From the NCBI GenBank assembly GCA_017506865.1, contig JAFCMP010000545.1, positions 310,001-374,000 on the forward strand: 64,000 nt of DNA, read 5' to 3'. The position numbers and the translations under genes are program-made. This document shows positions 1-64,000 of this stretch, in pieces. A model generated the notes under the pieces. It made no database searches. It saw nothing but the letters and a program-made list of their open reading frames with translations, and was not told where the DNA came from. The stretch comes from Tribonema minus (taxonomy: Eukaryota > Sar > Xanthophyceae > Tribonematales > Tribonemataceae). Position 1 is the first letter of the stretch. Every line of letters starts with the position of its first letter.

Positions 1-3000
1 GAACGCGCGCGGCGCGGTCCGCGGAAGCGGCCTCTCTGGAAAGGTCCTCAAGCTCGCGCATGAGCACGCCGTAGCGGCGCGACTGCGCGGAGTTGAAGGC
101 GCCGCCGCGTGTGCCCCCTGCCGCGGCGGGCGGGTTGGGTGTAACTGCCAGTGAGCCTTGTGTCAGGTAGCGACCTTACTCAATTGCAGTTGAGCGCGGT
201 CAGCGCATGGTAGGACGAGTTCAAGTCAGTAGGTTGCGGGTGCAGCTGCGCGTTGTGCTTGCCATGGTGCAACAGTGAGCTCGTGTTGCAGATATGATTG
301 CCGCTGCAAGTCGCACTCTTGCATGTGTTGCTCAGCACGGTGATGCAGGGACATGTGATCATGGTATCATAGGCGTAGTACATGACGTCTCTTATGGGCT
401 TGCGTGTAGCTGCGCAGCACCACCAGACAAACCGTGAGGTGGAATGGCGTGCTACAGGGTGAGGTTTAAACTTCGAATATCTCCTGCAGTACCACAGTGA
501 GAGCCCATGCAGCAAGGTTCTGAGCAGCGCTGCCAGAAACTGCCATGGCACATGTACAAGTCAACTTAGAAAGCATAAGTCAGCAGTACCACATTGCAGA
601 GCTGACGTCAACGCTACCCCTAGCCCTAGCCCAGCCACTCATCCTGACCCTGTCCGCAACCTGAGTCATGACACTGGAAGTCGCTGGAGTCATGTAAACA
701 TTCCAACAAGCGAGCCTCTCGGTTCCACAATGACATGAACCATCAGATGCAGGACTGAAGGCAATGCTGCACAGAGCGCCTAAGAATGCCAGACAAGTGA
801 TTTTTTTCATCAAGTGCAGTCAGTCTCCACTCAGCGGGGCTTGACTGATCTGATCTGAACAGACGCGTCCATCATATGCATTTATGGGGAAGCAGCATGA
901 TCACCATACCAGCATCTCATGACGTGACTTCACAAAGTACTGCCTACAGGCACTACACCACCATCAATGCAGTGTGCCAATGTCTGTGCGCCAGCGTTCT
1001 TTAGCTCTTGCAGCTGGTATTTCATGAATGATAAACATTACTGCAAATTGCCAGGAAAATACTACGTCACTGCACAATGGACTCTTGATCTTGTATTCAC
1101 AGTAGATTCCAAAATGACGTGACAAATTTTTGTTTATGGCTTTGTGCAAATGTCAGCGTACCTGCGTTCTCGAGCTCGCGCAGCTGGTACTGCTGGAGCA
1201 GGGTGCTCTGTGACTTGCCACCGATGCGCACAATGTCCGTCACACCCGCATGGTGCAGATCCTCCAGGAAAGAGTCGAGGGCATGGCTGACAGGGGGCAC
1301 ATAAGGGGGATGTTACAACAGTTGAGATCAAGGTGGCAGTCGGAAGGCGACTGGTGGGGAGTGGAAGGTGTAAAATCATGGCGATAGGGCCTGTGCTGTG
1401 CAGCAAATGGTCGTTGCGGGATGAAGTTTGGGCCATCATAGGGCCGGCGTCACGGATGATGTGCCCCTACCCCATCACCGATCAGCAACTTAAAAATCAT
1501 GACGAATAACACTGTCCCTTTTCTGTCCTGGGCCACACCAGTGACAATGCTCAGCCAACATCATAAAGACCTATTGGCACACACATCAAAGACAAGGCAG
1601 CAGGGCTCGACTTGTACGCGGCCAGGATCCACACAACAATTTCCAACAATCAGAAGCTACTACTTATTCGTAGCGGCCACGGTGTGGCCACAATTATGTC
1701 TAGAGCTGGTACAGGGCAAATGATAGCCGTTGATATGGCCGTGCTTTTAACGCATGACCAAGCAATGACTGCCGTGGCATCGGCACTACTGCTGTCGTGC
1801 GCAGCCTGCTGACTCTGCACTTACACTGCGATCACTCAGCACACACAACATTGACAGGCACTGATAGACGTAGCATCAGTGCTCAACAGCCTTGCTGTCG
1901 GAACACATGAGAGGCTGGGTGTTCAGAGCACACATGCAGCTGCAGCACACTGCTGTACTATAAAAACATACCGATGGTCTGAGTATTGGGATAATGCGTC
2001 ATGCGCGCATGTATCTCACAGTTAGAACCATGTTGGGTTTTGCGCTGACAGATGATATGTGGTAGCAGGCGCACCTTCTAACTTCAAGTAGCATTATCTT
2101 ACATGCGTAATCGGTACATACTGCAAAGCATGCATGCATATCTGACTCACTCACTTGGTGTAGCACACACACAGTATCTTCTCACTCGTCGTCGCCAGCA
2201 AGATCTGAGGTTCGCAGTAATCAAGATATCCAACGGGTGAGGAGAAATTGCAGGAGCCATCATTATGTGTCGATCACAGCAAACCATGATGACTGTGTCT
2301 ATATCTTGGCTGTATCAGTGAGGTTTTACTGAAGCAACACAGATGTCACATGGTCTGGTAGGTACACTAAGTAACTGCCCCCATCTTGAAGGCTGACATG
2401 AAAGTCAAAACTACCGTGCATGTGTGCAGGCCAGGAGGGGTGCCTTGGGTTTTAGGGGGAGGAACAGGGCTGAATTGACTTGGAATGTAAGGTTGAGGTG
2501 CAACCTGTTCATGTTGCCGGTCAATGAGTGTCATCCACACAAGTTTTCATACTTCAAAGTATGCTCAAGCCCCGGGGGAACAACAATGTCGCACATAGTC
2601 TGGCGGCTGCACAGCGCCCTTTCTTTCATCTCTGTAGTCCTCTGCGCAGTACGTGAAGGTGGTAAGCCAGAGCCAGCAACTCTCGTCTCTGCGCAGCCGC
2701 TCAGCAGCATACGCCGACAGCAATTAGGTAGGGTTGCACGACAACGTATTTGGTCACACAATACGGCGTATTTGAGGCGTATTTGGCGACCAGGAATACG
2801 ACTTGAGCAAACCTCAACATGACAATCTGCTACGCAAAGGGCGTATTTGTGAGGCATGTGGTGAGTCTGCTTGATTTCGAGCATACAGTCCACCACAAAA
2901 GGGGCATTTGAACTCAGAATTAAACTTCAAAATACGCTTTTTTGCAACCCTACAATAAGGTGATATGGGCACGTGCACATGGCGTCGCACACGGCGTCCT

Positions 3001-4212
3001 TGCAGCTGTCACCCCCTGCCCTCTGCCTCTCATGCACGCTACGCGTACGCTTTCTTGACCAAGATTGCATTCAGACACCAGATCCTGTGCAACTCACACA
3101 TACGCCGCAATCGGGCACTGTGGGCATTATATCATGTCGTGACAGACCACTGATCTCTCATTATTGAAAGCGTGACATCAAGCAGCTGAGCTAATTTCTC
3201 CCCCTACGCAAAAATCCACAACGAAAAACACTGACGAGCAATTCATACTTCTACACGCATACAATACATACATACCTGCGCGGCCATGACACCCATGAAG
3301 CTCTTGCCCGTGCCCGGCGGCCCCTGGCACAGGCTCACGCGCTGCGACAGCATGCTGGCGAGCGCGACGCGCTGGCTGCAGTCAAACTCTGTGCCGCGCG
3401 TCATTTTGACACCGGCCATCGGCGGCAGCGCGCGTGGCGCGAACGCCTGCAGCTCGCTCTCTGTGGGGCGCAGCAGCTGTGCCAGCGCCGCCAGCGCCGC
3501 GCTGCTGGTGCCGGCGGCGTCGCTGTCGTAATGAGGTGCTGGGACCTGAGAAGGAGGAACGGCAGGCGCGTCTGGCGCCGCCGCCGCAGCGCTCTGCACG
3601 ACGCCAGCCGGCAGCGGTGTTGGCGGCGGCGGCGTCTTGCTGCTGCGGCTGCTGCCACGACTGCTGTGCGGAAAGATGTTGCGGAGCAGCTGCTGCAGGG
3701 GGTTCATGTTGCCGCCGCCATCAGCCTTTGCGACATCTGCCTGCTTTTCACCAGCATCGCTGCCGCCTTCCAGCGGCTCTGCCGCCAAACTTGAAGTTGG
3801 CATGCTGTCAGCAGTGGCAGCTGCGACAGCGTCGCCGCCGCGCCAGTGCTCGAGCTCGTCCTCCAGGGGCACGCTGCTCATCGCCTGCAGCCGCTTCAGC
3901 ACGGGGCGGTACGCAAACACAGACGCCGATAGCGGCAGCAGGTGCCCCGCAATGGCTTCCAGCGGCCACGCCAGCGCCGTGCGCGCGTCTTCAACTGTGA
4001 AGAATCGGATGCCGATCACTGGCAACCGTATTCTCGAGAGCACATCGGCCTTGCCGCCGCCGCCACCGCTGTTGGAGCCACCGCCGCTTCTGCCGCAGCC
4101 GCCGCCGCCCCTGCCGCCGCCGCCACCTGTACCCCTGGCGCCATCGCCCCTGCCACGACCGCGGCCGCCGCCGCCACCGCGGCCGCCGCCACCACCGCGG
4201 CCGCCGCCACTG

Positions 4213-4257
<45 letters not shown>

Positions 4258-4596
4258 CTCTGCTTTCTCTGCTGCGCCATTGCGTCGCCGTATGTCACGC
4301 CTGCCAGGTCATCGGGCTCGCGCCATTGCACCTCACCCAACAGGACCGGCGCAAGCCCAGCTGCGGGGTCCACAAACAGCACCAGCGACTCGCGCTTGAG
4401 GACGTTGCGCCCGCCGCCGGCCTCCCACCAGTGCGCGCGCTCGCCGCGATTCATCGCTTGCGTGCAGTGGTTGGGCGGCAGTCTGAAGCGGAAGACGACG
4501 GAGTGCGCGGCGCGGCCGTCGGGGTCCGCGCGCACCCCCCGGCGCCGCGCGTCCAGCAGCATCAGCGGCGCACGCCGCCCGCCGCCGCCGCGCCCA

Positions 4597-4629
<33 letters not shown>

Positions 4630-5615
4630 GCGAGCGCCGCCGCCCGCAGCGCGTCGATCTCCTCGCGCATGGACGCCACGAGATCATGGCGCAGCAGGCG
4701 GAACTGGCGCTCCAGGCGCGGCGCCTCGCCGGGGGCGGGTAGGTATGGCGGCTCCTCGCAGCTGAGCTCTGCCACCGTGGGCTCCACGCGAACGGAGCGG
4801 AAGTCGGCGTGGTCGTTGTCGTGGCGGCCCCCGGCGACGGCGGCACGCGCGGCCTCCAGCGAGCGCCCCACGCCGTAACGTGGCACCGCTGCTGCCGCTG
4901 CTGTCGTGTTCTGCCCTGGAGAGGAGGCTGGCAGCGCCTGTCCTGTGGCCTCCAGCAGCGATTCGCCGAGCTTGCGGACGGCTGCGTCCTCGCGCTCGGC
5001 CAGGACCCTGGCCATAGCGCGCATGGCCTCGTGACTGCGGGCCTCGCTGCCAGGCTCACCGGCGGCATGGACAACACGGTCCAGGAACCAGGCAACCGCA
5101 TGCTCGTCGATGGCGGGGGAGCAGGTGTTCAGGCCCTGCAGGAGGTTGTTGGCGAGACCGGGAATCCGCCACACACCTTCGATGATGGTCTGCTGCGCGT
5201 GATGACAGGTCCCCCTAGACAGCTGCTCCGTCCCAAGCCAGCTGATGAAGGGCAGAAAGGCTGCGCTCAGGTCGTCACTTGCTGACAGCAGCCTCTGGAG
5301 AGTGCGCAGCTGGTCTGGCTGCGAGAGCTTGTACAGGATGTCCAGCGCCTCGCGGTCCACGCGAACACCCTCAACAAACGCCCTGGCCGTAGCTGCTGTA
5401 AGGCTTCTTCCCTTGTCACCTTCAGGCCTGAGCAGGCTGTCCACCAGCGGCGACCGCCTGCTGCGATCTCCCATGTTGCTGCTCGCTGATGATGCGCGAT
5501 GGATCTGAGCTGTGCTCGTCGAGGCCGACCCAGCACTTGTGAAGCTGTCTGCTGAGACGATAGCTAGCAGCCACGCTGTCAATGTCAATGCTGCCACCTG
5601 TAAGCGTACCACCAT
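1..5615 (-). CDS. ZNFX1-like SF1 RNA helicase (5' part, runs off the left edge)
   Basis: Four exons fit by phase: 5615-3276, 2204-2155, 1286-1162 and 144-1 (continuing outside). Exon 1 ends just after the Walker A motif GPPGTGKS (about residues 763-770). The 50-base exon 2 encodes ILLATTSEKILCVCYT plus two bases of Asn, completed by exon 3 to give the CYTNHALDSFLEDL motif typical of the NFX1-type zinc-finger helicase family (UPF1-like SF1, RNA surveillance and small-RNA pathways). Exon 3 then reads VRIGGKS, also typical of the family. Helicase motifs II-VI and the zinc fingers would lie left of the window. Exon 1 has two poly-Gln tracts (near 4600-4625 and 4212-4255) and an Arg/Gly-rich stretch. 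The first Met gives a signal-peptide-like start that is odd for this family; Met48 (5474) is a credible alternative start. Family identification is firm; the N-terminus is not. Confidence 0.85.
975..1030 (-). repeat. Degenerate downstream copy of the ZNFX1-like exon 3 donor junction
   Basis: Plus-strand bases 978-1025 resemble 1148-1190, which is the end of exon 3 with its donor. The segment GCAGCTGGTA is shared, and the donor has decayed (gcgcca in place of gcgtac). It lies about 165 bases into the following intron. Confidence 0.55.
2721..2960 (+). mobile_element. hAT-like MITE, copy 1
   Basis: A 224-bp element at 2729-2952 starts TAGGGTTGCA and ends TTGCAACCCTA, so it has terminal inverted repeats. 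It is flanked by CAATTAGG (2721-2728) and CAATAAGG (2953-2960), an 8-bp target site duplication with one mismatch. Several GCGTATTTG-like words lie inside near the ends. There is no coding capacity, so it is non-autonomous. An 8-bp duplication with TAGGG ends fits the hAT superfamily. It sits in intron 1 of the ZNFX1-like gene and is related to 56819-57036 in the opposite orientation. Confidence 0.85.
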
Positions 5616-5825
5616 GCTGGTGACGCCATCATGTCGTGAGGTTTTGGGTCGTGTACACGGACATGTCGTGCCATCATGAACGCGGTCATCTGGTCACATG
5701 AGTAAAAAAGTGGTTTTTTTGGGGGGGGACGATGCCAAACTTCAAGTACTTGAAGGACGACCTGGAGGCATCCCACGTGGCTGAAGGACGCTCGCCACCC
5801 TCACGCTGCTGGCTGCGAGAGCGGC
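5616..5825. promoter_or_regulatory. Shared intergenic promoter region (helicase / plastid protein)
   Basis: There are 210 bases between the divergent start codons of the ZNFX1-like gene and the plastid protein gene. The region holds a T8/G9 run near 5715-5729 and the CTTCAAGTACTTGAAG palindrome at 5739-5754. No TATA box is evident. Promoter function is inferred from position only. Confidence 0.4.
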
Positions 5826-8800
5826 ATGAGGTCACTCTTGATGCGTGTCGCTTTGGCAGCGTGCCTCAGTGCGCTTGTCAGCGGCTTTGGTCTGAATGCA
5901 GGGCGCACAGTTCTTGTCAGCAGGAGCAGCAGCGTTGGGAACAGCCGATGTGCAGCAGTCAAGATATGCCGGCCCTCTCAGCAATTGAGGATGGACGCCG
6001 TGGAAGGTATCAGCTCGTATCTAAATATCCCGGATGAGAGCATCATGAAGGTGGGTCACATTCACTCTGTCTTCGATGATCTGCTCTATTCTCGACAGGT
6101 ATCGCATCTATGCAGCCGCAACCTCTGTCAAGCCGCCTGTGCTTCAATTCTCTCTTTTGTTTTCGATTGCAGAAGCGGTTCTCGTCAAAGTCCACTGTTC
6201 GCCGAGCTTCAAGTGCGCCTCTATCTTCTGGCCCCAGTTGGCTACGTTTAGTTGGCAAGACGTTGAAAACAGTGTCCATCACTCTAATTACAATGCCTAT
6301 CATGCCCACTGCACTGCTTGACAGGCTGTGGAGAAGGCCGGTAACAAGGTAGCAGTGCAGGATGTCGCTGCTGTAGCTGGCGTGGACATGAGCAAGGCGA
6401 GGTTGGGGCTGCAAAACTTGGCCTCGCTGACAGGGGGAGATCTGGAAGTGACTGAGACGGGGGATATTGTGTACAGCTTCCCAAAGAATTTCAGGGGGGT
6501 GCTCAGTGCCAGGAGTACTGCTGTGCGGGTTAGGGAGACTTTAAACAAGGTGAGCTGGTCACGAAACCCCTTGTGCAAGCACTTGAAGTATTCGCAATGG
6601 TTAATATGGAGGTTGCAGTGACCACAGCAACCTCATTCTGCTCGCTGCCACCTGCATGTATTGAAACGTCCCTCACTATGCTGCAGCGGGTTACTTGTTT
6701 TTGATCACCAGCTTCTTGTGCTGCGTCAATCGAGGTGTGATGCCAGCAGGTGTCGTGCAGGCGACTCTCGGTTCGCGCAAGGGTTGCCGATCTTTGCAGT
6801 GTGCACTGATTCAGGTGATACGGGTGCAGAACGTAGTTACAATGGATACCACAGGAGATGGCGTCCGCTACGAGCCTACAGACTTACGCCGTTGGCAAAG
6901 TCCATACCCAGCTATCGTGCTATTGGTCGCCAGGAGCAGAACACTGGTGCATATGCGAGACTCCTACTGCCAGCTGGAAAGCTTTTGCGACATGTGGCAG
7001 CTTCAGAAAGGACGATGACACTCTTGTGCATTCATTATTTATTTGACGTGCTTGTGGCACGCGTCACCACGCTCAGGTTCAGTGTCTGTCGCGCATACGC
7101 CTGCAATGAGTGTCAGGCTTGCAGTGTCTGATCTTCCAGTCAGCACTGGGTTGGTGACTTCACACTTCATTTGTCCTCATGTATGCGGGTGTCAGCGCTC
7201 GGTTTCTGATTCACTGCATCATGACCATCCCATGGTGTGCGTCTGGTCTCAGGACAGCCCTTTCGTGCTGCTTCATTATTGCACAATTTCTGCATCCGAG
7301 GCAGTTGTAATTACCGCAAGTACTGCATCGTGTGTAGGTGATCTGGCTGCTGCTGTGCACAGTGTACTGTGCCTTACTGTTTGTGTTGCTGTACTGCACT
7401 GTGCTCATGATCTTGGGGCCTTCCCAAGTCAAAATGACACCTCCCCCTTGATTTGACAGCGGGCATTACAGTTTCGCCATCAGGCTGTTTCATTCTGTCC
7501 TTCATTGACTCGTAAATATCAATGCAAAAGTGTAGACCACCTGACCTCAGCCCCAATCTCAGTTGGAACCTCGTCCTTCCACTTCTCTTACACCAACTTG
7601 TTATTCCATTTGTGAGGCTTGCCCTGCCTCTTCTGTGCCTCAACGAAAGTGCCAACTCAGAATGTTACAGTATGCATATGCTGACCTCCATGGTCTCCAC
7701 CATTATTGAGGTCCCTACTGACATTGCACATGCGCGCTTGGATTTTTCCATGTACTCGAAGCACGTCACATCGAGCTCCATGCCTCCAACATCAACTTGA
7801 TTCTTGAACTTCAACTTCAAGTCTTGCCCCCCTTGCTCTCCCGCCTAAGGCGTGGCCCTACCTCTTCTATGGCATTCGAGTCGGCTTCGGCGTGGCGCTA
7901 GTCGCCTCCATCGTCATCATATTCACCGCCATCATCGCCGTCTCCGTGGCAGCGACCAGCAGCAGCGACGACAACAGGCGCCGCGACAGCAGGGGGGGGT
8001 CCTATGGGGGGGGCGGGGGCGCGGCGTTCAACATGAACCCCTCGATGTACTGGGGCCCCTCGCCTTTGGACTTCCTGTACTACCGGTGAGTCACTTGATT
8101 TTACTTCAAGTACATGGTGCGATAATTAATAAAAAGTACATGGTGCCATGGTCTATTCTGCGTCGGTCACTGGGCGTATTTCATTGGTGAATGGCACCAT
8201 TGTACCTTGAAGTTCCTACAAGCTTCTCGAGCAAGCCAGCACTGCCTGTTGCCTGCACTGTCTTCTGCCGGCAAGGCAGGCACAGTCACCACACCGTCTG
8301 TTGATGCTGATGTCCAACCATGTCTCATGCACCACTTGTTCATGCGCATGATTGCAAAGTGATTGCAAAAACGAGCAGGATTTGGATGCGAATGTCTTCG
8401 TTTTAGCAGCCGTGGCAACTTCGACTAGGGGGGCATCGGAGCAGCAAGCAGATATGAGCTGCATGAATTTAATAACATGAGGCGACTCCACTGTGTCTGG
8501 TGACCTGCTTCTGTCACATACTGAGGTATCACTGCATCAATGTTTGCACGCAGGGGCAAGGTGTGGGGGTCATAGCAGAATGTTTCAGAGTTGGGTCAAC
8601 GCTTGAGTGTTTGGGGGGCGGGGGGGGGGGGGGAATCATAAACTCTCAATTGCGCTGCAAGGCCTGTCAGTCAGTGGGATACTAGATTTGAGTATGAACA
8701 CTGCAATATGCTGCTCGTCAGCGCTGCGGCAATGGGTTTTTTGGGTTCAGGTTAGGGTTAGGGCTGATGTACCTCAAGTACCTCATAACTTCAACTCCAA

Positions 8801-11800
8801 AACACTCTTCAACTTGAGGTACCTTATTATGTGCGTGTTTAGCATGCGAAGAGCTGGTTTGTTGCATCGGCTGTGTCACATTGGGTACACACTGCACGCT
8901 CTGCAGTAACCCGCTGTGTGTATCCACTCGTGCAGTGCAAAAGAGCACTTCTTTGCATGTAACCCCAGTTCTCACCTCAAGTCATAGTATAACTTTAACC
9001 CGCCTCCCTCCACACTGTTTGTGCGTTGCAGGCCGAGTTATGGTTACTACAACCTGCCACGAAGTCAGCGCTCCAGTGACCCCGGCGAGATGGGTAAGCA
9101 ACAATTGAACTTCAAGTTGAGATCAGATTCCAATCCCTCCTGTTGGGGCTTGACTTCATCACAATGCTTTTCTGGCAGAGGTGGTTGCAGCAGCAGCAGC
9201 AGCCTCACCAGCACCGCCGCCGCCGTCGTTAGCTGAGTTGGCCACTGCCACCTCACAATATGTCACAGCACGTGTAAACGCCCTTCGCGCCTTTCTGGGC
9301 GCCCCATTTGAAGCTGGAGCTGTCAACCCCCCCCCCCCCTGTATGAGCCCCATCCCTTCAACAAGCCCATTGGCATGCTGTGCAATTGTCCACATTCGAT
9401 GGTCTGGGGGGGTGTTTACATGGGCGTTGCAGGTACGTGCCCAGGATGCCGAGCAGCTGCACACAGCACCATGACCACCACTTTATGCTGAAATGAACAG
9501 CTGCTACAAACTCCATTATCAAAAGCCTGATTAAAAGCTACTTCAATACTGGCGAATGCTGCAATGCCCCCTGCCCCCCCCCATGCTCTCTGCGCAGCGC
9601 TGGCAGCCGTTTTCTACAAGAGGCCCCCTCGCCTAGTGCCACTGTAAGATCCGCCGACGCACTTCAATGGGTCATCGATGCAGTGGCCTGCTGCTATACT
9701 GCCCTCAGTCTACAGCATGATGACCACAACGCATTTGCATCACTACTGAGTTGTAGCCTCGACCACTTGTTCGCCTTCAATTTATTGCAGTCTTAGAGAT
9801 TTGCACTACACATATTTAAAAAACTAACATGCATGGCGCCCGCGCCCTCTGCCACATAATTCCTGGAGAGCACTTTCAGATACGTATTTGGTGCTTGTGC
9901 ATGCTACTGGGCTTTAACTGCAAACAACTCGCTCGCGCACGCATGGCGCCTGCGCGCTCTGCCACAGGCTTCCTGGAGAGCACTTTCAGTTACATCTTCG
10001 ATGCTTGTGCATTGCTGACCTTAACCCCTCCCTCGCTGTTGATCCACCATTGTAGAGATTGACACATAAACATTAGAATAAATACGCACGGCGCCTGCGC
10101 CCTCTCCCTCAGGCTTCCTGGAGAGCACTTTCAGTTACATTTTTGGAGACGGCGACCCGAACGCCGACATCGAGGCCCGCAGACTTCAACTCATTGCCAA
10201 AGTCGTGAGGGCCAACGGCGGCGCCGTCACCGCGGAGCAGCTGGCCCCCTATCTGGACCCCCCCGCCCCCAGGGGGGGGGCGCAGGGGGCGACCGCCGTT
10301 GTGGATGAGTCGTTTGTGCTGCCCGCTGTGACAGCGCTTAAGGGGGAGCCGCGCGTGACGGACGACGGGGACATTGTGTACGTGTTTCCGGACCTGCAGG
10401 TGCGTGTTTCTACAACTTCAACCTTGAACTTGAAAGCGCGTGATGTGAAAATGGACACGACTTGATTTTGCTGAAGTGTGTTGAAGCCTTCTGAAATGAA
10501 ACATCCCAGAGGCGCGATGGCAGTGCTCAATAGCAAGAGCGAGCCTAACGCCTTCAGGCAAAGGCAGCTGTCGCGTAGTCCGCAGGCCTGCTAAACCTTA
10601 CCCTATGTAGAGCTGCCACAAGGAACATCGCTGACAAAGCGCAAGCTTCCCGGCAGCCCTGATCGACTGGCAGCAATTTCATGCCTGCAGCTGATGCTAA
10701 CCCGACCTGTTTTCTAAAGACTGTAAGCCCTGCTGCAACTGCCCTGCAGTGATTGCGCTGGAGTCAGCGGCTGTGGCACTGAGCCTTCGTCTGACTTCAA
10801 CACGGCCTCTATCCTGTTTCGTCCGGTGCTTCTGTGCCAAGGCCATACCAACGTCAGCTCTCAGCTTTCGTTTGAACTGATTCTCAGTGTAAACTGTCTG
10901 GTGCACATGTGTGCGTTGGCGCACGGTGCGGTCAAGCCGAGCCATCAGGTCTTGGTAAAACTGATAGAAGTACATCGAAACGTGTGTGTGCCGAAGGTCG
11001 CTGCGTACCAATATATATGCGTCAGCTGTGGTAAGAAAAGTGATGCACTTCTATGTGTGTTGCTGCATCTACCTATGTCGTATCCCTCGATCGGAGGCCA
11101 GGGAGTTGCACTGTGTGCCAAGCCTGAGCCCAGCCCTAGCCCTAACGCTCATGGACCTGCTCATGTGATGTTTGATGCTGCAAACGCCTGTCGTCGCATC
11201 GCTTTGTGCAAGGGTCAAACCCAGCCGTGCCCTAACGCTTATGCTGTGAATTTATGTGTGTTGATGCTGTGTATTTCAGACCACTGCAGTGGCATCACTT
11301 GACCCCGAGCTCAGGGAGCTGGAGGGCAAGAGCCCCAGCGAGCTCAAGCAGCTCATGCAGCAGAGACGCATCTACTCAGGCGACGTTTTTGAGAAAGGTG
11401 CGTGTCACAGACTTGAAGTACATGTACTCCTCTGCATCTTCATGTTGAACATGGAGCCTCAGTGAGCTCAAGCAGCTCATGCAGCAGAGGCGCATTTACT
11501 CGAGCGACGTCTTCGAGAGGGTGCGTGTCACACACTCAAGTACATGTACCCCCTCCTGCATCTTTATGTTTAATATGGTGGATCAATTGTTGAGTTTCTT
11601 GCGTGGTGGCTTGATGGAGTGCATGACTTTTGTTTTTTGAGCTGCAGCCTTTCCTGGGGCTTCAGGCAACACGTGCTTCAGAGTTTACCTTAGAAAAAAA
11701 GCACAACCGCAGCACCCATCAAGGAATGTGCCACTTTTTTAGCCATCAACCTTATTTTTCAACAGTAACTATGACCCTTTGCCGCCAGTGTGCCCTTGCT

Positions 11801-14800
11801 GCCTCCCATGAGCACAGCGTGTGTCTACACAGCGTGATGTCGAACTCTTTTGAGCCTGCCAGACAGCGTTCATGGAACTGAGTGTCGACATTTATGAGTG
11901 GCCACACAGCATGTAGGTATGGTGTCTGACAGCGCTAATCAGTCTCAGTACAACCGACAGCAGCTCACCCTGTACCACAACTAACCTACTTCTGACCCTA
12001 GGTCAATGCGCTGGCCTGGTCTGCATTGCATCGATGCCGCTGTCGGTACGTTTGTCGTTGGGCCTGTACTCTCAACGTGCTTCCATGCAAGCATTTTTGT
12101 CTTACAAAATAAGGTGGATTCTGCTTTGAATAAATCATAACCCAACGCCTTCGCGCTGCTGCCTGCTTACAGGAGAGATGGTGCGGCGGCTGCAGTCCAG
12201 CGCGTTGTCGGTTGCGATGCCGCTATCGATACCCTTGCTTTTTAACACCTGTTCTCTTGACGTACTTCCACGCAAGCATTGTTGTCTTACAATGAAAGGT
12301 GGCCCGTGTTCTGAATTACCAATTAACGCCTTTGCGTTGCTGCCTGCACACAGGGGAGATGGTGCGGCGGCTGCAGTCCAGCGCACTGTCAGTTACAATG
12401 CTGCTATCGATACTTGTGCTTCTCAACAACACCTGTTCTGTTGACGTCCTTCCACCATTGCCTTGCAACAAAACTGGTCTGCACTTCAAACAAGTCATAA
12501 ACCAATGCCAATGCCTTCGTGCTGCTGCCTGCGCGTGCAGGGGAGATGGTGCGGCGGCTGCAGTCCAGCGCACTGTCAGTTACAAAGACGGTGGACGTTC
12601 CGCCGACGCTGCAGGAGGAGCCCATTCCATTCAGCGTTGCGAGCCCGGGCAACAAGTTTGCTGCCGCAGCGCTGGGCGCGGTTAACTTGGGTGGGGCACT
12701 CTACCTCAGGTGAGTGTGACGCTCCAGCCTTGCGGCCGTCTTGAAGGAGTGTCTTATTTAGTTGAATATCACTACCCCCCTACGCGCCAAGCTGATTGCA
12801 CCATGTCATCCAACTGCAGATTGCTTGTCACTTTAGGTGAGTGACTCGCCGGCTTTGCTTCTTGGAATGGGTGTCAGCCAGAACAACGTGTGGAGTACCT
12901 TATGGTGAAGTAGTTTGCACAGCGCGCTGGGTTAAGCACCAAACTTTTTGCTCCATGTCATTTACCGCAGATGGTTTGTTGGCAGGTAGAGCTTGCTGCT
13001 GCCTTGCTGAGCGCGGTGAGCTGGGCAATGCACTGGTCAAGTTCGTGACCCACCATCCTTTCTTTCGAGACGTGTCAGTCTTGTTCAAGTTTATCAAGTG
13101 TCATGACAGTGTGTCGTAGAAATGGATTGTAGGTGGTGGAGAAGGAATAAATGAGAGATGGCGATGGCTGGGGCAGGTGCAGGGCAAAGCTGGGGTCTTG
13201 GGAGGCTAGGCTGTGGCCAAATGGAGCACTTCATCTTGTAGTTTACCAAAGCCCTGACTCCTCATGAGCATCAGTGCTTCTAGTATCAAGCTCATGCACT
13301 GTGCCATCGTCTGCGGAGTGTTTTGTGGGTACTTCAATCTTTCAAGTCAGTGCTGCAAGTGCGCTCTTCAGATTACCTGTTAGCTGCTGAGCAGGCGGTC
13401 ACGCGGCGGTGATGCAGGGGCCATGCCCCTTTCTTGTGATACAGAATTGCACATCATCACCCTTCCAAAAACTAGTCATCTGTTACACAACTGATGTATC
13501 CTAACTCTAACCCCAACGCACCTGCTGTATGCTCGTATGGCAGGTCGCTGCTGAGCAGCGCCGTGGCGGCGGGCGTGCAGTTTGGCGGTTACGCGGTGGC
13601 ATTGCACATCACCGCCCTTGCAAACAAGTGGTCATTATTCATCGCTTAACTGATGTAAGTTCCCATCATGTATGCGCGTGTGGCAGGTCGCTGCTGGGCA
13701 GCGCCGTAGCTGCGGGCGTGCAGTTTGGCGGCTACGCGGCGGCGGTGCAGGGCGCCATGCCGCTGCTGCTGGGCTACGCCGTTGCCTTCAACGTCATCCC
13801 GCTGGTGCGGTGGCTCCGCAACAAGGCCAAGAACGCAGAGGCAAGTACCTTGTGCCATTCGGCGTTGTCGTCAGAAGTGTTTGTCAATGCGCCTGGAGAC
13901 ACTTGCAAGTTCTCATAAGACACCTGTTGATTCTGGTCTCCGCAACAAGGCCACACTCATGGCGTACTCCCGTCTTGTTGCCGCCCCCACCGGTGCTTGG
14001 TGGTCTACTGCAACCATGCACTGGTAGGGTTCAAACCTACTACAACACGTTTGCACCACTGGCACTTCCGATAAATCATGGCCTAGTGGTGACTACTGAC
14101 ATGACAATGACTCTGCGCCTGTCCACTTGAACTTGTGCTGCAGATTGAGCAGCGCAGAGACGCACGCGCGCATGGCGTGGTCACGCCTCGTTGCCGCCGC
14201 CACCAACTTATACTTCATTCCACCGTTCAACACGACTTCAACACTGTGTTGCAGCACTCCAAACCAATGCTAACACAACCGCTATGCATCCGTCTTGGTT
14301 GAACTTGTGCTGCAGATTGAGCAGCGCAACGACGCGCGGATGGCGTGGTCACGCCTCGTCGCTGCCGCCACCAGCGCTTTGCGGTCTTCTGCGACCGTGC
14401 ATTCTAAGCTGCTTCAACACTTGTTCCAGCACTCCGACGAACAATAATAACTCACATGCCATGCCAACGGCTATGCATCCGTTTTCTTTGATTGCGCTGC
14501 AGAGTGAGCAGCGCAACGACGCGCGCATGGCGTGGTCACGCCTCGTCACCGCCGCCACATCCATGCATATTTTGAGCCACTTCAACAACACCTTCGTCAC
14601 CTCCCACTCCGACAAACTTATGCTTAGTGATGATTACTAACGTGACAATGACCATGTGACTGCCTTCTTGAACTCGGTGCTGCAGATTGAGCAGCGCAAC
14701 GACGCGCGAATGGCGTGGTCACGCCTCGTCGCCGCCGCCACCAGTGCTTGGTAGTCTTCTGCGATCATGCATTCTAAGCTACTTCCAGCACTCTGGCAAC

Positions 14801-15250
14801 CCATTGCTAACGTAACAACTCTGCGTCCGTCTTGGCGTGTTGCAGATTGAGCAGCGCAACGACGCGCGAATGGCGTGGTCGCGCCTCGTCGCCGCCACCA
14901 CCAACTCATACTTCTTGAAGTACTTCATTCCACCGTTGTACACTACTTCAACAGTGTGTTGCAGCATGTCCGCTCCATCGCTAACACAGCAACTATGCGG
15001 CTGTCCTGCCGAATACTTCTACCTGTTGCAGATCGAGCAGCGCAACGACGCGCGAATGGCGTGGTCACGCCTCATCGCCGCCGCCACGCCCAACAACAAG
15101 CGCAAGATGATGGCGGCGCGAAAGCTCTCCACCGAGCTGAAGGTCCTAGGCCAGGGCGACATTGCCTATACCACCGCCAAGGATTTGGCGGAGCAACAGC
15201 AAGAGCTTGCTGGCAGCGCGTTTGACGATTTTGACAGGCGGCTTAGGTAG
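5826..15250 (+). CDS. Plastid membrane protein of the At5g03900 / cyanobacterial family
   Basis: Nine exons join in phase: 5826-6050, 6325-6549, 7850-8085, 9032-9093, 10113-10399, 11280-11397, 12541-12709, 13687-13840 and 15032-15250, giving 564 aa. Residues 1-20 are a signal peptide followed by Phe21 (VSG|FG), the heterokont plastid presequence pattern. Exons 2 and 5 each hold a small wH-like unit ending in a GDLEVTETGDIVY- or TDDGDIVYVF-type strand. Exon 3 holds a transmembrane span (about 154-187). Exon 5 opens with FLESTFSYIFGDGDPN, diagnostic of this family. Exons 7-8 hold two more hydrophobic spans ending NVIPLVRWLRNKAKNAE. The plant member is annotated as iron-sulfur cluster biosynthesis-like, but its biochemical role is unclear to me. 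Intron 8 uses a GC donor (gag|gcaagt at 13841). Five of its exon ends have decoy copies in the introns. Confidence 0.88.
9826..10150 (+). repeat. Upstream copies of the exon 5 acceptor junction (plastid protein)
   Basis: Two copies (about 9829-9900 and 9940-10015) of the sequence around the true acceptor at 10112 each carry GGCGCC, CCTCT, and then TTCCTGGAGAGCACTTTCAG. The second keeps the CAG acceptor; the first has decayed to cataat. After about 30 exonic bases they drift into intron sequence, so they cannot be full exons. Confidence 0.85.
11320..11545 (+). repeat. Downstream copy of the exon 6 donor junction (plastid protein)
   Basis: The last 65 or so exonic bases (encoding SELKQLMQQRRIYSGDVFE), the GTGCGTGTCACA donor and the CAAGTACATGTACTCC-like intron start are repeated at 11463-11560. 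The true exon ends at 11397 in phase 1. The copy's donor would give phase 0 and break the frame. Confidence 0.88.
12010..12600 (+). repeat. Upstream copies of the exon 7 acceptor junction (plastid protein)
   Basis: Copies at about 12150-12240 and 12335-12415 precede the true junction at 12540/12541, with a more decayed trace near 12005-12060. Each shows CAG, then GAGATGGTGCGGCGGCTGCA and about 25 further exonic bases, then intronic sequence. The period is about 180 bases. Confidence 0.88.
13536..13745 (+). repeat. Upstream copy of the exon 8 acceptor junction (plastid protein)
   Basis: GGCAG followed by TCGCTGCTG-AGCAGCGCCG and on through GCAGTTTGGCGGTTACGCGG at 13541-13605 duplicates the true exon start at 13687. 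A further fragment, CTCCGCAACAAGGCCA at 13938-13953, copies the 3' end of exon 8 downstream of its GC donor. Confidence 0.85.
14140..15090 (+). repeat. Five upstream copies of the exon 9 acceptor junction (plastid protein)
   Basis: Copies start near 14144, 14316, 14502, 14686 and 14845. The true exon starts at 15032. Each has GCAG, then GAGCAGCGCAACGACGCGCG and ATGGCGTGGTCACGCCTCGT, then a GCCGCCGCCAC stretch, after which sequence turns intronic. The exonic parts are almost identical. The intronic parts differ far more, although units 1 and 5 still share blocks such as ATTCCACCGTT. Confidence 0.93.
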
Positions 15251-16098
15251 GGGGGTGTGCAGGGGGGATGGGAGGGGGGGGGGGGCAGGGGACTGCTACA
15301 TGGCATTTGTCTTTAGAAAGGGCAGCAATCACCCAGTGTATAAAGTGCAATGCACATGATGAATAGTAATTGGTTTAGAGGGTACTGATTGTTCGACTGC
15401 TGCGCTGCTTTTCTTACTGCACTGCGTTTGTTGCATAGCAGTACTTGTAAGCAGACACTTGATGAATGATCAACAATCAGCTCACAGCGCAGCAAAAGCA
15501 CAGTGCATGAAGCATGCATGACAGCAAACACCAGATCTCAAGTACATGCCGTGACAACATAGTTCAAGCGTGATGGCATCCTCATCATTCAGAGGATCAC
15601 TGACTTGTCATTGCCTCTCTGACTCATGAGCTGCACGCTTGACCACCAACTCACAAATTGCTGCAATTCTGCACATCTCGATGGCCACAATCTGCTGCCT
15701 TGACATTACCCCTTTAATCATTTACAAGCAGCTTGCTGCTCCGCTTTGCTTTCATACAAAGCGACACACTTGTCTGCTTTGTGTGTTCCAACGCCAACAA
15801 ACCCTTGATGGCATGGGCTGCGCATTTGGCAGTTGATATGCGGCTTACAGTGGCCATAACCTTGGCACTGCAGCACAACGCAGAGCACTGCCATTTTGAT
15901 GTCACCCTCTCTCATCATGACCGTGTTGCTGGCGCACCAGGAGCCCAAAACTGTTTGCACACCTTGTAGATGCCTACAAACCAGGAACACATCGCGCTAT
16001 ACGCTACCTGCACAACAGGTGCCTGTAAGACTTGGAACGCAGGGCGACGCATCCGTGCCGTGGCAATGCCCCCCTGAGCACTGCTGCAAAGGCACCTC
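15251..16098. other. Gap between two convergent 3' ends
   Basis: This region presumably holds the 3' UTRs of the plastid protein (+) and the dehydrogenase (-). A short G-run lies near 15270-15290. I see no coding segment and no repeat worth naming. Confidence 0.5.
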
Positions 16099-19000
16099 CT
16101 ACCACAGCAAGAAAGTGCCAGAGTAGTCATAAAATCCGCCGGTGTGCTGCTGGTCCATGTTGTCGCAAAGGTCCAGCATGCGCCCGACCGTAAAAGCGGG
16201 TGTAAACAGCTTCTCCGGCTTGACGTTCGCCTGGAAGGGGCGGCTGAGGTCTGTGTCTGTTGTGCCCGGGTGGTAGGCAAAGGCCCAGGTACCCTGGCGC
16301 TTCAGTTCTAGCGCCATGCACTTTGTGGCCTGGTTGAGGGCGCTCTTGCTCATCCTGACCAAGCGCAGGTGACCAAATGCAGCGTAGTGGAGGGGTGAGC
16401 AACAGTGCAGTTGGTTTCTATTCCATCCCGATGCCTGTCGTTCATGATCAACAGTTGGCAGTCCTGGCAGGTACAGCGCTGCCATCTTGCTCGTCGACCG
16501 TGAACAACTATGGGGCGATCCTTTTGCAGGCACATGTACCTGTGAGCCAGACAACATGGTTGCCACTCTCAGAGTACAGAGGATAACATATGAGGTTTGC
16601 ACTTGAACCTTGTCACACCTGGTTGCATTGCAGTACGAAGCATGATCAGCAAGCACCAGCATCTGATGCACTGAGATGAAGACGCCCACAAGACCCTGAG
16701 ACGCTGTGGTCATTAGGAAAGTCTAAGGAATGCGCGTTGGCGGTTGTGCAAGGGATGCTCTACAGCCAAAGCAGATGCGGGGACACCGAGCGACTATGCA
16801 AACCGCCGCGGCCTGATCCTACCCCTAACCCTACTTACAAGCATGGCAGCGCTCAACACCTGTCTCCCCAGCCCCAGACATGGAAACACCATGACATGCC
16901 AGTAATGATGACCGGCAGTTTTTTCATGACATCATGCTAAGGCACTACGCGTTACCTGTAGCTGTGCCAGCCACCCAGGCGGTTGTCGCTGATGCTGCCT
17001 ACGCGTGCAGAGAAGTTGACCACCACAGACGGCGTCTTGGCACGTCCCTGCCCCGTTGTGCGCAGGTGCGGTGCCATCGCCTGTGGATTGGCATGCATCG
17101 GGGTTGCACAAGTGTCATGATTGATGCTCGAAGTACTCCAGAAATAGATTATGAGGCCATATGCTTTAAAAGTAGATTTGCATATATGAATATGCATTTA
17201 CAGCAAAGAGGTATGCCATTTGATAAAGACATGCTTGGCTGCAAGACATGTCCTTAGTCCATGGCTAAATTCGTGGATGCATACTTGCAAGTGTACATGG
17301 CAAGTTTGAAAGATGAGTTTCGATACGAGGAAGTAGTACATGTGACAGCTACAGGATCATGCTTCAAAGTCTACATGCACGCGAGTAAGCACTGATCTGC
17401 CACAGATGCACTGATCACACTTCAAGAAAGTACTTCCATACCATCACAAAGCATGAACGTATACATGCATACCTGTGCCAGCATGACCGGCCCAATCACA
17501 TTAACTTCCATGGAGTGCCGCAGCCAATCGCGCTGTATCGCACCGAGACTCCGCTCTGGACCGGGCGTTGCTCTCCCATCACCCAGTAGGCCGGCGACAT
17601 TGAATAAGGCATCCAGCCTGCCGTTGTGGAGCGCTGCCACGTGCGCCGCTGCCGCATCAACGCTTGCCTGCGGGGCGTTACAAGTTGAACATGAATATAA
17701 CATCAAAGGGAGAGCCTGTGGCTGCTAGACTACACTGTTGTATTTTATTTGCGGAATGTGCAATAATGGTTCAGGACTGACATCGTCAGAGGAGAGCCTG
17801 AATGCTGCTACACGATTGTCTTTGGTTCGCGGAATAAGCAACAGTGTTGGTTTTACGTTGAATGTGATAGAAGCGATGTGTTGTGATTCCAAGTGCCAGA
17901 CCTGGAGTCGCTGTGAAGCACTGCCACGGCCATGCTGGCATACTGACGCTTTCCTGGGGGTAAACTGCACGGTTTGACTTTGAAAGGAAGGCATGTGCAT
18001 AGTATGAGCTCAGGTGCTGTGCGCATGACATGTTACGCAGATTCACATTGCTGCAATGCAAGTCGCACTGCCAGAGTTACACTTGCATCGCATAGAGTGC
18101 TTTTTCACAGCGAGCGAGGCGTTCCTGCTCAGTACCCGGTGCTGCCAAGGAGAAGTGAAGACATGCCATCTTTCGCCCAGATGCAGTGATCCATGCTGAC
18201 GGCTTCGCGAGTCGACGAATCGAAAGCATGGATCCCGTGCATCATGGCAATCGAGAAGACAGCAAAGCAGCATTGCGTGCGCATTGCCAAGGACACCGTC
18301 AATGTTGCACAAGGCTGCCCGCCTGCCATCATCGTGGTGCATGTTTTGATCTGCTGGTACATAAGAGCTCGCTTTTGCAGGATTGATAGAACAAAGTGAG
18401 CCTGCCTCAGTCGCATGACTTTGCAGCGAAACTGGTAGTTTGGGCTTCAGAGAAGTACTGCTGCTGCGTTCTGCTGCCGTGCGCGCTGAGCTATAGCGTC
18501 AATGCGAGCCGGACATGAGTGCTGAAACTGTTCACACACACCAAAGTGTTTTCTGCCTGCAGTCGTAAGGAACTCTGCAGTAGGTCGCTGAAGTGGCTTG
18601 CTGCTGTTGCGACCATCGATTTGAAGTCATTATGCCGACATTGAGGTTGCGGCAGTTGAAGCAGTGGTTTTGCGACATCTCAAAACGAGACACCAAACTC
18701 GCATGGCTGCATCAAAAAAAATAAAAATGTTTTTGTCTCATGCACACCTGGTCGGTAACATCAAGCTCCAGGACGGTCATTCTTCCAGGATGCGACTGCG
18801 CCAGCGCCTGCAGCTCCAGAGCCTTCGATGGCTGTCTACATGATGCTATCACATGCCCTTGAGTCCTGCTCGCCAGCTGCTTTGCAAGCTCCAATCCCAG
18901 CCCTCTGCTGGCTGCAGTGAGCAAGAACACTGCGCCGGTGTCTGCGTTCCGCTCGAGCCCGCGTGCCGATCCAGCGCCAGCGCGAATGTCGATGTTCGCA

Positions 19001-19206
19001 TGGCCGAACTTTAACGGGATGCCTGGCGGCACAGCCGCACCCATTCTGACGACAGATCCATGATGTTGCCATCGACACCACCTGTGGCTGTTCAGAGTCC
19101 ATGATCTGCAAGGTTTGGGACCTGCAATCGCAACCACAGGCAGCAGTAGCCTTGCTCGCATCCTTCGCACGCGTTCAGGCACGAGGTTCCGAACTGAAAA
19201 CTTCAA
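16099..19206 (-). CDS. Short-chain dehydrogenase/reductase (C-factor-like)
   Basis: Four exons join in phase: 19206-18748, 17667-17473, 17080-16956 and 16354-16099, giving 344 aa. The Rossmann glycine motif is TAASRGLGLELA (about 97-108). An NVAG motif at about 176-179 stabilises the core. The catalytic residues are a Ser in NFSARVGSISD (about 242-247) and YRMSK (Tyr259, Lys263). An NAD(P)-dependent oxidoreductase activity is expected; the substrate cannot be told. The YHPGTTDTDLSRPF segment near the C-terminus matches the C-factor/csgA-like SDRs. The first 50 residues are basic and may target an organelle, or translation may start at Met55. Decoy junction copies were not seen here, unlike most neighbours. 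Confidence 0.88.
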
Positions 19207-19254
19207 CCTAATACTTCAACGATTTCTCGCCAGAAGGTGTGAACACACAACGCG
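19207..19254. promoter_or_regulatory. 48-bp gap between divergent start codons
   Basis: The dehydrogenase (-) and VPS37 (+) start codons are only 48 bases apart, so any shared promoter must overlap 5' UTR or coding sequence. If the dehydrogenase really starts at Met55 the gap grows by 162 bases. No core promoter element is recognisable. Confidence 0.4.
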
Positions 19255-22200
19255 ATGTCGTGGCTGTTTGGCACCGGTGGCAAGACCAAATCCCCTCGCC
19301 ATGGGCAGCAGCAGGGCGGGGGATCAACCAGCGATGATGCTGACATGAAGCACCACCGCCTCACCCAGCTCGCCGGCCTCGAGAGGGATATTCCTGGCAT
19401 CGTGAAGCGAGCAGCGGATGGCGCCTTGTACGAAGTCCCGGTGCCAGTGGGTCCGGACGGTCATCCCGTTAATATGCGGATATTTTTTCCCGTCAAGTTT
19501 CCCGTTGAGAGGCCTGGTACGTGTCCATTTGTTCGGAAGTCGGATTACGCGAATTTGAAGTTTCATGCTGGCAGTCGTTGTCGTTGCAGACAAGAAGTCG
19601 CCAATCCAATGTGGCGAAGGAAACATAACTCTTCAGCTCCTTGCAGGCCGCACTAAGAAGGCGCCTTGCGTGCCTGGGGTGCATATGTTGGTAAATACGC
19701 ACTTGAGTTGCTGTCGTCTACATGTTTCGACGCCACCACTGCTGCAAAGGCCTCACATCATTTCATTGCCCGCCTTTGATTGCCACGCAGTACTGCAACT
19801 GCTGAGTACAGTGGACCACCCATGGGTCAACGAGTACATGCAGGTGGTGGGACATCCGGATCTGGCGCTGTGGAGAGGCAACGCGGGCAAGCCCATCAGT
19901 GTCATTGTGAAGGAGATAATGATAGAGCTCAGGTACGCACACATGTATTGCATGTGTGTATATGAAACTGTGCCAATGGAGGTTACAGGCACTTTCTGCC
20001 TGTAGCATTGGCCTCTGTCACAAATTCAGCAGCAGGCGCTAAGGTGCTTTAAACCACTGGATTATGTGGCAGAGTCGCGTGTGCTCCTCATGTGTGTTCA
20101 TCTGCAACTTTGGTGGTGATTTTGTAAGTGGATGTTGCATTGCTTTGACAGAAACATGGTCTTACAGCTGTGGTGTGGGCACACAGTGCTGGCACACCAG
20201 CTATTTTTATGAGCACAAGCACCCTGCAACGCTGGTTTGCCTGGCATTGCTGCAGAAGCATGAAAACTTTTGATGTCATGACCGGTCAGCTTCCAATGGC
20301 CTCTATTACCAATGCGTGCATGACACGATCGATGTCTGTGAGTCTGAGCTGTAATTAGCAATCCGACAGTGCTGCCCAGTGGCTCTGAACAGCATGCCAT
20401 CATTGAGGAGTGTCACTGGCATCTGGTTTCTGCAGCAGAGTGTACGCACCTATAATCATCTTGCGACGCAAACGTGTCATCAGCTTCATGCACTCAGCAC
20501 CCTCCACGTTCAACTGTGTCCCAACTTCAACCTGTAACAGCGGGGGCACCGCAAGCACGGCAGGGCAGGCGCTGCCCCAGCAGCCATCGCAGCGCATGCC
20601 AACCAACGCGGCGAGCTTTGCCCACCCCAGCACCGGACCGCAGCAGTGGCAGCAGCAGCAGCCCTCGTGGCGACCTGATGAGCGGAAGCCCAACTGGACC
20701 CCCCCGGAGGGCCCCATCGGAGCAGCCAACGGCAACTCGGGGGGGCAGTTCTGGAGGCCCCAACCCTCAGACGGGTCGCAATCCGGGGGGGGGCGTGTGG
20801 GGGGGGGCGCGGCGCAGTGGTCCCCCTCGCAGGTCGGCGCGGGGGGAGGGGGGTCGAGCACTGATGCAAAGCGTGTGGAGGAGAAGCACCGCACGCCAAT
20901 CCCCGCGATCCCGTCGCGCTTCGCGGAGCTGGACGGTCTGACGGAGGCGCAGCTGCGGCGCCTCGCGGGCGACGGCGTCGCGCTGGCGCAGATCGTGGAC
21001 GGCATGGCGAGCGCGCGCGGCATGCGCGAGCTGCTGCGCGACCTCGCCAAGGGGAACGCCGAGGTGAGCACTGAGTTTGCGTCTGAGTCTGATTCTTGGA
21101 GTCCGAATCTGCATCCGAGTCTTCATTAGTGTGTTGGGAAACGCCGGGGTGGGGATTCGCTCGCGTTGCACTCATCGGGTTCTACACAATATGCACAGTG
21201 TGCACATGTTGGGAGAAGGGCACTCAGAACTCGTAGGCACAGGAGTCTTGTACTCCGACCCTCCGTCTGTGGCGCACTGACTGCAGCGGTCCCGCATTCA
21301 TCGTTCGCCCGATGTCGTGCGTGGAGGACTGATTCAGCAGTCAAGCACATATTCGCACTTAGGGACATTGTGCACCATGTCAATGTTTCTGCTGCGCGAT
21401 CTCGCCAAGAGGAACGGCGAGGTGGGGATTCGCTTGCGTTGCGCTCATCGAGTCTAGGTCTTGTGTGCTGGGGCAACGGCCGAGGTGGGGATCGCTCTTC
21501 TTATGCTCATTGGGTTTTGCGGCTTGTACGTCGATCGTCCATCTGCCGCACACTGACCGCAGCGGTATCATGTTCATCGGCTTATTGAACTATTGTGCGC
21601 AATGTCATTCTTTGCTGCTGCGCTACCTCGGCGAAGGGAATGCCGAGGCGGGGTTGTCCATTGCATCACTTTTCTTCTTCTGCACTCACTGGTTGGCCTG
21701 CACATTACTGCTGCGCATGGTCTTCGCTGCCTGCAGCAACACCGCGTCCATTGTCGCCACAATTCCATGTAAAATATTTGTTGAACATGCTTGTGGCTTG
21801 TAAATATTTGTCTGCTTTTAGCACTGTCAGTTCTAGTCGCTCCAAGGTTCATTTAGGAGCGTCACCAGCCTCTGTAACTGTCAGCAGTGCGCTGCGCCTG
21901 TACGGCGAGATGCTCACACTGCACTACACCATGTATCTGCCCCATAAAATGATACAAATTGGCCATATGTGACTGCTCCTCCGTTCGTATTAGACACATG
22001 TAACGCACAACGCGCTGACAACCCTGTAAATGTGGCTCGTTGCAGGTGGCAAAAGCAAATATGGAGAGCAGCCGCAAGCTCGACGAGCTGCGTGATGAAA
22101 TTACAGCGCTCAAGATGGAGCTTCATGAGGTCAAGGACGCATTTGAAGGCAAGTCTGTGCCACTTGCACAAGGCACTCACAGACGCAGCGCTGTTAAGTT

Positions 22201-22630
22201 TTGGCAGGTTAAAACTGATGACTTGCACCTGTTGATGTTCACGAGTCACTTCTATATATGTATGATGACTTTGAGCTCTGATACACAGTGCCTCGAATCA
22301 CTCTGCTGTGAAGCAGTACTGAAGCCGGGCTTACTCTTTGCCCTGCATGGCAACTCCTGCACACACACCTTGTACATGTCAGAACCGCATGGTCAGGGTC
22401 AGGCATGATCAGGGATCTGGACTTTTCATGATGATTTTTGGACAGTCTTCGCCTGATGATCTTGACAGTTGACTGTCATGCAAGTTGATGTGCGTCATCA
22501 GTCGAAGCGGCATACACCCCGCACGCCACATCGCAAAGTCAATACCGCACATCACATCGCTGCACGACACTCCCTCTGCAAAGCAGCACACTCACAGCCA
22601 ACCGCTCATGCAAAGATACGCCCGCTCACT

Positions 22631-22679
<49 letters not shown>

Positions 22680-22944
22680 CCCCCACCCCCCTCTATCACC
22701 AGCCGAGGCAGCAGCGCTCAACCCTGTGGGCGTCGGCGCCGGCGCCAGCGCCGACCACGTCACACTGAAGGCCGTCAAAGAGGCGGCCAAGGACGCGGAT
22801 CAGAGCAGCCAGGCGGTCGCGGACAGTTTCCTAGCAGGGCGCGCGGGTGTGGGCGAGTTTTTGGAGGGGTTCATGGCGCAGCGGCAGCGTTACCACCGCT
22901 GCGCCGCGCGGATGGAGTGCGTGAAGCGCGAGATGGGCTTCTGA
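19255..22944 (+). CDS. VPS37: ESCRT-I subunit VPS37 (UEV-like plus Mod(r) domain)
   Basis: Five exons join in phase: 19255-19516, 19791-19932, 20541-21063, 22046-22148 and 22703-22944, giving 423 aa. The protein begins MSWLF, as VPS37A does. A UEV-like fold follows (PVNMRIFFPVKFPVERP, then DHPWVNEYMQVVGHPDLALW), then a Pro/Gln/Gly-rich linker in exon 3. The C-terminal half is the Mod(r) coiled-coil domain (FAELDGLTEAQLRRL through VKREMGF). VPS37 is a structural subunit of ESCRT-I with VPS23 and VPS28 and acts in endosomal cargo sorting. Intron 4 has a GC donor (gaag|gcaagt at 22149), supported because only this cut restores phase with exon 5. Its acceptor follows a 45-base C run. The exon 3 donor junction has decoy copies in intron 3. 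Confidence 0.9.
21030..21660 (+). repeat. Downstream copies of the VPS37 exon 3 donor junction
   Basis: The exon end CTGCTGCGCGACCTCGCCAA then GGGGAACGCCGAG|GTGAGC recurs, decayed, at about 21388-21425 and 21613-21652. Shorter traces lie at 21136-21180 and 21468-21510. The intronic parts share GAGGTGGGGATTCGCT and a GCTCATCGGGTT-like block. Some copies have lost the GT. Confidence 0.8.
22634..22678 (+). repeat. Poly-C run of 45 in VPS37 intron 4
   Basis: An uninterrupted C homopolymer lies 24 bases before the acceptor of exon 5 and could serve as the polypyrimidine tract. Its exact length may be an assembly artefact. Confidence 0.9.
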
Positions 22945-23801
22945 CAGTGACAGTGCGTGGCACTCCACAGTTGACGTTGCGGGAAGACTGTCGTGCGTCT
23001 ATGTAAAAATTGGAGCGGATGGAGTGGTGGTCTGCTGAGCAGGTGGTGAGGTTTGTGCTCCTCCAGCACAGATTTCGCCGGATCGACATTGCAGTGCAGA
23101 AAGCTGTAGTTTGTAAATACAGGCACCCCAATGAACTTGCCAGCCCTTTTCTTGTCTAACGCGACTTGCCAGTATTGCGTCTGTGCCCTCTGGTCTGTCC
23201 ACAAGGCCAGAGCCTGCATCGTCCTGCGCAGGAACCACATGGTTCACCATGGCGCCTTGCTGTGCATGCCATTGCAGATTTGCAACAGGGTCTCTTTCAT
23301 GGAAATTGCTCGCATATAATTCCGGGAATGTGTGCTGGACACATGTGATCATCAGCTTCGACCCCCCCCCCCCCTCTCCACCAGTTCGCGTCCTCTCCCC
23401 TTGTTTCCTGGCACATGCACGTACATAGGGCTTGGAGGTAGGGTTTGGGCCCTAGAATTCGGGCAGTTGAAGGAGTCTATGGCTCTCGAGAAATAGAGGT
23501 GAAGCAAGCGATCAATCAATCAGCGATGAATGCTTGACCCTCATCCTCAGCCCGCGTGCGCCCCTCAGCTCATGATATGAAGTATGCAGCCTGTCTTCCA
23601 GACCAAGAGATGCTTTCAGCACCTTCTGAACAACGCCAAAGACAACCCGCGTTCGTCTCGCAATTGCTCAAGGTGCTACAAAGATCACGTGCACTGCTTG
23701 CCGTGGAGCCAGGCCTGGAATAATGCCTGCCATTTTTGTTGCAATGTGCTACCATGTCAGAAGAAAGGTACTCGAGAACTCTCGTGCTCCTTGTGCCCGA
23801 G
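22945..23801. other. VPS37 3' flank, no gene seen
   Basis: This region holds the likely VPS37 3' UTR, then unremarkable sequence with a C run at 23361-23373. No coding segment could be supported on either strand. Confidence 0.4.
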
Positions 23802-24128
23802 TCATTTCTGTGCCTCCAACGTCGGAACCTGGGTCGTCTTGAGTTCTGCATCCAATGCCGTGATCCGCTCGTCAACTGTGTCCTGTCACTGGCTGGGGTG
23901 TCTTTCGATGCACGTAGGCCTCCACGATGGCGCGTCTTCTTCGTTGGCATGGCCGCGGTGACACCAGCAGTATGCTCCATCATCATGTAGTGGAGAGTTC
24001 CAGTGAAACAAGCTCTGCATACATCAGCTGATCTTCGACGTCGCTTGGACTCTGAAACAGCTCTGCACGCCGCATCGTTGTTTGAAAGGGCTGGCGCTTC
24101 TGTGGAGTCAAGCTCGCCGCACTACCAG

Positions 24129-24169
<41 letters not shown>

Positions 24170-24201
24170 GAACTGACTCCCAATGGAACTGACGAAAACA
24201 T
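23802..24201 (-). CDS. Possible small gene with Ala run and coiled-coil end
   Basis: Not recognised. A first segment from Met at 24201 encodes MFSSVPLGVSS, an Ala run from (CAG)n-type repeats, then SLTPQKRQPFQ and SPSDVEDQLMYAELVSLE. A second segment, 23882-23802, follows an AG acceptor and encodes DERITALDAELK and TLEAQK before a stop, which looks like a short amphipathic helix. I could not place a convincing donor between them, since the first frame meets a stop at 23983. It would be divergent from the sulfotransferase gene. This may be chance. Confidence 0.25.
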
Positions 24202-24216
24202 GGGGATGCTGCTGCC

Positions 24217-24400
24217 GACCCGGAGCCTGGGCAGCTGGCAGCAAATGATGCATTTTAAGCGTCGATGATGACAACGGCGATGCCCAGCACAATGAGCTGA
24301 TGCGGTGCTGCCTGTCCCTGCTGCGGCTCCCGTCCCATGGGCATCGTCGTCGGACGCTTAAAATGCATCGTCTGCCGCCGTCCTGCCCAGGCTCTGGGTC
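24217..24400. repeat. Imperfect fold-back (inverted repeat) about 184 bp
   Basis: Left arm 24217-24286 pairs with right arm 24332-24400. Both outer ends read GACCC-GAGCCTGGGCAG when oriented alike, both contain GATGCATTTTAAGCGTC, and both continue to a GATGCCCA block. It could be a decayed inverted-repeat element or an RNA hairpin. No target duplication was found. Confidence 0.7.
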
Positions 24401-24844
24401 TGCTGCTCCTGCTGCTGATGATGCTGGTGGTTCGGCGAGCTTGACTTCACGAGAGCTCTAGAGTCGAAGCGAAGTCGAAGTCGGTAGCAAGGGGCTCACA
24501 GCTGTATGTGCATGACTGAACAGGTAGCCGTCTGTTGCGCTTTTTTTGGGGGAACAAAAACTTCAAGTTTGCGTGGGGGTACTAATCTAGCCGGTGGACA
24601 AAAAAAATGCCGCCTGTGTGTTTCCACTATAGAGGAGATCATCACGTTTTGGCACCGTTGTGAGGCCTGCTGCCCGTGCTGGTGCTGCTGAGAGGAAGGC
24701 GCGGGCAGCCTCAAGGCAGGACACAGGCTGGGAGACACACACGTGTGCGCACTCTGGCGACATAACTGCTTCACCGGTTGCTAAAAGAGCGGAACGCGAG
24801 CGTGCAGGGCAGAACGGAGCTGGAGCTGGCGGCTCAGCTGCCAG

Positions 24845-27670
24845 ATGCAGCTTGTTACCAAGCAGCTGGAGTCCAGACACGTGGTGCTGGCGCCAGCCAC
24901 ATCATGCGACGCTGTCGTCTTAAAATCAGAGTTGCCTCCACCTTCGCCTCGGCATCGGAATAGACGAATTCTGATGTACCTGTGCGCCATGTGTGGCATG
25001 CTATGCCTAGTGGCCGTGAAGCTGTTTGTGGTGGTGGCGCCTTTCGACGAGAGACTGGGCCTGCTGGTTCACTCGTCACCTTCAGTGTCACGTCACGACG
25101 GAGACACCTCGACAACCAGAGACGACTTCTCTAGCTTCACTACTAAATTAGACAAGAGCAACGAGGCGGGTGGCGGTGGCGGCAAGGGCAATGGCTTCTT
25201 CAAACCTCGCAATCCCTTCTTCAATCCATACAGAAACTTGCCGACTTGCATGGACTTTTACTCGAAGGCGGCAGACGGGAAAGTGGACACTGGCAACTTC
25301 AAGCATGATTTGGCGCCGGTGCTGCCTACTTGCTCTCGGAGTCGGTCCCTGAATGCTGTGTACGTGCACGTCCCTCGTGCTGCGAGCTCGGCAATAAGAG
25401 GTGAGTTCAAGCTCATTTGCAGCTTGTCGGGAGTAGTGCCGGGTGTGTGCATTTGCTGTGTGTAGCTGCGGATATCAGCGACTGCCGGGCTAGCACGATC
25501 TTGCTTGGATGATGTTTCTATCATGGGATTGCTTCCTTTCGAGCATAGTGCACTTGTCGTATGGCATGACAAGTCAACAAGCACAGAACCAAAGTCACAC
25601 CAGCAACAAAGAAGCAGTAGTGGAGTGACCACGGCACTCGAGCCCAGTTCTGGGCACTGCTGGCTACTGGTGCTACGGATGCTGATTGTGAATGCTACCA
25701 TGCTTGGACACCCCTTATAGGCGACACACAGCGGCGGCTGCTTGCACCAATGTCGCACGCATGTGTGTGGCGCGATAATCAGTGGCAATTTTTGAGCACT
25801 GCCGCAACTGCTGCCGCCGCAGGGAGCCTCATGGACCACTACCCCAAGGTGGACTTCTCGGCGTGCAAGGACATGAGCCTGGCGCCCTCGCAGCCGCCGC
25901 CGTACGCCTTCACATTCGTGCGCGACCCGATGGCGCGCGCGCACTCGGCGTTTGTGGAGTCGCTGCGGCGCCTGCCGAGGGCGTCCACGAAACTGTCTGC
26001 GGACATGGTCGGCAAGCACATTGACGCGTGGCTGGACGAGCTGGAAGAAGGGATACCGGACCGGCCGCTGTGGCAGCACGTCGTGCCGCAGTCGTTCTAT
26101 CTGACGGCGCCGGGGATGCTGAGCCGGTTCGGGACGGTGGCGTTCATTGGGCAGGTACGTATTGCACGCCGGTGTGCTGACCGTTGAATCCTGCATGGCA
26201 GTCTAATGATATGCTTGTGGTGCTGGAGTGTAGTGACGGCGCCGGGGATGCTGAACCGGTTCGGGACGGTGGCGTTCATTGGGCAGGTACATATTGCATG
26301 CAGGCACTACATACCCTGATCCTTGACTCTATGGCGGTACGATGACATTGTATTTGTGGTACTGTTGTCTACCTGACGGCGCCGGGGATGCTGAGCCGGA
26401 TAGGGACGGTGGCGTTCATAGGGCAGGTATGTATTGCTCGCAGATGCTACATACCGTGATCTTTGACTCCTGCGTTGTGGTACGCTGGTATGCACGTGAT
26501 GCTGTAGTCTAGCTGACGGCGCCGGGGATAGCTGAGAAGATTTGTGTTCATTGGGCAGGTTCATACGGAAGTTGGTGTTACTTGAACTCACAATTCCCTT
26601 ATGGTGGTACTTGTATGCGAGCAGTGCTGAAGTTCTTCTGCTCTTTGATCGTCAGGGACGCCATGCCGCCTTCAGGTCATGTCGTTCGTGGGTCAAAGTG
26701 TGTGTGGATGCTGCAGCTACCCTTACTCAATGTCGCTCTTGAAGGGCTCTCTCTGTCTTGAATGTTGGCTAATACTATCAGTACCAGTTCATACCTGGCA
26801 GCGGCCTCTCAGCATAACACTGCGCTAACACTGCGCCAAGCGCCTCCACGTGGTGCAGCCAAACAGCCATGCGCACCTACCTGCTCACACACCACCACAC
26901 TCACTCAAACGACCGTTACGCAGGTGGAGGCCATGGACGAGCACTTCAAGCTGCTGCTGCAGTCCCTTGGCGCCGCGCCGCACCCGCCGGAGGGCGGCTA
27001 CCGCTGCTGCGCGACGCCGCGCGCGCGCGCCATCGACCGCCTTGTGCGACAGGCGCTTGTGTGGCGCCCTCGCGCAGCACGCCTGTGTCAGGTCTACGCC
27101 CAGGACTACGCGTGCCTCGGCTACGCGGTGCCGCAAAACTGCAAGGAGGCACTGAGGGGGGGCGACGGCGCGCAGCAGGGGGAGGCGGGGGGGGACGGGA
27201 AGGGGGAGGGGAAGGAGGGGGATGGCAAGGGGAAGCAGGGGGGTGCTGAGGGGAAGCAGGGAGACAGCAAGGGGAAGCCAGGGGGCAGCAAGGGAAAGCC
27301 TGGGGCAAAGCAGGGCGGCGGTTTTGGCCCAAAGCTGGGCTCAAAGCTGCAGCCGGTGCCTGTGAAAGCAGAGGCCAAACGGAGCAGCACAGAGGCGCAA
27401 TCACCGGACCAACAGCAACCGCCGCCGCCGCCACCACCGCAGCAGCAGCAGTATAACATGGCTGTCGGGCCTGGAAACATGCGGCAGCAGCAGCAGCAGC
27501 AGCAACAGCAGCAACGGCGCGCTGCCGTTGCCGGCTCCTCGGGCGCCTTTCCTCGCGGCTGGAGAGACGGCGCAGGAGCCGCTGCCCAGCAGCAGCAGCC
27601 GCGGCAGCAGCAGCAGCAGCAGCAGCACCCGCAGCCGCAGCCGCAGCAGCGGCGACACGGCGCTCAATGA
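24845..27670 (+). CDS. Type II membrane sulfotransferase (Golgi-type)
   Basis: Three exons join in phase: 24845-25400, 25823-26154 and 26924-27670, giving 544 aa. A single transmembrane span at about residues 42-66 follows a short cytosolic end, the usual Golgi type II topology. The PAPS-binding 5' loop is VYVHVPRAASSAIR (about 171-185; family form is VPKxASTxxR) and the 3'-phosphate motif is FTFVRDPMARAHSAF (about 214-228). Exon 3 has VYAQDYACLGY, matching the C-terminal signature of the Sulfotransfer_2 type. The enzyme would transfer sulfate from PAPS to a glycan. After about residue 375 the protein is low complexity (Lys/Gly/Glu, then Pro/Gln runs), unusual for the family and possibly a misplaced stop or a genuine disordered tail. 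Three decoy copies follow exon 2. Confidence 0.85.
26098..26570 (+). repeat. Three downstream copies of the sulfotransferase exon 2 donor junction
   Basis: The last 50 or so bases of exon 2 (CTGACGGCGCCGGGGATGCT onward to GTTCATTGGGCAG|GTACGT) recur at 26234-26292, 26374-26435 and 26513-26565 with a period of about 140. Copies 1 and 2 differ from the exon at one to four positions, while their intron parts differ at roughly a third. The farthest copy has an internal deletion. Confidence 0.93.
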
Positions 27671-28460
27671 CGGCGGCAGGTCTGATGCACGTGATGTGCA
27701 GGAGCGCGGGCCGCGTCCGCCTACGCAGCAGCGCTCAGCACGTCATGATTAGACAGCACCCAAAGCGCACTCGATAGCTGCGCCGCCCGCGCCCACAGCG
27801 CGCAGCGGCAGCCTCGCCAGCCTTTCCACTCTCAACTACCACTTGAAGTACGTCAGCGCGCCTCAGCCTACGGGCCGGGCGGCGTGATGGTTTGAAGGTC
27901 GCACACGAAGGGAGGGGGGGGGGTATGAAGGGCGGAGCTGCATCTTGGCGTACTTTGCCTGTTGGCATGTCCTAGGGCCCCATCCCCCACTTGGTCGCTT
28001 TTGAAAGGGCCCGTGCGACCGTGTCCTGGTGTCTTTCCTTGTTTGTGCTATCCATTGGTGGTTGAGTGTGCCCATTGAGTTTGCAATTTGGTTGTGGTTT
28101 TGTGACGACATTAGGTGGCTGCCGCCACCGGCGTCAGAGGTGTGTTTTTAGCGCATTCATGGTCAGCTCGAGGTGTTCTTACGGCGTGGCTAGTGTGTAA
28201 AGCATGGCGTCATGCAATTCCATGGCGTAATGCATTTCTGTTCAAGACGGTGAGCAACTGTGCATATGATGTTCAATGGTGCTGTCGTTTGTTTGTGCTC
28301 ATTGCTGAGGGTTGACACATTGGTTGCTTGCAGGCATTGGTGGCAAGCGGAAGCGCACACCGTCATGTTGTGATGGTGGTTGAAATGGGGCGACCACACC
28401 ATGCATGCACCACGCCTTGTTTCAGCTGTAATGCTGGTGCCTGAGCTTGTATGAATCAAA
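27671..28460. other. Region between sulfotransferase stop and retroelement ORF
   Basis: This region must contain the sulfotransferase 3' UTR, and probably the retroelement 5' UTR and left boundary. A G-run lies at about 27912-27924. No terminal repeat or target duplication could be recognised. Confidence 0.4.
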
Positions 28461-31400
28461 TTGTCAGCACGTTTCTACCCATCTCATGAGGCAAGCGGCC
28501 ATTACAGTCCACCATTCAGCACAATGGGTGTGCTGCCTGGCGAAAGTCGTGCTAGCGATAGCGGCGCAACGATGTCAAGCAACGATCGTGTGCCCAGCAC
28601 ACCTGGCAGTGCCGCAGCTGCTGTCGCAGCGGGCGCTCAGTCTAGCGAATGCCCCAGGGACCCGACGGGATCACACTGGCAAGGCCTGCTGGGGGCGGCT
28701 GGCGCACTCGCGCGCAGGGTACGTGCACTGGCCCTTGCCCCCAATCGGGCACGCGTCACGGTGCTTTGCGCTTGGCCGACGGGTACCAAGCTTGGACCCT
28801 GCCGCACGTCACGCCGACTGCATATGCGGCCGGCGCCCAGCGACGCGCCAGCAACACAGACCCTGCTGGGCCGGACTTCCTGCGCACCGCTGGTGAGTCA
28901 GATGCATGACCTGACGGTCACGTTCAGCTTGCTCTCCCTCCGAGAAGAAGGTAATGACCTGGCAACGGTGTTTGACCAACTCTCCCTTAGGGAACCGGTC
29001 GTTGCCAGGTCGCCTCGCCAGCCAGCCGGGAAACGTGGTGAGTCAGACGTAACGCAGGCTGGTGATAACAGCACCCACGCAACAATGACCGAGACAGCAC
29101 CTGTCACGGCTATGGTTGCCAGTGGAAAGCGCAGTCGACGCAGAGGTAAACACAGACGGCGGACGCAGGAGCGACAGGCCCAGTGCGACAATTCTCGTGC
29201 ACCCCTGGCACCAGCCACCACACCGCCGAGGGGCGGTGCCTCTGCCCCCTCAGCACCAATATCCGGGCCGGCGAAGGTCACCACCGTGACGGTGGCGACC
29301 CGGATACCCTCAACCGTGTGCCATACAGTCACCGTGGAGGAGCAGCAAGACGCGCTGGCAAAAGCCACCAACTATGGTTTTTCCACTTGGCACACGGGCC
29401 TGCAGGCACTCCACAAACAGGCGCTTGGGGAAAACACAGCGACGCTAGCACGTGGTGGGGAGCTTCGCCCCGTGAGCAACGTGGGCAACGGCAACTGCCT
29501 GATTCATACAGCTCTACACGGCATAGACAGCGTCGCAGTTGAGCACGGACTGCCGGCCCCAGCACTGGTGATTGCCATGCGAGAGGCACTGCTGGACGGG
29601 ATGGTGGCATACGTCACGCAGGGGGCGGGCAAACAAGGGGCCAGCATGTCATCGATGCGTCAACTGACCGCGCATGCAGCAGCCCAACCTGCGTGTACAC
29701 GTGAACAATTCGACACGTACGGGACACGCGCTCGCTGCCTCGCAATCGAGTACGGCACAAATGAAACGGACAGCGCGGACAGCGGGCACACGCTCCTGCT
29801 GCAACGCCTACAGGAAGAGGGCGTGTGGGGACGGCCCCTCGGTTTGTCTGTGTGGGCCATTGTTGCAGCGGTCTACGCGGTCTCGGTGACGGTGTGGCAG
29901 GCCGAGCCTCAGGCCACTGGCAGCACGCAAAAATCAACAGGGCTGGTGCTGGCACAACTGATGGGGCTGCCAGCGGTATTCGCACCGGCAACTCCAGCTC
30001 AGCCTGACTGCCATCTGGATGTGCTGTGGACGCCGCCTGGGCTATATACAAATGTGGGACACTTTGAACTGCTTGTCGCCCCTGCGGCAGCTCCGCCCTT
30101 GCCAACCACTATGACAGCGTCGGCGACCACTCAAGCTAACAGCACCCACATCACGGCTCCGAGTCGGACACAGCCCCGTACTGCGCTGCAGTTGCCACAG
30201 CAGCCTGAGCCACTGAGGTGTCCTTTATGCACACTGGCATTTTGGCAGCTTGGTCAGAAAGAGGACAGCAAACAGCGAGGCAAACTGTCAGCTGCGAGCC
30301 GCATGGCACCGGTAGTGGCCCACTTCAACGGTGGTAGCTGCACGAGGTCGATGCTGAACCCTGAGGCGAGCACATCACACTGTCAGCAAAATCTGGCGGC
30401 AGCATACGCCAAGGGCATCCGGCAGCAGGTTGATCACGACCCATCCGGTGACCGTGCCCCTTCAGGCAGCAGTACCTGCAACACTGGGGCACACCATGCC
30501 AAGCGTGTGCAGGAGATGAGCACCATGTATGGTTGCACGGCAGAAGACTTCCTACGGGCGGTAAGGAAGCTGAGTGCATGCACAGGTGCCTGCGGTCTGG
30601 TCCATATGTCAGCCAGCGCGGGGCAGAGGCAATGCGCGCTGACCTCGCCATGCCACACGTGTCGACGGAATGGAAGCGCCCCCACGCGCGCACGCCCGGC
30701 AGTACCCCCGGGCCAGTCCGAGGGCGGGGGTGCGGGTAGCGACGGCGCGGCCGCGGCGGCGGGGGCTGCCGCAGCGACACCTCCAAAGCCACCGGCGGTG
30801 CCGGCTAGTGGCGCTGCCAACTCAAAGTCCAGCAAGAAACGCCCGGCGGCCACGGCAACCGGCGCGCAACGCCGGCGCCGAACGGCAGCTGCTGCAGCAC
30901 CGCCTGGCAGCGCCGGCAGCCGCACTCAGTCTAACAGCCTAAGGCTGCAGGACAGCAGCCCCCCCCACGGGACGGCCGTGGGATGGGCGGACATGGACTT
31001 GGACCCGCCGGACGATGCCGCGTCACCGCCCCCCCCGACCACCACCACCAGTGGCAGGCCCTCAAAGCCCCAGTCACGAGCATCCCTGGCTTGGGACCTC
31101 TCGACGCCCTCGGTCGTCCACGCACTTGACCAGACCAATGAGGCGGATCTACTGCTGCTACGGTTCACCACGACTGCCAACCCCTTCCGCACTCAGCTGC
31201 AGTGCACCCAGTGGGCACGGCTAGTGGAGCACGCCACACGACTACTGGCGGACGCCACAGACAGTGCACGTGAGGCGGCACGGGTGCGCCTCCACCATGG
31301 TGCCGGGGCGTTTGCTCATCAGGTTTCTCAGACTCTAGTGCAGCGCGGCTACAGGCTGCTGCACCTGCTAGCAGCAATGGCCTTTGGTAGGCAACCGGAG

Positions 31401-34400
31401 GGAACCGGTATGCCGCCTGCGGCCCGGCTGGCAGCGTTGCTGTCTGGCGACTTTGCGGAGCTACTGAGAAAGACGCTGTCAGCAGCAGCGGCGCTGCGGG
31501 CCCCCAAACCAAACAACGCAGCTACGGCGTCGGCACAAACGAACTTCGATGCCGACTGGACGGAGGCTGACTCCAGGCAGCAAACAGCATGCGCTGCCCT
31601 CTCAGGCAAGCGACGGGGGGTAGGCCTGGCTGCCGCACGACTAGAGGCGCGTGAAGCATGCGCCCCAGCAGACGAGGTCACGGCACAGGTGCTGGCAGCA
31701 AAGCACCCTGAAACTGGCACCCGGCCCGGGGTAGTCGATACGCCAATGGAGCAAGTGCGCGGCCTGGTACGCGACGCCCGGCGGCACTGCTTGCACGGCG
31801 CAGGGGTGGCAACGACCGCCGGGCCCGCTGGCAGCGGCAGTCCCGTCTTCGAATCGGGTCAGGCGCATGATCGCAGCGATAGGCCTGAGGATGCTGCCAG
31901 CGCAGCCGGACGGCGCCTCGAGGTGGAGGCGACAGACATACTGTCGACCTTGTCCGCAGCAGGGGCGGGGAAGGCAGGAGGGCTGGACGGCCTACGCTAT
32001 GAACACCTCTTGATGGCCGCTGGGCCTGGTGCACCAGTGAAAGCAGCCACCCGCCCCGTGGGCAGTGCCTCGCCAGGACTAGCTGGTGATTCAGAATCGG
32101 ATGTGATGGAACCGGCATTCGCCCATCACCTGGCCAAGGTGTTCACGACGCTGCTTGTTGAGCCCGAACTGCTGCCGGAGCAATCGCAACGGCTTCTCCG
32201 CGCCGCGGCCCTCTCAGGCATAGGACAGAAGCGGCGTCCGATCGCCTGCTCCAGTGTCTGGCGCAGACTCCTCGGGTCCACAGCGGCACGGGGTGTCAAG
32301 GGCAAAATATCGGGGCTGCTGGCCTCCATGTCGCAGTTTGGCGTAGGATACCGGTCTGGCGTCGAGCATGTGGCAGCGTGCGCGCGCGTGTGGCACGAGC
32401 TGTATGGCACCACAATCCAGCTGGACTGTGAGAACGCATTTAACAGTGTGGATCGCGCCGCCATTGTGCGGGGACTTATGCTCTTCTGTCCGGAGCTGCT
32501 CCCGCACTTTGAGTCCGTATACTGTGGTGACACTGCCCCAGAGATGCGAGTGGAGGTGAACGGTGAAGCTCGCATTATCTGCTCCCACCTAGGGTGCCAG
32601 CAAGGGGACCCTCTAGGGCCGCTGTACTTTGCAGTGGCAGCGGCATTCCTACTCTTCTACCCTGATGGAGTGAGTGCGACGCCCGGCAGTATGCCGGCCT
32701 ACGGCCACAGCACAGCGGAACCGCCAGCCCCGCACTGCGCTTTCCTGGATGACCTCAACGTGCTGCAAGCTGCCTACTTCGACGATGCAGCGGCCGCTGG
32801 GGTGGCAGAGGTGATCCGTCGGCTTGCGGCAGGGGGCCTACGCGTTCGACCAGACAAGTCGCTGGCCATTGCCATGCGCGGCACAGTGTTTGATGAAGCG
32901 GCCAGAGCACGCCTGCGCGCCCTTGACATACCGTTTGTGGACGCCACCATGCCAGAATCCAGTCAGGGCTTTACGTCGGTCGGGGTACCGGTAGGGCACC
33001 CAGCCTATGTGCATGCTGCCATGAGCAAGCATCTTGTTGACGCAGGGACATGGCGATTGTCGTGGCAGCTAGCTGGGATGGCGCGGCATCACCTACAGGC
33101 AGCACAATTCATTCTGCGCAGGTCACTGACAAAGCGCATGGGCTTCTTAGCTCGGGTCGTTGACACGGCTTTGAGTGAGACATGGCTGCACGCATTTGAC
33201 GGGTTCTGTGCATGGACGCTTGAACGCATGCTGCACCTGCACGGCTGCGCTACCGCGGCAGTCATGAAGTCACACCTGCTGGCCGCCTGCACTGCTGGTG
33301 ACAATGAGGTAGCCAGCAGTGGCAGCGTGCTGGTATTGCCGCGCTTGGGCCCGCCAGAACTCACGGACATCGCAGTGCCACTGCGGGCGTCACGGTTGCC
33401 GGAGCGACGAGGCGGTCTGGGCATGCCGCTTTTGGGGCTACTGGCACCAGCCGCATACACGGCCCAGGCATGCACAACACTGCGGCCTGCAATAATTCAT
33501 GCCACTGTGGCAGCAGGGGCCCTGAGGCTCGGCACTGACGAACACGGCGCAGTCACCTGGTTCGCGCAGCACTCATGCGCAATACGCGAGGACCAGGGAC
33601 TGCCGCCAATCATCGAGGCCGTGCGACGCTCTACGCGAGCGCTGACAGCTGATGGCGGCGAAAAATCACGCACAGCTGTGGCCGAGCAGCTCCCAGCATC
33701 GTTGCTACGGTGGGCAGCGGATACAACGGCCGCAGCGTCGACGCTCCCCACTGCGGTGCAAGCGATCTACGCCGCAACTGCCGTCACGGAGACGGGGACC
33801 ACTGAGCCAGCCCCACACACCCACGGCATTGTGCCTGGCGCCGAGGCGGCCGCTGCGGCGGCGACCGTACCTGGCCCTCAAGCCGCTGCCGCGGCTGCCT
33901 CTTCCACGCCCGCTAAAACACAAACTAGCGCGGAAGAAAGCAGCTGCAGCGGCGGGCAGGAGGACGACGACGACGACTGGGAGGCCTATGCTGACGAGAT
34001 CTGCAGAAAGGTAGTGCCCCGCCGCCGGCGCGGTCACTTCACGCACGGACTACAAGCCGGCCTTTCAAATGTTCTTCGACGTCAATACGAGGACTGCCTG
34101 GTGGAGGACCTAGAGGCTGCCTCGGCTGGTGCCGTGGGCAAGCCGACGCAGGCTACACTTATTGGTGACTTGCGTGACACCAGCCGCCGCCGCCAACAGG
34201 CTAGCGCGCGGGTCCTGGCGCAGCTGCGCAGCCAGCGTGCGTCCGGGGCAATGGCGTGGATGAGCGTGCCACCCGCTGCCAATGACCGCCCGGGTGCGGC
34301 GCCCATGTCCAGTATGGCAGCAGCCACGATGATTATGGTTGCGATCTTTATAGACGGGTGGGGCATACAGGGCGAGGTGTGCCCATGGCGGTGCAGTGAC

Positions 34401-35054
34401 GTGAGCCCCACCTCCACGCATGCGATCAGCTGCCCCAGCCAGCACATACGGGGGCACAACGCGACACACACTGCCCAAAAGCGGTGCCTACAGCGCATCT
34501 TGAGACAGCACCATGTCTCTATTGTCCGCAATGAGGACGCTAGCGTCTTCAAGGTACCGGGGTATCGGGCGGACACAGTCATTGACCCAGGGTGTCTGCA
34601 CTTTAGCAGTGCATACCGTAACAAGGGAATAGTGCTAGACACAAGTGTGCGCGCACCCACAGCGAGCTCGTACCTGACAGGCAAAACAAATGCCTCGAAC
34701 ACGGACGGCTATGCTGCTGGGGTGGGGGAGGACGCGAAGGTCAAGCACCACACCGGCACCTTGACGTCATCTTGGGCTTTTGTGCCATTCGTGCAGGAGT
34801 CGTACGGACGGCTGGGCAAGCAGACAAGCCTTTTTGTTAAGGAGTTGGCAATGCACTCAGCACTGTGCTCAGGGGGGGGGAAGGCAGATGTGTTACGCAA
34901 GGCCGGGTTAGCTAAGCGTCAGATCCACATTGAGCTGAGCATATCGCTGGCGCGGGAGTTGGCGGAGCGCGTCATGGCATACACACGTGGAGCGCGAATG
35001 CTGGGCTGTGTTGCGGCGCCGGTATCCAAACTCCTAGGGCACAGCGCAGACTAG
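28461..35054 (+). CDS. Retroelement polyprotein: OTU protease, reverse transcriptase, REL endonuclease
   Basis: One intronless 2197-aa frame. An OTU-type cysteine protease domain (about 330-540) has NVGNGNCLIHTALHG with Cys346 and a terminal NVGHFELLV with His534. Putative zinc-binding clusters follow (CPLC near 587 with a later His/Cys pair; another Cys/His cluster near 706-745) and an Ala/Pro-rich linker. The reverse transcriptase spans about 1160-1500: KAGGLDGLRYEHLL, motif A LDCENAFNSVD (Asp1322), motif B GCQQGDPLGP, motif C FLDD (Asp1430, Asp1431) in place of the usual YADD/FADD. The C-terminus has CPWRC...C...H zinc-binding spacing (about 1973-2010), then YRADTVID and IVLDTSV (about 2034-2067), like the restriction-like endonucleases of R2/NeSL/Dualen-type non-LTR elements. 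No apurinic endonuclease domain was seen. The intact frame suggests recent activity. Confidence 0.88.
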   Translation: MSARFYPSHEASGHYSPPFSTMGVLPGESRASDSGATMSSNDRVPSTPGSAAAAVAAGAQSSECPRDPTGSHWQGLLGAAGALARRVRALALAPNRARVTVLCAWPTGTKLGPCRTSRRLHMRPAPSDAPATQTLLGRTSCAPLVSQMHDLTVTFSLLSLREEGNDLATVFDQLSLREPVVARSPRQPAGKRGESDVTQAGDNSTHATMTETAPVTAMVASGKRSRRRGKHRRRTQERQAQCDNSRAPLAPATTPPRGGASAPSAPISGPAKVTTVTVATRIPSTVCHTVTVEEQQDALAKATNYGFSTWHTGLQALHKQALGENTATLARGGELRPVSNVGNGNCLIHTALHGIDSVAVEHGLPAPALVIAMREALLDGMVAYVTQGAGKQGASMSSMRQLTAHAAAQPACTREQFDTYGTRARCLAIEYGTNETDSADSGHTLLLQRLQEEGVWGRPLGLSVWAIVAAVYAVSVTVWQAEPQATGSTQKSTGLVLAQLMGLPAVFAPATPAQPDCHLDVLWTPPGLYTNVGHFELLVAPAAAPPLPTTMTASATTQANSTHITAPSRTQPRTALQLPQQPEPLRCPLCTLAFWQLGQKEDSKQRGKLSAASRMAPVVAHFNGGSCTRSMLNPEASTSHCQQNLAAAYAKGIRQQVDHDPSGDRAPSGSSTCNTGAHHAKRVQEMSTMYGCTAEDFLRAVRKLSACTGACGLVHMSASAGQRQCALTSPCHTCRRNGSAPTRARPAVPPGQSEGGGAGSDGAAAAAGAAAATPPKPPAVPASGAANSKSSKKRPAATATGAQRRRRTAAAAAPPGSAGSRTQSNSLRLQDSSPPHGTAVGWADMDLDPPDDAASPPPPTTTTSGRPSKPQSRASLAWDLSTPSVVHALDQTNEADLLLLRFTTTANPFRTQLQCTQWARLVEHATRLLADATDSAREAARVRLHHGAGAFAHQVSQTLVQRGYRLLHLLAAMAFGRQPEGTGMPPAARLAALLSGDFAELLRKTLSAAAALRAPKPNNAATASAQTNFDADWTEADSRQQTACAALSGKRRGVGLAAARLEAREACAPADEVTAQVLAAKHPETGTRPGVVDTPMEQVRGLVRDARRHCLHGAGVATTAGPAGSGSPVFESGQAHDRSDRPEDAASAAGRRLEVEATDILSTLSAAGAGKAGGLDGLRYEHLLMAAGPGAPVKAATRPVGSASPGLAGDSESDVMEPAFAHHLAKVFTTLLVEPELLPEQSQRLLRAAALSGIGQKRRPIACSSVWRRLLGSTAARGVKGKISGLLASMSQFGVGYRSGVEHVAACARVWHELYGTTIQLDCENAFNSVDRAAIVRGLMLFCPELLPHFESVYCGDTAPEMRVEVNGEARIICSHLGCQQGDPLGPLYFAVAAAFLLFYPDGVSATPGSMPAYGHSTAEPPAPHCAFLDDLNVLQAAYFDDAAAAGVAEVIRRLAAGGLRVRPDKSLAIAMRGTVFDEAARARLRALDIPFVDATMPESSQGFTSVGVPVGHPAYVHAAMSKHLVDAGTWRLSWQLAGMARHHLQAAQFILRRSLTKRMGFLARVVDTALSETWLHAFDGFCAWTLERMLHLHGCATAAVMKSHLLAACTAGDNEVASSGSVLVLPRLGPPELTDIAVPLRASRLPERRGGLGMPLLGLLAPAAYTAQACTTLRPAIIHATVAAGALRLGTDEHGAVTWFAQHSCAIREDQGLPPIIEAVRRSTRALTADGGEKSRTAVAEQLPASLLRWAADTTAAASTLPTAVQAIYAATAVTETGTTEPAPHTHGIVPGAEAAAAAATVPGPQAAAAAASSTPAKTQTSAEESSCSGGQEDDDDDWEAYADEICRKVVPRRRRGHFTHGLQAGLSNVLRRQYEDCLVEDLEAASAGAVGKPTQATLIGDLRDTSRRRQQASARVLAQLRSQRASGAMAWMSVPPAANDRPGAAPMSSMAAATMIMVAIFIDGWGIQGEVCPWRCSDVSPTSTHAISCPSQHIRGHNATHTAQKRCLQRILRQHHVSIVRNEDASVFKVPGYRADTVIDPGCLHFSSAYRNKGIVLDTSVRAPTASSYLTGKTNASNTDGYAAGVGEDAKVKHHTGTLTSSWAFVPFVQESYGRLGKQTSLFVKELAMHSALCSGGGKADVLRKAGLAKRQIHIELSISLARELAERVMAYTRGARMLGCVAAPVSKLLGHSAD

Positions 35055-35120
35055 GCTGCTGCGTTGACGCAAGCTTTTCGATTGCATAGGCAACCCGGCC
35101 TCCCTTGGGCCTTTATAAAT
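28461..35120 (+). mobile_element. Non-LTR-type retrotransposon, boundaries unresolved
   Basis: No long terminal repeats, integrase or RNase H are evident. The tail after the stop has a GGCCTCCCTTGGGCC hairpin at 35097-35111 but no poly-A or simple-repeat tail that would fix the 3' end. The end given is nominal. The element lies between the convergent 3' ends of the sulfotransferase and phosphatase genes. Confidence 0.6.
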
Positions 35121-36640
35121 ACAAGTCCATACGTCCACCATTCATAAAAATCATTGAAGTGCATGTAGTTGAGGTGGGAGTCTTGAATGTGTGCTCATCA
35201 AAAATTGCTGCGACTTGCACAAAACAAATGATTCTCACATGCATTGGTCGACTACGGGAAGTGTGCCAGCGAGTCGACTTTGTGGCACGAACACGGTTGT
35301 CTTCCTTCAAAGATGATTCACAGTTATTGAACTGCATGCTATTCTCATTTGGCATTCGCACATCATGGCGCATTGGATTTGGGACCGAACGCCCTGAGTG
35401 CTCATGGTTATGGTGTAGACAACATCGCCTTGCAGACATGGCACATATGTGGGATCACTACGCTCATCCAGCCGAAACCTGCAGCAGCAGCTGTGCCAAT
35501 GCACTGCATGGGCATACTATTGGTGCCTTTAATGGGCTGCCATGGCCTATTCTTCACATCGTTACCTGTATTGAAGCAACGGCATTCAGTGCCGGCATAT
35601 GAATCACAAAGCAGATCAGGCATAGACTCCAGACAAATGCGGCGCACATAAAAGAAGTACAGGCATGATCACGACAAACAAAATGAGCACACAGACAATT
35701 TTAACACCCGTAGATTGTGCAGAGATATGGCGTCCTTTGCATCCATTTTTCTGTCAATTACAGCAAACAAAGTGAAGATCACCTAGGTGCTACCGCAGCG
35801 CATGTCTTGGCCTCAACAATTGCTCTTCAGTGCGAGGCGATGAGTGAGAGGCTGATATAGGGCCGAATGCCTGTTGCACTGGTGCGTCAATCCGCCCTGC
35901 CCTCCTTATAGTTTGAGCCCTAATCCCAACTGCCAGCATTCAGTCTGCACACACGCTCCAATGGCAAGCGGAGCGCATGGGAGCGCACCGCGTTCGTCAA
36001 AGTGAAAAGCACCTGCGGCCATGGCGGAAAGAACAGGTGCGCACAACACTGGCTTGGGCGGGAGCACTGGCGGTTACGACGTGGCAGTTACGAGTCACTG
36101 AGTCCTGCAGCCACCGCCGCTACACGCTGCTGTCACAGTGTCATGCGCGGAGCAGCAGAGGCGTCGCCGCACAGCACCAATGTTGAAGTTCAACGCCAGC
36201 TGCAGCAGCGCCTCGTCGGCTGGGGCTGAGTCGACGCAAGCGCGGAGAGACGCGGCGCGTGCAGGCAGACCGCGCGGACCTACCACGTAGCCGCGACTGC
36301 AACCGCAGCGCATGCGTCGAACGACCATGAAGCCCCCCGAGGGGCCGGCGCGCTGTGCAGCTGTGCACCAGGTCAATGCCGCAGAGAGAGGTGGGGTCTT
36401 GGGGCTCCATTGAGCTGAGCCGTGATGCAGCAGCAGTGATCCGCGACCGATCAGACGCGCGGAGGGCGCAGCGTACATGCGCGCCGCTGCCGTGTCAAAA
36501 CAACCGACAAACTGCTCAGGGTTCCACTGAGATACGCTGTGCTGTGTGCTGCGGCAACAGCGGCGGGCAGCGACAGCGCCGCTCATCAGAGGAAGCATGC
36601 TGCTACACCCGAAGGTCCGCGCTGAAGAGCCGTGGCTTTG
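35055..36640. other. Retroelement 3' flank, no gene seen
   Basis: Sequence from 35055 to about 35960 is AT-richer and without coding signs. From about 36090 the GC content rises and merges into the degenerate edge of the tandem array described next. No coding segment is supported. Confidence 0.4.
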
Positions 36641-37440
36641 CGCAGCGCTCCGCTAGGTTGAGGCGTGCTGCAGCAAATGCGGCGCGGGTGCGTCAGCCAG
36701 CCACCGGAAAGCGCAGCGGGGGCCAGCGGGACCGTCCGCGTCGCACTCTGCTCAGCGCTTGTCGAGCTGAGCCGTGCTGCAGCGGAGCGCGCTGAAACCT
36801 GTTGCAGCAAAGGCGCGCGCGTGCCTCAGCAGGCCCACGGGGCAGCGCGCGCGGCGGCCGGCGCCGGTGAGGCGAGCACGGCACGACGAGTCCGTGTGCA
36901 AGAGCTTCGGTGACTCTTCTGAGCGCTGCACAGAGCTGAGCCGTGCTGTCGCGCGTCGGCCGGCGGCGAGGAAGCCCGCGCTGAGCGCTGATGACGCGCG
37001 CACGACAGGTCCGCCTCGAAGCGCTCGGTGACACTGCTCAGCGCTCTGTTGAGCTGAGCCGTGCTGTTGCGGATCAGGCGGCGGCGAGGAATCGCGCGCT
37101 GAGCGCTGATGACGCGCGCAGGACAGGTCCGTCCGTGAGCTCGATGACGCTAGGCAGCGCTCCACAGAGCTGAGCCGTGCTGCGGTCGCGCGTCAGCCGG
37201 CCACGAGGAAGAACGTGCTGAGCGCTGGTGACGAGCTCCATGACACTGCGCAGCGCTGCACAGAGCTGAGCCGTGCTGATGCGCGCGTCAGCCGGCCACG
37301 AGAAATCGTGTACTGAGCGCTGGTGACGAGCTCGATGACGCCTCGCAGCGCTGCACAGAGCTGAGCCGTGCTGCCATGCCTCAGCCGGCCACGAGGAAGC
37401 GCGGCGGGCGCGGCGGTATGCGCACGAGGTCCGTGTCGAA
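36640..37440 (-). repeat. Tandem array derived from the terminal exon of the phosphatase
   Basis: At least six units of about 75-125 bases contain GAGCTGAGCCGTGCTG, a CGTCAGCCGGCCACGAGGAA-like block, GCGCTGAGCGCTG(A/G)TGACG, and often a GAGGTCCGTGTCGAAGAGCT-like block. The last two match the coding 3' end of phosphatase exon 3 (37381-37450). The array lies directly downstream of that gene's stop. Units become more degenerate away from the gene. Confidence 0.8.
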
Positions 37441-38969
37441 GAGCTCGATGAACTGCTCGTTCTGGACGCGCACCTTGTGCTTGGTGAAGTGCCGGTACTC
37501 CTCAAAGATCGAACTGAGGTTCCAGCGCTGCAGCTTGCGCAGGCACGCCACGACCGTGCCTGGAGGGCGACGGCAGAACATGCATGATTCATGAGTACTT
37601 TTTCAGGCATCTTGACGTTAACAAAGGAGGGAGGTGGGAGTTGAAGTTGCAAATAAATTGGGCCGTTACATGTTGGGCATAAGTTGATGATGGGTACACA
37701 AGCGCCGCGGGCATGCGCGCCAAAGAATTAGATGTCCAGGTGTAACGTGCACAGCAGGCCAGAGGGGGGTGGTTTAACGTACCAGACGCTGCCGCACAAT
37801 AGACTCAAAGAGCTGTCTCCCTTGAAGCATGAAGCTGAGGTTCCAGAGGTGTAGTGTGTACAGGCGTGATCGATGGCGTCTGCATAGGCATGCGCACAAA
37901 ATCATCGTCCGTGTCAAGCAGCAATGCATGCTTGCCAAGGTTTCGCTTCACGGGCTCCAAATGCAGCACAGCGTGCAACGCTTGCATTAAAAACTTCTGA
38001 TTGTACATGAATGATGCGATAAATGTCAGCTGAGTGAGTGCAGCTCTCAGTGTTGTGCAGGATGCTTCTCTTCATCTACATACAAGACCCCCCACAAATA
38101 AGATGCTGCTGTGTCTCGTCACGTGGAGGCGAACGTTCTGTCCTGGCACTTGCCTGTGCGGTGCTTGCCAGTGCCGCACATGACCAGCAGGGGGTAGTGC
38201 GTTGTGTCCACCAGATACGAGAGCGCCTCTATCACAGTCTCCTCAGCAATCATATGATTGTTCCTGCTCTTGTTGGCCAATTGGGCGGACTCGTCCTGCT
38301 CCCCCAGGCACACCAGCTTCACCTCCTGGTCCTCCAGGAAGCTCTCGCTGCGCGCGCGTGTGGCGCATCGAAGGTCAGCAACTTCAGATGTATGCTGATT
38401 TGAGCAACTTCAAGAATATGCTGGTTGTACCGCCATGCGCAAGGGGGAAGCCGAAAAGATCGACAGCTGAGTGGTTGAGACTGTTTGAGTCAGCACACGT
38501 CAGAACAGTGCAAAGGTCCATGTTCAGCAACAATACGCGACAGTGACACCGTGCTGGCAAATACTTTTCAGAGAATCGCCCTTGTACAGACACTCGCGCG
38601 TGTCAGCAATTACACAGTACAGTGAGCGACATACATGCCAGGCGAAGCTCATTGATTGAAAGCGTAGCATCTGGCGGCTATAGCAGCATTGCACAAAATG
38701 CATGATAGTATGCAAGTTTGACACTGATGTAGGAATACGATCTGCTGTGGCGGCGGCGCGCTCAGCTGCCCTACAAGGCCTTGCCTATTAGATGCAGACT
38801 GCAGGATGACATTCACTCACAGCTGAGCGTCTATGTCTTCGTCTGGGAAGAGGTAGATGATGGTCTTCAGCTTCAGCCGCTCCAGGAAGGGGTAGTTGAT
38901 CTCCGTGGGCAGGCCGCTTCTGTAGAGTCCCTCCTCCACCGGCGCAAAGTTCACAGGAGGGAAGAACAT
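37381..38969 (-). CDS. Siw14-type atypical dual-specificity phosphatase
   Basis: Three exons join in phase: 38969-38821, 38347-38154 and 37559-37381, giving 173 aa, a normal length for this family. It opens PPVNFAPVEEGLYRSGLPTE, then FLERLKLKTIIYLFPDE, both hallmarks of plant and fungal PFA-DSP/Siw14 proteins. The P-loop is CGTGKHR (Cys107, Arg113) followed by TG at the exon junction and VVACLRKLQRWNLSSIFEEY. Family members hydrolyse phosphotyrosine in vitro and 5-beta-phosphate of inositol pyrophosphates. Intron 2 has a GC donor (acag|gcaagt at 38153), supported because it alone restores the HRTG-TVVACLRK continuity. The C-terminus (RIPPRPPRFLVAG) is short and lies where the tandem array begins. 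It is head-to-head with the DnaJ gene. Confidence 0.9.
37795..37935 (-). repeat. Decayed upstream copy of phosphatase exon 3
   Basis: Plus-strand CTGAGGTTCCAG at 37832-37843 and the GCGCACAAAATCATCGTCCG block (about 37892-37911) with TGTCAAGCAG after it parallel bases 37514-37525 and 37420-37445 of exon 3, in changed order. It lies in intron 2 and is not translatable. Confidence 0.45.
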
Positions 38970-39147
38970 CGCTGCCGCCCTGAAGCACCCCCGCCCAGTA
39001 CAACCTCAACTCTAACTTCAAGGCCTCATTTTTCAAAAAACGCTCGCCAGCCCACCACCGAAGCCGACGCAGCCAGGTCTGGGAGCGGAATAGACCAGCT
39101 GCCTGTTGACACGCAGCCTCTGCTCAATAGACCACCTGGCTGCCGCC
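38970..39147. promoter_or_regulatory. Shared intergenic promoter region (phosphatase / DnaJ)
   Basis: There are 178 bases between divergent start codons. The region includes CTCAACTCTAACTTCAAGG near 39004. Function is inferred from position only. Confidence 0.4.
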
Positions 39148-42100
39148 ATGGCCAGCGCAAACGCAGGAGCTGGGCCGACAGAGCCAGCAGCCAGCGCGAC
39201 GCCAGCTGCTGCGGTCGCTGCGAACGGAGAGATCGAAGGAGAAGAGGCTGGCTTCGATGAGTTCGACGAGGAGCTCAGCATGTTCGACACGTCTCGGCCC
39301 AAGCACGTGGGACAGGTGATTACTCGCTGTCACTGTTTGGAGGCAGCCACCACCTCGCTCCGTCGATGACCTTGACAGACTCTTTTCTCAGGGTCCGGGA
39401 GAGTATCTTCCTGTACCGTAGGCCATTTTCAATCCATCGTCTCATGACCGGATCCAACCCTGCGATACCATCAGGGCTTCGCACTTATCGGTCTCGTCGT
39501 GGCCTCCCTGCCGTCTCAGGGATTGGCAAGCGGCCTGGGCTCCATAGCCAAGGGCGTTGGCAGCGGCTTGGCAGTGGTGGTGGCGGGACCGATGTATGGC
39601 GCAAAGCAGGGCGGCGCGACGGGCTTTGCTAAAGGACTCATTGGCGGTGTGGTGGCCGGCACCGGCCTGGCCCTTGCCGGCGTTGCTGTCGGAGGCGTTC
39701 AGATGGCCAGAGGCATCTGGAACACTGGTACGCTTGCGCAAAGGTTTCCTATTCTTTCCACATCATGCAGAATTTCTTTCCACAATCTTTTGTGAGTCGG
39801 TGCAAGGCATTTTCCGTGTCATGTGCCACGTGCGCTGCTGCCAGAGCTGTATTGGCTGCTCGGTTGAGATGTGCGCAGCTGCCATTCGCTTGTCCAGATG
39901 GCCTGTGATTGCCATGCATCGACTACGTGCTTACATTGGGTCTGTGTAACACGCGGCCGTGGTGGTTTGAGCCAACTGCATGGCGCACAGCGCTGTGATC
40001 TGTGCCAGGTTCACCTGCGCAATGTGGATTGGTCTCCCCACGGGTGCGTATGAAAAGTGCTGGCACAATCTGCGTGTCATGGTTGTCCACATATTGTTGT
40101 ACCAGCAATGCAGGTTAACGCTACCAGTCAAACTTGGGGTTCAGAGGAAACGGCCATATTGAACTTCTGAGCGCTGGTGTTGTCTGGCCAGTCATTGCTT
40201 ACATGCTCTGTTCACTGCACGCGGAGACAGCCAGGGACCTCAGGGCGCCGGCGGAGAATTTGCGCAAGCTTGTTTACAAATTATCCGTTAGCTTGTTGAC
40301 AACAGTCTGTCAGCGCGCTGAGGCCCAAGCTTGTTGACGAATTCTCCGTCAGCGCCCTGAGGTCCCTGGCTGTCTCCGCGTGCAGTGAACGGAGCATACT
40401 GACTCACCTGCCACGGGAGATTTGCACACGCTCGTTGAGTTGCTTCAGCACTGTCACAGAATAGGTAGTCATGTAGAGTCTTATGACACACAGCCTGCAT
40501 GTTGAAGTTCCCCCCTGTTTAAGCCAAGCACTAACTAATCGTGACCATTTTTACGCTGCATTGCCACAGCGGAAGCGATCTCCGCCACTAAGGAGGGTAA
40601 GGAGTGGGACGAGACAAGCGGCAAATGGATTCTTTACAATCTCCCCGAGGAGGCGACGCTGGTGCTGCCTATGGATGAGGTGCGTGCTTGCAGTTGACGT
40701 TGAACTATGCATTGGCCAGCGCATTGAAGTATCATGCTCTGCAACCACTTCACCTGCAGAGCGTGCGTGCTCTGCGCTCACAGCAACTATGCAGGCGGTC
40801 AGAAAAATGTCAAAGCAGGTACATATCAGTGGAGGACGTCGTTGTCTCGCATGCACTCGCCATGAAGTTACTCAAATCCTCGAGCGCAAATGCCGTAGGC
40901 GGTCTTGGTGTGTACATGCGTGCAGGTGGCATACAAAGAGTACCGTTAGCAGTGGCCTGCATTGCGGTTCAGTCAACCGCATTACCATCGAAGTTGCACT
41001 TGACGTTGCAGCCAAGTAAGAAAATTAAGTCAGCATGTGTGACACTATGCAGAGTACAGTGCAGGTTAACGATTTGCGTGCAGGCAGCGTACACGAAGTA
41101 CTGCAAGCAGGCACGGCTCAGCCAGGCCTCACCAGGTTGATGTTACACTTAAAGTGACCTCAATCAGCAAACCGCTGAGAGCAAGTTCACGGTCGTTCGG
41201 ATGCAGGCGGCGTTCATGGAGTACCGCAAGCAGGCACGGCTCAGCCAGGGCCTCCTCTCCTCCTCCAAATCGGCCAACAGCCCTCCAACCCCCTCAGACG
41301 CGGACGACGGCAGCGCTGCACGCCCCGCGTCCCCCCGGAAAACCCTTAAACCTGCCGCCACAGGGCCCGCGCGCGACGTGGTGGAGCTGGAGTACTATGA
41401 ACTGCTGGGCGTGGCGTCGAATGCGACGGCGGCGGAGATCAAGAAGGCGTACTATCTCACTGCGCTCAAGCTGCACCCCGATAAGAATCCGGGGGACGTG
41501 GAGGCGGCGGCGCGCTTCCAGGCGGTTGGCGAGGCGTATCAGGTGACGCTCCCTCTGGTGTACTGGCTTTGTACTTGGTGTGTACTAGGCCTGGTGCTCG
41601 GTTGTAGCGCTCGAGCGCGTCCGGACCGTCGGCGAGGCGTATCTGGTGACGCTCCCTCTGGTGTACTGATTGTGGACTGGTTGTGTACCGTTTTGTGGAG
41701 CTGCAGTGCGTCAGGCCGTCGGCTAGGCGCAGTAGGTGCGGCGAGGAGCTGCAATCGCACTCAGCCTCTCTTTGGTTCTACAGCGGAAGCAGTGGCCAGG
41801 GGGATGAGCACACCTTCATGAAAGTTTCTCAGGAGACCCCGCTTCCCTGAGAATGTTTAATAGCTCAAATGGTCGGGCTCGATGAGCCCTTTCAAATGCA
41901 CCTCTTTTCAAGTCCCCAGGCCTCAAAGTTCAAGAGTTACAGTGGATTCGGTGACTAAATCTGTGCTTGACATAAGTAGGGTTTGAACTAGGGTTTGGCG
42001 TTGCTCAGCTCCACCGACTCGCGGGGGCTCAAGGAGGTGGCCAATCGATGCCTGACACGTGGGGCTTTCCGGTGGTGCAACCTGTTCCCGCTGAAATTCG

Positions 42101-45100
42101 GGGTCTCCGGCGTTTGTGTCAGGCAAGCGTGCTGCTGAGAGAGCAAAATGGGCAGTCGGCCACTGCAGCCTTGCGGCTGCTGGTGTGGCACCCAGCCCGT
42201 GTAGACCTGTCGAGCACCTCGTAAGGACGCAGAGAACACGTAGTACTCGCAGCCTCGCCTGCAAACGCGTGTGTGGTCGCTGCTGCTGATGCAGCAGCAG
42301 CAGTAGCTGTGGATTATCGATGCTGCTTGCCCTGCTGCACACAAATGACCAGCGGCGTGGTAGTAACAGGTGCACATGTGCAGGCCGACCTTGCTTAGAA
42401 GCCCGGCTTATTTCAGGGCCGTTTTGGCGGATTTGGGCGGTTACAGCCGATTGTAGTCAGCGTCAGTCGACACATAACCGGTTATAACCGGTTTTCTGTG
42501 ATTTTTCTCGACTCAAGACGGCTAAAGTCGGACATGCTATCAACTATCCATCATGTCAATGAGGGGATTCCAGTCCACATAATATTAGGAGCCACCTCCC
42601 TCATTACACTACATCAGAAGCTATCCTATATCAACCCCCATCCCCCTAGTCACTGCTTCCACTGTATGCCATCTCGGCACATGGTACACCCGCCACAGGG
42701 TCTGCGGTTGAAAGTGTCGCTGGTGTGCAATGAAAGCATCGTGTTCAATGATGCAGACGCTGAGCGATGAGGAGCTGCGGTTACGCTGGAACAAATTCGT
42801 GCGCGCGCCCACTGCAGTCTCTCCTTGCTCTCTGTCCTGACCAATAATTGACAGAAAGAGCCAATTTCTGCGCCGTTTTGATGACAATTTGCACACACAT
42901 TGCATTGTTTTGAATGCGGCAGACGCTGAGCGATGAGGAGCTGCGGTTGCGTTACGACAAGTATGGGCGCGCGGGCACTGCGGATGCGCCTGTTATGGAC
43001 AGCGCGGCGTTCTTTGCCATGGTCTTCGGCAGCGAGAAGTTTGAGCCTCTGGTCGGCGAGATGAAGGTGGGCCTGCATACATACATACGGCGCGCTTTAA
43101 TGCTTGCAAAAAGTGTATATAATAAAAATAAGTGTATAGATAGTGTTACTCGCTATGGTCTTTGGCAGCGATAAGTTTGAGCCACTGGTCGGCGAGATTA
43201 AGGTGGTCATGCATACATACATACAGCGCGCTGTAATACCTAACAAAAATTACATATAGTGCTGTTCACTATGATCTTCGGCAGCGAGAAGTCCGAGCCA
43301 CTGGTCGGCGAGATGAAGGTGGGGGCATGCATACATACACAAGGCGTGCTGCAATGTGTGTGTACAGTATGTTGAAGTATGATTGATGTGAGAGCCTATA
43401 TGCTATGCCCTGTGGTGGCTCATGTCCATGTATGTCACGCGCGCTCAAGTGTATTGGAGTATGTAGAAGTGAATTTGCGATGTGACGCTATGCGGTGGCA
43501 CACGAATGCACGTCAGCGCGATGCATGTGCACAGGCACGGCGGCGCCGCACATCCGGCTGCTCGACGCTGCGAAGCCATTGGCACGTACACTCGAAACGC
43601 TCAGCGAGTTGAAGTTTGCCCCATGCTGCGCCCTTGAGGACTCAGAGACGGGGGGACCCGTGCTTCGAGAGGACTCAGGCCTGGGGCACGTTTGGTGCCC
43701 GCAGTGAACGCAGTGTACGAAGCAGCCACGCGTTCTCGCATTGATTCCTTAAGTTGCAAGTTGTCCTGACCGTGAGAGTTCCCCCTTCTGTTGGTTGAAG
43801 TTATGTGAACACAGATTGATGTCCTCAGCTGGGAAGTTGTCCTGACAGCTGAAGACTTTGTACTCACGTTGGTGTCTTCAGCTGGGAAGTTGCTTCGAGA
43901 GGACTCAGGCCTGGGGCACGTTTGGTGCCCGCAGTGAACGCAGTGTACGAAGCAGCCATGCGTTCTCGCATTGATTCCTTAAGTTGCAAGTTGTCCTGAC
44001 CGTGAGAGTTCCCCCTTCTGTTGGTTGAAGTTATGTGAACACAGATTGATGTCCTCAGCTGGGAAGTTGTCCTGACAGCTGAAGACTTTGTACTCACGTT
44101 GGTGTCTTCAGCTGGGAAGTTGTCCTGATAGTTGAAGTTTTTCTAGGAGCTGAACTCTCTATCATGCTGTACCTCGACGTTGCGGCAGATGAGCGCGACG
44201 GTCACCATGATCGACGAGGAGGACTCGGAGTCAGCGTATATGCAATCACGTTGGTGTCTTCAGCTGGGAAGTTGTCCTGCTAGTGGAAGTTCCTTTTTTT
44301 GATAGTTTCTCTTTCTGATAGTTGAAGACTGTCTTCTCTTTCTGATAGTTGAAGTGTGCCTTTTGCTGCCCTGCCGCCGCTACAGATGAGCGCCATGATC
44401 ACCATGATCGACGAAGAGGACTCAGAGCCAGCGCACATCAGGCGCGTGCGCGAGGCGCGCAAGCAGTGGAAGTTGCCCTGATAGTGGAAGTTCTTCTTTC
44501 TGATAGGTCGTCCTCCTGATAGTTGAATTCTGTCTTCTTTTTCTGATAGATGAACACATCATCATGCTGCCCTTCGCAGATGAGCGCGATGATCACTATG
44601 ATCGACGAGGAGGATTCGGAGCCAGCGCACCTCAGGCGCGCGCGTGAGGCGCTCAAGCAGTGGAAGCGCGAGGTGCAGTGCGCGGTCAACCTGGCGGCGC
44701 TGCTGCAGCCATTCGTGGATGAGGAGGTGACAGAGGCGGCGCTGGCGGCGAGTCTGGAGGAAATGGCGCAGGTGAACTTGATTCAAGTGTGAAGTTGGAT
44801 CTGAGTAGTGCCTGGAGGGAAAAATGGCGTAGGTGAACTGGCTCTTCAAGTGCATCCAAGTGATGAAGCAGTGCCTGGAGGGATGGCGTGCAGGTGGATG
44901 ATACTTCAACTGTGAAGTTTAGTGGTTTGACTCACTGAGCTACGCTGGCGGCGAGCCGGAGGAATGGCGCAGGTGAACCGATTGCTCAAGTATGAAGTTT
45001 CACCTCAGAACTGGCACGCAGGTGAACTGATGGTATTTGAAGTATGAAGCTGCACCTCAGTAATTGAGTAGTGCCTCCATCAGGTGAATGATACGTCAGG

Positions 45101-48100
45101 TGAAGGTTGAATTTTAGGTTGCCACACTGAGCTGTGCTGGCGGTCAGGCTGGAGGAACTGGTGATGATGCTCTGTGTTAAATACAAGGAGGTGGCGCATA
45201 TGGCTCTACGGTCCTCTTGAAGTCGCAAGCAGTTGACAGCAGTGCGCACCCCTGTGCCCTGTATTTGTCGCAGTTGAAGTGTGTTCTCACTTTGCCGTGA
45301 CTCACACTGAAAGGTCGCCCAGTCATCAGTACATGGACTAATTGTTTACAGTATGCAGCAACGTGTGTCCCTCACAGGTCCAGCTATACCTATTGTTTTG
45401 CCTTGCACAAGCTCCTTGTGTAGCTGCAAGACTGCAGTGGATCACCGCTCTGCTCCATCAAGGTTTCACTGCATGTTGAAAGCGCGCAGTACACCACTGG
45501 TATACACCCAGCTGACAGCAAGTTGAAGAGTGTATTTTATCATTACTGATGTAATTACACCAATTGCGTACGGCTTGCAGGAGCTCACTGCGACGCCATT
45601 CGGTGGCGACCATTGGCTATGTGTACTTCATGGCAACGAAGCATGCATGTATGGTTAAAGTCACGACCCTCAAAATTTTGAGGACTTTGCGATAATGGAT
45701 CACCACTGTACCTACTCTCAGGGATACATTGCAGGTGAAGAGCCCTGTTCCTGATGCACTCTTCAAATTGTTTGTGTCTTGCAGGAGTTGGCTGCCACGC
45801 CATTCGGTGGCACGCTGCTGGCGACCATCGGCTACGTTTACAGGGAGGCAGGGAGGGCGTCTCTCGGCGGTGCCGCAGGTGCCTTTGCCGGCACGTTCAG
45901 GCAGACGGGACACTCTCTGGCCACGCGCTATCGCGTCACCAAGGCTGCTGTGGGGATCGCGAAGCAACAGGTGCGCCTTCTATGTTGAAGTTATTAATTT
46001 TCTTTGAGTGTCTACGGCACTTTCAGGCAGATGGGACACTCCCTGGCCACGCGCTATCGCGTCACCAAGGCTGCTGTGGGCATCGCCAAGCAACAGGTGC
46101 GCTTATGTTGCGAGGCTGATAATTAAAGTTGAAGTACATCAGTTGTTTTTGGTGTAACAGAACGTTCAGGCAGACGGGACACTCCCTGGCCACGCGCTAT
46201 CGCGTCACTAAGGCCGCTGTGGGGATCGCCAAGCAGCAGGTGCGCTTGGGATGGTGGTACCTCAAGTTGAAGTATGCTTCTGCCTTGGAGCTTATACATG
46301 TTTTTGGGCCTGTAACAGGACCATGCTGACCATGTAGGTGTGTGACATAGAAGTATGCAACACTAGGAAACACTCATCGTGATTACAATCCACGTGCTTC
46401 ACCGGAATGTATTAGACCAGACCTGATGAGTTTCATGTAGAAGTATTGAGTTTCATGTCGAAGTATTCGCTGCCGCTCTGCGGAGGCTGCAGCCAGCGCT
46501 TGCAAAGCAGCAGGCGCAGGTTGCATGGTGCAAGTTACAGTAGCTCTTTCCTGCATGTGTATGAAGAAGAACATAATAAAAAAATGCACCATCATCACAA
46601 TTGCGGCTGTAAAGTTTATGGCCCGCATTCGCTTGGCAGTGTTTTCGTGTTGGCTTGGCAGTGCTCGTTTGAGAGACGACACGGGGTCATTGCAGCCGCG
46701 GAAGTCGTCAAAGGAGTGCTGTTGTTGAGTGTGAATTGGCATTTACCGCTGATGCAGCGGCAGAAGATGACGTGCAGCAGGTGCGCGATTGCCTGATGCA
46801 CAGCAGTGCCAATGCTGGCAACCATCACTCTACTAACACAACGATTTTGCAGTGCTCCTTCACACACACAGCTTCGAGTGCAAGACTGTCTTGTGTGTCA
46901 TCGCAAGCATCAGCAAACCGGCACCTCCCACTTCTGGTGCGTCACAGGTGAAGATGCAGGGCTCCGCGGCCCAGAAGAAGCTCAGCAAAACCGTCAAGAC
47001 CAAGAAGCGCGGCAGCTTCAACGGCAGGGGGAGCACTGACGCGACAGACGACGCAGCAGCAGCGGCCGCGGCGGAAGCTGCTGCCACTGACGCTCCAAAT
47101 GGTAGCGAGGGCGCTGCTGCTGCTGCTGCCGCTGCTGCGGATGCGGCGGAGGCGGCGGAGGAGGAGGATGAGCTGGACCCGGCGCTGGTGCAGAAGGTGC
47201 GTCACCACTGGCAGTTTGTGACAAGTTCCAAGTGCAACATTATGGTCGGCAGCTATGACGGCAGCAGTGGCGACGGCGGTGCCGCTGTTGCTGCCCGGAG
47301 GGGGAGTCGGAGGCGAAGGAACTGGCATTTGGGCTTCGACATGAGAGCATCTGTTGCTGGCCATGATTTGTCATGGGAAGCACCCCTGATCCTGCTTATT
47401 TAAGTGCTTGACACTATTCTTTGTTTGCTGACAAACAACCATGCTCTTCTGCATTGCAGGCCGCAGAGCACATGCTGGAGATGCTATGGAGCCTCAGCGT
47501 GATTGAGCTGGAGCAGACGCTGCACAGCGTTTGTCGTAAGGTACGAAGGCATGCTTGTAAATACTTTCTTACATGGAAGTACCTCATAATCTCCCAATGT
47601 AGTAGGCATGCGCTCAAGTACATAATGCCTGATGCGTGTGTGTATCCGCTCACGAACCACTGAAGCGTTGTTGCGCAAATGTCCAGGCACATCACCATCG
47701 CCGCGTCTGCATTGTCAGTGTCTACTCACAACAGCACTTGACGTGCTTGCTGGAGTGGGTATACACGTGGCTCGATAGACACTCATGTCCGTGGGACTGG
47801 ACCAAACCCATGAACCAGCCACGCATTGTCATTGAGTTGCTGCTGTTCCCCAGATGGACCCTTGGCTGGCGGCCAAGCGCCAAAAATGGATCAGGGCGCT
47901 CCTTGACTCCATGCTCACGTGCCTCCCCCTCCCCCCTCTGCGCTTTGTTTTCACTTCCAAATAACTTCTTTTTTGCCTCAGGTTCTCGCGGACAGGTCCG
48001 TGGAGAAACCGAAGCGCAAGCGCCGCGCGCAGGGGCTGCTCCTCGCTGGCGCCTCCTTCCTCAAATACGGCGGCACCGCAGCTGCAGGTCTCATTGACAT

Positions 48101-48161
48101 TGGCGAGCGCTTTGGCATGGGACGGCAGGGCTCCACCGATGACAAAATCGATGCGGAATGA
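39148..48161 (+). CDS. DnaJ (Hsp40) protein with glycine-rich N-terminus and DnaJ-X domain
   Basis: Ten exons join in phase: 39148-39315, 39520-39727, 40570-40679, 41207-41542, 42923-43066, 44580-44771, 45785-45970, 46948-47196, 47460-47540 and 47982-48161, giving 617 aa. Exon 2 encodes a Gly/Ala-rich hydrophobic segment ([30 protein letters not shown]), found in a group of plant and algal DnaJ proteins. Exon 3 has [20 protein letters not shown]. The J-domain is at about 224-289 with the essential HPD at 252-254 ([11 protein letters not shown]), then [15 protein letters not shown]. The rest resembles Dna[27 protein letters not shown], and [12 protein letters not shown]. It is a co-chaperone that stimulates Hsp70 ATPase, with unknown client. 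The start at 39148 has a better initiation context than 39106. Nine of its junctions have decoy copies. Confidence 0.9.
40210..40390. repeat. Near-perfect inverted repeat, arms about 50 bp
   Basis: Bases 40210-40260 (GTTCACTGCACGCGGAGACA onward to GCGGAGAATT) are mirrored at 40340-40390 with three mismatches or fewer, separated by about 80 bases that contain more AAGCTTGTT copies. It lies in DnaJ intron 2 and would form a stable hairpin in the pre-mRNA. Confidence 0.88.
40920..41260 (+). repeat. Upstream copies of the DnaJ exon 4 acceptor junction
   Basis: GTGCAG then GTGGCATACAAAGAGTACCG (40922-40948) and GTGCAG then GCAGCGTACACGAAGTACTG with CAAGCAGGCACGGCTCAGCC (41075-41120) precede the true start at 41207. 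The first meets a stop after seven codons and the second after seventeen. Confidence 0.88.
41520..41750 (+). repeat. Downstream copies of the DnaJ exon 4 donor junction
   Basis: The sequence GGCGAGGCGTATCAG|GTGACG and the following CTCCCTCTGGTGTACTG recur at about 41628-41690, where the CAG has become CTG, and more weakly at 41714-41745. Confidence 0.85.
42476..42493. repeat. Perfect 18-bp palindrome
   Basis: AACCGGTTATAACCGGTT lies within DnaJ intron 4. No function can be assigned. Confidence 0.8.
42745..42975 (+). repeat. Upstream copy of the DnaJ exon 5 acceptor junction
   Basis: GCAG then ACGCTGAGCGATGAGGAGCT and GCGGTTACGCTGGAACAAAT at 42749-42793 duplicates 42919-42965. The copy carries a Trp-Asn change in place of Tyr-Asp and then becomes intron-like. 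Confidence 0.9.
43005..43345 (+). repeat. Downstream copies of the DnaJ exon 5 donor junction
   Basis: The exon end (ATGGTCTTCGGCAGCGAGAA to GTCGGCGAGATGAAG|GTGGGC) and the CATGCATACATACATAC intron start recur at 43153-43220 and 43268-43335. The exonic bases are about 93 percent alike by eye. Confidence 0.92.
43661..44122 (+). repeat. 230-bp nearly perfect direct tandem duplication
   Basis: Bases 43661-43890 and 43891-44120 are almost identical; the clear difference is cacgcgttc versus catgcgttc. A third partial copy of the end (CACGTTGGTGTCTTCAGCTG) lies at 44249-44268. The unit starts in a GAGGACTCAG stretch resembling part of exon 6. It lies in DnaJ intron 5. Confidence 0.93.
44183..44640 (+). 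repeat. Upstream copies of the DnaJ exon 6 acceptor junction
   Basis: Copies at 44184-44240 and 44384-44470 of CAG then ATGAGCGC-ATGATC-CATGATCGACGA, then GGAGGACTCGGAG and CCAGCGCAC. The second copy extends about 85 bases into exon sequence (to GCGCAAGCAGTGGAAG). The true exon starts at 44580. Confidence 0.92.
44745..45165 (+). repeat. Downstream copies of the DnaJ exon 6 donor junction
   Basis: Four decayed copies of TGGAGGAAATGGCGCAG|GTGAAC lie at about 44814-44845, 44875-44905, 44946-44985 and 45128-45160, interspersed with CTTCAAGTGTGAAGTT-type intron segments. Confidence 0.82.
45575..45840 (+). repeat. Upstream copy of the DnaJ exon 7 acceptor junction
   Basis: TTGCAG then GAGCTCACTGCGACGCCATT and CGGTGGCGACCATTGGCTAT at 45576-45620 matches the true start at 45785 but lacks an internal segment that includes GCACGCTGCT. 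Confidence 0.88.
45893..46262 (+). repeat. Downstream copies of the DnaJ exon 7 donor junction
   Basis: The last 75 exonic bases (TTCAGGCAGACGGGACACTC to AAGCAACAG|GTGCGC) are repeated at 46024-46101 and 46164-46243. These are the longest and best-preserved exonic copies in the window, with only a few, mostly synonymous, changes. Confidence 0.95.
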
Positions 48162-50159
48162 TGCCGCTCAGCATGTGCCCCCTGTCCATTTCGCGCAAGC
48201 CGCTTGCAGCCTTGCCGAGCTGCTGTCGCCAGTCACCGCGTGTGCGTACTCTGTTTGGAGGGTAGTCAAGCACTCAAAGATGCAAGGCGTGCACTGCCAC
48301 ATCTAACACTGCTCAGCTGAGGCTGCCTTGAGCTACTCTGCCGTCTCCCCCTCCCCCCCCCCCATTTGCTGCATGTTTATTCAGTGACGTGAATTGGGGA
48401 AGGGGGGGGAGGGGGGGTATATCACGTATCGTTTGTCCCGCATGCTTCCCTGCCGTTCTTGTGTCACCCGCTTCCGTCAGCGCCGGGGTTCTGGTTTGGC
48501 GCGCGCCATGTACATGAAGTTGTGTTGTCTCTCGTTGAAGTTTGTGCTCTCTCCTGTTGCTGCTCTGCGCCAGCTGCTAATGTAGCATCTGCCGTGGTCA
48601 TGATATCCACTCAATGCACGCACTCTCCATGGTGCTGCCAGCATCCCTGGCGTGTGCTCGCTTTTGAAAGTTGAGTCTATGGATTTCTGTAGCATGCGCG
48701 TAGCTGAAGGGGTATGCAACACAAGTTACTCCCGCACCAGAGATGCTGTTGAGCAGTGCTGGTTGATCCAGCTGTTTTCACATTTGTTGTGTACTGCTTG
48801 AACTTCAATCAAGGGTTTGTGAGGCAGCACGTCAAGGCTGAGAGGCGGTGCAATGTGCTTCCACTTGTGACTGCGTGATATTTGCAAATGCATTTTGTTT
48901 CCTGCTTCTAACACGCATGCGCATGTAGAATTTTTACGGGCAGATTGTGGTCTTCATTTACACCACCAGGTTGTTGCACTGCGCTTGGCAAGCTCTTTGC
49001 GGCTGTAGTTGCACGTTCTCGCATGTGCTTTACGACTTCAATATTGAATAGTTGTGATGTGCGTGGCTGCAAAACACGCGTCGTCATGTGCACGGTGCAT
49101 GCACTGCGGCGCCGAATTCAGCAAGTGCTGTGCCTTTCACACGCATGGTCAGGCACGGTTGCGGTTGCTCCGAAGATGAAACATGCATTCCTCCACGCTC
49201 ATACTGAATACCATCGACGTTGAAGTATTCACAATCTTTGTATACTCGAAAGTAGACTTTTCACGCCCATGGGGCCAATGATGATGACATGTGCGACCAA
49301 TTTCATGTACTTCGAAGTAGGTGAGTTCGGTCGTCACCCTCGTCACCCCCGAAGTTTTTATCTATAAAATAAAGATGTTCAGCGCTGTAGATGAATCATA
49401 ATCCAAGGGCACGCATGCACGTCATCAGGCTGGCACGATTAGCGCCAGGCTGCAGCAAGCACAGGACACAACGATGCAAATGCCAATAATGCAAGTGGTT
49501 TTCCAGATACAGCGAAGAACAGAATGCGAACACCACCCATTCAATGGGGCAAATGCAGAACACAAGGCTGACCAATGGAGCAAGCATCATGCACACAAAA
49601 GCAAAACGGAGATCGAGGACAGCCTACATGCATATATTGACATATACAGGGCAGCAGCACAAGGCGCTTCCAGACACGGTTGTGCTCACAACACTGGTAG
49701 CACCGACACAAAATGCAGGCAGTACAATGCGCCGCTTGTTGCCACGTTGCTGAAGCTTGCCCCCCGGGCGTTTGCTGCAAAAACCTTCGGTGTATACACG
49801 CGCGACACGTCACACTTTCTACGCAGCTGGATTTTCCGCTGGCATTGCCATATGTATGGGGTCTAAAAACGGCGAAGCAGCAAGACATCCGCCAAATACC
49901 CCCGTGCTCAATGAGTTGATAGCACAGCCTAGGGCTTTGTCCAAGACTGCTGTGCTCAAAGAGTTGCCAGCGCTACAAAGCCTTGGCAGCGTCCCACGCA
50001 GTCTGGGTTCTGGGTGACCTGCAGAAGTTTAAAGGGGTGGCACAGGCTCCATTCATCTCCGGTGAATACACTCATTTAAGTTACTTAAAGTATCCCACGT
50101 CTGTAAGTATGTGGAATTTCATAGTGTGCTTGCATTAAGTTTCAACGTTGCCTGAAGTT
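48162..50159. other. DnaJ 3' flank, no gene supported
   Basis: This region holds the likely 3' UTR, then C and G runs (48352-48363, 48401-48417). A weak plus-strand frame at 49757-50017 includes a short hydrophobic stretch (TFYAAGFSAGIAICMG), but it has no supporting neighbours. Confidence 0.4.
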
Positions 50160-51290
50160 TCTCATGTTTGTCAAGTACCTCCAAGTACCCCATGTAATAC
50201 TATGCCACCCATGTACGACAAGTATCCCATTTATGTCAAGTACTTCATGTACGCTGAGCATCTCATGTAAGCCATGTATGCCAGTGCCACCCATGAACGC
50301 CAAGTATCCTATGCATGTCAAGTATCTCATGTACGCTGAGTATCTCATGTACCCCATGTATGCCAGTGCCACCCATGTACGCCAAGTATCCCATGTATGT
50401 CAAGTACCTCATGTACGCTGAGTATGCCATGCAACCTATGTAATGCACGCTCGTTATGTTTGCCAGGTATCTTATGTATATCAAGCATCTCATGTACGCT
50501 GAGTATGCCATGCAACCTATGTAATGCACGCTCGTTATGTTTGCCAAGTATCTTATGTATGTCAAGCATCTCATGTACGCTGAGTATGCCATGCAACCAA
50601 TACTTGAGGTACTTGAGGTACTTGCCATACATGCCGCACTTGCCATACTTGATGTACTTGGCATACTGAGCGCCCAGGTGGTCAATGCAACGCATTGACC
50701 ACCTGGGCGCACAATACTTGGAGGTACTTGAGGTACTTGGCCATACGTGCTGCACTTGCCATACTTGAGGTACTTGGCATACTTAGCATACTTGAGGTAC
50801 TTGAGGTGCTTGCCATACATGCTGCACTTGCCATACCTGAGGTACTTGGCATACTTGAGGTACTTGGCATTTTTGAGGTACTTGCCATACTTGAGGTACT
50901 TGCCATACGTGCTGCACTTGCCATACTTGAGGTACTTAGCATCTTGCTGTACTAGAGGTACTTGCCATGCGTGCTGCACTTGCCATACTTGAGGTACTTG
51001 GCATACTTGAGGTACTTGAGGTACTTGCCATACGTGCTGCACTTGCCATACTTGAGGTACTTGGCATACTTGCCGTACTTGAGGTACTTGCCATACCATA
51101 TTACGTGCTGCACATGCCATACTTGAGGTACTTGGCATACTTGAGGTACTTGAGGTACTTGCCATACCATAGTACGTGCTGCACTTGCCATACTTGAGGT
51201 ACTTGGCATACTTGAGGTACTTGCCATACGTGCTGCACTTGCCATACTTGAGGTACTTGGCATACTTGAGGTACTTGCCAAACTTTGAGG
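50160..51290. repeat. Minisatellite of TTGAGGTACTTG / CATGTATGTCAAGTACC units
   Basis: From 50590 to 51290 the sequence is built from TTGAGGTACTTG and CCATACGTGCTGCACTTG units with higher-order repeats of about 60-80 bases. From 50160 to 50590 a related but more diverged block repeats TCATGTACGCTGAGTAT and TGCCACCCATGTACGCC units. Reading frames across it are artefacts of a repeat length divisible by three. Confidence 0.95.
50670..50710. repeat. 41-bp perfect hairpin inside the minisatellite
   Basis: GCGCCCAGGTGGTCAATGC (50670-50688), a three-base loop AAC, then its exact reverse complement (50692-50710). It has no copies elsewhere in the array and interrupts it. Confidence 0.93.
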
Positions 51291-51707
51291 CACCCTAAAT
51301 GCTTGGACTATCTGTGGTACCTGTCTTACATCCAATACATGAGAAACATGAGATGCTTGAGATACTTCATGATACTTCATTTGCCCTGTTCACCGGGGAA
51401 CCCTCGGCACAGGCAGGTCAGCATTGTGAGTGGAGAGTAGCAGTGGTTAAACAAACACTTGCTTCAAAAATTGTCGCGAAGCAGGTATGAATAAATGTAC
51501 TTCGTCGAGGTATGTTATTGTACACATGTATGTGTAGTACAAGCGTGCGTCAAAACACATCAGCCTGCTGAGTAACGTGCGACAGTTTTGGGCACTGAGT
51601 CTAAGCAGATGCTCAAATCTGAACAGCTGCTCAAATCTCACAGGCTCAATGCCCTGATCTCACAACGAATCACTGTTGGCATGTAAACTTCAGCGGCACA
51701 ATGAAAA

Positions 51708-54700
51708 CTACACATGAGAACTGCACGATGCTGGCCGCCACAAAGCATCGGCGCAATGTGTGCGGGATGCAAGTCGCCGATCTTGCCACCAGACATTCCA
51801 ATAGAAAGAGGCTACACATAGCTGCATCATCATGTACGTACGATACCAGCGCCTTGCTCTCACCTCGAACGTATGACGGCCCGGCGTGAGCTTCGGCTGC
51901 ACGACGAACATCTCTATGGACCCGGGCAGCACGGGCACCAGGAACAGGCGCACGCGCTGCCCGCCCGTGACGTCAAACAGGCGAACCGCAGACCCCGCCG
52001 CGTCGGGCGCGATGCGGTACTTGCTCTTGTTGAGCACGCAGTTGGACAGGAAGACCCAGCCCTCGCGAGTGCTCACGGACAGGCGTGCGCGCGCATCCGG
52101 GCTGACGACGTTTATACAGGGGAAGCGCGTGGTGACCTTGACCCCGGTGGCGCCTGCCAGCACGGGGACCACGCCGTTCACGCGGTCGACGTTGGGGACG
52201 AGGCCGCACTGGAAGTGCGCGTCCGCCAAGTTGAACTTTGCGAGAGGGGGGTTCGCGGGGGGAGGCAACTCCAACTGGGACTTGTCTAGGGCCAGGGCTG
52301 CGGCGCCCGTGACGGCTTTGCCGGCCCAGGCGTTGAAGTGGAAGCTCATGTACAGGGTTAGGAGATCAGCGGTGTGTTGGTGGATTTGGCGCGTGGGGTG
52401 GTGAATGTCTACGGCTACGTCGCTGCGCAATGCGTAGGGCGCGCGGTGGTGGCTGTAGAAGGGCCACACGAGGTCGCGGATGGAGATGCCAGTCAGCTGA
52501 TACCTGCGATGCGCAGTACGGGGCATTGAAATGACATATGGACTTGGCAGTATTACGGTGACAGTGGCAGCCGCATTCTGTGGTGATGCAGGCAGCTGCA
52601 GAAGGGTGCACAGCGCAGCGCAGCAGGTTTGAAGGCACAAAAACGCTTGAGAGTCTGGTGTGATGGGATTCAGACACCAGTGCATCACGCCGCTGTGCTT
52701 GCGCCGCTGTGCATGTTGCGTGCGAGACTACAAATTTGGTCAAGTCTACTCTGTTCAATGCAAACTCACACGCCGCATGCTACCACAACTGTGTCTGACA
52801 GGCGATGCGGTCTGTATGACCTCTTGACACTGGCCTCAATCAGGCGCCCAGATACTGGTGCACACTTGCACACACTCAAAACAGCCACACATTATGCAGA
52901 TGCTCTCAGCTACCAGGCCTCAGCGCATCAGAATCCACTGCGCTACCAAAATGTAGCCTTCAATCAATCAGCATCACGATACTTTTATGTACTTCTGTAC
53001 TGTTTGGCTGGCAGCAACTGTGCCGACAACAAGCTAGCAAATGCTGTTCGCTTTATACAGTGCTATCAAAGTTCATAGACTCCATATACATGTGCATGTG
53101 CACATCCCGCCGTCTCGCTTTGAAGTTGAAACACAGCAAGTCGACATAGTGTTTGTAAATGGCGCAGACGCCATTCTGACTTACTTCTTCTCGAGAGCCA
53201 CGTACTCGGGCTGCCCCGTCTTGTACGTGAGACCGGGACCCCAGAAGTACAGGTTGAAGATGGCAGGCGGCACTTCAAAGGCGGTCAGCGCGTCTCGAAG
53301 CATGAGCTCATACGGCAGGGAGCTGAAGCCAGTCTTGAGTGTGTACTGAGTGGTGTCATTCTGCATCCCAGAAAGGCATATGTACAGGAAAACTTCGAGT
53401 GAGGTGGCAGAAATGGCTGCACGCACCATGTGCTGCCGGCAAGAGTCATGTGCACGGAGCCGACATCTTATGGGTTCGTATGATTTTTCAGAGCATGGCT
53501 ACTCAGTGATCTGTGGCTCAGGTAGGCCAGGCCACCCCGAAGGGGGTGCCATAAGTGCAGCTGAAAAGGGACGCGTTTAATGAGAAGAACCGCAACACAT
53601 AAATGCAGAGGACCATACTTCTATGTCAGACCTTGGCAATTGATGTGACCAGTCGTGATCCAACCGTGTGGTTGCTCATTCGCTTTACCAACTGCTTGTG
53701 TGTCTGCCATGTGTGTCTGCAATGATGTCAACACGTCAGCTGCTTGTACACGATGGATAACTTGACATAAACTTCGGCCGGCAATTGCCTTAAGGCACAT
53801 CCTTCCGTGAAAAGTCGGGTTCATGATGCACCAGCAAGCGGTATGTATATGTGAGCTCACCAGGCAAATTCAGCAATAAGAAAGAAATTGACGACTCTAA
53901 CATCAATGAAAGAGCATGTTCACGATTACGCAACAGTGCAAACCCGGCATTGAAGAGGCCGACCGCCTAGCGTCCAAGCTGTTGCGCCATGCCATTAACA
54001 GCACATACATGTTGACTCACCAGCGCAAACTCAGCAAAACACATGTCACCCGCTGGTCTGTCCATCGCGCAGCATATATGTTTTGACTCACCAGCGCAAA
54101 CTCGGCAATGAAGATATCAACCGCCTTGGTGTCCATGGCGGTTGTTGCGCACATGCCCAGGGTCAGACTGCCCGTGGAGCCGCGTGAGCCGTTGTGCAGG
54201 ATGACTTCTGACAGGGGGCACATCTCCTGAAGGCGAGCGAGAAACCTGCGTGGACAGTGGTGCCAGCATTGGGCCATCAAATGAGAAATGGGTGTGAGGG
54301 CCAGGCTTGCTTCTTTTGTATGTCATGGGGTGCGCGCCTCGGAGCGCAGCGTAATGGCCATGGCTGCTGTGCGATGTGACTGCTCAGCAAGAATGCGCCT
54401 GCTCGATGAACTTCAAGATGTGTTTTTGGCTGTGACTGAGTGCAACCTGCAACTGAGTTTGGGCTGGAGGCGTCGCAATATTGCACGAAGTTGAAATGGG
54501 AGACGTCATCGTCACCAATCTGATAACTATGAAGTGTACTTGCACACCACACTGCAGATGGTGTGCATTGAAGAGCGATAGGACATGCCTGCATGGCGCA
54601 CATGTCATCAACAGGCAGCACCTTAGACTCAATGGGTTTCCTTGGTCATAAGTACATACACGAACAAAACCTAAGGCCGCCACAACAGTGGTCATGTACC

Positions 54701-55939
54701 GCCGCAGTCTGTCCTATCAATGCCATCGCGTAGGCGTAAAAAATTGGAAATGCAAGCAGCCAGCTGCACATACCTGTTTGAATAGCTGTTCTTGCTGAGG
54801 ATCCCTGTGCCGAGAGAGATGCTGCCACCAAGCACCCCGAGCCTGATGGTGTCCCCCTTGACGCACTTGCGGAACACGTTCTCCAGCTGCCTGTCTGTAA
54901 CCGCCCCATCGTCCTTGAGACTGTTCTTGAAGAGCAGATCCGGGGGAAAGCTCGCCTGCATCATCGTGATGAAGTCGCTAGCGTAGATGCCAATCTCGTC
55001 GATGGACAGCTGATCCAGAAGCGGCAGCGGCGTTGCCTTTGGCTCCTCTGTAGGCTTCTCTGTAGGATTTGCAGTGACCACAGGGCGTGCTGCTGGCTGT
55101 ATGGTCGGCTTCGCTGTCTCCGCCTTCGGCTTCGGTGGCGGTGGAGTCGATTTTGCTGCTGTAGGCTCTGGAGTCGTTTCCGCTGGCAGTGCGTCGGTAC
55201 CCGTGCTCGGTAGCGGTGTAGGGTTTGTTGCTGGCGGCGGTGGTGGATGGTGAGGTCTCAGGTCGCGTTGAGCACTGAGGCTGTTGGCCATGATGCAAGG
55301 GGCGACCTGCGTGTCGCTGCAAAGCTCGCCACTCATGAGGATGCTGCTGGGACAACAGCTGGGGTCGCCTGCAGAGGATCAGCACAACAATGCAGAACAC
55401 ACAGAAAAAAAAAGTGAAGTGTTCAACTTCAAGTCCACATTCAGTGTGGATGGCTTGTGCCACCATGTTGAAAGCCAAGGCGTGTTCCAGAGTATGGAAT
55501 GTAGACTGTCATGGTATTTCGTTTCATGTGCTTTTCAAAGGTCCAGTCAAGAAGTTCCATGTATACCACAGATCAGCCACACCACGTTCGATCGTGTGTG
55601 GAACGCTGCGCCTTCTTTGACCACCAGCGCCGGTCCCCAGCGGCGCTACATCCGTCCACATAGTATCACAACATATCACCTCAACAACAAAATCGCAGGT
55701 GAGGTTTACATACCTTGGGTTTCACATTCTCCGCACCCTCCTCCGCAAACCAGAGGGCAACACACATCGCCTTCAACACCAAGGAAGCCATCGATGCCGT
55801 CACCACAACGTCTCACAGCCGGCGTCCTGGACGCTGTGCTTTCGACCTCGCCCATCAGCACTGAAAGCTCGGATGCATAAGCCCCACGAGGCAGAGAGGA
55901 AACACCGAGGCACGCTAGAAGCATGCCTCGAGGACGCAT
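51708..55939 (-). CDS. Secreted SGNH/GDSL-type hydrolase with Cys-rich N-terminus
   Basis: Exons join in phase: 55939-55714, 55368-54774, 54245-54092, 53360-53185 and 52503-51864. The last may splice on (gag|gtgaga) or read through to a stop at 51708, giving 648 aa. The N-terminus is signal-like, then a Cys-rich module with CCPLVCGGGCGEC, CCPSSILMSG and APCIM, a spacing I associate with secreted stramenopile proteins. A Pro/Thr-rich linker follows. SGNH block I is VLGGSISLGTG (Ser258 likely nucleophile or equivalent), a middle block has HNGSRGSTGS, and FIAEFAL-ND spans the exon 3/4 junction. Such enzymes are mostly carbohydrate or lipid esterases; the substrate cannot be told. The C-terminal region in exon 5 looks beta-rich. 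Confidence 0.8.
53853..54130 (-). repeat. Downstream copies of the SGNH exon 3 donor junction
   Basis: The exon end GAGTTTGCGCTG|GTGAGTCAA (minus strand, ending at 54092) recurs ending at about 54019 with GTGAGTCAACATGT, and again ending at about 53859 as GAATTTGCCTG|GTGAGCTCA. Each is preceded by degenerate exon-like sequence. Confidence 0.82.
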
Positions 55940-56235
55940 CTTTTGCTACGATTCTGAAGGTTGCTCCTGCTGCCTCGTCTTGAACTGCAGATAATCTGTG
56001 GGACTATGGCTCTACGCACACGCCTTCCCGAACAACCAAGTGTAGTATGCTCTTAGCACAGGGGGATGTTACGGCGCCTTGGGCGGCGAGCAGCAAACCT
56101 CAGAACATCGCGGAAGCAATCCCCGGGCCCTCGGGAGAACTGGCAAGAACGTTTTTATTCTCGCCGGGTTTGTTTGTTTTGGGGGGGGGGGGGGGGGATG
56201 GTGGATGGATGGGGGGGGGAGAGGGGTGTATTTAC
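55940..56235. other. SGNH gene 5' flank
   Basis: This holds the presumed promoter of the SGNH hydrolase, and a run of 17 G at 56181-56197. No coding sequence was seen. Confidence 0.4.
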
Positions 56236-56463
56236 CTAGCTTCGGCAGATGCCGGCACATTTTTCGCCCTGTATGCCCAACTCGTCTACAAAGATGACAA
56301 TGAGAATATCTGTGACGGCCGCCATGATTGGCCATAGGCGCCTGCACCACCACTGGACGGCACGCTCAGCCACATGGTGCTGCGATGCCATGGCCCCAGG
56401 TGCAGCGCCCGCCGTCTGCGTTGCTGCGCCATGACACGCGCGCCAACTGCTTAGTGGCTGCAA
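56236..56463 (-). pseudogene. Relic of a related retroelement (pre-endonuclease region)
   Basis: The minus-strand translation includes IMAAVTDILIVIFVDELGIQ followed by GEKCAGICR, which matches the big element's MAAATMIMVAIFIDGWGIQG then EVCPWRCSD (about residues 1950-1978). Upstream, GAMASQHHVAE parallels GAMAWMSVPPA. Similarity is lost on both sides, so it is a short decayed fragment of a different copy. Confidence 0.7.
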
Positions 56464-56810
56464 GTGCTACCGCGCAGGCCAGGCGCAGGCAACAGCAACA
56501 GCTTGTCGACAGCACCGGTGGGTTACAGGTCCTGAAGCAGCCTGAGACGATCCTCATACTGGATGCCGGCGGACGGTTGAGACTCTCGGAGGCTGGCCTG
56601 TGGCGCATGTGGAAACTTTTGAAGTGGCCATTCTGGCAACAGAAGTGGCCATTCTGGCAACTGCAAACACCAACCTACCATGTGATAGGCAGCTGCTGCA
56701 CAGTGCTGAAACCACCCGTCTGAAGCCTCACCAGCATCCCAAATCACAGCCTTCACAATCACCGTCATCTTTCCACCACTGCAGCTGCCCTCTTCCGCGC
56801 TATTGTCTGG

Positions 56811-57044
56811 TTGAGTGGTAGGGTTGCAAAAAAGCGTATTTTGAAGTTTATTTTTGAGTTCAAGTGCCCCTTTTGTGGCAGACTGTATGCTCGGAATTGA
56901 GCAGACTCGCCGCACAAATACGCCCTTCACGCATCATAATATTTTGTTGAAGTTTGCTCACGACGTTTTACTGGTTGCTAAATACGCCCCAAATACGGAG
57001 TATTTGGGTGGCCAAATACGTTTTTTTGCAACCCTATTGAGTGG
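56811..57044 (-). mobile_element. hAT-like MITE, copy 2
   Basis: A 218-bp element at 56819-57036 has ends TAGGGTTGCA and TGCAACCCTA and is flanked on both sides by a perfect 8-bp duplication TTGAGTGG (56811-56818, 57037-57044). Read on the minus strand it aligns along its whole length with the copy at 2729-2952, including the AAAGGGCGTATTTGTG and CGAGCATACAGTC blocks, at roughly 75-80 percent by eye. Confidence 0.92.
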
Positions 57045-57930
57045 GGGTGCCAGTGAAAGACGTGGCTAACACGCATAAGCACCCCTCCAAACACACACTC
57101 CGAGAGTCTCTGAAAGGTGTCAGCTGTGGTTGCAGTGCACTGAGCCTGTGCCGCGCTTCTGGAGGAAGTTGAAGTTTCACTACTTGGGCTCTGGGTTGGC
57201 AGAAGGCGCCAAGCAGACATAGGCATGTGTTGGCCGTTTCCATGACAAGCACACAAGAGCATGCAAAGAGAAGAAATAATGCAGGATGATGTTGACAGAA
57301 GCTTTGTTGTGTGTACGGCGTGATAAAACAACACAGCAATAGCTGTTGTGCCACAGATGGAACTCATCAGTATGGGGAGTGCTGCGTACGTTCTGAACTC
57401 TTCTCACAAGACTGTTCAGCCAAGGCTCTCACCTTGGAGCCTGTGAACCCTATCACTGCGCATTGAGGACTGTCCCTGCGCATTTAAACCAAGTTGCTCC
57501 CATCGAAGCGCAATGCATGCCATGTGACCATTGCGCAGCTGCCGGTGGCCTGCACACACAAATTGCTGACGCACAAAAAGTACTAGGACTTTGTGATGCA
57601 GTGCTCACCTCCTGGACTAATAGCACACTGCTCTGCGTTCTCACGGCCTTCCATCGACTGTGCCAATGACAAGCGTGGACTCTGCCTCTGGCTTTGTTTG
57701 CTCAGACTTTGTCTGGGGTTTCTGTTCATGGACCATGAAAGCTGTGACATCCCACCCCTGCCGATGTAGCTCTTCGCCTACCCCTGGCACCTCATGCACA
57801 AAAATTCACTGTGAACGCTACATACAGTATGCTACCAACGCCAACAAGTGATCAGCCCTTGGCAGTTGCCAAAGGCCGTCACCCCGTGTTCCCATCATCA
57901 GCACCCCCCAACCAGTCTTGTCCCCCAACT
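57045..57930. other. Downstream flank of the reductase gene
   Basis: This is probably 3' UTR and spacer. No coding segment or repeat was seen. Confidence 0.4.
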
Positions 57931-60900
57931 TCAGTCAAGCGACAGCACGATACTGTCAGGGATGCCTAGACCCCGCAGACTTGCAGACACGGAGTCCACA
58001 AACTGCGGCGGCCCACTGATGACAACGCAAGTGTCCTTTGCGGCAGATGCCGAGCCGTGTTGCAGCTGCAGCAGCAGCGGCGCGAGCTGCGCGCGCAGTG
58101 CCTCCGGCGTCAGCCCCCCCTCCACCATCTGATTACTAGCGCCATCGCACTCAGGATCATCCCCATCGTCCGACGCCTGGCGCACTAGTGCCGACATGCC
58201 AGCAGCGGCCGTCAGTGAAAAAGGCGCGGCGTGCGGGGACGCGGGACTGCGCAGCGAGTGCCGCCGCAGCGGCGGCCCTTCCACCGCAACGACCGTGCCG
58301 CGGTGCACCCACCGTGTTGGAGTCCAACGCTCACTGGGCCCAGTGGCGCCGCTGCCGCGTCTCAGATGGCCACCATTCACGGGCGCCGCCAGCGGGCTCA
58401 TGAGCGTGTTTTTTGGCGAAGCGTCACTTGAAGTTGAGGTTGCGGTGTCGGACACGGCGGCGTCCATGTCGAAGGCGGGGCGCTGCGGCGGCGGCGCGTG
58501 CGCCTCGCCGCCTGTAAGCGTGAACGCCAACGCATGCCACACACACCGCAGTCCCCTGATGGCCCTCGCATCCCATCCGGCGCGGCCGCCGCCGCCACCG
58601 CTGCCACTTCCCCTCTCGCTCTTGACGATGTCGCCGTTGACATCACCATAGCCCACTTCAATGTCGTTGATTCCTGTCTCGCTAGGGGTGGCAGCATCAC
58701 TCTTGAGGTCGCTAACAGGGGCGCGCTGCTGAGCCGTGCTGACGAGGAGTCCCGCCAGCACGCTGCTGCAGGCGCCGTCCGAGCGCCGCTGCTGCTGCGA
58801 CAGTGCCGCTGCGCGCACCGAGTCATCCGCAGTGATTGGGCCCGCAGGCAGGCTGTGGCGCCGCCGCTGCTGCGCCTGCGCTGTCCCTCCAAGTCGCACA
58901 GAGTCCCTTGCGGCAAGGTTGCCCCTGATGCTGGCACGGTCACCAGGATGAGCCGTCGCGCTGTTGCGCCGGTGATGGTGGGCATGGTACTGGCGTTTTC
59001 GGCGGCCGCCGGGCGAGGCGGTCCCGCGGCGTTCCAGGAACTCGCCGCAGTAACTGGTGTAGTAGAAGTTTGCCCTGCGCGCAAGCGTGTGCCAAGGGGA
59101 TGCATGTTGTTGTGATGAAAAATCACATTATAGTTGGCAGTTCTGTACACAGGTCCCGGAGCTTGATTGAGCACCACTCGTGGCATTGCGCAAGACGTTC
59201 GAGGCGCGTTTCCAGATCGAGCTGCAGTACATTCGATCTGCCTGCAGTCATGATGCATGCTGCATTTGTGAAAGCATGCAGTATCATAATTGGGTGCACT
59301 TCAACTTGAAGGAGGGCACCAGCTAGACAATGTTGCTGCTTTAATGCAAGAGCGGGATGTCTCCAACGACTACCACTGGTCCTCAAGTGCTGGTGCCAGT
59401 GGTTGCAACCATCACATTTACGAAACACAGTCATTCCGCGGAGGCCCTTGCAAGGGTCATCGCTGCAGTTATGGTTTTGGCGATTACGCTGCTGAGCGGG
59501 TGATGCTGACCGCGTATCTTAGGCCCTACAGACTCGCATTTGTACATATGCTCCAGTGATCATATACGACCATGTCATCGGCGCAATTCACGAAGCGGTT
59601 GCCGCCACCATTTACAGCAACTGCAGCCTGCAGCGCTGCGAGTACTCATGCAAGGATCCAGGTATGCCATCAGTGAGTTGTTAGCTCTGGAGCTCCTTCC
59701 GCTACTGTAGTCCTTACAATGAACAGTATCGAAAGACACAAAGGTGCCACCAATAGGTGCGGCAGCTGATGTCTGCGCCAAACAATGCCTTGCGTCAAAG
59801 CACAAATACGTCACCGCTGACATTGGTTATTTACTAGTAGTAGGTATAGTTTTTTCTTCGCCTGCTGTCGCCCTAAGATCAAAACGCCAAATGTTCCTTA
59901 AAGTTCAACGTAGGGACCCTACTGGGCAATGTACGTTAAAGTATGAGAACACAAGCTAGCATGATTGCAGCAAAGACCTGCCAGTGGACGCAGTCCCTGC
60001 CGCCTGCAGCGCCTCAGATCTGTCTGCCAGGTTCTGCAGGTCGCCAAGGCAGAATGCGTCGTTATCGGTGCGCGTCTGCCACAGCATGGCCAGCGAGCGC
60101 GCTGGCTCCACGTCATCCAGGGCACTCTGCAACATGGAAGAGAAAATGCAGTGAGGTCAACTCTTTCGTCGCATGCGTCAGTCTGCAGGGACGCATGTGG
60201 GGCATTCGGCAAACCGCGGTGACAGTTGTGTGTGCATGTTGATGTAACAGAAGCTAGGCCAATGCAACGTTGGTGCAAGTGCTCATTCTGCGCATCGATG
60301 TGGAGCAAGAGCAATGCTGACAGAGCTGCTTTCGTCCATCACCAAGCAACATGACGCACTTTGCGCTGGGTGTGCCACCTTCAATAACACAATGCCCACA
60401 GCAACAGGCTCACGTCCTGGTGCTCAACACCAATCCTACCTGGATGCAGCACCTAGTCAGAGGACGGCTGCACAACTTCGCAGCAGTGCTCAAGTCTGAA
60501 CGCGACTCATGGCCTGTACTGTAATGAGATATTAGTATATCTTCAGCAATTAGCAAGTCAACACGTTCGTACCAGCGGCACGAATGCTTCCCCAGTAGTG
60601 CGTTGATTGCCTTCCGCCTTGTGAGAAGGCACCGCTGCAGGCACCAGTGCGCTGCGGACGGAGTCGCGAGCGCGCATGAACGCGTGTCGCAATGACGGTT
60701 GAGCGTGGCCACCTGCTGCACCTCCCGTGGCGCCGCTCACAGCAAGCGACTGGCGTGTATGCTTCGTGGTGGGGAGCGGCTTGCTCTGCTGCACCAGCAA
60801 CACGATGGAATAAGGTTGTGAGAGCCGCGATACTTTGAATAGAAACCCTTGTAAGTCGACAAGCATTTTTTAGGATATACATGCAATTTGGCAATGTCAT

Positions 60901-63900
60901 TTAGAAGTGATAGACAATGTTGCCCGGAGCAGCAATATGCTCCTCAACGACAGTTGGTCATGGCTGCAGTGTCACCATTCTGCAAGGTGCCTCCCGGTGT
61001 TTTGTGCTTGCCACAGGCACTGCGCTATACACACAAGCAATGCACACAGACAAATCGGTGTGTCCTTTGCTGAAGTTTGTCAAGTTCTATTTCACCCTGG
61101 CGTAGTACCGTACAAGCAGGTGGTGCAGAGACATGTTTATGTCAATCATCGGTGGGTGCATCGCCCAATTGTCATGACTCCTGAAGGGCACACATGAAAT
61201 CAACCCTACTTTGCGCAGACACAAAGTAGCTCATGCGAGCTGGAAACAGCACATATCAGTTTGTTATCATGAGGGTCCTATGTGGTCGACTGAATTATGG
61301 CAAATATGTTGGTGTTCAGGTTTTGCTCCTCGAGATTATGCAAGGTGATGATACAACGTGCCAGGAGATGCACACATATACACACACTCATGCAAATACA
61401 GTCCAAATCCGTACCCCCCCCCCAACCAACATGAGCACAGCAGCCATCATGCAGGTGCATGTATGCGACGCCTCATGTCCTGTAGGCATCTTTGTCTGCT
61501 AGAAATCCAGCTGTCTTGCTGGTACAGTTGCAGTACAAATCATTAGTACAAGTCCACATGAGTACTGCGTACCTGGGTGACACCGCCCTGCTGCACATTA
61601 TTTGTTGTCACAAAGGACTCCTGCTTGGTGATGTGGCAGCGTGCAAGCTGCAGCATAGGCGTGATGCCCGTGCCACCAGCGATCATGTACATGTGCTCAT
61701 AGCTGCCGCAGATCTGTTTACAATAGGTTAAAGGCATCAGAAAAGAGGTCAGTCAGACACACTGAAGCGCTGAAGGCTATTGTGCAAAGGCTGAAGGCCA
61801 TTGTGCAAATGAGAAAAACTTGGAGTACAGGGCATGGCAATGACATTGACTGCTTGTAAATCCAGTGGTCATGCAGGTGTAACCAGCATTATGGCAGCTT
61901 GTAATCTTGAACGCACATTCTCAGACAAACTCTTCTCACACAAGCACTGAGATTTTCTTGTCCTCACTGCGTGATCAATAGTTTGTGGCGGAAATGGGAG
62001 CTGAACATGAGGAGCCAGAACGCATGCGCATACAGAGCCCGGAGACAGAAGGGGTACCAGCCCAATGGCCACACATTTTTGTCGGATGAAGATCATGCGG
62101 AGACCGGACTCTGGCACGCACTGCATCAGACATTCAGCCAAGGCAGGGCATACGCATGGGGGCACCGGACGCTAGCTCCTCACAACATCTGTTGCGAGCA
62201 TACGAAAAGGATAGATCAAAAGGCATGGCACACAAGCATCAAGAGGAGCAGCAGTGCCATGTAATTACATGGAACTCATGCCATCAGGCATCACGCTTCA
62301 GCAAAAAAAATTGCTGCAAAGTACAGGGCGGGACACGCATATACTCACCCCTTTGACCTCAAAAGGGCCCTGCACTGACACGGAGTCATGTACGCGCAGC
62401 TTGGCGAGAGCCTCTGACATCTGCCCGCGGGGATACAGCCTGCGCAGCAGAACGGGGGCATCGAAGATGCAGTTAGATTATCAGGGCTTGGAAAAAAGAG
62501 AAGGCATCATGACAACAACACCGTCAAGTCACTTGTTTCGCAAGCGAGCGCTGCTTGCGGCATGATGGAACTTGATTTGATGCGTTAGGCTTTGAGACGA
62601 ATCTTTTCGTTGTGACTCATCATTCACCACTGAAATTTTTGGGCAGGATCAGCAATGGCTGAGTACGGGCACCTGCATAACATCAGACTCCACATGAAAG
62701 TCTCAAGTTCACCGTACGATGAAATGGCCGACCATTGCCATGTTCACCTGATGTAGTACTCAATGCCCATTATGCCAGACCGGATTTCACGAAGTCCTAC
62801 GGGCGTGTAGCTCCTCTGCAGCAAGGACAAGAGGCAGCAGCAGTCGCATGTTGAGTGTACACGCAGTGCCACGCGACAGTGACATGAGCACTAAGAAGAG
62901 GAGCCAAGTGAGTGCGCTGGGAGACTTCGAGTACACGCCTTCAAAAAAAAAAAGTGGTTTGACATCTCAGCCCGAGATCTTCGATTGCATTGGGGTGGTT
63001 GCGGACGTGTCCTGCGCATTCAATAATGTACTAGTGCAGTCAGGGGTCTACTCAAACCAAAGTCTCACAAGCATCATACTGCAGTCAACAGACTCGAAGT
63101 GCAGTCAGGAGTCCGCTCAAACCTGGCCTGATTCACATGCAGTTCCACAGGATGTGGGGTCGCACTCAAACCGCAACAGTTGAAAGCCAGATCAAATATT
63201 GCGGAAAGCAGCAACAGTGCCTTGTGCACCAGTAGTGCTCAGTATTACAATGGGGTTACCTGCAGCACAACGCCATTGCAGACCACCCGAAACTTGTGGA
63301 AGCAGCCTGGCGTGAAAGCATTTGCCAGTTGCATTTGGTCCTGCACACACATAGCAGCAGCATGTCAGTGCTGGCAGGTGCACGTTCACATCACTGAGTG
63401 AAAATCTCAGTCAGAAAACGATAGCAGACTAGAGTCAGTCAAAGCAGGAATGCATTGACTATTCCTCATAAAGATGCAAAGCGGGGCCGGTTATGTGGCG
63501 CACTGGTTGCAGCAGGATGCCCATTATGAATCGAGCCCAATTTGAATTGCACAGCACAAGCGCAGTGGACAATGGTGAATAATTGTGTGCACCAAATGCC
63601 AATGTTCGGAGGCCGGCTGAAATCATTGCACAAACAGCGTCGCTTTCGGGCATCCCACCCTTCAGTAGTATGCTTGCACGTCAGTCATGAAGTAGCACAG
63701 TTCCCACATGACACAGAGCTCTTTGCAGCCTCTGGACTAATGCAACTCAGTGCAGCATTGCTATACATGCCCTGATAGTGCCATCAGACAGGTGATGGCA
63801 GATGTCATAGCCCGTGCTGAAGTAACAGAGGGATGTCCTGGCTCAGCATGCAGAGGCTCAACGCTTACCCCAAGGTTGGATAGTCTACAGTGTGTCTCCT

Positions 63901-63961
63901 CTTTTATCGGAACTGCCTTCTCAACGTACTCATGCAGATGCACCTCAAGGTTTGGTGCCAA
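57931..63961 (-). CDS. NADH-cytochrome b5 reductase-like enzyme with insertions (5' end outside)
   Basis: Eight exons join in phase: from beyond 63961 to 63869, 63340-63260, 62815-62748, 62439-62349, 61713-61573, 60785-60573, 60126-59978 and 59074-57931. Family signatures in order: YVEKAVPIKEETH; a short strand ending VVCNGVVLQ then RSYTPVG (FAD-binding); YPRGQMSEALAKLRVHDSV and VQGPFEVKG; MIAGGTGITPMLQL (NADH-binding); LWQTRTDNDAFCLGDLQNLA; and the end CVVISGPPQFVDSVSASLRG. The enzyme would pass electrons from NAD(P)H through FAD to a heme or metal acceptor. Two large low-complexity insertions are abnormal: about 71 aa (exon 6) after GGTGITPMLQL and about 330 Ser/Arg/Gly/His-rich residues in the last exon before the terminal GP motif. 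The exon 7 donor (gtcttt) is weak. The N-terminal domain is unseen. Confidence 0.82.
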
Positions 63962-64000
63962 GATAAAAGCAGATTACTCAAGCACAGATAACTTCATGGG

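Follow-up and report, generated by a model that had tools for sequence, protein, structure and literature searches.

Partial copies of splice junctions lie in tandem in introns of Tribonema minus genes, and we consider it likely, at roughly two chances in three, that they arose by frequent head-to-tail duplications of ~70–230 bp across the edges of coding exons, filtered by the choice of the exon-proximal splice site. The junction-copy arrays are real: the observed copies are local, same-strand, tandem, located on the non-coding side, and diverged. In the window, by which we mean the whole 64,000-nt stretch of DNA analysed, 17 splice junctions in six genes on both strands have one to five local copies each. 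Self-comparison, alignments and a gene model confirmed the copying of junctions and their flanks; the initial annotation had counted about 17 junctions in seven or eight genes, and its junction count and the presence of arrays on both strands stand, while the genes number six and the array in the phosphatase gene spans no splice site. At a score of at least 48, 16 junctions in five window genes have a copy (8/37 donors and 8/37 acceptors), the 17th being a weaker match at donor 1162 of the helicase-like gene.

The full sample comprises 344 kb from this one genome, namely the window and further contigs including C168 and C112, whose gene models are ab initio and in some cases wrong. Among its 256 splice junctions, 24 (12 donors and 12 acceptors) are copied on the same strand in the intron next to them, including 8 of the 182 outside the window. 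The same junction queries gave no match in shuffled introns (0/256), in inverted orientation (0/256), in introns on the wrong side (0/176) or in the remaining introns of the gene (0/874, the search being confined to each junction's own gene), in agreement with the proposal that copies lie on the intron side. The exonic part of the copies measures 28–87 nt in the window blastn events and 22–87 nt by Smith-Waterman over the entire sample with queries capped at 90 nt; the nearest copy mostly lies 71–204 bases away, and 225–358 in the VPS37 gene. Array-bearing introns are longer than others (median 977 versus 512).

Divergence and frame were assessed on 41 copy–true pairs, which remained from 313 matches after removal of self-matches, the majority, and of matches with fewer than 12 exonic bases; six predicted exons resembling decoys had been removed by hand ahead of the junction, divergence, event and frame counts. 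Two PheS pairs among the 41 carry a wrong edge because the donor was wrongly predicted at 47493, with transcript protein P0212 fitting 47534 instead, and for one C168 gene (41353) the true exon and the copy may be swapped in the counts. The right GT or AG is kept in 32/41 copies and absent in 9/41 (5/30 within the window); the earlier statement that copies include the splice site holds for most of them. As had also been proposed, use of a decoy breaks the frame: taken alone, a decoy keeps it open in only 2/41 cases.

Five arrays lie on the plus strand in g1, a conserved stramenopile gene. Acceptor 10113 (9794..10146) has copies at 9968, with the AG kept, and 9858, with the AG lost, and the annotated protein P0092 uses the outer site; donor 11397 (11330..11578) has one copy at 11520, with a 124-bp period and a one-base deletion in the exon copy. 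Acceptor 12541 (12032..12585) is copied at 12354 and 12173, acceptor 13687 (13526..13749) at 13544 with a weak match at 13354 beyond range, and acceptor 15032 (13959..15087) at 14846, 14686, 14503, 14316 and 14144, with a degenerate fragment near 13960. Eight arrays, again on the plus strand, belong to the DnaJ-X gene: acceptors 41207 (41079..41254; copy 41084), 42923 (42736..42981; copy 42757), 44580 (44185..44666; copies 44386 and 44189) and 45785 (45574..45811; copy 45581), and donors 41542 (41512..41688; copy 41645), 43066 (43016..43356; copies 43202 and 43318), 44771 (44740..44999; copy 44972) and 45970 (45889..46274; copies 46096 and 46239). The remaining four genes have one array each. 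On the plus strand, the VPS37-type gene (PF07200) has degenerate copies of donor 21063 (21031..21653) at 21421 (GT kept) and 21647 (GC), and the sulfotransferase-like gene, in which PF03567 falls just under the cut-off, has copies of donor 26154 (26096..26565) at 26286, 26426 and 26558. On the minus strand, an SGNH-type gene, so named in the initial annotation and with no Pfam match, has a 71-bp tandem copy of donor 54092 (53999..54140), and donor 1162 (973..1189) has one weak degenerate copy near 992 with GC and no GT, in a gene that we take to be helicase-like, as first named, from its P-loop motif.

Duplication is not confined to one kind of site, the excess at junctions notwithstanding. 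In the phosphatase gene (PF03162; 36881..37458, minus strand), about five tandem units cover the last codons, the stop codon (37381–37383) and the 3' flank without any splice junction, which contradicts the strictness claimed for the junction rule. A second stop-codon array lies in a C168 gene, where the stop query scores 69; the phosphatase stop query scores 44, below the threshold of 48 used in the stop-codon search, for which the predicted end of one gene was replaced by hand. Because of these two stop-codon arrays, array formation is not splice-specific. Intron-only and intergenic tandem duplications are also present, among them a 230-bp intron-only duplication at 43661..44122 (plus strand) whose 99.6% identity marks it as recent.

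In our model, the two splice sites would be identical at the birth of a duplication, and splicing would stay at the outer, exon-proximal site that carries the full exon; because that site would still be used, the mRNA would be unchanged and the copy would turn into intron. Afterwards, selection would continue to act on the true exon and its site, with nearly neutral decay of the copy and its decoy site, and further slippage or unequal exchange could extend some arrays to several units. Duplications at stop codons would take the same form, with the copies landing in the 3' flank. Competition between duplicated splice sites, and the proximity rules that govern it, are reportedly treated by Reed and Maniatis 1986 and Carranza 2022, both cited in PMC10228655. 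The 'strict rule' of the initial annotation is the geometric signature of which duplications are tolerated. Its rows of intron-side decoy sites stand, and an excess of junction over intron-only events survives; the special splice-linked process or regulatory layer that it invoked is not required, because tandem duplication and the need for an exon-proximal site together give the side, the orientation and the inclusion of the splice site.

The divergence of the copies largely fits this model. The 41 pairs differ at 9.9% of positions in the exon part, 17.6% in the intron part and 8.2% (13/158) at splice-signal bases, and a neutral copy paired with a constrained true exon predicts ~11% for the exon part and 8.8% for the splice signal (by arithmetic from a synonymous share of 26.6%). 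The splice-signal value is roughly half of that in the intron part, which is what constraint on the true site alone would give. Exon-part differences comprise 87 synonymous and 112 nonsynonymous changes, a synonymous share of 0.44 versus a predicted ~0.42; strong coding constraint on all copies, suggested by changes that looked mostly synonymous by eye, was rejected on this full, approximately neutral count. Decoy sites are weaker than true sites (median score 4.9 versus 6.4), equalling or exceeding them in 6/32 cases. Some observations point the other way. The exon parts of copies have fewer indels than predicted (1.45 versus 5.06 per 100; model ~2.5), the 45970 array has nine synonymous differences to one nonsynonymous, and copy-side changes (29 synonymous to 35 nonsynonymous; p 0.0015 against an expected share of 0.265) are more synonymous than under strict neutrality, the expected synonymous share rising to as much as 0.41 if the copy was made from an evolving exon. 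On balance, divergence, splice-site decay, frame and codon pattern make the copies look nearly neutral, consistent with duplication plus selection on the true exon.

Protein comparisons are in line with use of the outer sites. Annotated P0092 uses them at all five g1 arrays and P0002, a transcript protein from a close relative, throughout DnaJ, a pattern that survivorship would also produce. P0002 aligns 606/616 to the outer-site DnaJ translation with just two one-residue gaps; the DnaJ translation of the window is 616/616 identical to P0001, the T. minus NCBI protein. Relative to P0002, P0001 has 88 additional residues, spread over three array joints. The relative's PheS protein P0212 is likewise single-copy, and copies are absent from the transcript-derived proteins of the relative (P0002, P0004 and P0212).

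Of the alternatives, the best supported, although we hold it unlikely, is a mutational process that targets splice junctions or the edges of coding sequence; repair linked to transcription or R-loops would be one example, and breakpoints dictated by nucleosomes positioned on exons another. With detection bias modelled, 15/17 events in the window span a junction against a simulated 24–27% (p 4e-8 to 2e-7), an excess to be read in the light of the window having been selected for its striking look; over all events the count is 24/34 against 28–33%, and outside the window it falls to a borderline 9/17 (p 0.026–0.071), a count that includes the manual reassignment of one event and a low-complexity cluster entered under two introns. 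These tallies were made per intron, and clusters 42736 (window) and 29775 (C168) consequently count twice; the two window events scored as intron-only are in fact the VPS37 donor array with its degenerate copies and the stop-codon array of the phosphatase gene (inside a false plus-strand model), and the 43661 duplication, which does lie wholly within an intron, was counted as part of the 44580 cluster. The excess over chance is clear against shuffled introns and, over intron-only duplication, strong in the window and borderline outside it. Copies were also found for 24/256 junction queries versus 15/816 windows taken from the interior of introns without arrays. Uniform placement of the exon edge within the unit would give longer exonic parts than those observed (21 events, mean 0.37, KS p 0.010), but counter-selection of long exon copies could also shorten them. 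Arrays are uneven among genes, concentrating in DnaJ (8/18 junctions) and g1 (5/16) in a tally that covers only genes with arrays, with none in the short-chain dehydrogenase gene; the permutation p for this crowding is, however, 0.065. The stop-codon arrays also speak against a target specific to splicing. We would speculate, with still less conviction, that a Tribonema duplication process favouring coding edges in certain transcribed genes is generating a large genome-wide set of duplicated-splice-site constructs, a few of which, such as DnaJ 45970, become in-frame protein repeats.

It appears very unlikely that some of the arrays are genuine tandem exons that are read in frame and lengthen the protein. 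At three joints between DnaJ exons, corresponding to four arrays, P0001 does contain in-frame copies, similar repeats occur in the paralogues P0005 and P0010, and the 45970 array, readable as two open in-frame 66-nt cassette exons, shows nine synonymous to one nonsynonymous difference, a ratio chosen post hoc from 26 junctions. The 45970 segments are nevertheless present in the annotation P0001 and missing from the transcript protein P0002, and P0002 and P0004, from a relative whose genome need not carry the arrays, lack such repeats; annotated P0092 takes none of the g1 copies, and copies missing from the PheS transcript were likewise inserted by an ab initio predictor. Least probable of the three is a regulatory layer of selectively kept decoys that hold splicing complexes, make splicing slower or lead to intron retention. 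The GT/AG retained in most copies and the better preservation of exon than intron parts favour it, but selective conservation of decoy sites was not seen among the 13/158 splice-signal differences, which match the neutral-copy level; decoys score under true sites in 26/32 cases, the splice site is gone in 9/41 copies, and the periods show no preference for frame (a multiple of three in 14/41). An assembly artefact is unlikely because most copies differ by about 10–18%. A mature-RNA or cDNA template was rejected, since copies extend into the intron and none of 123 spliced exon–exon junction queries was found copied into the intervening intron.

If the density in our sample (24/256 overall; 8/182 outside the window) holds genome-wide, Tribonema would supply, on a large scale, natural cases of near-identical splice sites in competition, in which the choice of the spliceosome between intron- and exon-proximal sites becomes directly testable. 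Gene predictors that insert decoys call for caution, as the 88 extra residues of the public T. minus DnaJ protein illustrate.

Going by titles and abstract openings, we found no description of junction arrays in Tribonema. Introners similarly reshape introns at genomic scale (PMC9860276) but are dispersed, whereas no Tribonema copy was found in other introns of its gene. Direct repeats near splice sites (PMC11782384) also sit at intron borders; they measure 4–30 bp and the comparison there is of one intron border with the other, whereas the ~70–230 bp Tribonema units repeat one border. In the Rogers model, introns are gained when an exon segment that contains AGGT is duplicated in tandem (PMC4974935, PMC2891723); this too is a short tandem duplication with splice signals, but in Tribonema an existing junction is copied and neither of the transcript proteins compared for this, P0002 and P0212, shows a new spliced intron, the copies in annotated P0001 notwithstanding. 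In the potato RdRp gene, a tandem duplication took in the 3' part of an intron and the 5' part of the exon after it, thus an acceptor junction, and splicing treats the copy as an extra intron and exon (PMC4974935); that is a single case with a spliced copy, whereas the Tribonema copies seem silent within the intron and affect donors and acceptors equally. Finally, constructs with duplicated splice sites have given intron-centric and exon-centric proximity rules of site competition (PMC10228655), and the Tribonema arrays, in which near-identical versions of a 5' or 3' site follow one another, are a natural version of these constructs, built up over time and with the exon-proximal site apparently the one used.

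Altogether, our results support, with a probability of about 0.68, a model whereby the rows of junction copies are the product of generic tandem duplication. In our model, duplications of ~70-230 bp would arise often, presumably by slippage or unequal exchange; where one straddles an exon edge, the exon-proximal site would still be chosen and the mRNA left unchanged, and the copy would decay inside the lengthened intron. Introns with arrays have a median length of 977 nt versus 512 nt. We infer that the outer site wins from the birth of a copy; survivorship would look the same. Tandem duplication across a coding-sequence edge is tolerated while the outer copy stays in use, and this tolerance yields the side, orientation and content of the copies without a special mechanism.

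The rows of decoy splice sites described in the initial annotation are borne out by self-comparison, which displays the repeats, and by alignments, in which junction and flanks recur. With 60-nt junction queries (45 exonic and 15 intronic nucleotides) against the adjacent intron and a cut-off score of at least 48, copies were found at 12/128 donors and 12/128 acceptors across the window and two other contigs of the genome, C168 (80 kb) and C112 (200 kb), while shuffled introns (0/256, sample-wide) and exon-interior queries (0/172) gave no hit. The proposed side rule also holds in this sample of 256 junctions: every copy shared the strand of its junction and lay on the expected side, with none inverted (0/256 junction queries), in wrong-side introns (0/176) or in the gene's other introns (0/874); 3/256 queries scored inside the exon they came from. 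The window, with copies at 8/37 donors and 8/37 acceptors versus 8/182 junctions outside, is thus much richer than the remaining sample.

Contrary to the strictness first claimed, the rule extends beyond splicing, because in the phosphatase array it is the last codons, stop codon and 3' flank that recur. One gene end in C168, its predicted end corrected by hand, is duplicated likewise (score 69). At a score of at least 48, 2/131 predicted stops and 1/131 starts were recovered versus 0/262 in the shuffled control. A single C112 repeat cluster accounts for the start and for one of these stops; the phosphatase stop scores 44 and hence lies outside the 2/131.

A mutational process targeted at splice junctions or coding edges would make the junction itself preferred. 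Of the blastn events touching annotated introns, 23/34 cross a junction and include at least 15 exonic bases, or 24/34 after an event in the PheS gene was reassigned by hand because its true donor, 47534, falls inside the match. Against a null of uniformly placed duplications, simulated to decay neutrally and to be detected at a comparable threshold, spanning events are in excess in window introns (15/17 versus 24-27%; p 4e-8 to 2e-7) and number 9/17 versus 28-33% outside (p 0.026, 0.051 and 0.071 for three age ranges), the latter being the fairer figure since the window was chosen for looking striking. Intron-interior windows scored in 56/1089 cases: 41/273 in introns with a junction copy, most of them by inference within arrays, and 15/816 in introns without one. 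Within the unit, the exon edge is shifted towards the exon end relative to uniformity (21 events, mean 0.37, KS p 0.010). The 15/816 and KS results take weight from generic duplication and lend it to targeting. The short exonic parts would follow if duplications with long, usable exon copies were lost, and might alternatively stem from a targeted process; we consider targeting unlikely. At 43661-44122 lies an intron-only, nearly perfect 230-bp tandem duplication (99.6%), which is either of recent origin or possibly due to the assembly.

Over 41 copy-true pairs, differences number 206/2076 (9.9%) in the exon part, 139/791 in the intron part and 13/158 (8.2%) in splice signals, with 1.45 and 5.06 gaps per 100 in the exon and intron parts, respectively. 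Codon positions 1, 2 and 3 carry 59, 50 and 97 differences, and 87 are synonymous and 112 nonsynonymous (share 0.44; random expectation 0.266). By our arithmetic, a model with selection on the true exon only predicts exon divergence at 0.63 of the intron value (~11% versus 9.9% observed), splice signals at half (8.8% versus 8.2%) and a synonymous share of ~0.42 (versus 0.44), and more exon-copy indels than are seen. Pairs in the window are more synonymous (72:70, 0.51), and those outside less (15:42). Copy-side changes are 29 synonymous to 35 nonsynonymous (p 0.0015 versus 0.265), and copying from an evolving exon can lift the expected copy-side share to ~0.41. The copies are thus close to neutral, if perhaps not strictly so.

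Gene models came from a simple purpose-built gene finder applied to the window (G000:C542:310001-374000 of a 158.18-Mb, 554-contig assembly). Pfam matched the VPS37 gene (PF07200), the tyrosine phosphatase (PF03162) and a short-chain dehydrogenase, supported the sulfotransferase weakly, and gave no match for g1, a conserved stramenopile gene, or the SGNH-type protein; the helicase-like gene is so called from its initial name and a P-loop motif. Adjoining the SGNH-type gene, 50155-51293 is a long degenerate tandem array (periods ~18 and ~82 bases), part of which the finder took as coding. One long open frame at 28524-35054 has a weak reverse-transcriptase match (PF00078, under cut-off), and its piece 30000-30500 (501 bases) recurs at 100% identity at 40 places (40 scored among 344 candidates). 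Translated with outer splice sites, the DnaJ-X gene matches NCBI T. minus protein P0001 at 616/616 aligned residues, and g1 matches P0092 at 420/420, its last exons lying outside the alignment. The g1 intron 13841-15031 appears to be GC-AG, with P0092 implying an exon end at 13840 followed by GCAAGT.

Use of a decoy breaks the frame, as first noted: used alone, it leaves an open frame in just 2/41 copies. The copy-to-true distance is a multiple of three in 14/41, the right dinucleotide is retained in 32/41, and the decoy scores under the true site in 26/32, with a matrix trained on predicted introns of this DNA that favours true sites. Annotated P0092 uses none of the g1 copies. The transcript-derived DnaJ protein P0002 of a close relative (EukProt) aligns over 606/616 residues with two one-residue gaps and lacks the array copies, which that relative's genome may or may not hold. 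PheS transcript protein P0212 has ARDMQDTFYVK once, and the genome has further copies. In P0001, four arrays contribute inserts at three exon joints, which are 14, 30 and 44 residues long. Public T. minus annotations carry in-frame tandem segment repeats in P0001, P0005 and P0010, and the transcript proteins P0002 (for P0001) and P0004 (for P0005) do not; among the proteins compared, P0010 had no transcript counterpart. These annotated repeats are probably decoys taken for exons. The copy at 44386 keeps isoleucine (AHIRR), as in P0002, where the true exon (44580) has leucine; an earlier form of the exon may survive in this copy.

Left unexplained are the synonymous bias of the array at donor 45970 (45889-46274), whose two copies, readable as open in-frame 66-nt cassettes, show 9 synonymous differences and 1 nonsynonymous, and the paralogue repeats, threefold in P0005 at what is by eye apparently the same place and twofold in P0010 where the 44580 array lies. 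Edge-preferring duplication in certain transcribed genes, with a few arrays becoming in-frame protein repeats, is a reading that we hold to be quite unlikely. Crowding of arrays by gene has a permutation p of 0.065.

For generic duplication in Tribonema, described as a yellow-green alga (PMC7139823), the presumed choice of the outer site resembles the exon-centric proximity rule outlined in PMC10228655. Among the published cases that we found, the nearest is a duplication in potato RdRp that crosses an intron-exon boundary (PMC4974935) and, as described there, yielded a new intron, unlike the decaying copies proposed here.
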